From positions 124,001 to 188,000 of the forward strand of contig NZ_CANMUA010000004.1 in assembly GCF_947500995.1 (NCBI RefSeq): a stretch of 64,000 nt of DNA, given 5' to 3'. Below are positions 1-64,000 of the stretch, piece by piece. Position numbers and translations under genes: made by a program. The notes below the pieces were generated by a model, which saw nothing but the letters and a program-made list of their open reading frames with translations, was not told the DNA's origin and made no database searches. The stretch comes from an uncultured Serinicoccus sp. Its GTDB lineage: Bacteria; Actinomycetota; Actinomycetes; Actinomycetales; Dermatophilaceae. Within the stretch, counting starts at the first letter, position 1, and each line of letters starts with the position of its first letter.

Positions 1-96
1 CTCGGCGCCTGGAACGGCCGCGCGCTCCTGCTCCTGGCGGTCTGGGGGCTGCTCGCCGGGCTGCTCGCGCGCCGGCTGCTGCGCTGGTCGGACTGA
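1..96 (+). CDS. C-terminal fragment of a membrane protein, possibly an ABC-2-type permease
   Basis: Only the last 31 codons are present, ending at TGA 94-96. The peptide is a single hydrophobic helix rich in Leu and Ala followed by a basic tail ending RRLLRWSD. That ending resembles the last transmembrane helix of ABC-2-type multidrug permeases, and such ABC genes are common beside sufR in actinobacteria. The family call is inference from one helix and the neighbourhood; any polytopic membrane protein would fit. Confidence 0.5.
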   Translation, partial: LGAWNGRALLLLAVWGLLAGLLARRLLRWSD

Positions 97-153
97 CCGG
101 CACCGCCGTCCAGGGTGAGGGTGCCCTACCTTGGCACCCGCCTCGCGAATACG

Positions 154-170
154 TCACACTGTCATGGTGA
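154..170. promoter_or_regulatory. Probable SufR operator
   Basis: The 17-bp sequence TCACACTGTCATGGTGA contains TCAC-N9-GTGA as an inverted repeat. It also matches the mycobacterial SufR box ACACT-N5-TGTGA with one mismatch (GGTGA). It lies over the sufR start codon at 164 and just after a weak -10-like TACGTC (150-155), the right place for autorepression. The box comparison rests on recalled literature; binding itself is inference. Confidence 0.55.
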
Positions 171-985
171 ATATCACGCAGGTGCCCGACGCCATGGCGG
201 AGGTGCACGACGAGTCCCGGACCCGGGACCGCGTGCGTCGCGCCGTGGGGGAACGGGCGCCGGTGACGGCGAGCGCGCTGGCCAAGGAGCTGGGGCTGAC
301 CCCTGCGGCCGTGCGTCGCCACCTGGACGCCCTGGACGAGGCCGGGCTCATCGCCGAGCACGACGGGCCGCTGCCCGGCCGCCGGGGACGTGGTCGCCCC
401 GCGCGGGCCTACGTCCTCACCTCCCTGGGGCAGGAGCAGTTCCGCACCAGCTACGACGGGGTGGCCAACTCCGCGCTGCACTACCTCGCCGACCGGGTGG
501 GGGTCGCCGCGGTCGAGTCCTTCGCCGAGGCCCAGATCGAGCAGCTCGAGCAGCGCCTGCGCGCGTCCGTGGACCGTGCCGTCGCCGACGCCGGGAGCGA
601 CGACCTGCAGACGCGCACGGCCGCCCTGGCCAAGGCGCTCTCGCACGAGGGGTATGCCGCCTCCGCCCGCCCCGTGGGGGAGGGGACCGGGCTCGCCGGC
701 CTGCAGCTGTGCCAGGGCCACTGCCCCGTCCGCGAGGTGGCCACCGAGTTCCCGCAGTTCTGCGAGGCCGAGACCAAGGCCATCGCCCGCATCCTCGACG
801 TGCACGTCCAGCGGCTGGCGACGCTGGCCGGGGGCGAGCACGTCTGCACGACCTTCGTGCCGATCGGCGCCCTCGGGACCGCACCGCCGAGTGCGGAAGA
901 AAGAGCGAGTGCGCCGCCGTTCGTCATACCGAGGACACCTGACCGCACAGACCACACCGACCGCACCGCCGACGAGAGGACGTGA
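164..985 (+). CDS. sufR: SufR, iron-sulfur-sensing repressor of the suf operon
   Basis: SufR is a dimeric DNA-binding repressor that senses Fe-S status and controls the downstream sufBDCSU genes. This 273-residue protein has an N-terminal winged helix-turn-helix (about 25-85, including [20 protein letters not shown]). The C-terminal half carries four cysteines, C183, C187, C200 and C228, of which C187-x12-C200 has the spacing of SufR cluster ligands. The ATG at 164 was chosen because it fits a leaderless start over the operator; ATG 194 is a shorter alternative and neither has a convincing Shine-Dalgarno. sufB follows after 1 nt. The tail after residue 240 is low-complexity. The family call is firm and the start is less certain. 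Confidence 0.88.
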
Positions 986-986
986 C

Positions 987-2408
987 ATGAGCACCAACAT
1001 CGAGGAGCTCAACCCGGGCCTGAAGGACCTGGGCAAGTACGAGTACGGCTGGGCCGACCGGGACGAGGCCGGAGCCTCGGCGCGGCGCGGGCTCTCCGAG
1101 GCCGTCGTGCGCGACATCTCGGACCGGAAGAACGAGCCGCAGTGGATGCTGGACCAGCGCCTCAAGGCGCTGCGCCTCTTCGGCAAGAAGCCGATGCCCC
1201 ATTGGGGCGCGGACCTGTCGGACATCGACTTCGACAACATCAAGTACTTCGTGAAGTCCACCGAGAAGCAGGCCACCAGCTGGGAGGACCTGCCCGAGGA
1301 CATCCGCAACACCTACGACCGTCTCGGCATCCCCGAGGCCGAGAAGCAGCGGCTCGTCGCCGGCGTCGCCGCGCAGTACGAGTCCGAGGTCGTCTACCAC
1401 CAGATCCGCGAGGACCTGGAGGAGAAGGGCGTCCTGTTCCTGGACACCGACACCGCCCTGCGCGAGCACGGCGACCTGTTCCGTGAGTACTTCGGGTCGG
1501 TCATCCCCTCGGGCGACAACAAGTTCTCCGCGCTCAACACCGCCGTCTGGTCCGGGGGCTCGTTCATCTACGTGCCCAAGGGTGTCCACGTCGACATCCC
1601 GCTGCAGGCCTACTTCCGGATCAACACCGAGAACATGGGCCAGTTCGAGCGCACCCTCATCATCGCCGACGAGGGCTCGTCGGTGCACTACGTCGAGGGC
1701 TGCACCGCCCCGATCTACAAGACCGACAGCCTGCACAGCGCGGTCGTCGAGATCGTGGTGAAGAAGAACGCCAAGGTGCGCTACACCACCATCCAGAACT
1801 GGTCGAACAACGTCTACAACCTCGTCACCAAGCGGGCCACCTGCGACGAGGGCGCGACCATGGAGTGGATCGACGGCAACATCGGGTCGAAGGTCACGAT
1901 GAAGTACCCGGCCGTCTTCCTGCTCGGCGAGCACTCCAAGGGCGAGACCCTGTCCGTCGCCTTCGCGGGCGAGGGCCAGCACCAGGACGCGGGCTCCAAG
2001 ATGGTGCACGCCGCGCCGCACACCTCCTCGACCATCGTGAGCAAGTCGGTGGCCCGTGGTGGCGGCCGGTCGTCCTACCGCGGCCTGGTCCAGATCAACG
2101 AGGGCGCGCACCACAGCCGGTCCTCGGTCGTCTGCGACGCGCTGCTGGTCGACCAGATCTCCCGGTCCGACACCTACCCCTACGTCGACGTCCGCGAGGA
2201 CGACGTGCAGATGGGCCACGAGGCGACCGTCTCCAAGGTGTCCGAGGACCAGATGTTCTACCTCATGTCCCGAGGCATGTCCGAGACCGAGGCCATGGCG
2301 ATGATCGTGCGCGGCTTCGTGGAGCCGATCGCCCGCGAGCTGCCCATGGAGTACGCCCTCGAGCTCAACCGCCTCATCGAGCTGCAGATGGAAGGAGCCG
2401 TCGGCTGA
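987..2408 (+). CDS. sufB: SufB, Fe-S cluster assembly scaffold
   Basis: SufB is the scaffold subunit of the SufBCD complex on which Fe-S clusters are built in the cytoplasm. The 473-residue product is full length, with conserved family stretches such as [19 protein letters not shown] and [10 protein letters not shown]. It ends with the helical region shared with SufD ([20 protein letters not shown]). No intein interrupts it, unlike the M. tuberculosis gene. The ATG is preceded by GAGAGGA at 974-980. It starts 1 nt after sufR and its stop overlaps the sufD start, so translation is probably coupled. Confidence 0.97.
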
Positions 2409-3628
2409 TGTCGCTTCTTGTCGACGAGACGACCCAGGACCACCAGGACCCCCAGGCCCAGATCGGCGGGGACCACCGCATCCCCGACCAGTCCCGCGCA
2501 GCGCGCACCCGGTCCTTCGACGTGGACGCCTTCGGCGTCCCGACCGGGCGCGAGGAGGAGTGGCGGTTCACGCCGGTCGACCGGCTGGCCGGTCTCTTCT
2601 CCGACGCCGCCACCGACGACCGGGAGGGTGACGCCGCCGCCGACGTCGCCGTCCAGGCCCTCGACGGCGTGACTGTGGGGACGCTGGCCCCGGGCCAGGC
2701 GCCCCGCGGCACCGTGCTGGTGCCCGAGGACCGCGGCGCGGCCGTCGCCTCGGCCAACACCGGGCAGGCCCTGCACGTCGCGATCGCCGCCGAGGCCGAG
2801 CTGTCCCAGCCGGTGCGGGTCGACGTCACCGGCCGCGGCGCGGGCCGCCGCTCCAACGGGCACGTCGTGCTGGAGGCCGGCGCGCACAGCAAGGCGCTGG
2901 TCATCCTCGACCACACCGGGGCCGCGGACCACACCGGCAACCTCGAGGTCCTTGTCGGGGACGGCGCGGAGGTCACCGTCGTGTCCCTGCAGCGCTGGGA
3001 CGACGAGGCCCTGCACCTGGCGCAGCACGAGGCGCTCGTGGGCCGGGATGCGACCTACAAGCACATCGCGGTCTCCATCGGCGGCGGCATCGTGCGGATG
3101 AACTCCAACGTCCGGTATGCCGGGCCCGGCGGGGACGCGACGCTGCTCGGCGTCTACTTCGCCGACGCCGGTCAGCACCTGGAGCACCGCTCCTTCGTCG
3201 ACCACAACGCCCCCCGGTGCACCTCGCTGGTGACCTACAAGGGCGCCCTGCAGGGCGACACCGCCCGCACGGTCTGGGTGGGCGACGTGCTCATCCGGGC
3301 CGAGGCCGAGGGCATCGACACCTACGAGCTCAACCGCAACCTCGTGCTCACCGACGGCGCGCGCGCCGACTCGGTCCCCAACCTGGAGATCGAGACCGGT
3401 GACATCGCCGGTGCGGGTCACGCGAGCTCGACCGGACGGTTCGACGACGAGCAGCTCTTCTACCTCATGTCGCGCGGCATCACCGAGGACGAGGCCCGGC
3501 GCCTGGTCGTGCGGGGCTTCTTCGCCGACATCATTGCCAAGATCGGGGTCCCGGAGGTCGTGGAGACCCTCATGACGGCGATCGACGAGGAGCTCTCGCT
3601 CACCATGGGGAGGACCCCCGCCGCATGA
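2408..3628 (+). CDS. sufD: SufD, Fe-S cluster assembly protein
   Basis: SufD pairs with SufB and SufC in the scaffold complex and helps acquire iron. The 406-residue product has the SufD N-terminal extension and the motif GREEEWRFTPVDRLAG. A beta-helical core follows, and the C-terminal FYLMSRGITEDEARRLVVRG is clearly paralogous to SufB. Its ATG shares one base with the sufB stop (TGATG), and its own end overlaps the Rieske gene by 4 nt. No separate promoter is visible, so it belongs to the suf transcript. Confidence 0.96.
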   Translation: MSLLVDETTQDHQDPQAQIGGDHRIPDQSRAARTRSFDVDAFGVPTGREEEWRFTPVDRLAGLFSDAATDDREGDAAADVAVQALDGVTVGTLAPGQAPRGTVLVPEDRGAAVASANTGQALHVAIAAEAELSQPVRVDVTGRGAGRRSNGHVVLEAGAHSKALVILDHTGAADHTGNLEVLVGDGAEVTVVSLQRWDDEALHLAQHEALVGRDATYKHIAVSIGGGIVRMNSNVRYAGPGGDATLLGVYFADAGQHLEHRSFVDHNAPRCTSLVTYKGALQGDTARTVWVGDVLIRAEAEGIDTYELNRNLVLTDGARADSVPNLEIETGDIAGAGHASSTGRFDDEQLFYLMSRGITEDEARRLVVRGFFADIIAKIGVPEVVETLMTAIDEELSLTMGRTPAA

Positions 3629-3963
3629 GCGAGCCCGTCCGTGTCTGCTCGGTCGACGAGCTGCCCTCCGAGGTGGGGGCGGTCGTCGCCGAGATCGAGG
3701 GTCGCCGCGTGGCCATCGCCCGCGACAGCGCGGGCGAGCTCCACGCCTTCGACGACACCTGCAGCCACGCCAACGTCAGCCTGGCCGAGGGCGAGATCGA
3801 GGGCCAGCACATCGAGTGCTGGCTGCACGGCTCGCAGTTCAACATGACCACCGGGGCGCCGGAGCAGCTGCCCGCGACCATCCCGATCGCCGTGCACGAG
3901 CTGCGGGTGGACGAGGACGGCAGCGTCCTCGTCACCCTGCGCACGACCACGGCCGGCGTCTGA
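3625..3963 (+). CDS. Rieske [2Fe-2S] ferredoxin-type protein within the suf operon
   Basis: This 112-residue soluble protein has one Rieske domain. The two ligand boxes are C46-x-H48 (CSH) and C65-x2-H68 (CWLH), which bind a [2Fe-2S] cluster. It resembles the ferredoxin component of non-heme iron oxygenases. It overlaps sufD by ATGA and sits directly before sufC, a placement common in actinobacterial suf operons. A role as electron donor or as an early client of the SUF machinery is inference. There is no signal peptide or membrane anchor, so it is not a cytochrome bc-type Rieske subunit. Confidence 0.92.
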   Translation: MSEPVRVCSVDELPSEVGAVVAEIEGRRVAIARDSAGELHAFDDTCSHANVSLAEGEIEGQHIECWLHGSQFNMTTGAPEQLPATIPIAVHELRVDEDGSVLVTLRTTTAGV

Positions 3964-4012
3964 GCCCGGCCCCGGCACCACGACATACCCACCTGTTGCA
4001 CCAAGGAGAAGC

Positions 4013-4771
4013 ATGACCACCCTGGAGATCAAGAACCTGCAGGTCAGCGTTGAGACCGAGGACTCCGCCAAGGAGATCCTCAAGGGCGTCGACCTCACCA
4101 TCAACTCCGACGAGACCCACGCCATCATGGGCCCGAACGGCTCGGGCAAGTCGACCCTGGCCTACGCCGTCGCCGGCCACCCGAAGTACACCGTGACCGG
4201 CGGCCAGGTCCTGCTGGACGGCGAGGACGTCCTGGCCATGGGCGTCGACGAGCGGGCGCAGGCGGGGCTCTTCCTCGCGATGCAGTACCCCGTCGAGGTG
4301 CCGGGCGTCACCGTGTCCAACTTCCTGCGCACCGCCAAGACCTCGATCGACGGCGAGGCCCCCAAGCTGCGCCACTGGGTCAAGGACGTCAAGGGCGCCA
4401 TGGAGGCGCTGCGCATGGACCCGGCCTTCGCCGAGCGCAACGTCAACGAGGGCTTCTCCGGCGGCGAGAAGAAGCGCCACGAGATCCTCCAGATGGAGCT
4501 CATCGAGCCCAAGATCGCCATCCTCGACGAGACCGACTCCGGCCTGGACGTCGACGCGCTCAAGGTCGTGTCCGAGGGCGTCAACCGGGTCAAGGACAAG
4601 ACCGGGCTGGGCGTCATGCTCATCACCCACTACACGCGCATCCTGCGCTACATCCAGCCCGACTACGTGCACGTCTTCGTCAACGGCCGGGTGGCCGAGT
4701 CCGGTGGTCGCGACCTGGCCGACCGGCTCGAGGAGGAGGGCTACGACCGCTTCCTCACCGCCGGCGTCTGA
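4013..4771 (+). CDS. sufC: SufC, ATPase of the SUF complex
   Basis: SufC is the ABC-type ATPase that drives SufBD conformational change during cluster assembly. The 252-residue product has a Walker A GPNGSGKST at 40-48 and the family signature FSGGEKKRHEILQM. The Walker B region is IAILDETDSGLD, where SufC typically has ETDSGLD. The ATG follows a good Shine-Dalgarno (AAGGAGAAG, about 4003-4011). A 49-nt gap separates it from the Rieske gene, with no obvious terminator. Confidence 0.97.
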   Translation: MTTLEIKNLQVSVETEDSAKEILKGVDLTINSDETHAIMGPNGSGKSTLAYAVAGHPKYTVTGGQVLLDGEDVLAMGVDERAQAGLFLAMQYPVEVPGVTVSNFLRTAKTSIDGEAPKLRHWVKDVKGAMEALRMDPAFAERNVNEGFSGGEKKRHEILQMELIEPKIAILDETDSGLDVDALKVVSEGVNRVKDKTGLGVMLITHYTRILRYIQPDYVHVFVNGRVAESGGRDLADRLEEEGYDRFLTAGV

Positions 4772-4790
4772 GGACGGAGGACACCGAGGT

Positions 4791-6128
4791 ATGACGACGG
4801 GACAGCTGGCGGCCCAGCCGCTGAGCCGGGTGGAGATCGGCCGGATCCGCGCCGACTTCCCCCTGCTGCGCCGCACTGTGCGCGGCGGGCGTCCCCTCGT
4901 CTACCTCGACAGCGGCGCCACCTCGCAGAAGCCCCGGGTCGTGCTGGACGCCGAGCGGGAGTTCTACGAGCGGCACAACGCCGCCGTGCACCGCGGTGCG
5001 CACCAGCTGGCCGAGGAGGCCACGGACGCCTTCGAGGGCGCGCGGGAGACCGTCGCGCGCTTCCTGGGGGCCGGCACCGGCGAGGTCGTCTTCACTAAGA
5101 ACGGCACCGAGGGCCTCAACCTGCTGGCCTACGCCTTCTCCAACGCGGGGGCGCCCGGCGCCCTCGACGGTGCGGACGACTCCTGGGCGCGGCGGCTGCG
5201 GCTGGGCACCGGTGACGAGGTCGTGGTGACCGAGATGGAGCACCACGCCAACCTCGTGCCGTGGCAGGAGCTGTGCCGGCGCACCGGGGCCACGCTGCGC
5301 TGGATCGGGGTGGACGACGACGGCGAGCTCGACGTCGCCCGTCTCGACGAGGTCGTGGGGGAGCGGACCCGCGTGGTCGCCCTCACCCACGTCTCCAACG
5401 TGCTCGGCACCGTCAACGACCTCGGCCCCGGGTCGCCGGTGGTCGCGGCGGCCCGCGCCGTGGGCGCGCTCGTCGTGGTGGACGCCTGCCAGTCCGCGCC
5501 GCACCTCGACATCCGTCCGCTCACCGCCGCGGACTCCGGGGTGGACGCCCTGGTCTTCACCGGGCACAAGACCCTCGGGCCCAGCGGGGTCGGGGTGCTC
5601 TGGGCGCGGCGTGGGCTGCTGGAGGCCATGCCTCCCTTCCTCACCGGGGGCTCGATGATCGAGGTCGTCCGGATGGAAAGGTCCACCTATGCCCCGCCGC
5701 CGGCGAAGTTCGAGGCGGGGGTCCCCATGGCCGCGCAGGCCGTCGGTCTCGCCGCCGGGCTCGACTACCTCACCGAGGTGGGGCTGGACCGGGTGCACGC
5801 GCACGACCAGCAGCTCATGCGGCATACCCTCGACCTGCTGGCCGACCGGCCCTGGCTCCGGGTGCTGGGCCCGCCGGACCCGCAGCGCCGGATCGGTGCG
5901 GTCTCCTTCGTCGCCGACGGGGTGCACCCGCACGACGTGGGCCAGGTGCTCGACGACTCCGGCGTCGCGGTCCGCACGGGTCACCACTGCGCGTGGCCGC
6001 TGCACCGACGGTTGCGGGTGCCCGCCTCGACCCGCGCGAGCTTCGGGATCTACACCAGCCTGGAGGAGGTCGACACCCTCGCCGAGGCGCTCGACCGGGT
6101 GCCCGGCATCTTCGGACTGGCGGGCTGA
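4791..6128 (+). CDS. sufS: SufS, group II cysteine desulfurase
   Basis: SufS is a PLP enzyme that takes sulfur from L-cysteine as a persulfide and hands it to SufU. The 445-residue product has the PLP lysine K260 (TGHKTLGPSG) and the catalytic Cys400 in RTGHHCAWPL. Around residues 115-135 there is an insertion rich in Gly and Ala (SNAGAPGALDGADDSWARRL), somewhat longer than in many homologs. ATG 4791 is preceded by GGACGGAGGA. The gene lies 19 nt after sufC and 16 nt before sufU, matching a SufS-SufU pair. Confidence 0.96.
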   Translation: MTTGQLAAQPLSRVEIGRIRADFPLLRRTVRGGRPLVYLDSGATSQKPRVVLDAEREFYERHNAAVHRGAHQLAEEATDAFEGARETVARFLGAGTGEVVFTKNGTEGLNLLAYAFSNAGAPGALDGADDSWARRLRLGTGDEVVVTEMEHHANLVPWQELCRRTGATLRWIGVDDDGELDVARLDEVVGERTRVVALTHVSNVLGTVNDLGPGSPVVAAARAVGALVVVDACQSAPHLDIRPLTAADSGVDALVFTGHKTLGPSGVGVLWARRGLLEAMPPFLTGGSMIEVVRMERSTYAPPPAKFEAGVPMAAQAVGLAAGLDYLTEVGLDRVHAHDQQLMRHTLDLLADRPWLRVLGPPDPQRRIGAVSFVADGVHPHDVGQVLDDSGVAVRTGHHCAWPLHRRLRVPASTRASFGIYTSLEEVDTLAEALDRVPGIFGLAG

Positions 6129-6144
6129 GAGGAGCGCGACGCTG

Positions 6145-6633
6145 ATGGACCTGTACGGCGAGCTCATCCTCGACCACGCGAAGCGGCCGCAGCACGCCGG
6201 CCTGCGCGAGCCCTACGACGTCGAGGTCAACCACGTCAACCCCACCTGCGGCGACGAGATCAGCCTGCGGGTGCACCTGGAGACCGTGGCCGGCGGCGCC
6301 CAGGACGGCGCCCCGGTGCTGCGCGACGTGTCCTACGACGCGCTCGGCTGCTCGATCTCGGTGGCCTCCGCCTCCGTGCTCGCGGAGGAGTCACTGGGCC
6401 GGCCGGTCGCCGAGACCCTGGAGACCTACCGGCACCTGCACGCCATGCTCACCAGCCGCGGGACGGACCCCGGCGACGCCGAGCAGATCGGCGACGCCGT
6501 CGCCTTCGCCGGTGTCGCGAAGTACCCTGCGCGCGTGAAGTGCGCCCTGTTGCCCTGGACCGCCTACCTCGACGCCCTCGCGCGCGCCGGCGCGGACATC
6601 TCCGCCGCCAGCGAGCGACCCGAGGGCGCCTGA
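6145..6633 (+). CDS. sufU: SufU, zinc-dependent sulfur-transfer partner of SufS
   Basis: SufU accepts persulfide sulfur from SufS by ligand exchange at a zinc site. The 162-residue product has the conserved C35 with D37 (NPTCGD), C69 (LGCSIS) and C133 (RVKCALLPW), the expected zinc ligands. It is of the SufU rather than IscU type because it lacks the LPPVK chaperone-binding motif. The start ATG 6145 has GAGAGGAG upstream. It is part of the suf operon. Confidence 0.95.
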   Translation: MDLYGELILDHAKRPQHAGLREPYDVEVNHVNPTCGDEISLRVHLETVAGGAQDGAPVLRDVSYDALGCSISVASASVLAEESLGRPVAETLETYRHLHAMLTSRGTDPGDAEQIGDAVAFAGVAKYPARVKCALLPWTAYLDALARAGADISAASERPEGA

Positions 6634-6671
6634 CCGACCACCGACCCGACGCCCCACCTCTGGAGGAACGC

Positions 6672-6995
6672 ATGACCACCACCACCCCGCCCAACGTCGC
6701 CGACGTCGAGGAGGCCCTGCGCGACGTCGTGGACCCCGAGCTCGGGATCAACGTCGTCGACCTCGGCCTCGTCTACGGCGTCACCGTGGACGCGGCCAGC
6801 CACGCCGTCATCGACATGACCCTCACCTCGGCCGCCTGCCCGCTGACCGACGTCATCGAGGACCAGGTCGCGCAGAGCCTGGAGGGTCTGGTCACCAGCC
6901 ACCGGATCAACTGGGTCTGGATGCCGCCGTGGGGCCCGGACAAGATCACCGAGGACGGGCGCGAGCAGCTGCGCGCGCTCGGCTTCAACGTCTGA
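6672..6995 (+). CDS. SufT-like MIP18/DUF59 protein
   Basis: The product is a 107-residue single-domain MIP18 (DUF59, PaaD-like) protein. It has the signature DPELGINVVDLGLVYGV and the conserved cysteine in SAACPLT. Members next to suf genes (SufT) help mature Fe-S proteins under high demand. The ATG has a strong ribosome site (TGGAGGAACG, 6661-6670). It is the last classical gene of the suf operon, and the next gene begins 16 nt later. The exact role here is inferred from context. Confidence 0.9.
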   Translation: MTTTTPPNVADVEEALRDVVDPELGINVVDLGLVYGVTVDAASHAVIDMTLTSAACPLTDVIEDQVAQSLEGLVTSHRINWVWMPPWGPDKITEDGREQLRALGFNV

Positions 6996-7011
6996 GGCGC
7001 GAGCCTCCCCG

Positions 7012-7668
7012 ATGACCTCGACCCACCTCGTCGACGTCGCTCCCGAGCGGCTCGCGGGGTGGGTCGACCGGTTCACGGCCTCCCACGGGCCGCTGTCCTG
7101 GTCGGTCGTGACCGACGACACGGCCGGGGCCTGGGAGGCGCGGGCCCAGGACGGGTCGTGGGCCCGGATGCGGTCCTGGCGCACCCCGGGCGCGGACGAC
7201 ACCGAGGGGCCGGCGCCGGGCTGGGAGCAGTCGCCTGCGCTGCTGGTGGTCCTGGTCCGACGTGGGGGGTATGCCGTCGCCCTGGTCGGCCCGGACGGGT
7301 CCCTGGCGCGGCACAAGGTCGGTACCCGGCACGTGCAGTCGCGCACGGCGGCCGGAGGGTGGAGCCAGCAACGCTTCGCCCGTCGCCGGGCGAACCAGGC
7401 GGACGTGCTCGTCGAGGCGGTGGCGGGGCATACCGTGCGGCTGCTGGGGGAGGGGTCGACGGACCGGGGGAGCGTGCCCGGGGGCCTGGTCCTGGGCGGT
7501 GACCGCGGCCTGGCCGAGGCCGTCCTGGAGGAGCTGCCGGCGTCGACGGGCGCCGTGACCGGGCTGCCGCGGCGGACGCTGTGGGACCTCCCGGACCCGC
7601 GCCGCGCGGTCCTCGACGACGCGGTCCGGCGCGGCCGCGCGGTGCGCGTGCAGGTTCACAACGCCTGA
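7012..7668 (+). CDS. acVLRF1-like peptidyl-tRNA hydrolase/release factor
   Basis: This 218-residue protein matches the actinobacterial Vms1-like release factor 1 family. The recognisable core is HVQSRTAAGGWSQQRFARRR (about 107-126), the loop used by eRF1/Vms1-type proteins to reach peptidyl-tRNA. Relatives are proposed to release nascent chains from stalled ribosomes or 60S/50S peptidyl-tRNA. The gene begins 16 nt after the suf operon on the same strand, so it is probably co-transcribed. Assignment is from motif recall; activity is inference. Confidence 0.75.
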   Translation: MTSTHLVDVAPERLAGWVDRFTASHGPLSWSVVTDDTAGAWEARAQDGSWARMRSWRTPGADDTEGPAPGWEQSPALLVVLVRRGGYAVALVGPDGSLARHKVGTRHVQSRTAAGGWSQQRFARRRANQADVLVEAVAGHTVRLLGEGSTDRGSVPGGLVLGGDRGLAEAVLEELPASTGAVTGLPRRTLWDLPDPRRAVLDDAVRRGRAVRVQVHNA

Positions 7669-7710
7669 GCACCGAGCGTCGCGGATGGTTGCCCCACACG
7701 CCACCGAGCG

Positions 7711-7740
7711 CCGCCCGTGGTGGCGGACCACCACGGACGG
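7711..7740. terminator. Bidirectional stem-loop terminator between convergent genes
   Basis: CCGTGGTGG (7715-7723), loop CGGA, CCACCACGG (7728-7736) form a perfect 9-bp stem. Three more pairs outside one C-A mismatch extend it to 7711-7740. It lies between the + strand suf/acVLRF1 unit and the - strand symporter. No T-tract follows, as is usual in high-GC actinobacteria. Confidence 0.8.
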
Positions 7741-7775
7741 CGCCCGGTCGGTGTCGGGGGTGCCGCCGCCGAAGG

Positions 7776-9131
7776 TCAGGCGGGGGAGCCGCTGGGTGCC
7801 GGCCCCGCGGGGGCCGGCTCCTTCGGCTGCTCCTGCGCCCAGGGCAGGCCGCGGCGGTCGCCGTCGTAGACGTCCTGGTCGAGGATGCCCTCGCGCTTGG
7901 CCACGATCGTGGGGACGAGCGCCTGGCCGGTGACGTTGGTGGCGGTGCGCCCCATGTCCAGGATCGGGTCGACCGCGAGGAGCAGACCCACGCCCTCCAG
8001 CGGCAGCCCCAGCGTGGACAGCGTCAGCGTGAGCATGACGGTCGCACCGGTGACGCCCGCGGTGGCGGCCGAGCCCAGCACCGAGACGAAGGCGATGAGG
8101 AGGTACTCCGTCACGCCGAGGTCGACGCCGAAGAACTGGGCCACGAAGATCGCGGCGACGGCCGGGTAGACCGCGGCGCAGCCGTCCATCTTGGTCGTCG
8201 CCCCCAGCGGCACGGCGAAGGCGGCGTAGGCCCGGGGCACCCCGAGGTTGCGCTCGGTGACGGACTGGGTGACCGGCAGGGTGCCGATCGAGGAGCGCGA
8301 CACGAAGCCCAGCTGCATGGCGGGCCACACGCCGGTGAAGAACTGCTTGACCGAGAGGCCGTGCAGACGCAGCAGGACGGGGTAGAGGACGCCGACGACG
8401 AGCAGCAGACCGGCGTAGATCGCGAGGGTGAACCGGCCCAGGGAGCCGATGGTCTCCCAGCCGTAGGACACGATGGCGTTGCCCAGCAGGCCGACGGTCG
8501 CGAGCGGGGCGAGCAGGATGACCCACCACAGGACCTTCTGCACGACGCTGAGGGCGGAGCGGGTGAAGGCCAGGAACGGGTCCGCGTCCTTGCCGACCTT
8601 GACCACCGCGACCCCGACGGCGATGGCCAGGATGAGGATCTGCAGGACGTTGAAGGACAGGCTGACGCCGTCCTCGCCCTCCCGGGCGTAGATCCCGAGG
8701 CTGTTGGCCGGGATGAGACCGGTGAGGAAGTCCAACCATCCACCCGTGCTGGAGGGCGCGGCGGCGTCCGCCGTGGTGACCCCCGCACCCCGGGCGGGGT
8801 CGACGACCCAGCCGACGACCATACCGATGGACACCGAGATCAGGGCGGTGATGGCGAACCACAGCAGCGTCTGCCACGCCAGACGGGCCGCGTTGGTCAC
8901 CTGTCGCAGGTTGGCGATCGAGGACACGATCGCGAGGAAGACCAGCGGCGGGACGATGGTGCGCAGCAGGGTGACGAACGAGGAGCCGATGATGGACAAC
9001 GTCTCGGACAGCCAGGTGGGGTTGTCGGCGCTGGCGCCGGTGGACCGGGCCACCAGGCCCAGCACGACACCCAGCACGAGGCCGATGAGCACCTGGGTGC
9101 CGAAGGACACCCGACGAAGACGGGACAGCAC
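7776..9131 (-). CDS. Dicarboxylate/amino acid:cation symporter (DAACS family)
   Basis: This 451-residue polytopic membrane protein belongs to the GltP/DctA/EAAT family, which couples uptake of glutamate, aspartate or dicarboxylates to Na+ or H+. Visible family landmarks are the hairpin serine motif SRSSIGTLPV, the NMDG-equivalent TKMDG, and the substrate-binding D-x2-R-T-x2-N in DMGRTATNV. About eight transmembrane segments and two re-entrant loops can be traced. The GTG start at 9131 has GGAAGG upstream. A hydrophilic Pro-rich tail ends the protein. It is transcribed alone, opposite the suf operon. Confidence 0.92.
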   Translation of the reverse strand: MLSRLRRVSFGTQVLIGLVLGVVLGLVARSTGASADNPTWLSETLSIIGSSFVTLLRTIVPPLVFLAIVSSIANLRQVTNAARLAWQTLLWFAITALISVSIGMVVGWVVDPARGAGVTTADAAAPSSTGGWLDFLTGLIPANSLGIYAREGEDGVSLSFNVLQILILAIAVGVAVVKVGKDADPFLAFTRSALSVVQKVLWWVILLAPLATVGLLGNAIVSYGWETIGSLGRFTLAIYAGLLLVVGVLYPVLLRLHGLSVKQFFTGVWPAMQLGFVSRSSIGTLPVTQSVTERNLGVPRAYAAFAVPLGATTKMDGCAAVYPAVAAIFVAQFFGVDLGVTEYLLIAFVSVLGSAATAGVTGATVMLTLTLSTLGLPLEGVGLLLAVDPILDMGRTATNVTGQALVPTIVAKREGILDQDVYDGDRRGLPWAQEQPKEPAPAGPAPSGSPA

Positions 9132-9225
9132 GGCGGAACCTTCCGGTGGGGGATGAGGTGGTGCAACCCTCGTCCCAACAGGGCGTTATGGCCCGGCTAT
9201 TCCGGCCCTCCGGCTGTGACCTCGC

Positions 9226-10104
9226 TCACCCCTCGTAGTCGTCGACGCTGGCCGCGGCGAAGGTGTCGCACCGGTTGGCGTCGCCCGACTCGTAGCCCCG
9301 CATGAACCAGCCCATGCGCTGCTCGGAGCTGCCGTGGCTCCAGGTGTGCGGGGTGACCTGGCCCTGCACCCGCTCCTGGATGGAGTCGTCGCCGACGGCC
9401 GAGGCGGCCGACAGCGCGGACTCGACGTCCTCGCGGGTCAGCTCCTCGAGCAGGGCGTTGCCCTCGTCGTCCTCGGTCCGGGTGGCGTTGCCCGCCCAGG
9501 CGCCGGCGAAGCAGTCCGCCTGCAGCTCGACCCGTACCGCCCCGGACTCCGGGCCGCGCGGGTCCTGCTGGGAGTACTGGAGCGCCCCGGTCCAGTTCTG
9601 GACGTGGTGGCCGTACTCGTGGGCCAGGACGTACATCTGGCTGAAGCTGCCTCCGTCGGCTCCCAGCTGGCCCTCGAGCTGGTCGAAGAAGCCGGTGTCG
9701 AGGTAGATCCGCCGGTCCAGCGGGCAGTAGAACGGCCCCACGGCGCTCGAGGCGGACCCGCACTGGGTCTGCACCGACCCGGAGAAGAGGATCGCGGTGG
9801 TGGGGTCGGCGTCCGGCAGCACGGCCGTCCAGTAGTCCTCGAGCGAGACCATCGTCGCCTTCATCCGGCAGTCGACGTCGGCGTTGGCGTCGGCTCCGGT
9901 CCGGCACTGCGCCAGGTCGACGTTCTCCGCCTGGGGGGCCGGCTCCTCCGGCGACCCGAGCACCTGGCCCGGGTCCCCGCCCAGCAGCATGACCACCAGC
10001 GCGATCACCAGGGCGCCGAGACCTCCGCCGACCGCCACCTTGCCGCCACCGCCGGCGCGACGCGCGCGCCCGCCGCCGATGTTGGCGTTCTCCCTGAAGG
10101 TCAT
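9226..10104 (-). CDS. Neutral zinc metallopeptidase, YpfJ family
   Basis: This 292-residue protein has one N-terminal transmembrane helix (about 28-43) and an extracytoplasmic catalytic domain. The zincin motif HEYGHH places H162, E163 and H166 at the active site. A downstream acidic helix (VELQADCFAGAWAG) supplies the third ligand, as in the YpfJ/neutral zinc metallopeptidase family. Paired cysteines suggest disulfides outside the cell. The much longer frame open across 9226-13362 is a high-GC artefact; ATG 10104 gives the family-typical N-terminus. Substrate unknown. Confidence 0.9.
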   Translation of the reverse strand: MTFRENANIGGGRARRAGGGGKVAVGGGLGALVIALVVMLLGGDPGQVLGSPEEPAPQAENVDLAQCRTGADANADVDCRMKATMVSLEDYWTAVLPDADPTTAILFSGSVQTQCGSASSAVGPFYCPLDRRIYLDTGFFDQLEGQLGADGGSFSQMYVLAHEYGHHVQNWTGALQYSQQDPRGPESGAVRVELQADCFAGAWAGNATRTEDDEGNALLEELTREDVESALSAASAVGDDSIQERVQGQVTPHTWSHGSSEQRMGWFMRGYESGDANRCDTFAAASVDDYEG

Positions 10105-10275
10105 CGATGCTCCGTCCCGGTGCGTCCGCGCCGGTCGGGGGACCGGGGCCACAGCGCGTAGACTAGTCACGAGCCCCCCCAGGACGCGACCGCACCCGAG
10201 GCCGTCCGGGAGCCACCACACCCCTCCCTGCAGCGCCGTTCCCGTGCTGCCCGCCACCCGTGAAGGAGCCCGTCC

Positions 10276-11874
10276 GTGATCAGCGCCGCCGGTGTCGAGG
10301 TCCGCGTGGGCTCTCGCCTGCTCATGGAGGACGTCACCTTCCGCGTCGGCCCGGGTGACCGGGTCGGGCTCGTGGGTCGCAACGGGGCGGGCAAGACGAC
10401 CCTCACCCGGATGCTCTCCGGCGAGGGGCAGCCGGCGGGCGGCACCATCACCCGCACGGGTCAGATCGGCTATCTCCCCCAGGACCCGCGCACCGGCGAC
10501 CTGGAGGTGCTGGGGCGCGACCGGATCCTGTCCGCGCGCGGACTCGACGAGATCATCCGGGGGCTGCGCCGGGCCGAGGAGACCATGGCCAGCGGCGACG
10601 GCGAGGAGCGCGAGCGGGCGATGGCCCGCTACACCCGGCTGGACGCGGAGTTCAGCAGCCGGGGCGGGTACGCCGCCGAGTCCGAGGCCGCCTCCATCGC
10701 GAGCAGCCTGGGCCTGCCGGACCGGGTGCTGGAGCAGCCCCTGCGCACCCTCTCCGGCGGGCAGCGGCGCCGCATCGAGCTGGCCCGCATCCTCTTCTCC
10801 GGCGCGGACACCCTCCTGCTCGACGAGCCGACGAACCACCTGGACGCCGACTCCGTCGCCTGGCTGCGCGAGCACCTCAAGAGCCACACCGGCGGCCTCA
10901 TGGTGATCTCGCACGACGTCGACCTCATCGAGACCGTCGTGACCAAGGTGTTCTACCTCGACGCCAACCGGCAGGTGCTGGACGTCTACAACATGGGGTG
11001 GAAGGCCTACCTCGCGCAGCGCGAGGCCGACGAGCGGCGGCGCCACCGGGAGCGGGCCAACACCGAGAAGAAGGCGACCGCGCTGCTGGCGCAGGCCGAC
11101 AAGATGCGCGCCAAGGCGACCAAGGCGGTCGCTGCCCAGAACATGGCTCGCCGGGCCGAGCGGATGATGGCCGGGCTCGAGGGGGAGCGGCGGAGCGACA
11201 AGGTGGCCAAGCTGCGCTTCCCGACGCCCGCGTCGTGCGGGCGCACCCCGCTCACCGCGGAGGGGCTGTCGAGGTCCTACGGCAGCCTGGAGATCTTCAC
11301 CGACGTCGACCTGGCGATCGACCGGGGGTCCAAGGTGGTCGTGCTGGGGCTCAACGGCGCCGGCAAGACGACGCTGCTGCGCCTGCTCGCCGGCATCGAC
11401 GACCCGGACACCGGGGAGGTCCAGCCCGGGCACGGGCTCAAGCTCGGCTACTACGCCCAGGAGCACGAGACGCTGGACGTGCACCGCAGCGTGCTGGACA
11501 ACATGAAGTCGGCCGCCCCGGACCTCGACGAGACCGAGACCCGCAAGGTGCTGGGCTCCTTCCTCTTCTCCGGTGACGACGTCGACAAGCCGGCCGGCGT
11601 GCTCTCGGGTGGGGAGAAGACGAGGCTGGCCCTGGCGACCCTCGTCGTGTCCGCCGCCAACGTGCTGCTCCTGGACGAGCCGACCAACAACCTCGACCCG
11701 GCCTCCCGGGAAGAGGTGCTCTCCGCGCTGCGTTCCTACGAGGGTGCCGTCGTCCTGGTCAGCCACGACGAGGGCGCCGTGCAGGCGCTCGAGCCCGAGC
11801 GGGTCCTGCTGCTCCCGGACGGGGTCGAGGACCTGTGGGGACGTGACTACGAAGAGCTCATCGCCCTGGCCTGA
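10276..11874 (+). CDS. ABC-F family ATP-binding protein
   Basis: This 532-residue soluble protein has two ABC ATPase domains and no membrane segments. Walker A boxes are GRNGAGKT at 34-41 and GLNGAGKTT near 358; signatures are LSGGQRRRIELA and LSGGEKTRLALA. A charged linker (about 250-310) joins the domains, as in ABC-F translation factors that act on the ribosome E site. GTG 10276 is preceded by GAAGGAGC. The next gene, an ABC exporter, starts 21 nt downstream. The subfamily (EttA, Uup or antibiotic-resistance type) cannot be fixed by eye. Confidence 0.93.
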   Translation: MISAAGVEVRVGSRLLMEDVTFRVGPGDRVGLVGRNGAGKTTLTRMLSGEGQPAGGTITRTGQIGYLPQDPRTGDLEVLGRDRILSARGLDEIIRGLRRAEETMASGDGEERERAMARYTRLDAEFSSRGGYAAESEAASIASSLGLPDRVLEQPLRTLSGGQRRRIELARILFSGADTLLLDEPTNHLDADSVAWLREHLKSHTGGLMVISHDVDLIETVVTKVFYLDANRQVLDVYNMGWKAYLAQREADERRRHRERANTEKKATALLAQADKMRAKATKAVAAQNMARRAERMMAGLEGERRSDKVAKLRFPTPASCGRTPLTAEGLSRSYGSLEIFTDVDLAIDRGSKVVVLGLNGAGKTTLLRLLAGIDDPDTGEVQPGHGLKLGYYAQEHETLDVHRSVLDNMKSAAPDLDETETRKVLGSFLFSGDDVDKPAGVLSGGEKTRLALATLVVSAANVLLLDEPTNNLDPASREEVLSALRSYEGAVVLVSHDEGAVQALEPERVLLLPDGVEDLWGRDYEELIALA

Positions 11875-11895
11875 GGGCGTCGGAAAGGTGGCCCG

Positions 11896-13755
11896 GTGAC
11901 GGTCGGTATGCGCGGCGGCACGTTCCGCAGCTTCGCCAAGGACCGCAGCGTCCAGGACCGCCGCATCGGGCGGGACACCGCGCGCCGGGTCGCGTCCTAC
12001 GGCCGCCCGTTCCTCGGCAAGATCGGCGCCTACCTCGCGCTGACGATCCTCGCCGGTGCCCTGGTGACGGCGGTCCCCCTGCTGCTGGGGCGGATCATCG
12101 ACGACGGTGTCGAGGTGGGGGACCGCGACGTCGTCATCCGGCTCTCCCTCCTGGTGGCCGGCCTCGCGGTGCTCGAGGCGGTGGTGACCATCGTGACGCG
12201 CTGGTTCGGCTCGCGGATCGGTGAGGGTCTCATCTACCACCTGCGGCGCCAGGTCTTCGCGCACGTCCTGCGGCAGCCGATCGCCTTCTTCACCCGCGCC
12301 CAGACCGGCGCCCTCGTCTCGCGGCTCAACACCGACGTCATCGGGGCGCAGACCGCGTTCACCTCGATCCTGTCCGGCTTCGTCAGCAGCCTCGTCCAGC
12401 TCGTGCTCATCCTCGTCGCGCTGTTCTCCATGAGCTGGCAGATCACCCTGCTGGCCCTGCTCCTCGTGCCGATCTTCATCATCCCGGCCCGCTTCATGGG
12501 GGCGCGGCTCTCCGCGCTCACCCGGCGCCAGATGGGGCTCAACGCCGACATGCAGGCGCGGATGACCGAGCGCTTCAACGTGGGCGGCGCCTTGCTCGTG
12601 CGGCTCTTCGGGCGACCCGCGACCGAGGACGAGGAGTATGCCGAGCGCGCGGCCGGGGTGCGCGACGCCGGCGTCTCGATCTCGGTGAACCGGGTGTTCT
12701 TCATGGCGGCCCTCGGCCTGGTGGCGGCGCTGGCCACCGCCCTCGTCTACGGCATGGGCGGCCTCATGGTCGTCGCGGGGTCCCTGACGACGGGGACCCT
12801 GGTGGCCATGTCGACGCTGCTCACCCGGATGTACGGCCCGCTGACCTCGCTGTCCAACGTGCGGGTCGACATCATGACCGCCCTGGTGAGCTTCGAGCGG
12901 ATCTTCGAGGTGCTCGACCTGCGCCCGCTGGTGGCGGAGGCCGACCGGCCCCGCGCCATACCCTCCGGTCCGGTGTCGGTGGACCTCGACGGGGTCAGCT
13001 TCGCCTACCCCTCCGCCGACGAGGTGTCCATCGCCTCGCTCGAGCAGCGGCCCGAGGCCGAGACCCAGGACGGCCACCGGGTGCTCCAGGACGTCACCGC
13101 GACCGTGCCGGCCGGGTCCATGGTGGCCCTCGTCGGACCCTCCGGCGCCGGCAAGACCACGCTCACCACGCTCGTGGCCCGCCTCTACGACCCCACGGCC
13201 GGCCGGGTCCGGATCGGGGGCGTGGACCTCAGGGAGGCGTCCTTCGAGTCGCTGCGCCAGACCGTGGGCGTGGTGACCCAGGAGGCGCACATGTTCAACG
13301 ACACGGTCCGCGCCAACCTGCTCTACGCCCGCCCCGAGGCCCAGGAGACGGAGATCTGGCACGCCCTGGAGGGGGCCAGGATCGGCGACCTCGTGCGGCG
13401 GCTCCCGGACGGCCTAGACACCGTGGTCGGCGACCGCGGGCACCGGCTCTCGGGCGGGGAGAAGCAGCGCCTGGCCATCGCCCGCCTGCTCCTGAAGTCA
13501 CCCGCCGTGGTCGTGCTGGACGAGGCGACCGCGCACCTGGACAGCGAGTCCGAGGCGGCCGTGCAGCGGGCCCTGGACGAGGCGCTGCACGGGCGCACCT
13601 CGCTCGTCATCGCCCACCGCCTCTCCACAGTGCGCGACGCGGATCAGATCCTCGTGCTCGAGCACGGCCAGATCGTCCAGCGCGGCACCCACGAGCAGCT
13701 GCTCGCCGAGGGCGGCCTCTACGCCGCGCTCTACCGGACCCAGTTCCGCGACTGA
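11896..13755 (+). CDS. ABC exporter, fused transmembrane and ATP-binding domains
   Basis: The 619-residue product is a half-transporter of the lipid/multidrug (ABCB-like) type. An N-terminal cytoplasmic stretch is followed by six transmembrane helices (about 40-330) and a C-terminal nucleotide-binding domain. The latter has Walker A GPSGAGKTT near 414, signature LSGGEKQRLAIARLLL and Walker B VVVLDEATAHLDSE. It probably works as a homodimer. An insert (residues about 375-395) separates the start of the NBD strands. GTG 11896 is the first start; ATG 11908 is possible. Substrate unknown. Confidence 0.92.
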   Translation: MTVGMRGGTFRSFAKDRSVQDRRIGRDTARRVASYGRPFLGKIGAYLALTILAGALVTAVPLLLGRIIDDGVEVGDRDVVIRLSLLVAGLAVLEAVVTIVTRWFGSRIGEGLIYHLRRQVFAHVLRQPIAFFTRAQTGALVSRLNTDVIGAQTAFTSILSGFVSSLVQLVLILVALFSMSWQITLLALLLVPIFIIPARFMGARLSALTRRQMGLNADMQARMTERFNVGGALLVRLFGRPATEDEEYAERAAGVRDAGVSISVNRVFFMAALGLVAALATALVYGMGGLMVVAGSLTTGTLVAMSTLLTRMYGPLTSLSNVRVDIMTALVSFERIFEVLDLRPLVAEADRPRAIPSGPVSVDLDGVSFAYPSADEVSIASLEQRPEAETQDGHRVLQDVTATVPAGSMVALVGPSGAGKTTLTTLVARLYDPTAGRVRIGGVDLREASFESLRQTVGVVTQEAHMFNDTVRANLLYARPEAQETEIWHALEGARIGDLVRRLPDGLDTVVGDRGHRLSGGEKQRLAIARLLLKSPAVVVLDEATAHLDSESEAAVQRALDEALHGRTSLVIAHRLSTVRDADQILVLEHGQIVQRGTHEQLLAEGGLYAALYRTQFRD

Positions 13756-13771
13756 CCCCGGACCGGGCCGG

Positions 13772-16010
<2,239 letters not shown>

Positions 16011-16063
16011 ACCCGACCGGGCGACACGGACCGCAGGGCGCCGGATCACGGCGGGGGACGCAC

Positions 16064-16069
16064 TAGAGT
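16064..16069 (+). promoter_or_regulatory. -10 element TAGAGT of fabI
   Basis: TAGAGT ends 6 nt before the ATG at 16076, so the mRNA probably begins at or next to the start codon (leaderless). Confidence 0.65.
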
Positions 16070-16075
16070 TCCCCC

Positions 16076-16831
16076 ATGCTCCTCGAGGGAAAGAAGCTCC
16101 TGATCACCGGTGTCCTCATGGACACCTCCATCGCCTTCCACGTGGCCCGGCTCGCCCAGGAGCAGGGAGCCGAGGTGGTGCTCACCTCGTTCGGCCGGAC
16201 CCTGAAGATCACCCAGGCGATCAGCCGCCGCCTGCCGCGGGCCGCGCCGGTCATCGAGCTGGACGTGCAGAACGACGAGCACCTGGACACCCTCGCCGAC
16301 CGCGTGGGTGAGCACACCGACCACCTCGACGGGGTGCTGCACTCCATCGGCTTCGCCCCCCGGGGGGCCTTCGACTTCCTCGGCGCGTCCTGGGAGGACG
16401 TCGCGACGGCGATGCAGGTCAGCGCCTACTCGTTGAAGTCGCTCGCGGTGGCAGCGCTGCCGCGCATGCGCGAGGGCGGGGCGGTCGTCGGCCTCACCTT
16501 CGACGCGCAGTACGCCTGGCCGGTCTACGACTGGATGGGGGTCTCCAAGGCGGCCTTCGAGGCGACCAACCGCTACCTGGCCCGGGACCTGGGGCCGAAG
16601 GGGATCCGCTCCAACCTCGTCTCGGCGGGGCCGATCTCGACCACGGCGGCCAAGTCCATCCCCGAGTTCGACCAGTTCGCCCGGTGGGGGGAGCACTCAC
16701 CGCTCGGGTGGGACGTCAAGGACCCGGTGCCCGCGGCCCAGGCCTGCGTGGCCCTGCTCTCGGACTGGTTCCCGGCGACGACCGGCGAGATCGTCCACGT
16801 CGACGGCGGCTTCCACGCCACCGGCTTCTGA
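16076..16831 (+). CDS. fabI: FabI/InhA, enoyl-ACP reductase
   Basis: This enzyme performs the NADH-dependent last step of fatty acid elongation. The 251-residue SDR-type protein has the N-terminal nucleotide loop (GVLMDTSIAFHVA) and the Y-x6-K pair Tyr151 and Lys158 (YDWMGVSKAAF). It also has the substrate loop LVSAGPISTTAAKSIP. It resembles the actinobacterial InhA/FabI group. The start is fixed by a -10 box 6 nt upstream. It converges with glgC, with only a weak GGCC-based hairpin between them. Confidence 0.94.
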   Translation: MLLEGKKLLITGVLMDTSIAFHVARLAQEQGAEVVLTSFGRTLKITQAISRRLPRAAPVIELDVQNDEHLDTLADRVGEHTDHLDGVLHSIGFAPRGAFDFLGASWEDVATAMQVSAYSLKSLAVAALPRMREGGAVVGLTFDAQYAWPVYDWMGVSKAAFEATNRYLARDLGPKGIRSNLVSAGPISTTAAKSIPEFDQFARWGEHSPLGWDVKDPVPAAQACVALLSDWFPATTGEIVHVDGGFHATGF

Positions 16832-16875
16832 GCCGGGGTCGTCCCTCCCGAGGCCGTCCTGCGCGGCCCTAGGTC

Positions 16876-18132
16876 CTACTCCGAGATCACGGTGCCCTTG
16901 CCGACGACGACGATGCCCGAGTCGGTGACGGTGAACCCCCGGCGCCGGTCGTGCTCGTGGTCGACGCCGACGTGAACACCGGCCGGCACGAAGACGCCCT
17001 TGTCGATGATCGCGCGGTGGATCTGGCACGAGCGACCGATCTCGACCCCGTCCATGAGCACCGAACCCGTCACGTGACTGAAGCTGTGCACCGTCACGCG
17101 CGGTGAGAGGACCGAGTCGCTCACGGTGGCCCCGGAGATGACGCACCCGGGGGAGACTGCCGAGTTGACGGCGTGACCGATGCGGTCGCCGGAGCCGTGG
17201 ACGAACTTCGCCGGCGGCTGAGGGCCGTAGTTGGTGAAGATCGGCCAGGCCTCGTTGTAGAGGTTGAACACCGGGTGCACCGACACGAGGTCGAGGTGGG
17301 AGTCGTAGTAGGAGTCGATGGTCCCGACGTCGCGCCAGTAGCCGCGGTCCCGGTCGGTCGCCCCGGCGATCTCGTTGTCCTTGAAGTCGTAGACCCAGGC
17401 GTCGCCCTTGTCGACGAAGGCGGGCACGATGTCGCCGCCCATGTCGTGCTTGGACCCCTCGTTGAGGGCGTCCATGCGCACCGCCGCCTCCAGCGCCTCG
17501 GTGGTGAAGACGTAGTTGCCCATGGAGGCCAGCACCTCGTCGGGGGCGTCCGGCAGGCCGCGCGGGTCGCTGGGCTTCTCCAGGAACTCCCGGATCTGGC
17601 GGGGGTCCTCGCGCCGGACGTCGATGACCCCGAACTGGTCGGCCAGGCTGATCGGCTGGCGGATGGCCGCCACCGTGCAGCCGGCGCCGGTCTCGACGTG
17701 CTGCTCGACCATCTGGGCGAAGTCCATGCGGTAGACGTGGTCGGCCCCCACGACGACGACGATGTCCGGCCGCTCGTCGTGCACGAGGTTGAGGCTCTGG
17801 TAGATCGCGTCCGCCGAGCCGGAGAACCAGCTCTTGCCGAGCCGCTGCTGGGCGGGGACCGGCGCGACGTAGTTGCCGAGCAGGGTCGACATCCGCCACG
17901 TCTTGGTGATGTGGGCGTCCAGGCTGTGCGACTTGTACTGGGTCAGCACGACGATCTTGAGGTAGCCGGAGTTGACGATGTTGGACAGGGCGAAGTCGAT
18001 GAGCCGGTAGATCCCCCCGAACGGGACGGCCGGCTTGGCCCGGTCGGCGGTCAGCGGCATCAGCCGCTTGCCCTCCCCACCCGCCAGGACGATCGCCAGG
18101 ACCTTGAGCCGACTGCCTCGTTGCGCTGCCAT
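16876..18132 (-). CDS. glgC: GlgC, glucose-1-phosphate adenylyltransferase
   Basis: GlgC makes ADP-glucose from glucose-1-phosphate and ATP, the first committed step of glycogen/alpha-glucan synthesis. The 418-residue product begins with the nucleotidyl-transferase signature [20 protein letters not shown]. It continues with GTADAIYQ-like sequence ([12 protein letters not shown]), [12 protein letters not shown] and a C-terminal left-handed beta-helix ([17 protein letters not shown]). ATG 18132 is 6 nt after TAGGTT on the - strand. It is divergent from glgM, as in Mycobacterium. Confidence 0.96.
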
Positions 18133-18138
18133 GGGACC

Positions 18139-18190
18139 AACCTAGACGTGTCGTCAACCCCTGGCCAGGGGGAGGGGCAGCGGCTACGTT
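18139..18190. promoter_or_regulatory. Divergent promoter region of glgC and glgM
   Basis: The - strand box TAGGTT (complement of 18139-18144) ends 6 nt before glgC ATG 18132. The + strand box TACGTT (18185-18190) ends 6 nt before glgM GTG 18197. Between them lies a small palindrome CCCCTGGCCAGGGG (18158-18171), a possible regulator site. Confidence 0.6.
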
Positions 18191-18196
18191 GAGGGC

Positions 18197-19444
18197 GTGC
18201 GCATCGACATCCTCACCCGCGAGTACCCCCCCAACGTCTACGGCGGAGCCGGCGTCCACGTCGCCGAGCTGACCCGCGCCCTGCGCGCCGTCGACGGCAC
18301 CCAGGTGCAGGTCAGAGCGTTCGACGAGCCCGCGGACGAGCCCGGCACGACCGGGTATGCCGTCCCCGAGGACCTCGCGGACGCCAACGGTGCGCTGCGC
18401 ACCCTCGGCGTCGACCTGCTCATGGCGCGCGACGTCGCCACCGGCGGCGCGGACCTCGTGCACAGCCACACGTGGTACGCCAACATGGGCGGGCACCTCG
18501 GGGGCGCGCTGGCGCAGATCCCGCACGTCGTGAGCGCGCACAGCCTGGAGCCGCTGCGTCCGTGGAAGGCCGAGCAGCTGGCCGGTGGGTATGCCGTCTC
18601 CTCCATGGTCGAGAAGGTCGCCTACGAGGGCGCGGCCGGGGTCATCGCCGTCTCCGCGGGCATGCGCCGGGACATCCTGGCGGCCTACCCCGACGTGGAC
18701 CCGGACCGGGTCCACGTCGTGCACAACGGCATCGACGCCGACCTGTGGCAGCGGGACACCTCCGACGCCGCGGCCGAGTTCGTGCGGTCGAAGGGGATCG
18801 ACCCGCACGCGCGCAGCGTGGTCTTCCTCGGGCGCATCACCCGGCAGAAGGGCCTGCCGTTCCTGCTCAAGGCCCTGCGCGCCCTCGACGACGACGTGCA
18901 GGTCGTGCTGCTGGCGGGCGCGCCGGACACCGAGGAGATCAAGGCCGAGGTCATCGCCCTGGTGGACCAGCTGCGGACCGAGCGCGGCGAGCAGGCGGCG
19001 CCGGTGGTGTGGATCGACGACATGCTCCCGCGCCACCAGGTCATCGCCGTGCTCTCGCACGCCACCGCCTTCGTCTGCCCCTCCGTCTACGAGCCGCTGG
19101 GCATCGTCAACCTCGAGGCGATGGCCTGCGGCGCCGCCGTGGTCGCGACCGCCACGGGCGGCATCCCCGAGGTCGTCGTCGACGGCGAGACCGGCTGGCT
19201 GGTGCCCATCGAGCAGGTCCAGGACGGCACCGGCACGCCGGTCGACGAGGACGCCTTCGTCGACGACCTGGGCCGGGCCCTCGTCGAGGCCTGCTCGGAC
19301 GCCGAGGAGGCGCGCCGCCGTGGCGAGGCCGGGCGGGCGCGGGCCGTGGAGCAGTTCAGCTGGACCACGGTCGCCGAGCGCACGGTCGAGGTCTACCGCG
19401 CGGTCCTGGAGGGTCGGGCCCCCGACCTGCCCGAGCTCGGCTGA
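18197..19444 (+). CDS. glgM: GlgM-type alpha-maltose-1-phosphate synthase (GT4; often labelled GlgA)
   Basis: This 415-residue GT-B glycosyltransferase has the N-terminal glucan-synthase loop PPNVYGGAGVHVAEL. It also has the acceptor-side HSHTWYANMGG and the GT4 motif PSVYEPLGIVNLEAM with its EX7E acid/base pair. The actinobacterial homolog beside glgC transfers glucose from ADP-glucose to glucose-1-phosphate, giving maltose-1-phosphate for GlgE. That assignment (GlgM rather than GlgA) rests on the size, GT4 class and glgC neighbour. GTG 18197 follows TACGTT by 6 nt. It ends 6 nt from a convergent gene. Confidence 0.88.
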   Translation: MRIDILTREYPPNVYGGAGVHVAELTRALRAVDGTQVQVRAFDEPADEPGTTGYAVPEDLADANGALRTLGVDLLMARDVATGGADLVHSHTWYANMGGHLGGALAQIPHVVSAHSLEPLRPWKAEQLAGGYAVSSMVEKVAYEGAAGVIAVSAGMRRDILAAYPDVDPDRVHVVHNGIDADLWQRDTSDAAAEFVRSKGIDPHARSVVFLGRITRQKGLPFLLKALRALDDDVQVVLLAGAPDTEEIKAEVIALVDQLRTERGEQAAPVVWIDDMLPRHQVIAVLSHATAFVCPSVYEPLGIVNLEAMACGAAVVATATGGIPEVVVDGETGWLVPIEQVQDGTGTPVDEDAFVDDLGRALVEACSDAEEARRRGEAGRARAVEQFSWTTVAERTVEVYRAVLEGRAPDLPELG

Positions 19445-19450
19445 GGCCCC

Positions 19451-20215
19451 TCAGCGCCAGCCGGCCAGGTGCAGGACGGCGGTGTTGGTCGCGTCGGTCA
19501 GGGCGGTGGCGGCCACCGCCTGCAGGCGCCGCAGCGTGTGCCCCCGCGAGCTCGTGGTCGACAGGTCGACCGAGTCCAGGGCCGGGTCCAGCCCGGCGTC
19601 GGTGAGCGTCAGGACACCCGCGGCCAGCGCGATGAGCCGCTCGGCCCGCCCCGGCAGCCCGGCCGGCAGCCCCCAGGGCTGGGCCTGCGAGGCGCGGCGC
19701 AGCCCCGCGAGACGTTCCTGGGCCGCGGCACCGAAGGGCACGCCCCCGACGGCGACCAGGGCCTCGGTGTGGGTGGCGAGCTCGGTCCGCAGGCCCAGCT
19801 CGACCTGGCCGAGGTCGAGCGCCTCCACGCGGTGGGTGGGGTAGGGCTCGGCGTCGTGCAGGGTCCAGCGCGCCGACCAGCCCTGGTCGCCCACCGGCCC
19901 GAACTGCGCCAGCTCCGGCACCAGCGCCCCACCGAGGCCCGGGATGAAGACGCACTCGGCCGCCTCGCTGGCCGCCGCGAGCAGGTCGGCCGAGCCGCGC
20001 GGCATACCCGTCAGGTCACCGGGGCGGGGGAGGGCCACGAGCACGGCCCGCTCACCCAGGCCCTGCCACATGCCCAGCGGCTCGGTCAGGCCCTCCACGT
20101 GGTCGATGTCCGGCAGGGCGCGGTCGGCGACCGTGGACACGTCGGCGCGCCCGGCGAAGGCCGCGGTGGCCCACAGGGCCACCCGCACGCTCGCCGGCAG
20201 CTCGTGATCAGGCAT
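19451..20215 (-). CDS. Conserved actinobacterial hypothetical protein
   Basis: The product has 254 residues, no signal peptide, no membrane segment and no motif I can assign. The middle contains PGLGGALVPELAQFGPVGDQG and a Trp-rich stretch (GWSARWTLHDAEPYPTHRV), and the C-terminus is helical. ATG 20215 is 7 nt after TACCAT on the - strand (complement of 20223-20228), which decides this start over upstream codons. It is divergent from an ABC ATPase gene and ends 6 nt from glgM. Confidence 0.7.
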   Translation of the reverse strand: MPDHELPASVRVALWATAAFAGRADVSTVADRALPDIDHVEGLTEPLGMWQGLGERAVLVALPRPGDLTGMPRGSADLLAAASEAAECVFIPGLGGALVPELAQFGPVGDQGWSARWTLHDAEPYPTHRVEALDLGQVELGLRTELATHTEALVAVGGVPFGAAAQERLAGLRRASQAQPWGLPAGLPGRAERLIALAAGVLTLTDAGLDPALDSVDLSTTSSRGHTLRRLQAVAATALTDATNTAVLHLAGWR

Positions 20216-20222
20216 GGGGGCG

Positions 20223-20251
20223 ATGGTAGACACCCGGCCCCCGACTAGAGT
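20223..20251. promoter_or_regulatory. Divergent -10 elements between the hypothetical gene and the ABC ATPase operon
   Basis: TACCAT on the - strand (complement of 20223-20228) ends 7 nt before ATG 20215. TAGAGT on the + strand (20246-20251) ends 8 nt before ATG 20260. Confidence 0.6.
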
Positions 20252-20259
20252 GGCCCGCC

Positions 20260-21111
20260 ATGAGCGATGTCCTCGAATTCGCCGGTGTCGGCGTCCGGCG
20301 TGGCACGACCGACCTGCTCACGGGGGTGGACTGGTCGGTCGAGGAGGGGGAGCGCTGGGTGGTCATCGGGCCCAACGGGGCCGGCAAGACCACGCTGCTG
20401 CAGCTCGCCTCCGGCCGCATGCACCCCACCACCGGCGTCGCCGGGGTCCTGGGCGAGGTGCTGGGTGCCGTCGACGTCTTCGAGCTGCGCCCCCGCATCG
20501 GGGTCTCCAGCGCCGCCGTCGCCGACCGGATCCCCGACGAGGAGCGGGTCAGCGATGTCGTCGTCACCGCGGCCTACGGCGTGGTCGGCCGCTGGCGCGA
20601 GCAGTACGACGAGACCGACGACCAGCGCGCCGCCGAGCTGCTCGAGGCCCTCGGGGTGGCGCACCTGGCGACCCGACGGTTCGGCACCCTGTCCGAGGGG
20701 GAGCGCAAGCGGGTCCAGATCGCCCGGGCGCTCATGACCGACCCCGAGCTCATGCTGCTGGACGAGCCGGCCGCCGGCCTGGACCTGCGCGGCCGGGAAG
20801 ACCTCGTGGGCCGGCTCAGCGTGCTCGCCGAGGACCTCGACGCCCCGGCCCTGGTGCTGGTGACGCACCACGTCGAGGAGATCCCGCCCGGCTTCACCGA
20901 CATCCTCATGCTGCGGGAGGGCTCGGTGGTCGCCGCCGGTCCCATCGACCTCACGCTGACGGCGGAGAACCTCTCGGCGACCTTCGGCATACCGCTGATG
21001 GTCGACCGGCACGGGGACCGCTGGTCGGCCCGCGCCGCGACGACGGCGTCCGCGGACAGGCCTGGATCCGGCGCGGCCCCGGCCGGCGCCGCGCCCCGCA
21101 CCACCGCGTGA
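20260..21111 (+). CDS. ABC transporter ATP-binding protein
   Basis: The 283-residue protein is a single ABC ATPase domain with Walker A GPNGAGKTT (about 41-49), signature LSEGERKRVQIARAL and Walker B LMLLDEPAAGLD. A disordered Ala/Pro tail ends it. The sequence resembles the YlmA/ModF-like stand-alone ATPases (TVIP-type), and no permease is adjacent, so its partner is unknown. The gene overlaps the TauE-like gene by GTGA, and that gene overlaps the methyltransferase by ATGA: a three-gene operon. Confidence 0.88.
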   Translation: MSDVLEFAGVGVRRGTTDLLTGVDWSVEEGERWVVIGPNGAGKTTLLQLASGRMHPTTGVAGVLGEVLGAVDVFELRPRIGVSSAAVADRIPDEERVSDVVVTAAYGVVGRWREQYDETDDQRAAELLEALGVAHLATRRFGTLSEGERKRVQIARALMTDPELMLLDEPAAGLDLRGREDLVGRLSVLAEDLDAPALVLVTHHVEEIPPGFTDILMLREGSVVAAGPIDLTLTAENLSATFGIPLMVDRHGDRWSARAATTASADRPGSGAAPAGAAPRTTA

Positions 21112-21872
21112 GCGTCCTCGAGGTCCTGGCCATCGTCCTGGCCGGGCTGGCGGCGGGCACCATCAACACGATCGTCGGCTCCGGCACGCTGGTGACCTTC
21201 CCGGTCCTGCTGCTCTTCGGGTACGCCCCGGTGTCGGCCAACATCTCCAACTCCCTGGGCCTGGTGCCCGGCGGGGTGGCGGGGACGTGGGGCTACCGGC
21301 ACGAGCTGCGCACGCTGGGGCCGATGCTGTGGCGGCTGGGGCCGGCCAGCCTGGTGGGGTCCGTCATCGGTGCGCTGCTCCTGCTCGTGCTGCCGCCCGC
21401 GGCGTTCGAGACCATCGTCCCCGTCCTCATCCTCGTGGCGCTGCTGCTCGTCGTCCTCGGGCCGCGGCTGCAGCGGTGGGCGGCCCGGCGGCACGCCGAC
21501 CACATCACCCCGGGGCGCTGGGTCGCCCTCGTCGTGGGCATCCTGCTGTCCGGGGTCTACGGCGGCTACTTCGGCGCGGCGCAGGGGGTGCTGCTGCTGG
21601 GCATCATGAGCATCCTGCTGCCGCTGGGCCTCCAGCAGATCAACGGCATCAAGAACGTGCTGGCCACCATCGCCAACCTCGTGGCGGCGCTCGTCTTCCT
21701 CGTGGTCGCGCCGGACCTCGTGGACTGGACGGTGGTCCTGCTCATCGGCATCGGGTCCATCCTCGGCGGGTTGATCGGGGCTCGCGTCGGGCGCCGGCTG
21801 CCGCCGGCCGTCCTGCGGGGGGTCATCGTCGTCATCGGCACGGTGGCGATCGTCAACCTGCTGCTGACATGA
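21108..21872 (+). CDS. TauE/SafE-family sulfite exporter-like membrane protein
   Basis: The 254-residue polytopic protein has about eight transmembrane helices. The family motif at the N-terminus (AAGTINTIVGSGTLVTFPVL) is repeated in the second half as SGVYGGYFGAAQGVLLLGIM, reflecting the internal duplication of TauE/SafE proteins. Members export sulfite, sulfoacetate or related anions, but the substrate cannot be told here. The GTG start overlaps the ATPase stop by 4 nt. Confidence 0.88.
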   Translation: MSVLEVLAIVLAGLAAGTINTIVGSGTLVTFPVLLLFGYAPVSANISNSLGLVPGGVAGTWGYRHELRTLGPMLWRLGPASLVGSVIGALLLLVLPPAAFETIVPVLILVALLLVVLGPRLQRWAARRHADHITPGRWVALVVGILLSGVYGGYFGAAQGVLLLGIMSILLPLGLQQINGIKNVLATIANLVAALVFLVVAPDLVDWTVVLLIGIGSILGGLIGARVGRRLPPAVLRGVIVVIGTVAIVNLLLT

Positions 21873-22708
21873 GCGAGGCTCCCGCCGGACTGCCACCGGG
21901 GGTCGTGTGGGTCGAAGACCCCCGTGACCCGCGGGTCCGCGACTACTTCCAGCTCACCGACGTGGCGCTGCGCCGCGTCCTGGAGCCGCAGGAGGGCCTC
22001 TACCTCGCCGAGTCCGACAAGGTCATCCGGCGTGCGCTGGCCTCCGGCCACCGGATGCGCTCGCTGCTGCTCACGCCGCGCTGGGCCACCGAGCTGACCG
22101 AGCTCGTCCTCCCGGCCCTCGCGGACGGCATACCGGTGTATGCCGGGAGCCCGGGCGTCATCGATGAGATGACCGGCTTCCACCTCCACCGGGGGGCCAT
22201 CGCGGCCATGCACCGGCCCACGCTGCCCGACGTGGGCGAGGTGGTGGCCGGGGCGCGCAGGGTCGCCGTCCTGGAGGACGTGGTGGACCACACCAACGTG
22301 GGGGCCGCCTTCCGGTCGGCCGCTGCCCTCGGGGTGGACGCCGTGCTGGTGACGCCGCGCTGCGCGGACCCGCTCTACCGCAGGGCCGTCCGGGTCTCGA
22401 TGGGCACCGTCTTCCAGGTGCCGTGGACGCGTATCGACCCGTGGCCCGGGGGCGTGGACGTGCTGCGGGAGGCCGGCTTCACCGTGGCGGCGCTGGCCCT
22501 CGCGCAGGACGCCGTCGACCTCGACGAGCTGGAGGCCCGGCCGCCGGAGCGCCTGGCGCTGGTGCTCGGCACCGAGGGCGACGGGCTCTCGCGCCGGACC
22601 GTCGAGGCGGCGGACCTCGTCGTGCGCATCCCCATGGGCGGGGGCGTCGACAGCCTCAACGTCGCCGCCGCCTCGGCCGTGGCGTTCTGGGCCGTCCGGC
22701 CGCGCTGA
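21869..22708 (+). CDS. SpoU/TrmH-family RNA 2'-O-methyltransferase
   Basis: The 279-residue protein has an N-terminal substrate-binding region and a C-terminal SPOUT knot. The three knot motifs are NVGAAFRSAAALG, LVLGTEGDGLS and IPMGGGVDSLNVAAA. It methylates a ribose in rRNA or tRNA; the site is unknown. The start overlaps the preceding stop (ATGA). It is the last gene of the three-gene operon and is followed by a 280-bp repeat-bearing spacer. Confidence 0.92.
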   Translation: MSEAPAGLPPGVVWVEDPRDPRVRDYFQLTDVALRRVLEPQEGLYLAESDKVIRRALASGHRMRSLLLTPRWATELTELVLPALADGIPVYAGSPGVIDEMTGFHLHRGAIAAMHRPTLPDVGEVVAGARRVAVLEDVVDHTNVGAAFRSAAALGVDAVLVTPRCADPLYRRAVRVSMGTVFQVPWTRIDPWPGGVDVLREAGFTVAALALAQDAVDLDELEARPPERLALVLGTEGDGLSRRTVEAADLVVRIPMGGGVDSLNVAAASAVAFWAVRPR

Positions 22709-22770
22709 GGCCGGCCCTGGTGGTCCGGCCGCGGTGGGGGCGCCACCCTGCGCCACGCCCGTAGCTGTGC

Positions 22771-22957
22771 CGTGTGCAGCTGTGGCCCTCCAGGGGCCAC
22801 GACCGCGCACAACTACCCATGGCGGCCACAGCCGCGGGTGGACTACGCCCGTCCAGGCCCCAGCGGCGCCACCACCTGTGGGGGCGTGTGCAGCTGTGGC
22901 CCTCCAAGGGCCACGACCGCGCACAGCTACAGCACAGCGGGCCACGATCGCGTACAG
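22771..22957. repeat. 46-bp interspersed repeat in a convergent intergenic region
   Basis: Two 46-bp copies (22771-22816 and 22885-22930) differ at only two positions and are 114 bp apart. A third, partial copy of 20 bp (GGGCCACGATCGCGTACAGC-like) lies at about 22938-22957. Each copy contains a hairpin GTGGCCC-TCCA-GGGCCAC-type core. The 280-bp spacer 22709-22988 has no gene I can support and could hold terminators for both flanking genes. Confidence 0.75.
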
Positions 22958-22988
22958 CCGCGGAGGGCTGTGGCAGAGCCGGGACCGG

Positions 22989-24011
22989 TCAGCCGCCCTG
23001 CCGTGCGTCGCGGCGACGGAACAGCCCGGCCAGGACGGCGCCGGAGAGGTTGTGGCAGACCGAGAACACCGCCCCCGGCAGGGCAGCCACCGGCGTGAAG
23101 AAGGTGGCGGCGAGGCCCGAGGCCAGCCCGGAGTTCTGCATGCCCACCTCGATCGCCATCGTGCGGGCCGACCGCTCGCCGACCCCGGTGACGCGGCCGA
23201 CGGCATACCCGATCGACAGGCCGAGCAGGTTGTGCAGGACCACGGCCGCGGCGACGAGCAGGCCGGCCTCGAGGAGCTGGTCGGCCGAGAGCGACACCAC
23301 GAGAGCCACGACGACGCAGATGACGAGGACGGAGAACCACGGCATCAGCGGGAGCACCCGCCGCACGAGGGACGGCAGGAGGAGGCGGACGAGGAGGCCC
23401 AGGACCACCGGCACCAGGACGATGACGACGATGGTGCGGGCCATGCCCCAGCCGTCCACGGGCAGCCGCTCGCCGACCAGCCAGAGCGTCAGCAGGGGCG
23501 TGAGCAGCGGCGACAGCAGGGTGGACACCGAGGTCATGGTGACCGACAGGGCCGTGTCGGCGCGGGCGAGGTAGGCCACGACGTTGCTGGCGGTGCCGCC
23601 GGGCACGCAGCCCACGAGGATGACACCGGCGGCGATCTCGTCCGGGAGCCGCAGCAGCGTGACGACGAGCAGCCCCACGAGGGGCATGACGGCGTACTGC
23701 GCGGCGACCCCGAGCAGCACCGGCAGCGGCCGGCGCAGGACGAGGGCGAAGTCGGGCAGCGTCAGGGTCAGCCCCATCCCGAACATGATGACCCCGAGCA
23801 GCGGCGTGATGAGCCCGGCGCCGCCGGAGACCGGGTCGGCGAAGGCATACCCGATCCCTCCGGCGAGGAGGACGAGCAGCGGGAAGATGGTGACCGCGCG
23901 GTAGGCGCTGCGGTCCTCGGCCCGGGAGGTCGGCGTCGCACCGTCGAGGATGCTCACCGGGTCAGGGTGGCGCACTTCCCGGTATGCCGTGCGAGGCGCG
24001 CGGGTGGACAT
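22989..24011 (-). CDS. Bile acid:sodium symporter family (BASS) transporter
   Basis: The 340-residue protein has nine to ten transmembrane helices. BASS landmarks are FGMGLTLTLPDFALVLRRP, the conserved LVGCVPGGTASNVVAYLARAD-region with its GG and N residues, and EVGMQNSGLASGLA. Relatives move organic anions such as pantoate, pyruvate or bile acids with Na+. ATG 24011 is used; a later GTG would remove a variable N-terminus of about 35 residues. Palindromic DNA lies immediately upstream. Confidence 0.88.
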   Translation of the reverse strand: MSTRAPRTAYREVRHPDPVSILDGATPTSRAEDRSAYRAVTIFPLLVLLAGGIGYAFADPVSGGAGLITPLLGVIMFGMGLTLTLPDFALVLRRPLPVLLGVAAQYAVMPLVGLLVVTLLRLPDEIAAGVILVGCVPGGTASNVVAYLARADTALSVTMTSVSTLLSPLLTPLLTLWLVGERLPVDGWGMARTIVVIVLVPVVLGLLVRLLLPSLVRRVLPLMPWFSVLVICVVVALVVSLSADQLLEAGLLVAAAVVLHNLLGLSIGYAVGRVTGVGERSARTMAIEVGMQNSGLASGLAATFFTPVAALPGAVFSVCHNLSGAVLAGLFRRRDARQGG

Positions 24012-24024
24012 GCGCGGCGACGTG

Positions 24025-24118
24025 GTCCCGTGCGAGTCGGGACCCTGCCCGACTCGCACGGGACGCCAGCCTTCAGGCCGGGACCCTGCCCTGGTCGCAC
24101 GGGACGCCAGCCGTCAGG
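24025..24118. repeat. Long palindrome plus 41-bp tandem duplication downstream of the YbaK gene
   Basis: GTCCCGTGCGAGTCGGG (24025-24041) and CCCGACTCGCACGGGAC (24048-24064) form a perfect 17-bp stem with a 6-nt loop. Overlapping it, a 40-bp unit (24038-24077) is repeated at 24079-24118 with four mismatches, period 41 bp. The second copy runs into the ybaK stop codon. The stem is a good terminator for the - strand ybaK unit and resembles the palindrome at 33953-33992. Confidence 0.8.
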
Positions 24119-24662
24119 CGGGGACCTCCACGGCCAGGCCCTCGACGACCTCGGCGCCCGGCAGCCCGGCAGCCATCGCGCCGGGCAGCCGCAGCTTGCT
24201 GCGCCTCAGGCCCGAGCCCACGACGATCTGTCCGCGCTGCACGACCCGGGCGTCGACCAGCACCGGCCAGTCGCCCGGCACGCCGACCGGGGTGATGCCG
24301 CCGTACTCCATCCCGGTCCTCCCGACGGCGTCGTCCATGGACATGAACGAGCACTTGCGCACGTCGAGACGCTTGCGGACCGTCGTGTTGACGTCGGCCC
24401 GGGTATGCCCGAGCACCAGGACCGCGCACACGCGCTCCTCACCGGCACGCGCCCCGACGATGACGATGCAGTTGGCCATGTCGCGCATGTCCCACCCCGT
24501 GGCCTCCACCAGCACGGCCGTGTCGGCGTGGTCGGGGTCGATCTCGGCCACCTCGACGACGGACACGTCCTGACCGTCCGCCGCCATCGCCTCCAGGGCC
24601 TGCCGGACCGGCTCAGCGAGCAGGTCGGGACGGTCCAGGGCGGGGGTCCAGGTGAGGCTCAC
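24114..24662 (-). CDS. YbaK/EbsC family protein (aminoacyl-tRNA deacylase-like)
   Basis: The 182-residue protein has the YbaK/ProX fold used for hydrolysing mischarged tRNAs. Visible family features are MANCIVIVGARAGEERVCAVLV, the KRLDVRKCSFMS segment with its conserved Lys, and TGMEYGGITPVGVP. The C-terminal VVGSGLRRSKLRLP is also typical. The GTG start overlaps the stop of the upstream YbhB gene (GTGA). The exact tRNA substrate is unknown. Confidence 0.88.
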   Translation of the reverse strand: MSLTWTPALDRPDLLAEPVRQALEAMAADGQDVSVVEVAEIDPDHADTAVLVEATGWDMRDMANCIVIVGARAGEERVCAVLVLGHTRADVNTTVRKRLDVRKCSFMSMDDAVGRTGMEYGGITPVGVPGDWPVLVDARVVQRGQIVVGSGLRRSKLRLPGAMAAGLPGAEVVEGLAVEVPA

Positions 24663-25189
24663 AGCTGGTAGGTGCCGGTGATCGACCCGCGGGCCAGCAC
24701 GTTGCCGAGCGTCATGAACTGGGCCTTGGCGAGCGAGCTGGAGGCGTCGAGCCCGGTGTCGTCGGTGTCCAGCGCCCAGACGGTGAAGACGTAGCGGTGC
24801 GGCACGTCGCCCTCCGGCGGGGCGCAGCCGGCCCAGTCGTGGGTGCCGAAGTCGTTGGCGAGGGTCATGGCCCCCTCGCCGAGCTCGTGCCCCTCCTCCC
24901 CGGCACCGGTGGCCAGGGAGGTGACGTCGGCGGGCAGGCCCAGGACCGCCCAGTGCGAGAAGCCGCCGACGACCGGGGCGTCCGGGTCGTGGCAGACGAG
25001 CAGGTAGGACCTGGTGCCCTCCGGCGCCCCCGACCAGGACAGCTGCGGCGAGGTGTTGCCCTGGCCGTAACCAGCGGACTCCGGCAGCGGGGACCCGTCG
25101 GTGAAGTCCGTGCTGGTCACCTGCAGCTCGGCCGGCGCGGCCGGGAGGGTGTCGACGGGGTGGGGGGCAAGGGTGCGCTCCAGACTCAT
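24659..25189 (-). CDS. YbhB/YbcL family (Raf kinase inhibitor-like, PEBP) protein
   Basis: The 176-residue protein is a bacterial phosphatidylethanolamine-binding-like protein. Characteristic segments are GNTSPQLSWSGAPEGTRSY, CHDPDAP, FSHWAVLGLP, the GCAPPEGD pocket and HRYVFTVWALD. Its role in bacteria is poorly defined. ATG 25189 lies 7 nt after TAGGTT (complement of 25197-25202), which decides the start. It is the first gene of a two-gene unit with the YbaK gene. Confidence 0.9.
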   Translation of the reverse strand: MSLERTLAPHPVDTLPAAPAELQVTSTDFTDGSPLPESAGYGQGNTSPQLSWSGAPEGTRSYLLVCHDPDAPVVGGFSHWAVLGLPADVTSLATGAGEEGHELGEGAMTLANDFGTHDWAGCAPPEGDVPHRYVFTVWALDTDDTGLDASSSLAKAQFMTLGNVLARGSITGTYQL

Positions 25190-25196
25190 GTCCCCG

Positions 25197-25202
25197 AACC
25201 TA
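25197..25202 (-). promoter_or_regulatory. -10 element TAGGTT of the ybhB-ybaK unit
   Basis: The complement of AACCTA lies 7 nt upstream of ATG 25189 on the - strand, matching the leaderless pattern seen elsewhere in the window. Confidence 0.6.
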
Positions 25203-25229
25203 ACGCGACCGCCGCGGGGTCGCACGTGG

Positions 25230-25256
25230 TGGTCGGGGTGGTCAGGATGGTCGGGG
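25230..25256. repeat. Three 9-bp tandem repeats in the ybhB/dinB divergent spacer
   Basis: TGGTCGGGG, TGGTCAGGA and TGGTCGGGG occur head-to-tail. The array lies 22 bp upstream of the DNA polymerase IV start. Confidence 0.7.
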
Positions 25257-25277
25257 GTGCGTGGCACAGTGGGCGCC

Positions 25278-26732
25278 ATGGCGAGCGAGGGACGTCGGTG
25301 CATCATGCACCTCGACCTCGACGCCTTCTTCGCCGCCGTCGAGCAGCGCGACAAGCCCTCGCTGCGGGGCCGCCCGGTCATCGTCGGCGGTCTCGGCGGC
25401 CGAAGCGTGGTGTCCACGGCGTCCTACGAGGCACGCCGGTTCGGTGCGCGCTCCGCGATGCCCACCATCGAGGCCCGGCGCCGCTGCCCGCCCGGGACGG
25501 CCTTCCTCTCCGGCCGCTTCGAGGCATACCGCGCGTCGTCGGCGGTCGTCATGGGCATCCTGCGGGGGCGCTCGACCCTCGTCGAGCAGGTGTCGGTGGA
25601 CGAGGCGTATGTCGATCTCACGCCGCCCGAGGGCCCGCTCGGCTGGGACGACGCCGACCTCGAGCGGTGGTGCCGGGACCTGCTCGCCGAGATCACCGAG
25701 GCGACGGGCGGGCTGACCGCGTCGGTCGGGCTGGCGCCGAGCAAGATGATGGCCAAGCTGGCCAGCGAGATGGACAAGCCGGCAGGGGTGACCGTGGTGC
25801 GGCCGGGGGAGGAGCTCGAGGTGCTGCACGGCTTGTCGGTGCGCGCGATCCCGGGTATCGGCCCCGCGACCGGGGCACGGTTGCACGGCTTCGGCGTCGA
25901 CACCGTCGCCGACCTCGCTCGCATGTCCGAGCCCGACCTCGTCTCGATCTTCGGCACTGCCCAGGGCGGGGCCCTGCACCGGCTCTCCCGGGCCGAGGAC
26001 GACCGCCCGGTCGTCGTCGAGCGGGAGGCGAAGTCGATCTCTCACGAGGAGACCTTCGAGACCGACGTGGTGGACCGGGGCCACCTGGAGTCCGAGCTGG
26101 GGCGCATGGCGCAGGGGCTCGCCCGCAGGCTGGAGAGCGCCGGCGTCTTCGCGCGGACGATCACCGTCAAGGCGCGTCAGCACGACTTCACCACGCAGAC
26201 GCGCTCGGGGACGTTGCCCTTCGCGACGGGCGACGCGGGGATCATCCTGCGCGAGGGGCGCCGGCTCCTCGGGTCGGTCGACGTCACGAGCGGGCTGCGG
26301 CTGCTCGGGCTCGGCGTGGCCGGCCTCACCGCGCACGCGCAGGAGGAGCTGCTGCTCGAGACCGCCTATCCCGCCGCGGGACGGGTGGAGCTGCCCGATG
26401 CCGTCGGGGGTGCGGGCCTCGACGAGGCGGCTGGTGCGGACGGCGAGGCCCCACGGCCCGACGCCCCGGGGGAGGAGACCGAACCGACGACGGAGCAGGA
26501 GCACCGGCCGCTCGCCGGTCGTCCTCCGCCGGGGTGGCGCACCGGGCAGGACGTGCGCCACGACGAGCACGGCGCCGGCTGGGTGTGGGGGAGCGGGCGG
26601 GGTGTGGTGACGGTGCGCTTCGAGGGCCCACGCACCGCCCCGGGACCGGTCCGGACCTTCGCCGACGACGACCCGGCACTGCACCCGGCCGACCCGCCGG
26701 AGTGGCGTGACGACCCGCCAGGGGAGGGCTGA
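25278..26732 (+). CDS. dinB: DNA polymerase IV (Y family)
   Basis: This translesion polymerase copies damaged templates with low fidelity. The 484-residue product has the catalytic motifs DLDAFFAAVEQ (Asp13) and SVDEAYVDL (Asp108, Glu109). It also has GLAPSKMMAKLAS and the helix-hairpin-helix IPGIGPATGARLHGFG, then the little-finger domain. An 85-residue extension ends in GAGWVWGSGRGVVTVRFEG, a C-terminal module seen in some actinobacterial DinB proteins. No canonical beta-clamp motif QxxLxLF is obvious near the end. ATG 25278 is the likely start; ATG 25305 would trim the leader. Confidence 0.93.
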   Translation: MASEGRRCIMHLDLDAFFAAVEQRDKPSLRGRPVIVGGLGGRSVVSTASYEARRFGARSAMPTIEARRRCPPGTAFLSGRFEAYRASSAVVMGILRGRSTLVEQVSVDEAYVDLTPPEGPLGWDDADLERWCRDLLAEITEATGGLTASVGLAPSKMMAKLASEMDKPAGVTVVRPGEELEVLHGLSVRAIPGIGPATGARLHGFGVDTVADLARMSEPDLVSIFGTAQGGALHRLSRAEDDRPVVVEREAKSISHEETFETDVVDRGHLESELGRMAQGLARRLESAGVFARTITVKARQHDFTTQTRSGTLPFATGDAGIILREGRRLLGSVDVTSGLRLLGLGVAGLTAHAQEELLLETAYPAAGRVELPDAVGGAGLDEAAGADGEAPRPDAPGEETEPTTEQEHRPLAGRPPPGWRTGQDVRHDEHGAGWVWGSGRGVVTVRFEGPRTAPGPVRTFADDDPALHPADPPEWRDDPPGEG

Positions 26733-26802
26733 CGCCGACCCGCCGGAGCGGCGCGAGGCGCTACGGGGGCCGGGCCCTTGAGGCCGCGCCGGAGTGGCGT
26801 GA
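26695..26802. repeat. 16-bp motif repeated three times with 46-bp spacing across the dinB stop
   Basis: CGCCGGAGTGGCGTGA occurs at 26695-26710 and 26787-26802, with a diverged copy CGCCGGAGCGGCGCGA at 26741-26756. The copies are exactly 46 bp apart, but the sequence between them is not conserved. Confidence 0.7.
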
Positions 26803-26871
26803 TGCGCCCGCGGAGCGTGCTAGCCTTGACGGTCGTTGCGCACTTCCCACAGGTGCCGCGACAACACCCGT

Positions 26872-26958
26872 GTCCGGGTGGCGGAATGGCAGACGCGCTA
26901 GCTTGAGGTGCTAGTGCCCTTAACGGGCGTGGGGGTTCAAGTCCCCCTCCGGACACCA
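26872..26958 (+). tRNA. tRNA-Leu (anticodon GAG), CCA encoded
   Basis: The sequence folds as a class II tRNA. The acceptor GTCCGGG pairs with TCCGGAC (one G-T), the anticodon stem is CTAGC/GCTAG, and the loop TTGAGGT gives anticodon GAG at 26905-26907. There is a long variable arm (TGCCCTTAACGGGCG) and a T arm GGGGGTTCAAGTCCCCC. The discriminator is A and CCA is encoded at 26956-26958. It reads CUC and CUU leucine codons. Confidence 0.97.
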
Positions 26959-26977
26959 TGGTCCTGGACCAGGACAC

Positions 26978-27014
26978 GCAGTCAGCCCCGAGCCCTCGGC
27001 TCGGGGCTGGCTGC
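26978..27014 (+). terminator. Stem-loop terminator after tRNA-Leu
   Basis: CAGCCCCGAGCC (26983-26994), loop CTC, GGCTCGGGGCTG (26998-27009) make a perfect 12-bp stem. Outer bases 26978-26982 and 27010-27014 extend it to 17 pairs with one T-G. It begins 20 nt after the tRNA 3' end. Confidence 0.85.
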
Positions 27015-27134
27015 GTCGGAGGGGGGTGACCACCTGGTCGCCGGACGGACCCCGACGCGCGCGGGCCGCAGCGGTGGGGCAGGCTGAGACGGTCGCCGCC
27101 GGCGCACCTTCGCCCCGATCCGCCCGGAGGCCCC

Positions 27135-28838
27135 ATGAGGACAGCAGACCTACGTGCCCGCTACTGGCGCATCGTCCTCTTCTTCGGGCGGGTGACGCTG
27201 GGCTTCATCTGGTGGGAGATCGTGCTGCGTCGCGTGGGCCTGGGCCGGCTCACCGACCGCACCCGGACCGAGCGGGTCCGACGCACGGCCGTGCGGTTCC
27301 GGGCGTTGGCCGTGTCCATGGGTGGCCTGATGATCAAGGTCGGTCAGTTCCTGTCAGCGCGGCTGGACGTGCTTCCTCCCGAGGTGACCCAGGAGCTGGC
27401 CGGGCTCCAGGACGAGGTCCCCGCCGAGGACGTGGCCGCCATCCGTGCCGTGGCCCGGTCCGAGCTGAACCGTCCGGTGGACGAGCGCTTCGCCTGGTTC
27501 CAGGAGACACCGCTGGCGGCGGCGTCGCTGGGGCAGGTGCACCGCGCTCGGCTGCGTCCGGCCGAGGCCGAGGAGCTCGGATTCGAGGACGTCGTGGTGA
27601 AGGTGCAGCGCCCGCACATCCGGCAGGTCATCGAGGTGGACCTGGCGGCGCTGCGGCGGGTCGGTGGCTGGATGGAGCGTTACCGGCCCATCCGGCAGCG
27701 GGCCGACGTGCGGGCGTTGGTCGAGGAGTTCGCCACCACCACCCTGCAGGAGGTCGACTACGTCGCCGAGGCGCTCAACGCGGAGACCTTCGCGGACAAC
27801 TTCGCCTCCGACCCGAGGGTGGGCGTGCCCGTCGTGGTGTGGGAGCTCAGCAGCCGCCGGGTGCTCACCCTGGAGGACGTCTCGGCCATCAAGCTGGCGG
27901 ACACCGCCGCGATCTCTGCCGCGGGGATCGACGGTGGCGAGGTGGCCCAGGTGCTGGCGCAGACCTTCCTGCAGCAGATCTTCACCGACGCGTTCTTCCA
28001 TGCCGACCCGCACCCCGGCAACCTCTTCGTCACCCCGCGTCGCGGCACCGCGCCCGGCGCCCCCGACACCCCGGACACCCCTGACTGGACCCTGACGTTC
28101 ATCGACTTCGGCATGGTCGGTCACATCCCTGACGAGCTGCGCGCCGGGCTGCGCGAGATCCTGGTCGCGGTGGGCCTGCGGGACGCGACCCGCTTCGTCG
28201 CAGGGCTGTCCCGGCTGGACCTGCTGCTCCCCGGGGCCGACCTCTCCCTCATCGAGTCCGCCGCCGAGCAGGTGTTCGAGCGCTTCGGCGGCCTCCGGAT
28301 CGACGAGCTCCAGCAGATCCCCCCGGAGGACCTGGTGCGCTTCGGCCTGCAGTTCCGGGAGCTGCTGCGCGAGCTGCCGTTCCAGGTCCCGGAGAACCTG
28401 CTGCTGCTGGGCAGGTCGATGGGCATCCTGTCCGGCATCTGCACCGGCCTGGACCCCGAGTTCGACGCCTGGGGCACCATCACCCCCTACGCACGTCGGC
28501 TGCTGGAGGAGGAACGGCAGGGACTGCCCCGCACCGTGGTCGAGCAGGCCCTGGCCCTCAGCCGGCTCGCGCTGGTGCTGCCGGGCCGGGCGGACCGGGT
28601 CCTGACCCAGGCGGAGCGTGGCGAGCTGGCGGTCCGGACCCCGGCCCTGACCGCGCTGGTGGCCCGGGTCGAACGGTCGGTGACGCGGCTCACGATGGTG
28701 CTGGTCTTCACCGCGCTGCTGCTCGCCGGGGCCATCCTGCACTCCTCGGGCGAGGTGCTCGGTCGCCTCCTCATGGCGGCGTCGCTGCTGCCCCTCGGCT
28801 GGTCGCTCGCCAGTGGCATCCGTCGCGGGCGGTCGTGA
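27135..28838 (+). CDS. AarF/UbiB/ABC1 family atypical kinase
   Basis: The 567-residue protein has the ABC1/UbiB kinase-like domain. The family KxGQ motif (KVGQFLSAR, about 69-77), the Ala-rich loop AAASLGQVH, VKVQRP, the catalytic HADPHPGN and the metal-binding IDFGMVG are all present. Two C-terminal transmembrane helices (about 510-560) anchor it. UbiB-type proteins support isoprenoid-quinone or lipid metabolism by an unclear ATP-dependent mechanism. It is a single gene between the tRNA terminator and a convergent esterase, and it lacks the GGTATGCC octamer common elsewhere. Confidence 0.92.
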   Translation: MRTADLRARYWRIVLFFGRVTLGFIWWEIVLRRVGLGRLTDRTRTERVRRTAVRFRALAVSMGGLMIKVGQFLSARLDVLPPEVTQELAGLQDEVPAEDVAAIRAVARSELNRPVDERFAWFQETPLAAASLGQVHRARLRPAEAEELGFEDVVVKVQRPHIRQVIEVDLAALRRVGGWMERYRPIRQRADVRALVEEFATTTLQEVDYVAEALNAETFADNFASDPRVGVPVVVWELSSRRVLTLEDVSAIKLADTAAISAAGIDGGEVAQVLAQTFLQQIFTDAFFHADPHPGNLFVTPRRGTAPGAPDTPDTPDWTLTFIDFGMVGHIPDELRAGLREILVAVGLRDATRFVAGLSRLDLLLPGADLSLIESAAEQVFERFGGLRIDELQQIPPEDLVRFGLQFRELLRELPFQVPENLLLLGRSMGILSGICTGLDPEFDAWGTITPYARRLLEEERQGLPRTVVEQALALSRLALVLPGRADRVLTQAERGELAVRTPALTALVARVERSVTRLTMVLVFTALLLAGAILHSSGEVLGRLLMAASLLPLGWSLASGIRRGRS

Positions 28839-28914
28839 TCCAGCGTTCCCCCGGGCCCGATGCACCGATCAGCGACGTCCAAAACCGGTTCCCCGGCCCT
28901 GATCCAGACGTGGC

Positions 28915-29697
28915 TCAGCCCGAGGTGCGGCTGTCGAGAGGCAGCCAGGCGAGCACCTCTTGGATGACCGAATCCCAGTAGTCCCAGGTGTGGTCGGCGG
29001 GCGCGTAGCTGTCCGTGACGTCGACGCCGCGGTCACGGGCCTGCGCGACGAACCGCTCGGAGTGCCCCAGCAGGATGTCCTGGGTGCCGCAGGCCACGAA
29101 CAGTCCGGGCAGCGCCCGCGGGTCGGCCTGGTCGAGCAGGTGGAAGAGGTCGCCCGGCGTGCCCTGGACCGGGTCGTCACCGAGGACCAGCCGCAGGGTC
29201 TCGTCCCGGTCGCCCCGGGCGCGCAGCCCGGCCAGGTCGAGCGCGCCCGACAGCGAGGCCGCCGCGGCGAAGCGCCCGGGCTGGCGCAGCGCCAGCTGCA
29301 GCGCGCCGTAGCCGCCCATGGACAGCCCGGCGACGAAGGTCCGCTCCCGCTCGGTCGACACCCGGAACAGCTGGGAGACGACCTGCGGCAGCTCCTCGGA
29401 GACGAAGGTCCAGTAGCGCCCGCCGTGCCGCATGTCGGTGTAGAAGCTGCGGTGCACCGCCGGCATGACGACCGCCAGCCCCAGCGCCTCGGCATACCGC
29501 TCGATCGAGGTCCGACGCGACCAGATGGTGTCGTCGTCGCTCAACCCGTGCAGGAGGTAGAGCACCGGTGGCGGCTCGTCCGAGGGTGGCGGCTCGTCGG
29601 TGCCGATCCGGGTCTCCACGCGCTGCGGCAGGACCACCGTCATGGAGGTCGACAGCTCGAGGGCGTCGGAGAAGAAGTCGCAGCGGATGAGGGCCAT
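28915..29697 (-). CDS. Alpha/beta-hydrolase esterase (EstA/esterase D-like)
   Basis: The 260-residue protein has the nucleophile elbow GLSMGGYGA (Ser126), the oxyanion region YLLHGLSDD, and candidate Asp and His in CGTQDILLG and PADHTWDYW. It resembles tributyrin esterases and the esterase D/S-formylglutathione hydrolase group. No signal peptide is present, so it is cytoplasmic. ATG 29697 is preceded by AGGAGAGA on the - strand. The 76-bp spacer to the AarF gene has no clear terminator. Confidence 0.88.
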   Translation of the reverse strand: MALIRCDFFSDALELSTSMTVVLPQRVETRIGTDEPPPSDEPPPVLYLLHGLSDDDTIWSRRTSIERYAEALGLAVVMPAVHRSFYTDMRHGGRYWTFVSEELPQVVSQLFRVSTERERTFVAGLSMGGYGALQLALRQPGRFAAAASLSGALDLAGLRARGDRDETLRLVLGDDPVQGTPGDLFHLLDQADPRALPGLFVACGTQDILLGHSERFVAQARDRGVDVTDSYAPADHTWDYWDSVIQEVLAWLPLDSRTSG

Positions 29698-29765
29698 GGG
29701 TCTCTCCTGGGTCGGGGTCGGGGTCTGGGGTATGCCGAGGGGATGGGTCCGAGGGGAGGCGCGGG

Positions 29766-30371
29766 TCAGCTCTCGACGAGGGCACCGAGGGACTCGGCCA
29801 CGGCGAGCGCGCCGGCCAGGTCGAGGCGGGTGCCGCGCAGGGCCGCGTCGCCCAGGTCGGCGCCGACCAGGCTCGCGCCCCGCAGGTCGGCACCCTCGGC
29901 GCGCACGCCCCGCAGGGCCGCGCCGGACAGGTCGGCACCCTCCAGCGAGGCCTTGCGCAGGTCGGCGCCGGCCAGGTCGGCCTCGGTCAGGCGCAGTCCC
30001 GAGAGGTCCTGGTCACGCAGGTCGGCCCCTCGCAGGGACACGCCCCACCACGACCCGCCGGTGACGGTGATCGGGCGCAGGTCGCAGCCGGAGAAGCTGC
30101 TGCCGTCGAACCGGCAGCCCTCCAGCGTGGCGTCGAAGAAGGAGGTGTCGATGAAGGTGCAGGCGGTGAACGCCGTCTGTCGATGGACCGAGGCGTTGAG
30201 CCGGCAGCGGTCGAAGGTGCAGCCGACGAAGCGGCAGCCGGAGGTCACCGCCTCGGTCAGGTCGACCTCGCGCAGGAGGCAGTCCGTCCACGCCCGGCCA
30301 GTGAGCTCGACGGCGTACCAGTCCTCGTCGAGGACGGTCTCGCCCACGACCTCGGGGGTCCCGGTGCTCAC
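29766..30371 (-). CDS. Pentapeptide-repeat protein
   Basis: The 201-residue protein is dominated by A(D/N)Lxx repeats. A first block (about 30-100) contains many Cys and Phe centre positions (CRFVGCTFDRCRL), and a second (about 110-190) has regular ADLxG units. This builds a right-handed quadrilateral beta-helix. Some such proteins mimic DNA and protect gyrase, but no evidence here shows that role. The GTG start overlaps the upstream gene's stop (GTGA). Confidence 0.9.
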   Translation of the reverse strand: MSTGTPEVVGETVLDEDWYAVELTGRAWTDCLLREVDLTEAVTSGCRFVGCTFDRCRLNASVHRQTAFTACTFIDTSFFDATLEGCRFDGSSFSGCDLRPITVTGGSWWGVSLRGADLRDQDLSGLRLTEADLAGADLRKASLEGADLSGAALRGVRAEGADLRGASLVGADLGDAALRGTRLDLAGALAVAESLGALVES

Positions 30372-30736
30372 GACAACGGCCGGCAGTCGTTGTCGCACCC
30401 CGTCGGCGGGGGCGGGGAGCCGGCGCGCGGGCGCCGGTGCAGCACCGCGTGGCCGGGCTCGACGTGGAGCTCCTCGCCGACGAGCGTGGCCTCGCCGTCC
30501 ACCACCAGCGCGTAGCCTCCCGGCTCGGCGGGTGGCAGCAGCAGAGTGACGGCGGGTCGCCCGGGGACCACGCGGCGCGCCGTGCGACCCGGGGCCGCGA
30601 CGACCAGCACGTCTCCGCGCATCGACACCTCCACCTCGCCGACGTGGGGGCGCTCGTCGCCGGGCAGCAGCAGGTATGCCGTCGGGTGCCGCGTCAGGGC
30701 CTGCTCCAGCTCGGCCAGGTCGACCACGATGCTCAT
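30368..30736 (-). CDS. Small PPOX-class-like protein
   Basis: The 122-residue product has a beta-rich core (TAYLLLPGDERPHVGEVEV, VLVVAAPGRTARRV, YALVVDGEATLVG) that looks like a pyridoxamine 5'-phosphate oxidase/split-barrel fold. The C-terminal 20 residues are Pro/Cys-rich and variable. The fold call is tentative and cofactor residues are not evident. It forms a two-gene unit with the pentapeptide-repeat gene, joined by a 4-nt overlap, and diverges from the MocA-like gene. Confidence 0.65.
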   Translation of the reverse strand: MSIVVDLAELEQALTRHPTAYLLLPGDERPHVGEVEVSMRGDVLVVAAPGRTARRVVPGRPAVTLLLPPAEPGGYALVVDGEATLVGEELHVEPGHAVLHRRPRAGSPPPPTGCDNDCRPLS

Positions 30737-30775
30737 GGGCCCATCATGCCCGCCTCCCCTGACACACTGGGGAGC

Positions 30776-31384
30776 ATGGGCACGACGTCGGCACGCACCA
30801 CCGGTCTGCTGCTCGCGGCGGGCGCCGGGCGCAGGTTCGGCGGCCCCAAGGCGCTGGCGACCACCGAGGGGGTGCCCTGGGTGGTGAGCTCCGCGCAGGT
30901 GCTGCTCGACGGCGGGTGCGGAGACGTCCTCGTGGTGACGGGCGCCCAGGCGCAGCAGGTCGAGGGCCGGCTCGCCGAGTCGTTCCCGGGGGACCCGAGG
31001 GTGGGGACGACCTTCTGCGGCACCTGGGAGCAGGGCATGGGCGAGTCGCTGCGCGCCGGGCTCATGTCGCTGGTCGCCCGCGGCCGCACGGTGCCGCTGC
31101 TCGCGGTCGCGCACCTCGTCGACCTCCCGGACGTCGGCGCGGACGTCGTCGCCCGCCTCCTGGACCGGTCGGGCGCGGGGCCCGCCGGCCTGGCACGGGC
31201 GGCATACCACGGCGTGGCCGGTCACCCGGTGCTGCTCGGGCAGGACCACTGGCAGGGTGTGCTCTCGGGGGCGCGCGGCGACCAAGGGGCCCGGGCCTAC
31301 CTGCGCCGCGCCCGGCCCGAGCTGGTCGAGTGCGGCGACCTCGCCCGGGGCAGCGACGTCGACCGTCAGGAGGAGCGGGCGTAA
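30776..31384 (+). CDS. MocA-like molybdenum cofactor cytidylyltransferase
   Basis: The 202-residue nucleotidyltransferase starts with the NTP-binding LLLAAGAGRRFGGPKAL. It has the GTWEQGMGESLRAGL segment and VDLPDVGADVV, where the family has a metal-binding Asp after a hydrophobic strand. It is a MobA/MocA-like enzyme. Its position before moxR, coxE, xdhC and coxSLMG suggests it makes the cytosine dinucleotide form of the cofactor for that hydroxylase. Functional assignment is by context. Confidence 0.8.
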   Translation: MGTTSARTTGLLLAAGAGRRFGGPKALATTEGVPWVVSSAQVLLDGGCGDVLVVTGAQAQQVEGRLAESFPGDPRVGTTFCGTWEQGMGESLRAGLMSLVARGRTVPLLAVAHLVDLPDVGADVVARLLDRSGAGPAGLARAAYHGVAGHPVLLGQDHWQGVLSGARGDQGARAYLRRARPELVECGDLARGSDVDRQEERA

Positions 31385-31448
31385 AAGCGTGGCTGCCCCC
31401 GGTCTCCCTGCACCGGGCGAAGGTGGACCTGCCCGACCGCTGAGGGCG

Positions 31449-31802
31449 CTACCAGCTGCGGCGCAGCAGGCCGACCGTCTGCGACAGGTCGAGGCCCGAC
31501 GCGCGGGCGGCGTGCACGAGCTCCTCGGCGGCGACCCGGGCGGGCTGGGAGGGCGCGAGCTCCTCCCGGACGAGGGTGCCGCCGCGACCGCGGGTCTCCA
31601 CGTGCCCCTCCTCCTCGAGCTGCCGGTAGGCCTTGGCCACCGTGTTGGTCGCGATGCCCAGGTCGGCGGCCAGCCGCCGCACCGGGGGCAGCCGGTCGCC
31701 GGCCACCAGCGCACCGTCCCGGATCGCACCCACCACCCCGTCCACGACCTGCTCGAAGACCGGGGTGGGGGAGCCGGGGTCGACCGCGATGCTCAGGCTC
31801 AC
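31449..31802 (-). CDS. Short GntR-family regulator (YtrA type)
   Basis: The 117-residue protein is almost entirely a GntR winged helix. It opens with PVFEQVVDGVVGAIRDGAL, then has LPPVRRLAADLGIATNTVAKAYRQLEEEG as recognition helices. A short helical tail follows instead of a large ligand domain, typical of the YtrA subfamily. It lies antiparallel to, and immediately upstream of, the moxR-cox genes, so it may regulate them or itself; no operator could be defined. Confidence 0.88.
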   Translation of the reverse strand: MSLSIAVDPGSPTPVFEQVVDGVVGAIRDGALVAGDRLPPVRRLAADLGIATNTVAKAYRQLEEEGHVETRGRGGTLVREELAPSQPARVAAEELVHAARASGLDLSQTVGLLRRSW

Positions 31803-31871
31803 GCCTGCAGGGTACGCCCGCGACGGAGCCCCGCCGTGGACAACCTGCGGCCGGTCGGCGATGCTGCCGGT

Positions 31872-32768
31872 ATGCCGAACCCCGCCCTGGCCAGCCCGGA
31901 CACCCTGCGCGCCGCCCTGGCGGAGACGGCATACCTCGCCGACGACGGGCTGGCGACGGTGACCTGGCTCGCGCACACCCTGCAGCGGCCGCTGCTGCTC
32001 GAGGGGGAGCCGGGCACCGGCAAGACGGCGCTGGCGGAGGCCATGGCGCAGCTGCAGGGGGTGCCGCTCATCCGGCTGCAGTGCTACGAGGGGATCGAGG
32101 CCAGCCAGGCGCTCTACGACTGGGACTTCCCGCGGCAGATCCTGCACCTGCGCGCGGTCGAGGCCCTGGCGCGGGACACCTCGGACGGGGCCGGGGTGGG
32201 CGAGTTGGAGGCCGAGCTGTTCGACGAACGCTTCCTGCAGGCCCGACCCGTCCTGCAGGCGCTGCGCGAGTCGCCGTGCGTGCTGCTCGTCGACGAGATC
32301 GACCGGGCGGACGACGAGTTCGAGGCGTTCCTCCTGGAGGTGCTCTCCACCTGGTCGGTGAGCATCCCCGAGCTGGGGGTCGTGGCCGCGGACACCCCGC
32401 CCTTCGTCGTGCTCACGTCCAACCGGACCCGCGAGCTGCACGACGCCCTCAAGCGACGCTGCCTCTACCACTGGATCGAGCACCCGGGGCTCGACCGTGA
32501 GCTGGAGATCGTCCGGGCCCGGCTGCCGGAGGTGGAGCAGACGCTCGCCCGCGAGGTGGTGACCCTGGTCCAGCAGCTGCGCGCCGACGACACCATGGTC
32601 AAGCCGCCCGGGGTGGCCGAGACGCTGGACTGGGCGCGGGCGCTCACCGCGCTCGGCCAGAGCCGGCTGGACCCCGAGGTGGCCGCCACGACGATGGGTG
32701 CCGCGGTGAAGTACCGCGAGGACGCCGAGCGGGTCCGCGTCGCCCTGGACCGCATGCTCACCCGCTGA
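31872..32768 (+). CDS. MoxR/CoxD-family AAA+ ATPase
   Basis: The 298-residue protein is a MoxR-type AAA+ ATPase with Walker A GEPGTGKT at 45-52 and Walker B VLLVDEIDRAD near 138. The arginine-containing segment SNRTRELHDALKRRC is the family sensor. CoxD-type members help assemble the Mo-S-Cu or Mo centre of hydroxylases. It lies 10 nt upstream of a VWA partner gene, the usual MoxR-VWA pairing. The start ATG lies inside a GGTATGCC octamer. Confidence 0.92.
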   Translation: MPNPALASPDTLRAALAETAYLADDGLATVTWLAHTLQRPLLLEGEPGTGKTALAEAMAQLQGVPLIRLQCYEGIEASQALYDWDFPRQILHLRAVEALARDTSDGAGVGELEAELFDERFLQARPVLQALRESPCVLLVDEIDRADDEFEAFLLEVLSTWSVSIPELGVVAADTPPFVVLTSNRTRELHDALKRRCLYHWIEHPGLDRELEIVRARLPEVEQTLAREVVTLVQQLRADDTMVKPPGVAETLDWARALTALGQSRLDPEVAATTMGAAVKYREDAERVRVALDRMLTR

Positions 32769-32778
32769 GAGGTATGCC

Positions 32779-33924
32779 GTGACGCGGGCCGAGGGGCGAG
32801 GCGCCGGGCCCACGCACGTCGAGGGGTGGGGCGCGGGACAGACGCTGGGCGGGTTCGCCCGGGCCTGCCGGGCGGCGGGGCTCCCAATCACCGCCGACCG
32901 GGAGCGCACCTTCCTGCGCGCCTGCGCCGCCACGGGTCTGCGGGACCGCGCGGGCGTCTACTGGGCCGGGCGGGCGACGCTCACCGCGTCCCCGGCCGAC
33001 CTCGAGCCCTACGACCGCGTCTTCACCGGCTGGTTCGGCGGCCGCCCCATGCACGCGGTCAGCCGCGACGAGCCCCCGGCGCCCACCACGGTGCAGGCCT
33101 CGCTGGAGGAGCCGACGGCCGAGGGGGACGGGGAGACGCAGGACGACGTCGTGCGGGTCACCGCGTCGGCGCAGGAGGTCCTGCGCCACCGCGACGTCGC
33201 CGGGCTGTCACCGGCGGACCGGTCCGCCCTGCGCCGGCAGTTCGCGACGCTCACGGTGCGCCCGCCCACCCGGCCGGCGCGGCGGCATACCCGGTCCAGG
33301 CGGGGGGAGGTGGACGGCCGGGCCACCGTCCGGGCGCACCTGCGCAACCTCGGGGAGCCGACCCGCATCCGCCTGCGCGACAGGACGATCCGTCGACGTC
33401 GGGTGGTCCTGCTCGTCGACGTGTCCGGGTCGATGACCTCCTACGCCGACAGCCTGCTGCGCCTCGCCCACCGGGTGGTGCAGGCGGCCCCGCACACCAC
33501 CGAGGTCTTCACCGTCGGGACCCGCCTCACCCACGTCACCCGGGCGCTGCGCGAGCGCGACCCCGACCGGGCCCTGCTCGCGGCCGGGGAGGCGGTGCCG
33601 GACTGGTCGGGCGGCACCCGCCTGGGGGAGGCGGTCGACGTCTTCCTGCGCCGGTGGGGCCGTCGGGGCATGGCCCGGGGTGCCGTCGTCGTCGTCCTGA
33701 GCGACGGGTGGGAGCGGCAGTCGCCCGAGCTCCTCGGTGAGCAGCTGCGCCGGCTGCGCTCGCTGGCGCACCGGGTGGTCTGGGTCAACCCGCACCGCGG
33801 CAAGGAGGGGTATGCCCCGGTGCAGGCGGGCATCGTCGCCGCCCTGCCGCACGTCGACGACCTGGTCGCCGGCCACTCGCTCGCGACCTTCCAGGAGCTG
33901 CTGGACCTGCTGGCGAGGGCCTGA
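32779..33924 (+). CDS. CoxE-like VWA domain protein
   Basis: The 381-residue protein has a basic, variable N-terminal half and a C-terminal von Willebrand A domain. The MIDAS motif DVSGSM starts at Asp214, and SGGTRLGEA provides the conserved Thr. CoxE-type proteins act with the MoxR ATPase in maturation of CO-dehydrogenase-family enzymes. The GTG start is 10 nt after moxR. The gene is followed by a palindrome that may separate it from xdhC. Confidence 0.9.
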   Translation: MTRAEGRGAGPTHVEGWGAGQTLGGFARACRAAGLPITADRERTFLRACAATGLRDRAGVYWAGRATLTASPADLEPYDRVFTGWFGGRPMHAVSRDEPPAPTTVQASLEEPTAEGDGETQDDVVRVTASAQEVLRHRDVAGLSPADRSALRRQFATLTVRPPTRPARRHTRSRRGEVDGRATVRAHLRNLGEPTRIRLRDRTIRRRRVVLLVDVSGSMTSYADSLLRLAHRVVQAAPHTTEVFTVGTRLTHVTRALRERDPDRALLAAGEAVPDWSGGTRLGEAVDVFLRRWGRRGMARGAVVVVLSDGWERQSPELLGEQLRRLRSLAHRVVWVNPHRGKEGYAPVQAGIVAALPHVDDLVAGHSLATFQELLDLLARA

Positions 33925-33952
33925 CGGCCACCGAGCCGGCGCCCGCGACGAC

Positions 33953-33992
33953 GTCCCGTGGGAGTCGCCCAGGGCGCCGACTCCCACGGGAC
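33953..33992. repeat. Palindromic element between the VWA and xdhC genes
   Basis: GTCCCGTGGGAGTCG (33953-33967) and CGACTCCCACGGGAC (33978-33992) form a perfect 15-bp stem around a 10-nt loop. The arms match those at 24025-24064 except for G/C at one position. It may terminate the moxR-VWA transcript. Confidence 0.8.
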
Positions 33993-34059
33993 CGTGACCC
34001 GTGCGCAGGGCCGCCGTCCACGACGCGTGGTCCGCCCGGTTTCGTGGCACGATCAGCAC

Positions 34060-35196
34060 ATGCGTGACGTCCTGGACCGGCTGCTCCCGTGGTGGGAGGG
34101 CGACCACCAGGTCGCGCTCGCGACCGTGGTGGGCACCTGGAAGTCGGCGCCCCGCCAGCCGGGTGCTGCCATGCTCGTCGGGGTGGACGGCGAGGCCGTC
34201 GGCTCCGTGTCCGGCGGGTGCGTCGAGGGCGCGGTCTACGAGCTGGGTCAGGAGGTCATCGCCACCGGGTCGCCCGTGCTGCAGCGCTACGGCGTCTCCG
34301 ACGACGAGGCGATGGGGGTCGGGCTCACCTGCGGCGGGATCCTCGACATCTACGTCGAGCGGGTCTCCCGCGCGGACTTCCCCGAGCTGGGCGACATCGC
34401 GGCCGACATCACGGCCGGCCGCCCCGTCGCCGTGGCCACCGTCGTCGCCCACCCCGACGTCACGCACCTGGGCCGACGGCTCGTGGTGCGGCCCGAGCCG
34501 GAGCCCGTGGTGGGTAGCCTGGGCAGCCCGCGCGCCGACGCCGCCGTCGTCGACGACGCCCGCGGCATGCTGGCGCAGGGCCGGACGGCGACCCTGGAGT
34601 ACGGCCCCGACGGCGAGCGCCGCGGCGAGGGGATGCGGGTCTTCGTCGCCTCCTACGCACCGCGCCCCCGGATGCTCGTCTTCGGGGCCATCGACTTCGC
34701 GTCCGCGGTCGCCCGGATGGGCAGCTTCCTCGGCTACCGCGTCACGGTCTGCGACGCCCGCCCCGTGTTCGCCACCCGCAGCCGCTTCCCGGACGCCGAC
34801 GAGGTCGTCGTCTCCTGGCCGCACCGGTATGTCGAGGCGCAGGTCGCCCAGGACGCGCTCGACGCGCGCACGGTCGCCTGCGTCCTCACCCACGACCCGA
34901 AGTTCGACGTGCCCCTGCTGGAGGTGCTGCTGGGGGAGGACGCGCCGGACCTCGCCTACATCGGCGCCATGGGGTCGCGCCGCACCCACGAGGACCGGCT
35001 GGCCCGGCTCCGGGAGGCCGGGCTGGGCGAGCACCAGCTCGCCCGGCTCCGCAGCCCGATCGGCCTGGACCTGGGCGCCCGCACCCCGGAGGAGACGGCG
35101 GTGAGCATCGCCAGCGAGATCATCGCGCTGCGCTGGGGCGGTCGCGGCGAGCCGTTGCGCGAGACCGAGGGCGCGATCCACCGGCACCACGGCTGA
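34060..35196 (+). CDS. XdhC/CoxF-family maturation factor
   Basis: The 378-residue protein has the XdhC N-terminal domain ([19 protein letters not shown] and SVSGGCVEG) and a C-terminal Rossmann domain. XdhC proteins insert or sulfurate the molybdenum cofactor in xanthine-dehydrogenase-family enzymes. The gene precedes coxS by 113 nt. The spacer holds a small inverted repeat GGGACA-ACGA-TGTCCC at 35269-35284 and no strong terminator. Confidence 0.92.
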
Positions 35197-35309
35197 GCGA
35201 CGCCAGAACATCCCGTCTGACCTCGCCGTATCGGTTGCGCAGCACCCCCCGGAGGGGCAGGATCAGCAGGGACAACGATGTCCCCTCATCCTCCGGACGG
35301 GAGAGCCGT

Positions 35310-35788
<479 letters not shown>

Positions 35789-35792
<4 letters not shown>

Positions 35793-38305
35793 CCGCCGTC
35801 GACGACCGGCCGCAGGCAGCGTCCACGCACGAGGTCGGCCGCGACCGCCGGCGCAAGGAGGACCAGCGCCTTATCACGGGCCGCACGAAGTGGACCGACA
35901 ACCTCGTCCTCCCGGGCATGCTGCACCTGGCGATGGTGCGCAGCCCGCTGGCGCACGCCCGGATCACGGGCATCGACGCCACGGCCGCTCGCGAGGCCCC
36001 GGGCGTCATCGCCGTCCTCACCGGCGAGGACGTCAAGGACCTGCAGGGCTCGCTGCCCTGCGCCTGGCCCATCACCGAGGACCAGAAGGCGCCGCCGCAC
36101 CCGGCCATCGCCGTCGACCGCGTGGCCTTCTCCGGTGAGGTCGTCGCCGTCGTCGCCGCACGCTCCTCCGCCGCGGCAAGGGACGCCGCCGAGCTCGTCG
36201 ACGTCGACTACGAGGACCTGCCCGCCGCCCTCGAGCTGCGGGCCTCCGCGCAGGACGAGACCCTGGCCCACCCCGACCTCGGCACCAACCGCTCGGCCAC
36301 CTGGGTCTTCGACTCCGCCGAGGCGGGCACCGGGTCCGACGTCGAGGACGCCATCGCCGAGGCCGACGTCGTGGTCGAGCGCGAGTTCCGCCAGCAGCGA
36401 CTCATCCCCGCCTTCATGGAGCCCCGCTCCACGGTGGTGGACCCGACCGGCGAGCAGTTCGTCATGTGGTCGGCCACCCAGGTGCCGCACATCCTGCGCC
36501 TCATGCTGGCCATGACCCTGGGCGTCGACGAGGGCAAGATCCGCGTCATCGCCCCCGACGTCGGCGGCGGCTTCGGCGGCAAGCTGCAGGTCACCCCGGA
36601 GGAGATCATCACCTTCCTGGTGGCACGGCATACCGGCAAGCCGTGCAAGTGGACCGAGACCCGCAGCGAGTCGCTGCTCTCGGCGCACCACGGCCGCGAC
36701 CAGTGGCAGAAGCTCACCCTGGCGGCCAAGGCCGACGGCACCGTCACCGGGCTGAAGGTCGAGCTGCTCGCCGACATGGGCGCCTACCTGGGGCTGGTGA
36801 CGCCGGGCGTGCCGATCCTCGGGGCGTTCATGTACAACTCCATCTACAAGTTCCCCGCCTACCACTTCTCCTGCACCAACGTCTTCACCAACAAGACGTG
36901 GACCGACGCCTACCGCGGCGCCGGCCGCCCGGAGGCGACCTTCGCCATCGAGCGGATCATGGACGAGCTCGCCCTCGAGCTCGGGCGTGACCCGATGGAG
37001 GTGCGCGAGCAGAACTGGATCACCCACGAGGAGTTCCCGTTCACCACCGTCTGCGGGCTGGAGTACGACTCGGGCAACTACGAGGCCGCCACCGAGCGGG
37101 CCAAGGAGCTCTTCGGATATGACGAGCTGCGGGCCGAGCAGCAGCGGCGCCGGGAGAGCGGCGACCGGGTGCAGCTGGGCCTGGGCATCTCCACCTTCAC
37201 CGAGATGTGCGGGCTCGCGCCCTCGCGGGTCCTCGGCTCGCTCAACTACGGGGCCGGTGGCTGGGAGCATGCCTCGGTCCGGATGCTGCCCACCGGCAAG
37301 GTCGAGGTCATCACCGGGTCCTCGGCGCACGGCCAGGGCCACGAGACGGCCTGGAGCCAGATCGTGGCCGACCAGCTGGGCGTGCCCTTCGAGGACGTCG
37401 AGGTGCTGCACGGTGACACCCAGATCAGCCACAAGGGCCTGGACACCTACGGCTCGCGCTCGCTGGTCGTCGGCGGGCAGGCGGTCATCAACGCCGCCAA
37501 GAAGGTCATCGAGAAGGCCAAGCCGCTCGCGGCCTACCAGCTCGAGGCCAACGTGGACGACCTGGAGTTCAGCGACGGGAAGTTCACCGTCAAGGGCGCC
37601 GGGGCCGACCAGGAGGGCGTGGGGCTCGCCGGCCTGGCGCTCGCCGTCTTCGCCGCGCACGACCTGCCGGACGGGATGGAACCGAGCCTGGACGCCGACG
37701 CGACCTTCGACCCGGTGAACTTCTCCTTCCCGCACGGCACCCACCTCTGCGCGATGGAGGTCGACACCGAGACGGGGGCCACGACGATGCGGTCCTACGT
37801 CTGCGTCGACGACATCGGCAACGTCGTCAACCCGCTCATCGTCGAGGGGCAGGTGCACGGCGGGCTCGTCCAGGGCATCGCCCAGGCGCTGTGGGAGGAG
37901 GCGGTCTACGACGACCAGGGCACCCTGGTGTCCGGTTCGTTCGTGGACTACACCCTCCCGACCACGGCGGACACCATCACCTTCGTCACCGACCGGACCA
38001 CCTCGCCCGCCACCTCCAACGACCTCGGCGTCAAGGGGGTCGGCGAGGCCGGCTGCATCGCCTCCACCCCGGCCGTCGTCAACGCGGTCCTCGACGCGAT
38101 CCGGCAGTTCGGCGTCAAGGACATCGTCATGCCCTGCACCCCGGAGCGGGTGTGGCGGGCGATCCAGGACGGCACGGCCGGTGCCATGAGCGAGACGGCG
38201 GGGGCGGCCGCGGGCCACTTCGCCGAGGGTGAGCCCAACCAGGACCCACCCGGAACCGGGGCGGCACCCGCCGCCGGCACGACGCAGGAAGGCGGTCAGG
38301 CATGA
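35789..38305 (+). CDS. coxL: Form II CoxL-like molybdenum hydroxylase large subunit
   Basis: The 838-residue catalytic subunit binds the molybdopterin cofactor. Motifs are VGGGFGGK (about 255), the active-site loop AYRGAGR at 374-380, [16 protein letters not shown] and the catalytic glutamate E753 (GVGEAG). True aerobic CO dehydrogenases (form I) have AYRCSFR with a copper-binding Cys. This one lacks that Cys, so it is form II and its substrate is not established. Gene order S-L-M also matches form II. The GTG start overlaps coxS and the stop overlaps coxM. Confidence 0.92.
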
Positions 38306-39156
38306 TCCCCCCGGAGTTCGACTACGCCGCCCCGACCACGGTGGCCGAAGCGCTCGAGCTGCTCGCCGAGCACGGCGACGAGGCGAAGGTCCTCTCCGGT
38401 GGGCAGTCGCTGCTCCCGGTCCTGCGAATGCGGCTCAACGCGCCCGGGATCATCGTCGACATCTCCCGCATCGAGGAGCTCAAGGGAGTCACCGAGGTCG
38501 GTGACGCGATCCGCATCGGTGCGGGCGCGACCTACCAGGACGTCCTCGACTCCGCGCTCGTCCGGGAGCACCTGGCCCTGCTGCACACCACGCTCAAGGA
38601 GGTCGCCGACGAGCAGATCCGCCACCGGGGCACGGTCTGCGGTGCCCTGGCGCACGCCGATCCCGCCGGCGACGTGGGCGCCCCGGTGCTGGCGCTGGAG
38701 GGCCGCATGGTCATCCAGGGCCCGGACGGCGAGCGGACGGTGGACGGCGCGGACTTCTTCGTCGACCTCTTCGAGACCGCCGTCGGCGAGGGCGAGCTGC
38801 TCACCGCCGTGGAGATCCCCAAGCACACCGGCTGGGGCGCCCACTACGAGAAGTTCGTGCGGGTCTCCCACCAGTGGGCGATCATCGGCGTCGCCGCCGC
38901 GGTGCGCACCGACGGCGGCACCATCGCCGAGGCCCGGGTCGGCCTGACCAACATGGGCTCGACCCCGTTGCGGGCCCGTGCCGTCGAGGAGGCGCTGGTG
39001 GGTCAGGAGGCCACCGAGGAGGCCGTCGCCCAGGCGTGCGCGCAGGTCGCCGAGGGCACCGACCCGCCCTCGGACCTCAACGGGCAGGCGGACTACCGCA
39101 AGCACGTCGCCGGGGTGCTGACCCGGCGGGCCGTGCTCGCGGCGGCAGGAGCCTGA
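38302..39156 (+). CDS. coxM: CoxM-like FAD-binding subunit
   Basis: The 284-residue medium subunit binds FAD and passes electrons to the acceptor. The two FAD loops are LSGGQSLLPVLRMRL (about 32-46) and IRHRGTVCGALAHADPAGD, and the C-terminal CO-dehydrogenase flavoprotein domain follows. The start overlaps the coxL stop by ATGA, giving a tightly coupled S-L-M operon. Confidence 0.94.
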   Translation: MIPPEFDYAAPTTVAEALELLAEHGDEAKVLSGGQSLLPVLRMRLNAPGIIVDISRIEELKGVTEVGDAIRIGAGATYQDVLDSALVREHLALLHTTLKEVADEQIRHRGTVCGALAHADPAGDVGAPVLALEGRMVIQGPDGERTVDGADFFVDLFETAVGEGELLTAVEIPKHTGWGAHYEKFVRVSHQWAIIGVAAAVRTDGGTIAEARVGLTNMGSTPLRARAVEEALVGQEATEEAVAQACAQVAEGTDPPSDLNGQADYRKHVAGVLTRRAVLAAAGA

Positions 39157-39160
39157 CCCG

Positions 39161-39610
39161 ATGGCGATGGAGCTGCACCACACCTTCACCGTCGACGCCC
39201 CGCCGGAGGCCACCTGGGCCCTGCTCACCGACCTCGAGCAGGTCGGCGGGTGCTTCCCGGGCGCCACCGTCACCTCGGCCACCGAGACGGAGTTCACCGG
39301 CAACGTCAAGGTCAAGCTCGGCCCGATCGGGGTGACCTACCAGGGCGAGGGCAGGTTCGTCGAGCGCGACGACGAGGCCCACCGCGCCGTCATCGAAGGC
39401 CTCGGCAAGGGCCTGCGCGGGCTCGGCAACGCCTCGGCCAAGGTCGTCCTCCAGCTGGAGCCGGAAGGCAGCGGCACCAAGGCCGACGTGGCGACGTCGC
39501 TCAACATCACGGGCAAGCCGGCGCAGTTCGGCCGGGGCGTCATGCAGACGGTGTCGGACAAGCTGCTCGGTCAGTTCGTCGAGTGCATCGAGGGCAAGCT
39601 CACCCCGTGA
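39161..39610 (+). CDS. coxG: CoxG-like SRPBCC protein
   Basis: The 149-residue protein is a START/SRPBCC-fold member of the CO dehydrogenase subunit G family. It opens with ELHHTFTVDAPPEATWALLTD and includes CFPGATVTS and VKVKLGPIGVTYQGEG. CoxG in other bacteria helps recruit the enzyme to the membrane or acts in quinone delivery. No membrane segment is present here. It begins 4 nt after coxM. Confidence 0.9.
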   Translation: MAMELHHTFTVDAPPEATWALLTDLEQVGGCFPGATVTSATETEFTGNVKVKLGPIGVTYQGEGRFVERDDEAHRAVIEGLGKGLRGLGNASAKVVLQLEPEGSGTKADVATSLNITGKPAQFGRGVMQTVSDKLLGQFVECIEGKLTP

Positions 39611-39617
39611 GGCGCGG

Positions 39618-39935
39618 GTGAACGAGCCACCAGGCTCCGAGCCGGTGCGTGCCGACGGCATGCACCGGCTCGTGACCGGTGGCGTCGGCGAGGACGACGC
39701 CTGGCACCGGGCGCGCACCACGTGCACAGCCTGCGGCAGCGGCGACCTCATGGATGAGGGGTTCCTCACCAGTCGAGGGAACGGAACGACCGGCCACGTG
39801 GAGTGGGTCGAGGAGCCTCCCTCGACCGACATCTTCGGCTTCGCGGCCCTGGACGGCGTCACGCGACACCCCGTCCGTGCCTTCCGGTGCCGTGAGTGCC
39901 GACACCTCGAGCTCTTCGCGGAGGAGCACGAGTAG
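39618..39935 (+). CDS. Small zinc-ribbon protein, function unknown
   Basis: The 105-residue product has two CxxC knuckles, TACGSC-like C-T-A-C near 36-39 and C-R-E-C near 91-94, which probably bind one zinc ion. Between them is FLTSRGNGTTGHVEWVEEP. The GTG start is 7 nt after coxG, so it may share the cox transcript, but I know no link between such proteins and molybdenum hydroxylases. Start and function are uncertain. Confidence 0.65.
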   Translation: MNEPPGSEPVRADGMHRLVTGGVGEDDAWHRARTTCTACGSGDLMDEGFLTSRGNGTTGHVEWVEEPPSTDIFGFAALDGVTRHPVRAFRCRECRHLELFAEEHE

Positions 39936-39992
39936 GCGAGCCGGGCTCCGCTGCCGGGGGATCCTGTCCGCGACGGTCGCACGGGCCGTGGC

Positions 39993-39998
39993 TAGGGT
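39993..39998 (+). promoter_or_regulatory. -10 element TAGGGT of the M20 peptidase gene
   Basis: TAGGGT ends 6 nt before ATG 40005, the leaderless arrangement. Confidence 0.65.
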
Positions 39999-40004
39999 GG
40001 CGGT

Positions 40005-41357
40005 ATGACGTCCACCCCTGACGACCTGAGCCCGTCCAGCACCGCCGAGGAGGAGGCGGTCCGGATCTGCAAGGAGCTCATCCGGATCGACACGAGCAAC
40101 TACGGCGACGGCAGCGGGCCGGGGGAGCGGGCCGCCGCGGAGTATGTCGTGGAGCTGCTCCGCGAGGTCGGGCTCGAGCCGCAGGTCACGGCGCCGAAGG
40201 ACCAGCCGGAGCGCACGAGCGTGGTGGTCCGCACCCCGGGCCGGGACAGCTCGCGCCCCGGCCTGGTGCTCCACGGCCACCTCGACGTCGTGCCCGCCGA
40301 GGCCGCCGACTGGTCGGTCGACCCCTTCGGCGCCGAGGAGAAGGACGGCATGATCTGGGGTCGCGGCGCGGTCGACATGAAGGACATGGACGCCATGCTC
40401 CTGGCCACCCTGCGCCAGCTGGCCCGCTCGGGCGAGAAGCCTCCGCGCGACATCGTCTGGGCGTTCTTCGCCGACGAGGAGGCCGGGGGCACCCAGGGTG
40501 CGGGCCACGTCGTGGCCGAGCACCCCGAGTGGTTCGAGGGGTGCACCGAGGCCATCAGCGAGGTCGGCGGCTTCTCCATCACCCTCCCCGACAAGGCGAC
40601 CGGGGCGCCGACCCGCGCCTACCTGCTGCAGACCGCGGAGAAGGGCATCGCCTGGCTGCGCCTGCACGCCCGCGGCCGGGCCGGCCACGGCTCGGTGCCC
40701 AACGAGGAGAACGCCATCGTCCGGCTCGCCGAGGCCATCGCCCGGATCGACGCCCACCCGTGGCCGAGGACCTACATCGCCTCGGTCCGTGAGCTCTTCG
40801 ACGGCGTCTCGCAGGTCACGGGGGAGTCCTGGGACGAGAAGCACGTCGAGGACATGCTGGCGCGGCTCGGCGGGGCGAGCCGGTTCGTCGAGGGCACGCT
40901 GCAGGACACCTCGAACTTCTCGATGCTCGCCTCGGGCTACAAGATGAACGTCATCCCCCAGAGCGCCTCGGCCTCGCTGGACTGCCGCTTCCTGCCCGGG
41001 CACGAGGACGAGCTGCTCGACACCATCCGGGAGCTGGCCGGCGAGCACGTCGAGGTCGAGATCGAGCACAAGGACGTCGCCCTCGAGGCGCCGAGCAGCG
41101 GCGAGCTCGTGGACTCGATGAAGCGGGCCCTGCTCAAGGAGGACCCTGGTGCCCACGTCCTGCCCTACTGCCTGTCCGGCGGCACCGACAACAAGCACCT
41201 GTCCCGGCTGGGGATCACCGGCTACGGGTTCGCCCCGCTGCGGCTCCCGGAGGAGCTGGACTTCGTCGGGATGTTCCACGGGGTCGACGAGCGGGTCCCG
41301 GTCGACGCCCTCCGCTTCGGCACCCGGGTGCTGGGCCAGCTCATCGCCGACTGCTGA
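40005..41357 (+). CDS. M20/M25/M40 family metallo-hydrolase
   Basis: The 450-residue cytoplasmic dizinc hydrolase has H92-x-D94 (HGHLDVVP), bridging Asp124 (GRGAVDMKD) and the Glu pair E158-E159 (FADEEAGG). A dimerisation lid starts at HGSVPNEENA. It is of the ArgE/DapE/CPG2 type and could act as a dipeptidase, acylase or carboxypeptidase; the substrate is not predictable. The start is set by the -10 box. A hairpin terminator follows the stop directly. Confidence 0.93.
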   Translation: MTSTPDDLSPSSTAEEEAVRICKELIRIDTSNYGDGSGPGERAAAEYVVELLREVGLEPQVTAPKDQPERTSVVVRTPGRDSSRPGLVLHGHLDVVPAEAADWSVDPFGAEEKDGMIWGRGAVDMKDMDAMLLATLRQLARSGEKPPRDIVWAFFADEEAGGTQGAGHVVAEHPEWFEGCTEAISEVGGFSITLPDKATGAPTRAYLLQTAEKGIAWLRLHARGRAGHGSVPNEENAIVRLAEAIARIDAHPWPRTYIASVRELFDGVSQVTGESWDEKHVEDMLARLGGASRFVEGTLQDTSNFSMLASGYKMNVIPQSASASLDCRFLPGHEDELLDTIRELAGEHVEVEIEHKDVALEAPSSGELVDSMKRALLKEDPGAHVLPYCLSGGTDNKHLSRLGITGYGFAPLRLPEELDFVGMFHGVDERVPVDALRFGTRVLGQLIADC

Positions 41358-41362
41358 GCAGC

Positions 41363-41382
41363 ACCGGGCGGCCCCGCCCGGT
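41363..41382. terminator. Bidirectional hairpin between convergent M20 and DUF5703 genes
   Basis: ACCGGGCGGCCCCGCCCGGT is a perfect palindromic hairpin of 8 bp with a GCCC loop (ACCGGGCG/CGCCCGGT). It fills the gap between the M20 stop (41357) and the - strand DUF5703 stop (41384). Confidence 0.8.
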
Positions 41383-41383
41383 C

Positions 41384-41569
41384 CTACGCGGTGCGGCGGA
41401 CGCGGATGATCTTGCGGCGCAGCACGACGCGCCGGGCACCCCCGAGGTAGACGCGCACCCGCGCCAGCTCCCACGCGCCGTACTCCGCGTGCTCGGTCAG
41501 CGCCTGCCGCACCTCGCCGCGGCCCTGGTCGCGGTGGAAGGTGAGCTCTCGGTACTCGTACTCGACCAT
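41384..41569 (-). CDS. DUF5703 family small protein
   Basis: The 61-residue protein matches the small actinobacterial DUF5703 family: start VEYEYRELTF, middle RQALTEHAEYGAWELARVR and basic end RRKIIRVRRTA. Function is unknown. ATG 41569 lies 7 nt after TATGCT on the - strand (complement of 41577-41582), favouring it over ATG 41581, which is inside that box. Confidence 0.85.
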   Translation of the reverse strand: MVEYEYRELTFHRDQGRGEVRQALTEHAEYGAWELARVRVYLGGARRVVLRRKIIRVRRTA

Positions 41570-41576
41570 CGCCCCC

Positions 41577-41582
41577 AGCATA
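41577..41582 (-). promoter_or_regulatory. -10 element TATGCT of the DUF5703 gene
   Basis: The box ends 7 nt before ATG 41569 on the - strand. Confidence 0.55.
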
Positions 41583-41635
41583 GGCACCCCGGCCGGGGCG
41601 GACGGCATCCGCGCCCGTCAGCGGTGATTTCGCGC

Positions 41636-41641
41636 TACCGT
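41636..41641 (+). promoter_or_regulatory. -10 element TACCGT of the acidic protein gene
   Basis: The box ends 6 nt before ATG 41648. Confidence 0.55.
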
Positions 41642-41647
41642 CACCTC

Positions 41648-42046
<399 letters not shown>

Positions 42047-42049
42047 CGG

Positions 42050-43099
42050 GTGCGTCTCGGGCTGAGCTGCGGGTTCTGGGGGCAGGGCCGCGACGAGGAC
42101 CACCTCGCCCTGGTGCAGCGGGCCGACGAGCTCGGGGTGGACGTCGCGTGGGTGGCGGAGGTCTACGGACCGGACGCCGTCAGCATCCTGTCCTTCCTGG
42201 CCGCCCGCACCTCGCGGATCGGGCTGGGCGCCGGGGTCATGCAGATCCCCGCCCGCACACCCGCGGCCACCGCCATGGCGGCGGTGAGCCTGGACAGCCT
42301 GTCCGGGGGCCGCTTCCGCCTCGGCCTGGGGGTGAGCGGCCCGCAGGTGTCCGAAGGCTGGCACGGAGTCCGTTTCGCCAAGCCGCTCGCCCGGACCAGG
42401 GAGTATGTCGAGGTCGTCCGGACCGCGCTCGCGCACCGGACGGTGACCCACGACGGGGAGTTCTTCACCCTGCCGCTGCCCGACGGCCCGGGCAAGGCGC
42501 TGCGCCTGACGCATGTGCACCGGCCGAGCATCCCCCTCTACCTCGCCGCGGTCGGGCCGAAGAACCTCGAGCTGGCGGGCGAGATCGCCGACGGGTGGCT
42601 CGGCGTGTTCGTCGCCCCGGACTTCTTCCCCGAGCAGCGGGCCCAGCTGCAGGCCGGTCTGGACCGGCGTGACACCCCGCCCGAGCACCCCTTCCAGACC
42701 GACGCCACCGTCGCGCTGGCCGTGGGCGACGACCTGGAGGCCTGCGCCCGCACCGTCAGCCCCTACCCGGCGCTCTACGTCGGGGGGATGGGCAGCCGGG
42801 AGCAGAACTTCTACCACCAGCTCGCCTGCCGCATGGGCTACGAGGCCGAGGCCGACCGGGTGCAGGAGCTCTACCTCGCGCGCCGCTACGGCGAGGCCGC
42901 CCGGGCCCTGCCGGCCCCGTTCGTGGACGACACCAGCCTGCTGGGGGACGTCGACCGGATCACCGAGCGCATGCGCCGCTACCAGCGCGCCGGGATCACG
43001 ACGCTCACCGTCGCCCCCTGGGGCGCCGACCTGCGGGCCCGGATGGACGCCCTCGAGGCCGCTGTCGAGGCCCATGCGCGGCTGGAGGCCGAGCTCTGA
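42050..43099 (+). CDS. LLM class flavin/F420-dependent oxidoreductase
   Basis: The 349-residue TIM-barrel protein has luciferase-like features: LGLSCGFWGQG, VAEVYGPDAVSIL, the loop GAGVMQIPARTPAATAM and LGLGVSGPQVSEGWHG. The fit is best to the F420-dependent subgroup, so it probably uses F420 and a small organic substrate, neither visible in sequence. GTG 42050 lies 3 nt after the acidic protein gene; its stop overlaps the next gene by 1 nt. Confidence 0.9.
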   Translation: MRLGLSCGFWGQGRDEDHLALVQRADELGVDVAWVAEVYGPDAVSILSFLAARTSRIGLGAGVMQIPARTPAATAMAAVSLDSLSGGRFRLGLGVSGPQVSEGWHGVRFAKPLARTREYVEVVRTALAHRTVTHDGEFFTLPLPDGPGKALRLTHVHRPSIPLYLAAVGPKNLELAGEIADGWLGVFVAPDFFPEQRAQLQAGLDRRDTPPEHPFQTDATVALAVGDDLEACARTVSPYPALYVGGMGSREQNFYHQLACRMGYEAEADRVQELYLARRYGEAARALPAPFVDDTSLLGDVDRITERMRRYQRAGITTLTVAPWGADLRARMDALEAAVEAHARLEAEL

Positions 43100-43836
43100 T
43101 GGCCATCTGCATCCTGCTCCGGCACGGTCGCACCCAGGCCAACGCCGACGGCATCCTCGCCGGCTGGACGCCGGGCCTCGGGCTGGACGAGACCGGGGCC
43201 GGCCAGGCCCGGGACGCCGGGTCACGACTGGCCGCCACCCCCCTGGCGGCGGTCGTCGCGAGCCCGCTGCAGCGGTGCCAGGAGACGGCCGCCGCGGTGC
43301 TGGCCGCGCAACCGGCGGACCGGGCGGTGCAGCGGCATACCGAGGAACGGCTGGGCGAGGCGAGGTACGGCGCGTGGACCGGCCGGCCGCTCAAGGAGCT
43401 GGCCGAGGAGCCGCTGTGGCGTGAGGTGCAGGACCGTCCCTCCGCGGTGACCTTCCCCGCGGACGAGGCGTTCGCCCACGAGTCGATGGCGCAGATGGCG
43501 GCGCGTGCTGTCGAGGCGGTCGCCGAGTGGGACGCCCGGGTCGAGGCCGAGCACGGCCCCGGCGCCGTGTGGGTGGCGGTGAGCCACGGCGACGTCATCA
43601 AGGCGATCCTCGCCGACGCGCTCGCGACCGCGCTGGACGACTTCCAGCGCATCGTCGTCGACCCGGCCTCGCTGAGCCTCGTGCACCGCACGCCCGGCCG
43701 GCCGTTCGTCCTGCGCACCAACGACACCGGCAGCGACCCGGTGGACCTGTCCGGTCTGGTGGCGCGCCTCGCCACGGACGGAGCGACCGGCGACGCCGAG
43801 GTGGGTGGGGGCGCCGGGAGCAAGGACGTAGGCTGA
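43099..43836 (+). CDS. Histidine phosphatase, MSMEG_4193 family
   Basis: The 245-residue protein has the RHG motif (LLRHGRTQANADG), the second-half Arg (SPLQRCQET), the acid EERLGEARYG and the final catalytic His in AVSHGDVIKAIL. This is the MSMEG_4193 subfamily conserved beside DUF3090 and SCO1664 genes in actinobacteria. The substrate is unknown. It overlaps the LLM gene by one base (TGATG). Confidence 0.92.
   Translation: MAICILLRHGRTQANADGILAGWTPGLGLDETGAGQARDAGSRLAATPLAAVVASPLQRCQETAAAVLAAQPADRAVQRHTEERLGEARYGAWTGRPLKELAEEPLWREVQDRPSAVTFPADEAFAHESMAQMAARAVEAVAEWDARVEAEHGPGAVWVAVSHGDVIKAILADALATALDDFQRIVVDPASLSLVHRTPGRPFVLRTNDTGSDPVDLSGLVARLATDGATGDAEVGGGAGSKDVG
43829..43834 (+). promoter_or_regulatory. 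-10 element TAGGCT of the DUF3090 gene
   Basis: The box overlaps the phosphatase gene end and lies 7 nt before ATG 43842. Confidence 0.6.
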
Positions 43837-43841
43837 CCCTC

Positions 43842-44402
43842 ATGGCTGAGCACGTCTTCGACCCGCCTGAGCGCTGCGTCGCCGGCAGCGTCGGACCGCC
43901 CGGAGGGCGCACCTTCTTCCTGCAGGCCAGCGACTCCCAGCGGGTCATGACCGTCTCCCTCGAGAAGGAGCAGGTCCGGCTGCTGGGGGAGTCGCTGGCG
44001 GAGATGCTCGACGACGTCGCCGGGCCGGAGGGCACCGAGGAGGCCGGGCGGGCCTTCGTCGACAACGCCCCCCTGGACACCCCCATCGAGGACGACTTCC
44101 GCGTCCAACGGCTCTCGGTCGCCTGGGAGGCCGGCCAGCGCCGGGTGGTCCTCGAGGCCTACGACCGGCCGAGTGCCGAGGACGTCGCCGAGCTCGAGGG
44201 GGAGGACGAGGGCGCGGACCTGCCCTGGGCCGGGCTGCCGCCGCAGTCCATCAAGGTCGTCCTCGAGCCCGGCCGCGCCCGGGCCTTCGCGATGCGCTGC
44301 ACGGCCTCCATCGAGGGTGGCCGACCCTCCTGCCCGTTCTGCGGACAGCCGTTGGACCCGACTGGACACATCTGCCCCCGCGCCAACGGCTACCGCCGCT
44401 GA
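43842..44402 (+). CDS. DUF3090 family protein
   Basis: The 186-residue protein matches DUF3090: FDPPERCVAGSVGPPGGRTFFLQA at the start and a C-terminal zinc ribbon (CPFCGQPLD, then HICPRANGYRR). Its role is unknown, but it is nearly always linked to the phosphatase and SCO1664 genes. A TAGGCT box 7 nt upstream suggests an extra leaderless promoter inside the operon. The next gene starts 1 nt after its stop. Confidence 0.9.
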   Translation: MAEHVFDPPERCVAGSVGPPGGRTFFLQASDSQRVMTVSLEKEQVRLLGESLAEMLDDVAGPEGTEEAGRAFVDNAPLDTPIEDDFRVQRLSVAWEAGQRRVVLEAYDRPSAEDVAELEGEDEGADLPWAGLPPQSIKVVLEPGRARAFAMRCTASIEGGRPSCPFCGQPLDPTGHICPRANGYRR

Positions 44403-44403
44403 C

Positions 44404-45228
44404 GTGGACGACGACGCGGCCCTGGAGCTGCTGCATACCCTGACCGTCGAGCCGGTCGGGGTGCTCACCCAGGCGTCGAACCTCACCCTGCTGGTCGACC
44501 TCACCGACGCCCGGGGTGAGCCGAGCGGTCACCGTGCCGTCTACAAGCCGGTCAAGGGGGAACGACCGCTGCACGACTTCCCGCCCGAGTCCCTGGGCCG
44601 GCGCGAGGTGGCGGCCTACCTCATCTCCCGGGCCGCGGGCTTCGACCTGGTCCCGCCGACCGTACTGCGCGGCGGCCCGCTCGGGCCGGGCTCGGTGCAG
44701 TGGTGGGTCGAGCAGGACCCGCAGCGGCTGGCCGACCCGGCGGCCGGGCTCGTCGACGTCGTCGCCCCCGAGGACCTGCCGGAGGGATGGTGCCCGGTCG
44801 TCCAGGCCGAGGACGAGCACGGACGCGCCCTCGTCGTCGCGCACGCCGACGACCCGGGACTGCGGTCGATGGCGGTGCTGGACCTCGTGCTCAACAACGC
44901 CGACCGCAAGGCCGCCCACCTCACCCGGGACACCCAGGGCCGGCTGCGCGGCTTCGACCACGGGGTCAGCCTGCACGAGGAGGACAAGCTGCGCACCGTC
45001 CTCTGGGGCTTCGCCGACGAGCCGCTCCCGGCGCCGGACCTCGCGCGGCTGGAGGCCCTGACGCACGCCCTGGCCGCCGCCGACGGGACCCTCGCCGCCC
45101 GGCTCACCCCTCTGCTGTCCGACGTCGAGCGGGAGGCGCTGGCCGCCCGGGTCCGACGGGTGCGCGAGGAGGCCATCTTCCCCCCGGCACCCACGGACCG
45201 CTACCCGCTGCCCTGGCCCCTCTGGTAG
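44404..45228 (+). CDS. SCO1664 family protein (kinase-like fold)
   Basis: The 274-residue protein has a degenerate PI3/4-kinase or HipA-like fold. The ATP-site Lys is likely K48 ([14 protein letters not shown]), the catalytic loop is NNADRKAAH (N165, D167, K169) and the metal site is GFDHG (D185). Activity has not been shown to my knowledge. Gene order phosphatase, DUF3090, SCO1664 and mshC is conserved in actinobacteria, hinting at a joint role near mycothiol. Confidence 0.88.
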
Positions 45229-45277
45229 GCCCGCTGCGCACACGCCGACCGGTGACGGCGACGGTGACGCGGACGGT

Positions 45278-45283
45278 TAGGCT
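45278..45283 (+). promoter_or_regulatory. -10 element TAGGCT of mshC
   Basis: The box ends 7 nt before GTG 45291. Confidence 0.6.
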
Positions 45284-45290
45284 CCCGCAG

Positions 45291-46568
45291 GTGAAGACCT
45301 GGTCGACCACCGCCCTGCCCCGGCTGCCGATCGAGCACGACGGGACCCCCGTGCGCGTGCACGACACCGCGGGTGACCGACGCGTCGAGGTCGCAGGCAC
45401 CGACGGGCGGGCGCGGCTCTACGTGTGCGGCATCACCCCCTACGACGCCACCCACCTCGGGCACGCCGCGACCTACGTGACCTTCGACGTCCTGCAGCGG
45501 GCCTGGCGGGACGCCGGGCTGGAGGTCACCTACGTCCAGAACGTCACCGACGTCGACGAGCCGCTGCTGGAGCGGGCCGAGCGCGACGGGGTGGAGTGGC
45601 AGGAGCTGGCGCGTCGGGAGATCGACCTCTTCTTCGCCGACATGGAGGCGCTGCGGGTGCTGCCGCCGGACCACTACGTCGGGGCCGTGGAGGGGATCCC
45701 GGACGACGTGCGGGCCGTCGAGCGGCTGCTGGGTGACGGCACCGCCTACGCGGTGCCGGTGCCGCAGGACCAGGCGCTGGCCGAGGGGGCCGCCGGGTCC
45801 GACGTCTACCTCGACCTGTCCACCCAGCCCAGCTTCGGCGCCGTCTCCGGATGGTCCCGCGAGCAGATGATGGAGGTCTTCGCCGACCGCGGGGGCGACC
45901 CGGACCGCGCCGGCAAGCGCGACCCGCTCGACCCCCTGCTGTGGCGCTCGGGCCGGCAGGGCGAGCCGCACTGGGACGGCGCCTCGCTCGGCCGGGGTCG
46001 CCCGGGCTGGCACATCGAGTGCTCCACCATCGCCCAGCGCTACCTGGGTCCCGGCTTCGACGTGCAGGGCGGCGGCACCGACCTCGTCTTCCCGCACCAC
46101 GAGATGAGCGCGGTCCAGGCGGCCGCCCTGTGCGGCGACGACTGCTTCGCCCGCGCCTACGTGCACCAGGCCATGGTCGGCCTCGACGGCGAGAAGATGA
46201 GCAAGAGCCGAGGCAACCTCGTCCTGGTCTCCGCGCTGCGCGCCTCCGGCGTCGACCCGATGGCGATCCGGCTGGCGCTGCTCGGCCAGCACTACCGGAC
46301 CGAGTGGGGGTGGACCGACCAGATCCTCCGGGAGGCGGGCGAGCGCCTCGACCTGTGGCGCCGGGCCGGCGACATGGCCGCCCACGAGTCGGTCACCGAG
46401 CTCGGGGTCACGACCGTGCGCCGCCTGCGCGAGCGGCTGGCCGACGACCTCGACACACCGGGAGCCCTGGACGCCGTCGACGACTGGGCCACGACCGTGG
46501 TCGCGGGCGAGCCCGTCTCACGCCTGGTCGTGGACGCGGTCGACGCGCTGATCGGGGTGCAGCTCTGA
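45291..46568 (+). CDS. mshC: MshC, Cys-GlcN-Ins ligase of mycothiol synthesis
   Basis: MshC joins cysteine to GlcN-inositol using ATP, the penultimate step in making the thiol mycothiol. The 425-residue protein is a class I synthetase relative with the zinc Cys46, HLGH at 55-58 (HIGH motif) and KMSKS at 302-306. It is distinguished from CysS by its short C-terminus and the MshC N-terminal strand pair. Its last 51 nt overlap, tail-to-tail, the HAD gene on the other strand. The start is fixed by the TAGGCT box. Confidence 0.95.
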
Positions 46569-47258
46569 GCGCAGCGAGCGCGCCAGCCCGCCGAGGTCGG
46601 CGGGGCTGAGGCCCTCCAGGCTGCCCCTCTGCACGGCTCCCGGCAGGGGCGGCACGGCGACGGTGTGCGGGACCACGAGGGTGGGCACGCCTGCGGCCGT
46701 CGAGGCCGTGGCGCCGGTGGGGGAGTCCTCGACCGCGAGGGCGAGCTCCGGGGCCACCCCCAGGCGGGCCAGCGCCTCGAGGTAGGCCTCCGGGTGCGGC
46801 TTGCCCCGGCTCACCTGGTCCCCGGTGACCACGGCGTCGAAGGTCCCGGCCGGCAGCTGCTCCACGAGCACGTCCGCCAGCTCGGTCCAGGACATGGTGA
46901 CGAGGGCGCAGGGCACCCCCCTCTCCCGCAGGGAGGCCAGCAGCTCCCGGGCGCCGGGCCGCCAGGGCACGTGGGCACGGGTGCGCTGCACCACGCCGTC
47001 GAGCAGGCGGCGCACCACCTGCTCGGGCTCGCCGCGGACCGGCGTCCGGTCGAGGATGATGGCTGCCGAGGTGAGCAGGTCCTGGCCCACGAGGTCGTGG
47101 GCGTCGGCGTCGGTCCACGTACCGCCGGCTTCCTCGACGAGGACGTACTCCTCGGCGATCCAGGACGGCTCGGTGTCGACGATGGTGCCGTCCATGTCCC
47201 ACAGCACGGCGGCGGGCAGGTCCTCGGATCGGCTCGGGCGGGTGGGGTGGCGCGTCAC
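46518..47258 (-). CDS. HAD-superfamily hydrolase (beta-phosphoglucomutase/phosphatase-like)
   Basis: The 246-residue protein has the HAD motifs [12 protein letters not shown] (nucleophile Asp), [11 protein letters not shown] as motif II, the Lys in [10 protein letters not shown] and [11 protein letters not shown] as motif IV. A helical cap lies between the first two. It probably dephosphorylates a small metabolite. GTG 47258 is chosen because TAGCGT on the - strand (complement of 47266-47271) ends 7 nt before it; GTG 47267 would lie inside that box. It overlaps mshC by 51 nt. Confidence 0.88.
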
Positions 47259-47265
47259 CCCCACC

Positions 47266-47289
47266 ACGCTAGTCGAGGCGGACTAGGGT
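47266..47289. promoter_or_regulatory. Divergent -10 elements of the HAD and PAC2 genes
   Basis: TAGCGT on the - strand (complement of 47266-47271) serves HAD. TAGGGT on the + strand (47284-47289) lies before the PAC2 gene, whose start is further away, so that transcript has a leader. Confidence 0.5.
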
Positions 47290-47300
47290 GGACCAACGGC

Positions 47301-47334
47301 GCTTCCGAGCGAGGGCGCGATGCTTCCGAGCGAG
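47301..47334 (+). repeat. 13-bp direct repeat in the PAC2 leader
   Basis: GCTTCCGAGCGAG occurs at 47301-47313 and 47322-47334, period 21 bp, between the -10 box and the PAC2 start. Confidence 0.75.
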
Positions 47335-47346
47335 AGGGTGAGGCCC

Positions 47347-48204
47347 GTGATCGAGCTGCACGACACCGGTGAGCTGCGTGACCCGATCGTCATCGCCGCC
47401 TTCGAGGGGTGGAACGACGCCGGCGAGAGCGCCTCCAGCGTGGTGGAGCACCTCGCGCAGGTCTGGGAGGCCGAGGTGGTGGCCGCCGTCGACCCGGAGG
47501 ACTACTACGACTTCCAGGTCAACCGGCCTCAGGTCCTCACCGTCGACGGGCGGCGGATGATCCGCTGGCCGACCACCCGGGTCCTGCTGGCGCGCAACAC
47601 CCCGTTGGGTCGCGACGTCCTGCTGGTCCTCGGCATCGAGCCGTCCGTGCGGTGGCGCACCTTCGCCGCAGACCTGCTCGACTACCTCCTGGCCCGGGAC
47701 GTCCAGCTGCTCGTCGTCCTGGGCGGGCTGCTCGCCGACGTGCCCCACACCCGCCCCATCCCGGTGAGCCTCAGCTCCGAGGACGACGAGCTGCTCGAGG
47801 GCAGCGAGGAGATCGAGCGCAGCACCTACGAGGGCCCGACGGGCATCGTGGGGGTCCTGGTCGACGAGGGGCGCCAGCAGGACCTGCCGGCGCTGTCCTG
47901 CTGGGCGGCCGTGCCGCACTACGCCGGTGGTCCGCCCTCTCCCAAGGCGTCGCTGGCGCTGCTGGGCCAGCTGGAGGAGCTGCTCGACTGCGTCATCGAC
48001 GACACCGCGCTCGCCGAGGCCGCCCGGGCCTGGGAGCGAGGGGTGGACGACCTGGCCTCGACCGACGACGAGGTGGCCGACTACGTGCGCCAGCTGGAGG
48101 AGGCCCAGGACACCGCCGAGCTCCCGGAGGCGTCCGGCGACGCGATCGCCAAGGAGTTCGAGCGCTACCTGCGGCGACGCGACGACGGCTCACCCCGCGG
48201 CTGA
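47347..48204 (+). CDS. PAC2 family protein
   Basis: PAC2 proteins are ATP-grasp-independent proteasome-assembly-chaperone-like proteins; the bacterial role is unclear. The 285-residue product begins VIELHDTGELRDP and has the family block VIAAFEGWNDAGESAS. Further landmarks are DPEDYYDFQVNRPQV and LLGGLLADVPHTRP-like sequence. GTG 47347 matches the N-terminus of homologs and has GAGAGGGTGAGG upstream; ATG 47320 is an alternative. The gene lies in the region that in Mycobacterium leads to the proteasome locus. It overlaps recB tail-to-tail by 15 nt. Confidence 0.9.
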   Translation: MIELHDTGELRDPIVIAAFEGWNDAGESASSVVEHLAQVWEAEVVAAVDPEDYYDFQVNRPQVLTVDGRRMIRWPTTRVLLARNTPLGRDVLLVLGIEPSVRWRTFAADLLDYLLARDVQLLVVLGGLLADVPHTRPIPVSLSSEDDELLEGSEEIERSTYEGPTGIVGVLVDEGRQQDLPALSCWAAVPHYAGGPPSPKASLALLGQLEELLDCVIDDTALAEAARAWERGVDDLASTDDEVADYVRQLEEAQDTAELPEASGDAIAKEFERYLRRRDDGSPRG

Positions 48205-49014
48205 CCGCGGGTCCAGCGCCAGGGCCGTCGCGTCCGCCGGCAGCGGCGGGGGCGTGCCACCCCACGCGGGGCAGATCGCGCGGTGCGCGCACCAGGAGCA
48301 GGGCCGTCCCGGTCGGGCCCGCCAGTCACCCGTCCTCGCCACCTGCTCGATCGCGGCCCAGAGCGCCCGGACCTTGCGCTCGGTGGCGAGCAGGTCCGCC
48401 TCGCTGGGGTCGATCCACAGCACCGTGCGGTCGCGCAGGTAGACGAGCTGGAGGCGGCTCGGCAGGACCCCGCGGCTGCGCCACAGCGCCAGCGCGTAGA
48501 ACTTGAGCTGGAACAGCGCCCGGCCCTCGAAGGTCTCGGAGGGGGAGCGCCCGGTCTTGTAGTCCACCACCCGCAGCCGCCCGTCCGGCGCCTCGTCGAG
48601 CCGGTCGACGTAGCCACGGATGACGAGGCCGTCGAGGTCGGCCTCGACGTAGAGCTCGCGCTCGGCCGGCTGCAGGCGCGTGGGGTCCTCGAGGACGAAC
48701 CAGCTGCGCAGCAGCTCCTCCGTCCCGCCGCGGGCGTCCTCGGCCAGCTCGGCCAGCACCGGGTCGGCCAGCAGCAGCCGCTCCCACTCACCGGGCACCA
48801 GGTCGGTGGCCGCCTCGAGGGTGCGGTGCCCGGGCGGCAGGTCGAAGAGGCGGTCCAGCACGGCGTGCACCAGGCTGCCGCGTGCGGCGGCGGCGCTCGG
48901 CGGTTCCGGGAGCCGGTCGACGACCCGGAAACGGTAGAGCAGCGGGCACTGCATGAAGTCGGCGGCGCGCGAGGGGGACAGGGCCCGGGCGTGGTGCTCG
49001 GTGACCGCCTCCAT
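48190..49014 (-). CDS. Single-domain RecB-family (PD-(D/E)XK) nuclease with a Cys cluster
   Basis: The 274-residue protein has the RecB nuclease motifs: His in RGSLVHAVLDRLF, then RGYVDRLDE and VVDYKTGRSPS. C23 (MQCPLLYRF) together with C239, C242 and C248 near the end form the AddB/Cas4-type [4Fe-4S] arrangement. A similar stand-alone gene lies near trmI in Mycobacterium. There is no helicase domain and no cas gene nearby, so it is not a CRISPR component. Substrate unknown. Confidence 0.9.
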   Translation of the reverse strand: MEAVTEHHARALSPSRAADFMQCPLLYRFRVVDRLPEPPSAAAARGSLVHAVLDRLFDLPPGHRTLEAATDLVPGEWERLLLADPVLAELAEDARGGTEELLRSWFVLEDPTRLQPAERELYVEADLDGLVIRGYVDRLDEAPDGRLRVVDYKTGRSPSETFEGRALFQLKFYALALWRSRGVLPSRLQLVYLRDRTVLWIDPSEADLLATERKVRALWAAIEQVARTGDWRARPGRPCSWCAHRAICPAWGGTPPPLPADATALALDPRSAAG

Positions 49015-49021
49015 GGTCGGC

Positions 49022-49031
49022 ACTCTACGCT
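49022..49031. promoter_or_regulatory. Overlapping divergent -10 elements of the recB-like and S2P genes
   Basis: The 10-bp sequence ACTCTACGCT reads TAGAGT on the - strand (49027-49022) and TACGCT on the + strand (49026-49031), sharing the TA. They lie 7 nt from ATG 49014 and 6 nt from ATG 49038. Confidence 0.65.
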
Positions 49032-49037
49032 CGGGGG

Positions 49038-50135
49038 ATGGAGCGAGCACCCGGCTGGCGTGTCGGAACCCTGTCCGGCATCCCGATCTACCTCGGCCGC
49101 AGCTGGGTGCTGGTGGCGGTGCTCATGGTCGCGCTCTTCGGCCCCACGGTGGAGCGCACGCTGCCCGGTCTGGGCGTCTGGAGCTACGCGGTGGCGTTCG
49201 CCTTCGTCGTGCTGCTGCTGGTGTCGGTGCTGGTGCACGAGGCCGCGCACGCGCTCGTCGCCCAGGGCGTCGGTTTCGGCGTCTCCCGCATCGTGGCGGA
49301 CTTCTGGGGCGGGCACACCGCCCACGACGGGGCCGGTGGCACCCCCGCCCGGAGCGCGGCGGTGGCGGTCGTCGGGCCCGTGGCCAACGGGCTGCTGGCG
49401 CTGCTCGGCTGGTGGGCCATGGGGGTCCTCGACACCACGGGTGTCCCGTTGCTGCTGGCGTATGCCTTCACCTGGGCCAACTCGTTCGTGGCCGTCTTCA
49501 ACCTCGTCCCGGGTCTGCCCCTGGACGGCGGCTTCCTGCTGGAGGCGCTGGTCTGGGGCGTCACCGGCAACCGTCATCTCGGCACCGTGGTGGCCGGGTG
49601 GTCCGGCCGGCTCGTCGTCGTCCTGGTGGCGGTCGTGCTGCTGGTGCCGCCGCTGCTGGCCGGCGACCGGCTGCCCTGGACCCGGGTCGCCTGGGTGGCG
49701 CTCATCGGGGTGTTCCTGTGGCAGGGCGCGAGCCAGGCGATCCGGCTCGGCCGGCAGGGGATGCGCGCCTCGCGGCGCACCCTCGCCGACACCGCGCACC
49801 GGCCGGGCGTCGTGGCGGCCGACGCGCCGCTGCACACGGTGCCGTGGGCCGAGCACCCGCTCTGGGTGGTCGTCGACGGCGAGGGCCGCCCGGACGGCCT
49901 CGTCGACCCGCCGGCGCTGCAGCAGGTGCCCCGGGAGGCGTGGCCGAGCACGCCCGCCGCCGCCGTCGCCGTCCGCCTCCCCGCCGGCTGGGCGGTGCCC
50001 CTGCCTCCGGAGGCCCGGCTGGACGCCGTCATCGAGGTGATGCGCCGCTCCGGCTCCGGGGTGGTCGCCCTGCTCGACGACCAGGGGCGGCCGTGGGGCG
50101 TGGTGAGCACGCACGACGTCACCGGCAGCCGCTCG

Positions 50136-50138
<3 letters not shown>
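49038..50138 (+). CDS. Site-2 protease (M50) with CBS-like C-terminal domain
   Basis: The 366-residue membrane metalloprotease has HEAAH (H67, E68, H71) in the second hydrophobic segment. The third ligand region is NLVPGLPLDGGFLLE. About six transmembrane helices span residues 20-245. The C-terminal 110 residues form a CBS-like domain pair (WVVVDGEGRPDGLV and VVALLDDQGRPWGVV). It may cleave anti-sigma factors within the membrane, but no substrate is encoded nearby. Start fixed by TACGCT. Confidence 0.92.
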
Positions 50139-52807
<2,669 letters not shown>

Positions 52808-52812
52808 GCACC

Positions 52813-53154
52813 GTGCACCGCCTCGGGGACCTGCTGCTGCTCCTCGTCTTCGCCGTCGCCGGGCGGTCCAGCCACGAGCTCGGCCTGACCGCGCTCGGGG
52901 TGCTCGCGACCGCGTGGCCCTTCGCGGTCGGCACGGCCGTCGGGTGGATGCTGACCTGGCGCGCGCGACGCTGGTGGGTGGAGGGTCTGGCGGTCGGCGG
53001 GATGGCGCTGGCCGTCGGGATGCTGCTGCGGGTCGTCACCGGGGCGGGGACCGCGCCGGCCTTCGTGATCGTCGCCGCCGTGGTGCTCGTGGGGGGTGCG
53101 CTGGGCTGGCGGGCCGTCGTGCAAGCGCTGTCGGTGCGCAGGCGTAGGGTCTGA
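52813..53154 (+). CDS. DUF3054 family membrane protein
   Basis: The 113-residue protein has four transmembrane helices and the DUF3054 pattern: DLLLLLVFAVAGRSSHE, a W-P-F motif in the second helix and GMLLRVVTGAGTAPAFV. Function is unknown. It begins 5 nt after arc, so it is probably on the arc transcript. It overlaps nothing and is followed by the MFS gene with its own -10 box. Confidence 0.85.
   Translation: MHRLGDLLLLLVFAVAGRSSHELGLTALGVLATAWPFAVGTAVGWMLTWRARRWWVEGLAVGGMALAVGMLLRVVTGAGTAPAFVIVAAVVLVGGALGWRAVVQALSVRRRRV
53145..53150 (+). promoter_or_regulatory. -10 element TAGGGT of the MFS gene
   Basis: The box lies within the DUF3054 end and 7 nt before ATG 53158. Confidence 0.6.
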
Positions 53155-53157
53155 GGC

Positions 53158-55185
53158 ATGACGGCGGGTGCGGACGAGACGACCACGACGGCCTCCGCAC
53201 CCACCACCCCCACCACGGCGATCATCGTCGTCCTGTCGCTGTGCGGCACCCTCGTCTCGCTGCAGCAGACGCTGGTCCTGCCGCTGCTGCCGGTGTTCCC
53301 GGAGATCCTGGGCACGACCAGCGACAACGCGTCCTGGCTGGTCACCGTCACGCTGCTCACTGCGGCGGTCGGCACCCCGATCGTCTCGCGGCTGGCCGAC
53401 ATGTTCGGCAAGCGGCTGCTGCTCATCGTCTGCATGTGGGCGGTCATCGCCGGGTCGGTCGTCTCGGCCCTCAGCTCCGAGCTCGCGCTCGTCGTGCTCG
53501 GCCGCGGGCTCAGCGGGCTCGGTGCCTGCCTGGTGCCCGTGGGCATCAGCATCATGCGCGACCACCTGCCGGCCGACCGGGTCGGCTCGGGCGTGGCGCT
53601 CATGTCGGCGACGCTGGGCATCGGTGGCGCGATCGGGATGCCGCTGGCCGGCGTCATCTACGACAACCTCGACTGGCACGCGCTGTTCTACGTCTCCGGC
53701 GGGTTCGCCGTCGTCATGCTCGTCGCGGTCTACCTCGTCGTGCCGGAGTCGACGGTCAAGACCCGGGGCCGGTTCGACTACGTGGGTGCGGTGCTGCTGT
53801 CGGTGGCGCTGACCTGCTTCCTGCTGGCGGTGAGCAAGGCCGGCACCTGGGGCTGGGCCTCGCCGCTGACCCTCAGCCTCCTCGCCGCCGCCGGGCTGGT
53901 GCTGGCGGCGTGGGTGCCGTGGGAGCTGCGGACCGGCCAGCCGCTGGTGGACATCCGCACCTCGATGCGCCGCACGGTGCTGCTCACCAACGCCGCCTCG
54001 GTCCTCATCGGCTTCGCGATGTTCGCCAACTTCCTCACCTCGGCCCAGCAGGTGCAGATGCCGGCCGACACCGGCTACGGCTTCGGGCTGTCCGCGGTGT
54101 CCACGGGCCTGGTGCTGCTGCCCAGCGGGCTGCTCATGGTGGCGATGTCGCCGGTGTCCGCCGGGCTCATCCGCCGCCACGGCGCCCGGGCGGTCCTCAT
54201 CGCCGGGGCGGTGACCATCGCCGTGGGCTTCATCGGCCGCTCGCTGCTGCACCGCAGCGTGCTCGAGGTGGTCATCACCTCCAGCATCGCCTCGCTCGGC
54301 ACCGCCCTGGCCTTCGCGGCCATGCCCACGCTCATCATGCGCGCCGTCCCCATCACCGAGACCGCCTCGGCCAACGGGCTCAACACCCTGCTGCGCTCCA
54401 TCGGCACGTCCTCGGCCTCCGCGCTCGTGGCCGCCGTCTTCGCCGCCACCATGACCGCCACCGCCAGCGGCGTGCCGGCGCCCTCGTTCGCGGCATACCA
54501 GCTCATCTTCTGGGCCGGCGCCGCCGCCTCCCTCGGCGGCGGGCTCATCGCGGCCTTCATCCGGCGCCCGCAACGGGTGAGCGTCGAGGAGCCGGGCGCG
54601 GTGGCGGCCCCGACGGGGGAGCGCACCGAGGTCAAGCACGCCGGGATGGGCGACCTGCCCGAGCTGCTCGTGCGGGGGCGGGTCGTGGGCCCACGGGGCG
54701 GCCCGCTGCGCCAGGCGGTCACCACGGTGCTGCGCCCCGACGGCACCCACATCGACTGGGGCCGCACCGACAACGACGGGCGCTACACCCTGGCGCTGCC
54801 CGAGCCGGGGGCCTACCTGCTCGTCGTGTCCGCGGACGGCTGGGCCCCGCAGTCGTGCCTGGTGGACCTCGCCGTCGGGCACGAGGAGGACGTGACGATG
54901 ACGCGGCGGCTGCTGCTCTCCGGGCACGTGCTCGACGACGGGCGCCCGCTGGGCGGGGTGCTCGTCTCGCTCATCAAGCACTCCGGGGAGTACGTCGCCA
55001 CCGCCCACACCGACGCCGACGGCTCCTACGAGATCGGGCTGCCGCCCCCCGGCCGCTACGTCCTCACCGCCGTCGACCACGACGCCGGCCGCACCCGGTC
55101 CCGGGCGCTCACGGTCCTGGCCACCTCCACGACCCTCGACCTCGACATCGTCACCGGCGTCCCGCGTCCGCGGATCGACGCCTGA
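53158..55185 (+). CDS. DHA2-like MFS transporter fused to two carboxypeptidase-regulatory-like domains
   Basis: Residues about 20-480 form a 12-14 helix major facilitator with the A-motif-like SRLADMFGKRLLLIV and GRGLSGLGACLVPVGI, resembling drug:H+ antiporters. Residues about 500-675 are two beta-sandwich repeats of the carboxypeptidase regulatory-like type. They are RVVGPRGGPLRQAVTTVLRPDG with NDGRYTLALPEPGAYLL, then DDGRPLGGVLVSLI with DADGSYEIGLPPPGRYVL. This fusion is uncommon, and its side of the membrane depends on helix number. The gene lies between arc and dop. Confidence 0.88.
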   Translation: MTAGADETTTTASAPTTPTTAIIVVLSLCGTLVSLQQTLVLPLLPVFPEILGTTSDNASWLVTVTLLTAAVGTPIVSRLADMFGKRLLLIVCMWAVIAGSVVSALSSELALVVLGRGLSGLGACLVPVGISIMRDHLPADRVGSGVALMSATLGIGGAIGMPLAGVIYDNLDWHALFYVSGGFAVVMLVAVYLVVPESTVKTRGRFDYVGAVLLSVALTCFLLAVSKAGTWGWASPLTLSLLAAAGLVLAAWVPWELRTGQPLVDIRTSMRRTVLLTNAASVLIGFAMFANFLTSAQQVQMPADTGYGFGLSAVSTGLVLLPSGLLMVAMSPVSAGLIRRHGARAVLIAGAVTIAVGFIGRSLLHRSVLEVVITSSIASLGTALAFAAMPTLIMRAVPITETASANGLNTLLRSIGTSSASALVAAVFAATMTATASGVPAPSFAAYQLIFWAGAAASLGGGLIAAFIRRPQRVSVEEPGAVAAPTGERTEVKHAGMGDLPELLVRGRVVGPRGGPLRQAVTTVLRPDGTHIDWGRTDNDGRYTLALPEPGAYLLVVSADGWAPQSCLVDLAVGHEEDVTMTRRLLLSGHVLDDGRPLGGVLVSLIKHSGEYVATAHTDADGSYEIGLPPPGRYVLTAVDHDAGRTRSRALTVLATSTTLDLDIVTGVPRPRIDA

Positions 55186-55196
55186 GAGGCTGCGGC

Positions 55197-56750
55197 ATGG
55201 GCGTCGGCAGGGTCATGGGCATCGAGACCGAGCTCGGCATCACCAGCACGCAGCGGGACGCCGCCGGGCAGCCGGTGACCCCGATGGTCCTCTCGGGCCA
55301 GGTGGTGCGCGCGTATGCCGCGGGCGCACCCGCCGGCGCGGCACTGCCCTCGGCGGCGGGGTGGGACTACGCCGACGAGACGCCGCTGCGCGACGCGCGC
55401 GGCTTCGAGATGGCACGCGCGCTGGCGCACCGCTCGCAGCTGACCGATGTCGAGGACCCGACCATCGCCACCTCGGTGCTGTCCAACGGGGCCCGGTTCT
55501 ACGTCGACCACGCCCACCCGGAGTACTCCAGCCCGGAGGTCACCGGCCCGCTCGCGGCCGTCCGCTGGGACCGGGCGGGGGAGGAGGTGGCCCTCGCGGC
55601 GGTCCGCACCCTCGCGCAGGAGGGCCTGGACGTGCGGCTCTACAAGAACAACGTGGACGGCAAGGGCGCGTCCTACGGCACCCACGAGAACTACCTCGTG
55701 CCCCGGGCGGTGCCCTTCGACCGGCTGGCCGCCCGGCTCATCCCCTTCCTCGTGGCCCGGCCGGTGATCGCCGGGGCGGGCCGCGTGGGGCTCGGGCAGG
55801 CCAGCGAGCGGCCGGGCTTCCAGCTCTCCCAGCGCGCCGACTACCTCGAGGCGGAGATCGGCCTGGAGACGACGTTGCGCCGGCCCATCGTCAACACCCG
55901 CGACGAGCCGCACGCCACCCCGCACCTGCACCGGCGGCTGCACGTCATCGTCGGCGACGCGACGATGGCCGACGTCACCACCTACCTCGCGCTCGGGTCC
56001 CTCTCGGCGGTCCTGCGGGTGATCGAGACCCACCCGCACCTGCTCGACGGGCTGGCCCTGGCGCACCCCGTGGCCGCGGCCCAGCAGGTCAGCCACGACC
56101 CGACGCTGCGGACGACGGTCGAGCTGGCCGACGGCCGACACCTCACCGGGCTGGACCTGCTCGAGGCGCACCTCGGAGCCGCCGAGGAGGCCGCGGCGTC
56201 CGGTCACGAGGCCTGGGCGGAGTCGGGGGAGGCGCACACCGGGCCGCTGCTGCGCCGGTGGCGGGAGGTCCTGGAGACCCTGCGGCGCGACCCGGCCGGG
56301 GCGGCGGGGCAGGTCGAGTGGGTCGCCAAGCAGCAGCTGCTCGAGCGGTTCGCCGAGCGCGCCGGAATGGGCTGGGAGGACCCCCGGCTCGCGGCCATGG
56401 ACATCCAGTGGCACGACCTCGACCCCGAGCGCGGCCTGGCCCGCAAGCTGCGGGCGGCCGGCCGGCTGGAGCGCCTCGTCGGCGACGAGGAGGTCGCGCA
56501 CGCCGTCACCCACCCGCCCGAGGACACCCGGGCGTGGTTCCGCGGCGAGGTGGTCCGGCGCTACGGCGCGGGCGGGGGAGTGCGGGCCGCCTCCTGGGAC
56601 TCGGTCGTGCTCGCCGACGAGCGGGGCCGGCTGCGCCGGGTGCGGATCGAGGAGCCCACCGGCGGGCGCCGGGACCGGGTCGCCGACCTGCTGGACCGGC
56701 ATACCGACGCCGCCGGGCTGCTCTCCGAGCTCGTCAGCGAGGACGTCTGA
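55197..56750 (+). CDS. dop: Dop, depupylase/Pup deamidase
   Basis: Dop deamidates the C-terminal Gln of Pup to Glu and also removes Pup from targets. The 517-residue glutamine-synthetase-like protein begins RVMGIETELGITS. It has the Dop-loop (about 40-80, GGAGWDYADET-like) missing from PafA, plus VDHAHPEYSSPE and [11 protein letters not shown]. It is paralogous to PafA 400 bp downstream. Pup here ends in Gln, so the deamidase activity is needed. ATG 55197 is used; ATG 55215 is a minor alternative. Confidence 0.94.
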   Translation: MGVGRVMGIETELGITSTQRDAAGQPVTPMVLSGQVVRAYAAGAPAGAALPSAAGWDYADETPLRDARGFEMARALAHRSQLTDVEDPTIATSVLSNGARFYVDHAHPEYSSPEVTGPLAAVRWDRAGEEVALAAVRTLAQEGLDVRLYKNNVDGKGASYGTHENYLVPRAVPFDRLAARLIPFLVARPVIAGAGRVGLGQASERPGFQLSQRADYLEAEIGLETTLRRPIVNTRDEPHATPHLHRRLHVIVGDATMADVTTYLALGSLSAVLRVIETHPHLLDGLALAHPVAAAQQVSHDPTLRTTVELADGRHLTGLDLLEAHLGAAEEAAASGHEAWAESGEAHTGPLLRRWREVLETLRRDPAGAAGQVEWVAKQQLLERFAERAGMGWEDPRLAAMDIQWHDLDPERGLARKLRAAGRLERLVGDEEVAHAVTHPPEDTRAWFRGEVVRRYGAGGGVRAASWDSVVLADERGRLRRVRIEEPTGGRRDRVADLLDRHTDAAGLLSELVSEDV

Positions 56751-56768
56751 GCCGCGACCGCCCCCGGG

Positions 56769-56844
56769 CCGGCGACACGCCGGTCCGGATCGGCTCAGCC
56801 ACGCACCTGCGCGGCTGAGCCGACGGCTCCGGGCGTGTCGCCGG
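56769..56844. repeat. Long imperfect palindrome between dop and pup
   Basis: A 32-bp left arm (56769-56800) and a 32-bp right arm (56813-56844) surround a 12-nt loop. Their inner 11 bp (CGGCTCAGCC/GGCTGAGCCG) and outer GGCGACACGCC/GGCGTGTCGCC pair exactly. One arm recurs at 60345-60372. It could terminate dop transcripts before the separate pup promoter. Confidence 0.75.
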
Positions 56845-56883
56845 GACGCGGCGCGGCCAGGAGCAGGGGGTGGTGCTCTGCCC

Positions 56884-56889
56884 TAGGAT
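56884..56889 (+). promoter_or_regulatory. -10 element TAGGAT of pup
   Basis: The box ends 6 nt before ATG 56896, giving a leaderless pup mRNA distinct from dop. Confidence 0.65.
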
Positions 56890-56895
56890 CGGGGT

Positions 56896-57102
56896 ATGTC
56901 GCAGCAGCAGTTCGACCGCCGACGGGACAGCGGCGCCGGGGACGGCCCCGAGCCGGACGCCACCCCGCCCCCTGCCGCACCGGCGGCGCAGAGCGCCGAG
57001 CGGGACGCGGCCCTGGACTCCCTGCTCGACGAGATCGACGGGGTGCTGGAGACCAACGCGACCGAGTTCGTGCACGGCTTCGTGCAGAAGGGCGGCCAGT
57101 GA
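56896..57102 (+). CDS. pup: Pup, prokaryotic ubiquitin-like protein
   Basis: Pup is covalently attached to lysines of target proteins. The 68-residue product has a disordered N-terminus rich in Gln, Arg and Pro, then the ARC-binding helix region [19 protein letters not shown]. It ends FVQKGGQ. The terminal Gln means Dop must convert it to Glu before PafA can ligate it. It is followed directly by pafA, 10 nt downstream; no prcB or prcA intervenes. Confidence 0.96.
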
Positions 57103-57112
57103 CGGTGCCGCC

Positions 57113-58519
57113 GTGCTGAGCCGCATCATGGGCGTCGAGACCGAGTTCGGCGTCAACGCGACCTTCACCGGCCCCTCCCGGCTCTCCCCGGAGGAGGTCT
57201 CCCGCTACCTCTTCCGCAAGGTCGTCGCCTGGGGGCGGTCGTCGAACGTCTTCCTCGGCAACGGCTCCCGGCTCTACCTCGACGTCGGCTCCCACCCGGA
57301 GTACGCCACCGCGGAGTGCACCGACCTGCTCGACCTCGTCGCCCACGACCGGGCGGGCGAGCTCGTGGTCCAGGACCTCGCGGAGGACGCCGAGCAGCGG
57401 ATCGCGGCCGAGGGCCTGGACGCGACCGTCTACGTGCTCAAGAACAACGTGGACTCCCGCGGCAACTCCTACGGCTCGCACGAGAACTACCTCATCGAGC
57501 GGCGCACCCGCATGGAGCGCCTCACCGACACCCTCGTCCCGTTCCTCGTGACCCGCCAGCTCGTCACCGGTGCCGGGCGGCTGCACGTCGTGGAGCAGCG
57601 GGCGACCTACCTCGTCTCCCAGCGCGCCGACCACATGTGGGAGGACCTGTCCTCGGCGACGACCCGCTCCCGGCCCATCATCAACACCCGCGACGAGCCG
57701 CACGCCGACCCGGAGAAGCACCGGCGCCTGCACGTCATCGTCGGCGACTCCACGATGAGCCAGACCACGACGATGCTGCGGCTGGGCACGACCGACCTCG
57801 TGCTCAAGATGCTGGAGGCCGGCACCGTCGTGCCCGACCTCGTCCTCGCCAACCCCATGCAGGCGATCCGCGAGGTCAGCCGCGACCGGACCGGGCGGAC
57901 CCCGCTGGCGCTGCGCCGCGGCGGCACGATCACCGCGCTGGAGCTGCAGCGCGAGCTGCTCGACCTCACGACCGGGTATGCCCGGGGTGCCGGCCTGCAT
58001 GAGCACCCGGTGCACCGCGACGTCCTGCAGCTGTGGGAGCGCGGGCTCGAGGCGATCGAGACCGACCGGCTGGACCTCGTCGACACCGAGATCGAGTGGG
58101 TCATGAAGAAGAAGCTGCTCGACTCCTACGCGCAGCGCCACGACCTCGAGCCGTGGGACCCGCGGCTGCAGCAGCTCGACCTGGCCTGGCACGACATCCA
58201 CCCGAGACGCGGGCTGGCCCGCATCCTCGAGCGCTCGGGCGCCGCGCGGACCGTGGTCGACGAGGAGCGGATCCGGGCCGCCACGACCGTGCCCCCGGAC
58301 ACCCGGGCGCGGCTGCGGGGGGACTTCGTCCGGACCGCCGCCGAGCACCGCCGGGACTTCACCGTGGACTGGGTGCACCTCAAGCTCAACGACGCCGCGC
58401 AGCGGACGGTGATCTGCAAGGACCCGTTCGCCGCGCAGGACGAGCGGGTCGACGCCCTGCTCGAGCACATCCGCGCCACCAGCGGTGCTCCCACGAAAGG
58501 TTCAGGGTCACCGGGTTAG
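57113..58519 (+). CDS. pafA: PafA, Pup-protein ligase
   Basis: PafA attaches the C-terminal Glu of Pup to lysine side chains using ATP. The 468-residue product starts [15 protein letters not shown] and has [12 protein letters not shown], the ATP/metal site [29 protein letters not shown] and [15 protein letters not shown]. It lacks the Dop loop. GTG 57113 matches the N-terminus of the M. tuberculosis protein (MQRRIMG). In proteasome-bearing actinobacteria prcBA would sit upstream of it. Confidence 0.96.
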
Positions 58520-58522
58520 GCT
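58517..58522 (+). promoter_or_regulatory. -10 element TAGGCT before the FKBP lipoprotein gene
   Basis: The box overlaps the pafA stop. The start GTG 58560 is about 37 nt away with AAAGGA upstream, so this mRNA has a normal leader. Confidence 0.5.
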
Positions 58523-58559
58523 GGTCCGGACGCTTCCCCGATCTGCAAAGGACGCACCT

Positions 58560-59603
58560 GTGCGCTCTTCCCGCCTGCGCTACCTCGCGGCCGCCGCCGC
58601 ACCCCTGATCTTCCTGGCCGGCTGCAGCCCCGAGTCGACCGACGAGGGGGCGGACGACGCCGCGACGAGCAGCGCACCCGGCGACGACGCCGCCGCGACC
58701 TCGGCCGCACCCAACGGCGACCTCGCCGACGTCGACGTCGACACCGAGGGCGAGGCCCCCGCGCTGACCTGGGACGGCGAGCCCTTCGCCGAGGGTGACC
58801 TGCCCTTCGTGGCCGCCTCGACCGAGTCCCGCACCCTCACCGAGGGCGACGGCGAGGAGGTCGCCGACACCCACGAGGTGCGGGTGCGGTACCTCACCGT
58901 CAACGGCACCACCGGCGAGCAGCTGGTGTCGACCTTCGAGAACGACGAGGCGGTCACCCTCGACCTCACCGACGAGACCCTCTTCCCGGCCTTCCGCGAC
59001 CAGCTGCCCGGCACCATGGTCGGCGACGAGCTGCTCCTGGCGATCCCGGCGGCCGACGCCTTCGGCGAGGCCGGCAACGAGCAGCTCGGCGTGGGCCCGA
59101 CCGACACGATGCTCTTCTACATGGTCGTCGAGGACACCGGCGAGCCGCTCACCGAGGCGCAGGGCGAGGAGGTCGAGCCCGAGGAGGGCCTGCCCACCGT
59201 CACCATGGGTGACGCCGGGCCGGAGATCGACGTCGAGGGCGTCGAGGCACCCGACCAGCTCATCACCCAGCCGCTCATCCGCGGTGAGGGCCCCGAGGTC
59301 GTGGCCGGGCAGACCATCCGGGTCCACTACACCGGGGTCAAGCTCTCCGACGGCGAGGTCTTCGACAGCTCGTGGGAGCGCGGCGAGCCCACCGAGTTCC
59401 CCATCGGGGTGGGCCAGGTCATCGTCGGCTGGGACGAGGGGCTCGTCGGCCAGACCGTCGGCTCCCGGGTGCTGCTCGTGATCCCGGCCGAGGAGGCCTA
59501 CGGCGAGGCTCCGGAGGAGACGGAGGGCCAGACCGCGGCCCCCGGCAACGAGCTGGCCGGCGAGGACCTCGTCTTCGTCGTCGACATCCTCGGCGCCTCC
59601 TGA
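58560..59603 (+). CDS. FKBP-type peptidyl-prolyl isomerase lipoprotein
   Basis: The 347-residue protein has a lipoprotein signal with lipobox LAGC (Cys22), then a disordered acidic linker. A divergent FKBP-like domain (about 100-205) comes first, and a canonical FKBP domain follows at about 245-347. The latter shows VHYTGVKLSDGEVFDSSW and VGQVIVGWDEGLVGQTVG. It is anchored outside the membrane and catalyses prolyl isomerisation or acts as a chaperone. A paralogous one-domain FKBP follows after a tandem-repeat spacer. Confidence 0.93.
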   Translation: MRSSRLRYLAAAAAPLIFLAGCSPESTDEGADDAATSSAPGDDAAATSAAPNGDLADVDVDTEGEAPALTWDGEPFAEGDLPFVAASTESRTLTEGDGEEVADTHEVRVRYLTVNGTTGEQLVSTFENDEAVTLDLTDETLFPAFRDQLPGTMVGDELLLAIPAADAFGEAGNEQLGVGPTDTMLFYMVVEDTGEPLTEAQGEEVEPEEGLPTVTMGDAGPEIDVEGVEAPDQLITQPLIRGEGPEVVAGQTIRVHYTGVKLSDGEVFDSSWERGEPTEFPIGVGQVIVGWDEGLVGQTVGSRVLLVIPAEEAYGEAPEETEGQTAAPGNELAGEDLVFVVDILGAS

Positions 59604-59673
59604 CCCGACCGCTACCCCCGCACCGCCTCACCCCTCACCCACCGCGACCCCCTCACCCACCGCGACCCCCTCA

Positions 59674-59790
59674 CCCACCGGGCGCCGCGAGTGGTGGGCT
59701 GAGGGCCCACCGGGCGCCGCACATGGTGGGCTGACGACCCACCGGGCGCCGCACATGGTGGGCTGACGACCCACCGGGCGCCGCGCATGG
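59674..59790. repeat. 32-bp tandem repeat array (3.7 copies) between FKBP genes
   Basis: Units begin CCCACCGGGCGCCGC at 59674, 59706, 59738 and 59770, an exact 32-bp period, with each unit also bearing a GGTGGG complement of CCCACC that can fold. Directly upstream (about 59635-59675) an 18-bp-period CCTCACCCACCGCGACCC array is present. The 233-bp spacer 59604-59836 holds no other gene. Confidence 0.85.
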
Positions 59791-59836
59791 TGGCCGGCGC
59801 ACGGCATACCTGACCTCGAACGAGAAGGAGCACATC

Positions 59837-60235
59837 ATGACCGAGTCCGCTTTCGGCCGCGTCCAGAAGGCCAAGCCCGAGATCGACTTCCCCGGCGACG
59901 AGCCGCCCGCCGACCTGCAGGTCGAGGACCTCGAGGTCGGCAGGGGCGCCGAGGCCACGGCCGGCTCGACCATCTCCGCGCACTACGTGGGCGTGTCCTG
60001 GTCGACCGGCGACGAGTTCGACGCCTCGTGGAACCGCGGCGAGCCGCTCACCTTCACGGCCGGCGTCGGTCAGGTCATCCAGGGCTGGGACCAGGGCCTG
60101 CTCGGGATGAAGGTCGGCGGTCGCCGCAGGATCGTCATCCCGCCGCACCTGGGGTATGGCGACCGCGGCGCCGGCGGCGCCATCAAGGGTGGCGAGACGC
60201 TCATCTTCGTCGTCGACCTCATGGACGTGCGCTGA
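59837..60235 (+). CDS. Single-domain cytoplasmic FKBP-type peptidyl-prolyl isomerase
   Basis: The 132-residue protein has one FKBP domain with ISAHYVGVSWSTGDEFDASW, VGQVIQGWDQGLLGMKVG and GYGDRGAGGAIKGGETLIFV. No signal peptide is present, so it is cytoplasmic. The N-terminal FPGDEPPADLQVEDLEVG is typical of actinobacterial FKBP12-like proteins. The ATG has GAGAAGGAGCA upstream. A strong terminator follows. Confidence 0.95.
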   Translation: MTESAFGRVQKAKPEIDFPGDEPPADLQVEDLEVGRGAEATAGSTISAHYVGVSWSTGDEFDASWNRGEPLTFTAGVGQVIQGWDQGLLGMKVGGRRRIVIPPHLGYGDRGAGGAIKGGETLIFVVDLMDVR

Positions 60236-60268
60236 CCCGAGCCCGCACGCGCCGCTCCGGCGCCTCGA

Positions 60269-60306
60269 CCTCGGCCCAGGCGTTCTGGTGAACGCCTGGG
60301 GCGAGG
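60269..60306. terminator. Stem-loop terminator between the FKBP and antiporter genes
   Basis: CCTCGGCCCAGGCGTT (60269-60284) pairs with AACGCCTGGGGCGAGG (60291-60306) over 16 positions with one G-G mismatch and a 6-nt loop. The pair of convergent genes is separated by 187 bp. The rest of that spacer (60307-60422) holds repeat fragments, including a 28-bp copy (60345-60372) of the dop-pup palindrome arm and CACACCTCACGT twice. Confidence 0.85.
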
Positions 60307-60422
60307 TGCGTCGGCGTGTCGTCGGCCCAGGCGTTCATGTGCGCGGCTGAGCCGATCGGGACGGGCGTGTCGTCGGCCACACCTCACGTGGCGCCCGGGG
60401 ACGGGCGCCGGCGCCCCACACC

Positions 60423-61775
60423 TCACGTCGAGCGGAGGAGGCGCTCCCGGTCCCGTTCCAGCTTCGTCATGACCGGGGTCACCAGCACCCCGTGCAGGAC
60501 GACCGAGAAGACGATCGTGAAGACGCAGGTGGCCCACAGCCAGCGCTCCCCGGTCCACGTGGTCTCGGACAGGGCGTAGGCGATGTAGAACAACGTGCCC
60601 ACGCCGCGGATGCCGAAGAACGCCGTGATGAGCTGTTCACGTCGGGCCAGGGGGCGCAGCCTCTCGTCGCACATGCGCCAGCGGCCGGGGCGCAGCGCGA
60701 CCCACCCGGCCAGCGGCCGGATGACCAGCACCAGGGCGACCCCCACGAGGACGCCGCGCCAGTCGAGGGACTCCAGCGCGCCGTCGGTGAGCGCGATCCC
60801 GACGAAGAGCAGCACGAGGAGCGTGAGCAGCCGCTCCAGCCGCTCCACGACGCCGTGCATGTGCTCGTGGAACTCGTGCCGGCGCGCCCGGGTCCGCATC
60901 GTCATGGCGCAGACGAAGACGGCGAGGAAGCCGTAACCCTGGGCGACCTCGGCCACGCCGTAGGCCAGCAGCATCGCGGCCAGGGCCAGCAGCGACTCAC
61001 CCTGCTCGGCCAGCCGCAGCGCCTGCTGCCGGGTGCGGAACGCGAGGTAGGCCAGCACCCAGCCCACGGCGACCCCGACGAGCACGCCGATGATGATCTT
61101 GCCGACCAGCTCCCACGCCAGCCAGCGCAGCCCCCAGTCCGCAGCCGACCCCATGGTCATGAGGAAGATCGCCGCGTAGACGAACGGGAAGGCCAGGGCG
61201 TCGTTGAGCCCGGCCTCGGAGGTCAGTGCGAACCGGACCTCGTCGTCGTCACTGATCTCGTCGTCGTGCAGCTGCTCGGCCATCGACTCATCGCCGTCCG
61301 CCTCGCGCTTCGTGATGACCGGGCCGCCGACCTGGACGTCCCCGGCCAGGACCGGGTCGGTCGGGGCGAGCACGGCGCCGAGCAGCAGGGCCGGTGCGGC
61401 GCCGAGTCCGAGACCCCACCACCCGAGCAGGAAGACACCGGCGATGGTGAGCGGCATGGCGATGGCGAGCAGCCGCCAGGTCGCCGACCAGGTGCGCCAC
61501 GAGTTGCGGTTGCGCCAGGACAGCGGCCGGTCCAGGGCCAGCCCGACCCCCATGAGGGCCACCAGGACGGTGATCTCGGTGACGTGCTCGATGGTGTCCC
61601 GCTGGTCGGTGGGGTCGAAGGCGAAGGTGGAGCCGAACGGGAGCAGCCCGACGAGCATGCCCACCAGGATGAGGATGACCGGCGCGGACAACCAGGCGCG
61701 GGTGAGCAGGCTGGGCAGCGCGACCGCGAGGAGCAGCACCCCGCCGCCCAGGAGGAAGACCAGGTCGGAGGTCAT
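60423..61775 (-). CDS. CPA1-type cation:proton antiporter
   Basis: The 450-residue protein has about twelve transmembrane helices. Family motifs are GAVLAPTDPVLAGDVQVG and SEAGLNDALAFPF, whose Asn-Asp pair is the ion-binding ND site of electroneutral Na+/H+ exchangers. The short loop with DDEISDDDEV precedes it. It probably exchanges Na+ or K+ for protons. Its ATG overlaps the stop of a 51-codon upstream reading frame (ATGA), and no Shine-Dalgarno is evident. Confidence 0.92.
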   Translation of the reverse strand: MTSDLVFLLGGGVLLLAVALPSLLTRAWLSAPVILILVGMLVGLLPFGSTFAFDPTDQRDTIEHVTEITVLVALMGVGLALDRPLSWRNRNSWRTWSATWRLLAIAMPLTIAGVFLLGWWGLGLGAAPALLLGAVLAPTDPVLAGDVQVGGPVITKREADGDESMAEQLHDDEISDDDEVRFALTSEAGLNDALAFPFVYAAIFLMTMGSAADWGLRWLAWELVGKIIIGVLVGVAVGWVLAYLAFRTRQQALRLAEQGESLLALAAMLLAYGVAEVAQGYGFLAVFVCAMTMRTRARRHEFHEHMHGVVERLERLLTLLVLLFVGIALTDGALESLDWRGVLVGVALVLVIRPLAGWVALRPGRWRMCDERLRPLARREQLITAFFGIRGVGTLFYIAYALSETTWTGERWLWATCVFTIVFSVVLHGVLVTPVMTKLERDRERLLRST

Positions 61776-61927
61776 GCCGGTGTCTCAGCCGGCCCGGGGC
61801 GCGGTGCCGCGGGCCGGCACGGGGTGGGGGCGCTCGGTCGCCGGGGTGCGTCGCGCGGGCCGCAGCGGGTGTCGCGGGGAGGATGCGCCGTGGCGTCGAG
61901 GTATGCCGTGGGCGCGGGCGGGGTCAT
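61772..61927 (-). CDS. Leaderless 51-codon upstream ORF coupled to the antiporter gene
   Basis: The frame reads ATG at 61927 to TGA at 61772, giving a 51-residue Pro/Ala/Arg-rich peptide starting MTPPAPTAYLDATAHPP. A TAGGCT box on the - strand (complement of 61934-61939) ends 6 nt before the ATG, exactly as at other genes here. The stop overlaps the antiporter start by ATGA. No homology is known to me. It could be a regulatory leader peptide or an alternative N-terminus arrangement. Translation is inference. Confidence 0.5.
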   Translation of the reverse strand: MTPPAPTAYLDATAHPPRDTRCGPRDAPRRPSAPTPCRPAAPRPGPAETPA

Positions 61928-61933
61928 GCGCTC

Positions 61934-61939
61934 AGCCTA
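61934..61939 (-). promoter_or_regulatory. -10 element TAGGCT of the leader ORF-antiporter unit
   Basis: The complement of AGCCTA ends 6 nt before ATG 61927. The remaining spacer to DUF3866 (61940-62081) shows no gene or clear terminator. Confidence 0.55.
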
Positions 61940-62081
61940 GGTGACCGGCGCGCGAGCGGCGCTCCCTCTGGCCCCATGAGTCACCGCCTGCGGGGACGTG
62001 CACCCGGGCCGGGGATATCTCCGTGTCTGCCGGGTCTTTCCCCGCAGTGTGGGAGCCGTGGTGCTGATGTGGCGGGCGGGC

Positions 62082-63320
62082 CTACGACGGGTCGACCACG
62101 AGCCGGGCGGCGTGGCGGCCGGCGGCCGCGGCGGTGAGGAACGCGGCGGGGTCGTCCCCGAGGCCGCGGCCCATCGTGGACAGGGGGACCGGTACCTGTG
62201 CCAGAGCCTCCGGGAGGCCCTCGGTGGCCACCTTGACCAGCTCGAGGTGCGGCGCGGCCTGGACGAGGTCCCGCGCCTGCCGGTAGACGAGTGCCAGGCA
62301 CTCGCGCAGCGCGACGCTGTCTCCCACGCGTCCGGTGTGCCCGGAGGGCGCGTCCGGTGCATGTCCAGTGCGGGGGGAGGGGGTGTGTGGCGTGCGCCCG
62401 CTGCGGGACGAGGGCAGGTCGGCCCCGTCAGCAGGTGGGGTGTCGGACCCGAGCACGGGGACGGGGAGGTCGGCGGGGTGGGCGAGGACCCGGCCGAAGG
62501 AGGTGGCGCTGTGGTGGGACAGGCCCCGGTGCCGCTCGCGGGCGTCGGCCTGGGACACCCGCAGGCACGCCACCGGGCGTCCGCCGAGCACGGCCGCCGC
62601 GTTGAGCGCCTCGCCCGCGGCCACCCCGGAGAATCCCCACCGGGTGTCGGTGCCGAGGTTGCCCGGGCCCTGGATCACCACGGCCAGGTCGGCCCCGACC
62701 ACGTGCCGGGCCGCCAGCAGCGCGGTGTGCACCGTCACCGCCTCCAGGTCGCCGCCGAACGCCTGCCCGGCGGTGATGGTGCTCTGCAGCCACCCCGCCT
62801 CGCGCAGGCCGGCGACGGTCCGCGACCAGGCCAGGGGCAACGCCGCCCCGTCGGTCATGACGTAGGCGACCCGGGCCCGGGGCCGCTGCGCCCGGACCCC
62901 GGCGAGCACCGCGGGGAGCGCCGAGTGCAGGTCGGTGGCGAGCACCGGCATACCCTCGAGGTCGTCCGCGTGCGCGAGCGTGGCGTGGTGCTCGCCCTCG
63001 GGGTCGTCCACCCCCAGCACCATCGGCTGCAGCGGGGCGTAGCGGCCCTTGACCAGGTGACCGGGCTCACCGGCCGCGCGGCCCGGCCAGGCGTCCGGGC
63101 GGTCGGGGAGGGCGACGACGAGGGCATACCCTCCCGTGCCGAGCCCGCGCTCCAGAGCGGTGACGTTGAGCAGGACCCGGTCGCCCACCACGGCGCTGCC
63201 GACGAGGTCGGGGTAGCCCAGCGCCCGCACCCGCTCGTCCCCGACGTCGACGCCGAGCACCTGCACGCCGGCCCACCCCGGCAGCAGCTCGCGCACCTCG
63301 CCCTCGCGCCACGTGATCAC
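62082..63320 (-). CDS. DUF3866 family protein
   Basis: The 412-residue protein matches DUF3866, often found near pafB in actinobacteria. Family stretches are VVGDRVLLNVTALERGLGTGGYALV, HLVKGRYAPLQ, GMPVLATDLHSALPAVLAG, VIQGPGNLGTDTRWGFSGV and RHRGLSHHSATSFG. A Pro-rich insert of about 45 residues (about 300-345) looks disordered. Function unknown. GTG 63320 lies 8 nt after TAGGCT on the - strand. It is divergent from pafB. Confidence 0.9.
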   Translation of the reverse strand: MITWREGEVRELLPGWAGVQVLGVDVGDERVRALGYPDLVGSAVVGDRVLLNVTALERGLGTGGYALVVALPDRPDAWPGRAAGEPGHLVKGRYAPLQPMVLGVDDPEGEHHATLAHADDLEGMPVLATDLHSALPAVLAGVRAQRPRARVAYVMTDGAALPLAWSRTVAGLREAGWLQSTITAGQAFGGDLEAVTVHTALLAARHVVGADLAVVIQGPGNLGTDTRWGFSGVAAGEALNAAAVLGGRPVACLRVSQADARERHRGLSHHSATSFGRVLAHPADLPVPVLGSDTPPADGADLPSSRSGRTPHTPSPRTGHAPDAPSGHTGRVGDSVALRECLALVYRQARDLVQAAPHLELVKVATEGLPEALAQVPVPLSTMGRGLGDDPAAFLTAAAAGRHAARLVVDPS

Positions 63321-63328
63321 GACAGCCG

Positions 63329-63370
63329 AGCCTATCGATGACCGGGTCGCGTGAGGTCGGACGGTAGCCT
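63329..63370. promoter_or_regulatory. Divergent -10 elements of DUF3866 and pafB
   Basis: TAGGCT on the - strand (complement of 63329-63334) ends 8 nt before GTG 63320. TAGCCT on the + strand (63365-63370) ends 7 nt before ATG 63378. Confidence 0.6.
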
Positions 63371-63377
63371 GCGAGGC

Positions 63378-64000
63378 ATGGCGAAGAGCACGAGCACCGG
63401 CCCCAGCCCGGCCGCGGCCAAGACCGAGCGGCTGCTCAACCTCGTCATCGCCCTGCTGCACACCCGGCAGCCGCTGTCCCGGGCCAAGCTGCGCCAGGCG
63501 GTGCCGGACTACGCGCGGAGCACCCCCGAGGCGTTCGAGCGGATGTTCGAGAGGGACAAGGACGAGCTGCGCGCCCTGGGCATCCCGCTGCGGACCGAGC
63601 CGATCGACGCGTTCTTCGACGACGAGCCGGGCTACCGCATCGACCAGCGCGAGTACGCCCTGCCCGAGATCGACTTCGCCCCCGACGAGCTCGCGGTGCT
63701 CGGGCTCGCGGCGCGCGCCTGGGGCCAGGCGAGCCTCGCCGGCCCGGCGGCGCAGGCGCTGCGCAAGCTGGACGCCGCCGGGGTGGTCCGCGACGAGTCC
63801 TCGGTCGCCGGGATCGAGCCGCTGCTGCACACCCCCGACCCCGCCTTCGAGCCGGTCCGCGACGCCGTGCTGGAGCGGTGCGCGATCAGCTTCGACTACC
63901 GCGGCGGCACCGGCGACCTCGCGCGCCGCCGGGTGCAGCCGTGGGGGCTGACGAGCTGGCACGGCCGCTGGTACCTCACCGCCCACGACCTCGACCGCGA
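63378..64000 (+). CDS. pafB: PafB-like WYL-domain transcriptional regulator (partial)
   Basis: The first 207 codons are present; the gene runs off the window. It begins with a helix-turn-helix region (TERLLNLVIALLHTRQPLSR, then the winged ERMFERDKDELRALGIPL) and enters a WYL domain (ISFDYRGGTGD, WGLTSWHGRWYLTAHD). In Mycobacterium PafBC activates LexA-independent DNA-damage genes and lies after pafA. Here it is 4.8 kb from pafA with FKBP, antiporter and DUF3866 genes between. pafC is expected beyond the edge. Confidence 0.9.
   Translation, partial: MAKSTSTGPSPAAAKTERLLNLVIALLHTRQPLSRAKLRQAVPDYARSTPEAFERMFERDKDELRALGIPLRTEPIDAFFDDEPGYRIDQREYALPEIDFAPDELAVLGLAARAWGQASLAGPAAQALRKLDAAGVVRDESSVAGIEPLLHTPDPAFEPVRDAVLERCAISFDYRGGTGDLARRRVQPWGLTSWHGRWYLTAHDLDR

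Follow-up and report, generated by a model that had tools for sequence, protein, structure and literature searches.

A short asymmetric word, read as GGCATACC on one strand and GGTATGCC on the other, is strongly overrepresented in the genome of an uncultured Serinicoccus sp., and in four of the five genomes for which at least 100 kb were sampled its copies shun close neighbors in the same orientation. We tentatively regard it as a strand-polar relative of the DNA uptake sequences that serves in natural transformation; this reading fits the observations best, although we hold it at slightly less than even confidence.

Results

The window, the whole 64-kb stretch of DNA analyzed here, contains 37 exact copies of the word, of which the plus strand reads 22 as GGCATACC and 15 as GGTATGCC, where 0.58 would be expected from 100 dinucleotide-preserving shuffles (standard deviation, 0.68; largest count, 2) and 1.1 under a second-order Markov model. 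The first-pass annotation had arrived at exactly this count and split, and the 15 example coordinates that it gave were all correct. With strand defined as the one that reads GGCATACC, plus-strand copies lie at positions 5821-5828, 7427-7434, 15071-15078, 20001-20008, 23202-23209, 23844-23851, 25523-25530, 29491-29498, 36627-36634, 43334-43341, 50926-50933, 54492-54499, 56698-56705, 62947-62954, and 63123-63130, and minus-strand copies at 651-658, 3114-3121, 7268-7275, 14861-14868, 18354-18361, 18588-18595, 24402-24409, and 57975-57982. Three further plus-strand copies, at 20986-20993 (Gly-Ile-Pro), 22127-22134, and 52355-52362, read GGC-ATA-CC within called genes, and three of the five ATA codons in the window, by the gene calls of our own script, fall inside the word. 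Other copies lie outside genes: that at 23981-23988 (minus) is in no called protein gene, and those at 29729-29736 (minus), 59803-59810 (plus), and 61900-61907 (minus) are outside called genes. Between 30673 and 33816, seven consecutive copies alternate in orientation, beginning with 30673-30680 (minus) and continuing through 31201-31208 (plus), 31869-31876 (minus), 31928-31935 (plus), 32771-32778 (minus, in the gap separating two called genes), and 33284-33291 (plus) to 33809-33816 (minus).

The whole genome (3.81 Mb; G000 in our family comparison) carries 1,415 copies (752 + 663), or one per 2.7 kb, against 8 (4 + 4) for the word read backwards. In 464 kb of it, 218 copies stand against 8.6 expected under a second-order and 11.0 under a third-order model. 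The 174 copies within genes are spread over the six frames of both orientations as 27, 25, 43, 20, 55, and 4, the scarcest frame being that in which a Cys codon is unavoidable, and copies also occur in the gaps between genes. Over the same 464 kb, again by our own gene calls, the word takes in 27 of the 39 ATA codons and 55 of the 158 TAT codons. The first-pass annotation had placed copies in all frames, on both strands, and between genes, with rare ATA and many TAT codons inside them, and these figures bear it out; the outcomes that it named as telling against its view, genome-wide counts near expectation or an origin in codon-pair usage in one frame, did not materialize.

The word is maintained against mutation. 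In a comparison of two species it is kept at 69 of 77 sites (90%), versus 21 of 47 (45%) for matched words, and conservation has sharp edges at the word's 8 bp. Together with the overriding of codon choice, this upholds the earlier proposal of selection, or drive, at the level of DNA. Density in G000 is 0.64 to 1.09 copies per kb between genes versus 0.42 within them, an excess that is absent from the complete genome G007 and from the tandem gaps of G135. The recently acquired DNA examined, two 40-kb inserts in comEC, is poor in the word, with 2 versus 17 and 4 versus 20 copies in equal lengths of flank. Among inverted pairs less than 50 bp apart in four genomes, 13 of 24 lie outside genes, several adjoining the 3' end of a gene, and the three pairs that were folded all form long hairpins; an excess of such pairs is clear only in G188, with 11 against about 3 expected below 50 bp.

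Across the family the core of the word is CGGCATAC, and the form found here is (A)CGGCATACC. Its flanks are graded and genus specific, giving dialects such as ACGGCATACC in G000, GGCATAC in G007, CRCGGCATAC in G188, ACGGCATAC in G135, and CGNCATAC in G034. Overrepresented one-letter variants are mainly changes at the outer positions, and the core variant GGCCTACC also exceeds expectation (52 versus 29), as it likewise does in the motif-poor G023 (12 versus 6.5). No second dialect stood out in 100 kb each of two low genomes, G023 and G031. Palindromic combinations of the word's halves are rare, with no site for GGTATACC and 10 for GGCATGCC in the 464 kb that hold 218 copies of the word.

Of the 186 family genomes, 105 have 150 or more copies of the core per Mb and 65 have fewer than 40, cutoffs of our own choosing for high and low that were applied with no subtraction of the backward control; the 16 intermediate genomes were omitted from the high/low cross-table. 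Many members hold hundreds to thousands of copies each, and the densest approach one per 0.75 kb. In some motif-rich genomes the core read backwards is elevated too, as in G062, with 578 copies versus 1,660 of the core. None of 386 genomes sampled outside the family comes near family levels. Presence is patchy and must have changed at least six times on a 42-row ComEC tree (44 were tried, of which two were too short, and five of 30 ComEC loci were unused).

The arrangement of copies depends on their orientation. In the four rule-following genomes taken together, pairs closer than 500 bp number 76 in the same orientation versus 187 expected and 222 in opposite orientation versus 186 expected, and the exclusion fades gradually with distance until it is gone at about 1 kb. 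The fifth genome, G034, was left out of this pooled curve; in its 100 kb the exclusion is not seen (39 same versus 37 opposite), and 3 of 12 control words fall lower than the motif. Generic avoidance of direct repeats does not explain the pattern, as none of 615 control words is as low as the motif in the four genomes. Loci from 13 further samples of other genera gave 11 same versus 44 opposite pairs below 700 bp, and further loci of this genus gave 13 versus 35. In simulations with one parameter set, a rule of one copy per strand per fragment reproduces the exclusion and an orientation-blind rule does not. The one-sided exclusion suggests a reader of one strand; a saturable reader operating along a single strand would explain the pattern.

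Competence- and pilus-type genes are widespread in the family, with ComEC in 180, the pilin-like family DUF4244 in 172, and a T2SSE ATPase in 185 of the 186 genomes. In G000 the comEA- and comEC-type genes adjoin each other, and a DUF4244 pilin-like gene is also encoded; motif-poor genomes have such genes too. None of the genes tested splits high from low genomes, and because comEC, pilin, and ATPase genes occur in both, these comparisons give no sign that the low ones have lost competence. Comparison of 20 comEA/comEC loci between high and low genomes gave no evident extra component, and neither did that of 20 Tad loci (15 with the DUF4244 position examined); both tests are weak, as the gene caller, trained on G000, missed genes in several relatives. 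PilM, the marker of the type IVa pilus through which DUS acts in Neisseria, is absent from G000 and matched in only 7 of 186 genomes, and no Tad-type receptor was recognizable by sequence.

Discussion

If the word is a strand-polar uptake tag, DNA of dead kin would be bound at the cell surface and drawn in by a competence machine, which we propose to be a Flp/Tad-type pilus with ComEA and ComEC; Micrococcus luteus is described as transforming by means of ComEA/ComEC and tad pili. A putative reader would recognize the word on the strand being imported, so that fragments carrying it on the entering strand would be favored for import or recombination. A new copy would then be transmitted from cell to cell more than the word-less allele and would accumulate. 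Since one copy on each strand would suffice for a fragment, little would be gained from a further same-orientation copy less than a fragment length (about 1 kb) away, while a copy in the opposite orientation would serve the other strand and still be favored. On this model the reader would act in DNA uptake, the word would have spread via transformation, and genomes bare of it would represent losses. Points in favor of the model are the word's asymmetry and density, its core with dialects, the outer position of most one-letter variants, its conservation, its higher density between genes in G000, the hairpin-forming inverted pairs, the balance between replichores in G007, the scarcity in the comEC inserts, the competence- and pilin-type genes, the patchy presence, and the same-orientation exclusion.

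The main rival, which we consider unlikely but the most serious of the alternatives, is a Chi-like signal: a helicase-nuclease that resects DNA ends and is not RecBCD, AdnAB being a candidate, would read one strand for the word as it moves in from a DNA end and would switch to recombination there. Chi, the signal of RecBCD and AddAB, is likewise short, asymmetric, and directionally read. As the first copy met would suffice, a nearby copy in the same orientation would be redundant, and the other orientation would serve enzymes arriving from the other side. The model predicts that same-orientation neighbors are excluded, that each orientation behaves independently of the other, and that pairs become gradually commoner with distance, as is observed. 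Known Chi sites, however, favor the leading strand, whereas the word showed no replichore bias in G007, where 25 tiles (500 kb), with replichores set by us from a weak GC skew, gave 148/147 and 94/84. To our knowledge, enrichment of about 25- to 60-fold and patchy presence within a family are not typical of Chi. The RecBCD-Chi pair itself finds no support in the distribution of recC, which does not track the word, with matches in 44 of the 105 high genomes and 37 of the 65 low ones (89 of 90 matches were counted; one in G032 at an E value of 3.7e-4 was dropped). Should the Chi reading be true instead, the word would rank as a strong example of a RecBCD-independent Chi-like signal.

An improbable alternative is a classical uptake sequence like DUS or USS, recognized in its double-stranded form by a minor pilin and blind to orientation. 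The compositional hallmarks of these sequences are largely present, such as an asymmetric, overrepresented word with a conserved core and dialects and hairpin-forming inverted pairs by gene ends; scarcity in the inserts and encoded competence genes also agree with DUS/USS. Density is comparable to that of the neisserial DUS (PMC1939737, PMC3630211, and PMC2397512) and also resembles that of the USS of Pasteurellaceae, whose close inverted pairs are usually at gene ends (PMC7811141); inverted pairs outside genes that form hairpins are described for both DUS and USS. The word nevertheless differs from DUS in sequence and phylum and from USS in word and machinery, and the letters ATGCCGT that it has in common with DUS are probably shared by chance. 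G000 lacks the type IVa pilus marker. Simulation of orientation-blind uptake depletes opposite neighbors as well, and the exclusion seen here is limited to the same orientation. Work on Haemophilus influenzae found that it made no difference to uptake which way the copy was turned, and the DUS/USS literature consulted does not describe a one-sided exclusion; the orientation-dependent layout in four of five genomes, a trait of copy arrangement rather than of uptake, would set the word apart from both.

Slightly less probable still is a HIP1-like site that is common through methylation or biased, Vsr-like mismatch repair, the likeness under which the word was first described. Its octamer-sized core, its extreme overrepresentation in coding and noncoding DNA, and its patchiness do recall HIP1 of cyanobacteria. 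HIP1, though, is a palindrome, whereas the word is asymmetric, the palindromic combinations of its halves, GGTATACC and GGCATGCC, are rare enough to rule out a palindromic unit, and it follows an orientation rule that would be impossible for a palindrome and that a methylation or mismatch repair model would not account for. Deamination of methylated GGCATGCC is likewise rejected as a source, as by our reasoning the palindrome is too rare to supply the observed copies. Neither Vsr (42 of the 105 high genomes and 25 of the 65 low ones) nor PF01555, the one methylase family tested (39 of 105 and 28 of 65), tracks the word; both were searched in 184 of the 186 genomes, with the denominators kept at 105 and 65. 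G007, with 2,180 copies of the octamer, has neither.

We give even less credence to a site for chromosome architecture or translocase polarity of the KOPS, matS, or SRS kind, although the word is genome-wide, maintained, and asymmetric. Such sites follow replichores or cluster at the terminus, whereas in the one complete genome tiled the orientations were balanced, with no bias of the KOPS or Chi type seen, and copies occurred in all 25 tiles, each 20-kb tile having 5 to 31 heptamers; an exclusion below 1 kb would not be predicted either. Of the interpretation in the first-pass annotation, selection or drive at the level of DNA is supported and a strict likeness to HIP1 is not; a methylation or repair site finds no support in the distribution of Vsr and PF01555, and the balanced orientations argue against chromosome organization of a KOPS-like kind. 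Last, a by-product of codon or amino acid usage or of base composition can be dismissed with near certainty: some frames are preferred, such as G-TAT-GCC, but the reversed control, the Markov counts, the occupation of every frame, either strand, and intergenic gaps, the concentration of rare ATA codons in the word, and its absence from 100 kb each of the compositionally similar relatives G023 and G031 all speak against it.

We found no paper on the word or on an actinobacterial uptake sequence in a search that left subscription journals and preprints mostly uncovered. A 2016 review (PMC5031613) names Pasteurellaceae and Neisseriaceae as two families in which sequence tags limit transformation. 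If the word is indeed a strand-polar uptake tag, it would add a further independent case in high-GC Gram-positive bacteria, far from both of these proteobacterial families. As over 100 genomes carry the word and many of their relatives are bare, the preference for self DNA would become a problem that can be approached by comparison, and one-sided exclusion distinguishes mechanisms that give equal copy number. Under this reading, genomes would reveal how long imported tracts are and with which polarity DNA enters, and the word could aid the transformation of organisms that are hard to engineer. We consider it slightly less than an even chance that this family evolved its own genome-wide tag of "self" for DNA exchange, one read strand by strand and saturating at about one copy per 1 kb of single strand.

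RESULTS

An over-represented word and its dialects

The first-pass annotation had claimed strong over-representation of the octamer GGCATACC/GGTATGCC in the window, and this is borne out, with 37 copies against 0.58 from shuffles (maximum, 2). The excess extends to the whole source genome, G000, which holds 1,415 copies and 8 of the backward-read control; a 464-kb sample of it (the window plus 400 kb of contig 1) contains 218 copies where 8.6 to 11.0 are expected. In this sample the consensus extends leftward, 79% of copies having C at position -1 and 45% having A at -2. One-letter variants enriched in G000 lie mainly at the edges (GGCATACA, 22 versus 1.6 expected; GACATACC, 16 versus 3.0), and central ones mostly do not exceed expectation (e.g., GGCGTACC, 22 versus 34.5), so the word is a core with tolerant edges. 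An exception among the central variants is GGCCTACC (52 versus 29.3), which is also raised in the motif-poor genome G023. The palindromic central variant GGCATGCC reaches 20 versus 52.7 expected in the 464 kb, counted on both strands. By both-strand counts it is under-represented in motif-rich and motif-poor genomes alike (2 versus 12 in G007 and 0 versus 10 in G031; the G034 sample is low as well), more mildly in G023 (6 versus 9), and because the deficit is common to both kinds of genome, avoidance of GCATGC looks like a matter apart from the motif. A literature search for the octamer as a word gave no match; CGGCATAC, the family-wide core, appeared in one unrelated item.

Samples of 100 to 464 kb per genome revealed dialects: ACGGCATACC in G000, GGCATAC with weaker flanks in G007, CRCGGCATAC in G188, ACGGCATAC in G135, and CGGCATAC in G034, where CGTCATAC and CGCCATAC are strongly enriched too.

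As the first-pass annotation described, copies in G000 occur in every frame, on both strands, and between genes, with 44 of 218 falling outside called genes or at their edges (19 expected) and a density by midpoint of 0.64 to 1.09 per kb between genes versus 0.42 per kb in genes. G007 shows little of this contrast, and the tandem gaps of G135 show none. The concentration of the rare ATA codons in the word was also confirmed (27 of 39), and 55 of 158 TAT codons fall in it too. Strand skew, which the annotation had proposed looking for, did not appear in the complete genome G007, where orientations per replichore, assigned by us from GC skew, are 148/147 and 94/84 (25 tiles, 500 kb). Among inverted pairs closer than 50 bp in four genomes, 13 of 24 lie outside genes, several beside the 3' end of a gene, and the three pairs folded form stems of at least 15 pairs. 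An ARAGORN tRNA-Pro (agg) call at 23960-24051 overlaps the copy at 23981 and is probably false; the sole Rfam match at gathering score is tRNA-Leu at 26872.

Neighboring copies shun the same orientation

In G000, G007, G188, and G135, neighboring copies shun the same orientation, with same/opposite pairs within 1 kb numbering 21/61, 142/270, 33/69, and 15/52, respectively; at 1 to 2 kb and 2 to 4 kb the two kinds are about equal. None of 615 control words of like abundance in these four genomes was as low as the motif. When the four are pooled, same-orientation pairs stand at 0.21 of expectation below 100 bp and climb to about 1 near 1 kb; below 500 bp there are 76 versus 187 expected (Poisson p 3e-20), with opposite pairs at 222 versus 186. 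The window alone has 16 neighboring pairs within 1 kb, 6 same and 10 opposite, and seven copies in a row alternate in orientation at 30673-33816. Further loci gave 11 same versus 44 opposite pairs below 700 bp in 13 samples from other genera, including new loci of G188, G135, and G034 (0 same and 3 opposite in the last), and 13 versus 35 in the genus of G000, mostly from G030, an uncultured Serinicoccus sp. whose sites are largely common to G000. The rule was not seen in the main G034 sample (39/37 within 1 kb). That sample, C1:1-100000, is the sole motif-rich one of at least 100 kb without the rule and also has the loosest core (CGNCATAC).

Maintenance and scarcity in inserted DNA

Over 186 kb aligned between G000 and G030 (93.6% identity), orthologous positions show that the word is maintained: 69 of 77 copies are conserved versus 21 of 47 other SSSATASS words (Fisher p 9e-8) and 122 of 222 SSSWWWSS words (Fisher p 9e-9), while any 8-mer with three A/T is conserved at 69%. 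Immediately beyond the 8 bp, identity drops to about 0.93. Single substitutions account for 14 of 18 site differences in both directions, so copies are mostly gained and lost through point mutation.

Two genomes of the genus, Serinicoccus sediminis, G018 (L103:8538-9965 and L176-L179), and G002 (L180-L183), have comEC interrupted by an insert of some 40 kb close to the conserved SAVSGSNVAI segment. The insert in S. sediminis is a prophage, with a serine recombinase adjoining the 3' part of comEC, a terminase, an SPP1-like portal, and a minor tail protein. Heptamers are scarce in both 40-kb inserts, at 2 versus 17 and 4 versus 20 in flanks of equal length (p 4e-4 and 9e-4). A prophage integrated into comEC would switch competence off.

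DISCUSSION

Simulation (one parameter set, four runs each) helps to interpret the orientation rule. Requiring one copy per strand per 1-kb fragment excludes same-orientation pairs only, whereas if one copy of either orientation is enough, same and opposite pairs are both excluded. The data match the former, so the reader tells strands apart over a range of about 1 kb, with one copy being enough. Such logic would fit two known processes: the import of single strands during transformation, and end resection of DNA that responds to a Chi-like signal.

We tentatively prefer transformation, because of the hallmarks shared with the uptake words DUS and USS (density, dialects, no chromosomal orientation bias, hairpin pairs, and rarity in acquired DNA), the competence genes, and two points against a Chi-like signal. 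Known Chi sites favor the leading strand, whereas the motif has no replichore bias in G007, and the distribution of recC does not follow that of the word: recC is present in 44 of 105 high (core at 150 copies/Mb or more) versus 37 of 65 low (under 40 copies/Mb) genomes. A Chi-like signal is the main rival, less likely than uptake. The methylation, repair, or chromosome-organization site suggested in the first-pass annotation fares worse, as methylation, mismatch repair, and nucleoid organization would each lack a logic matching the orientation rule.

For uptake by transformation, G000 encodes an SLBB-HHH protein of ComEA type beside ComEC, and a DUF4244 protein, which we take to be the actinobacterial Flp-type pilin; its gene lies 2 to 3 kb from a T2SSE/TadA ATPase in several relatives. 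As a side observation, an approximately 8.7-kb block with a T2SSE/TadA-like ATPase is present in G030 (L184, G030:C1 about 252900-261500) and absent from the matching place in G000; a tad-type cluster may have been gained and lost within the genus. Micrococcus luteus transformation uses ComEA, ComEC, and tad/Flp pili, according to two reports (PMC12849477, PMC6370729). The spacing of the motif is near the size of Neisseria conversion tracts, put at 1.1 to 1.7 kb in PMC2397512. DUS strandedness is reported to matter, although recognition there depends mainly on double strands (PMC5031613, PMC12061091); we also drew on PMC2346458, PMC7811141, PMC1939737, PMC3630211, and PMC5217627.

Our preference for uptake stays short of an even chance because none of the genes tested separates carriers from noncarriers among the 105 high and 65 low genomes: ComEC (100 and 65), DUF4244 (98 and 59), Vsr (42 and 25), and the PF01555 methylase (39 and 28). 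Either a variant form of some universal protein or a protein outside those tested may act as the reader.

The word is spread patchily through relatives. Serinicoccus proteins match the ComEC of G000 at 85 to 90% identity. The family here follows the genome tool, which places Serinicoccus and Austwickia together (NCBI assigns them to Ornithinimicrobiaceae and Dermatophilaceae, respectively). Within the genus, octamer copies range from 38 to 2,180 per genome (n = 31), and among 186 family genomes 105 are high for CGGCATAC (maximum, 1,356/Mb), 65 low, and 16 intermediate. The backward control of the core is low in most genomes and raised in some motif-rich ones. This control, CATACGGC, is common in G062, G066, G157, and G034 (578, 562, 522, and 454 copies; G062 has 1,660 of the core) and scarce in G000 (32) and G007 (40); the former genomes may have a second related word or dialect. 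In a class-wide sample of 394 genomes, 8 of them in the family, none of the 386 outside it exceeds about 51/Mb of core in a table read by eye. Three genera with high members each include one bare member (G023, G065, and G140). Mapping the high and low states onto a 42-row ComEC tree takes 7 changes, of which well-supported branches force at least 6; G140, which is low, is there paired with G142, which is high. Because the core is identical everywhere, the simplest history suggested by this one-gene tree would be a single origin of the word in the family, followed by repeated loss with full erosion.
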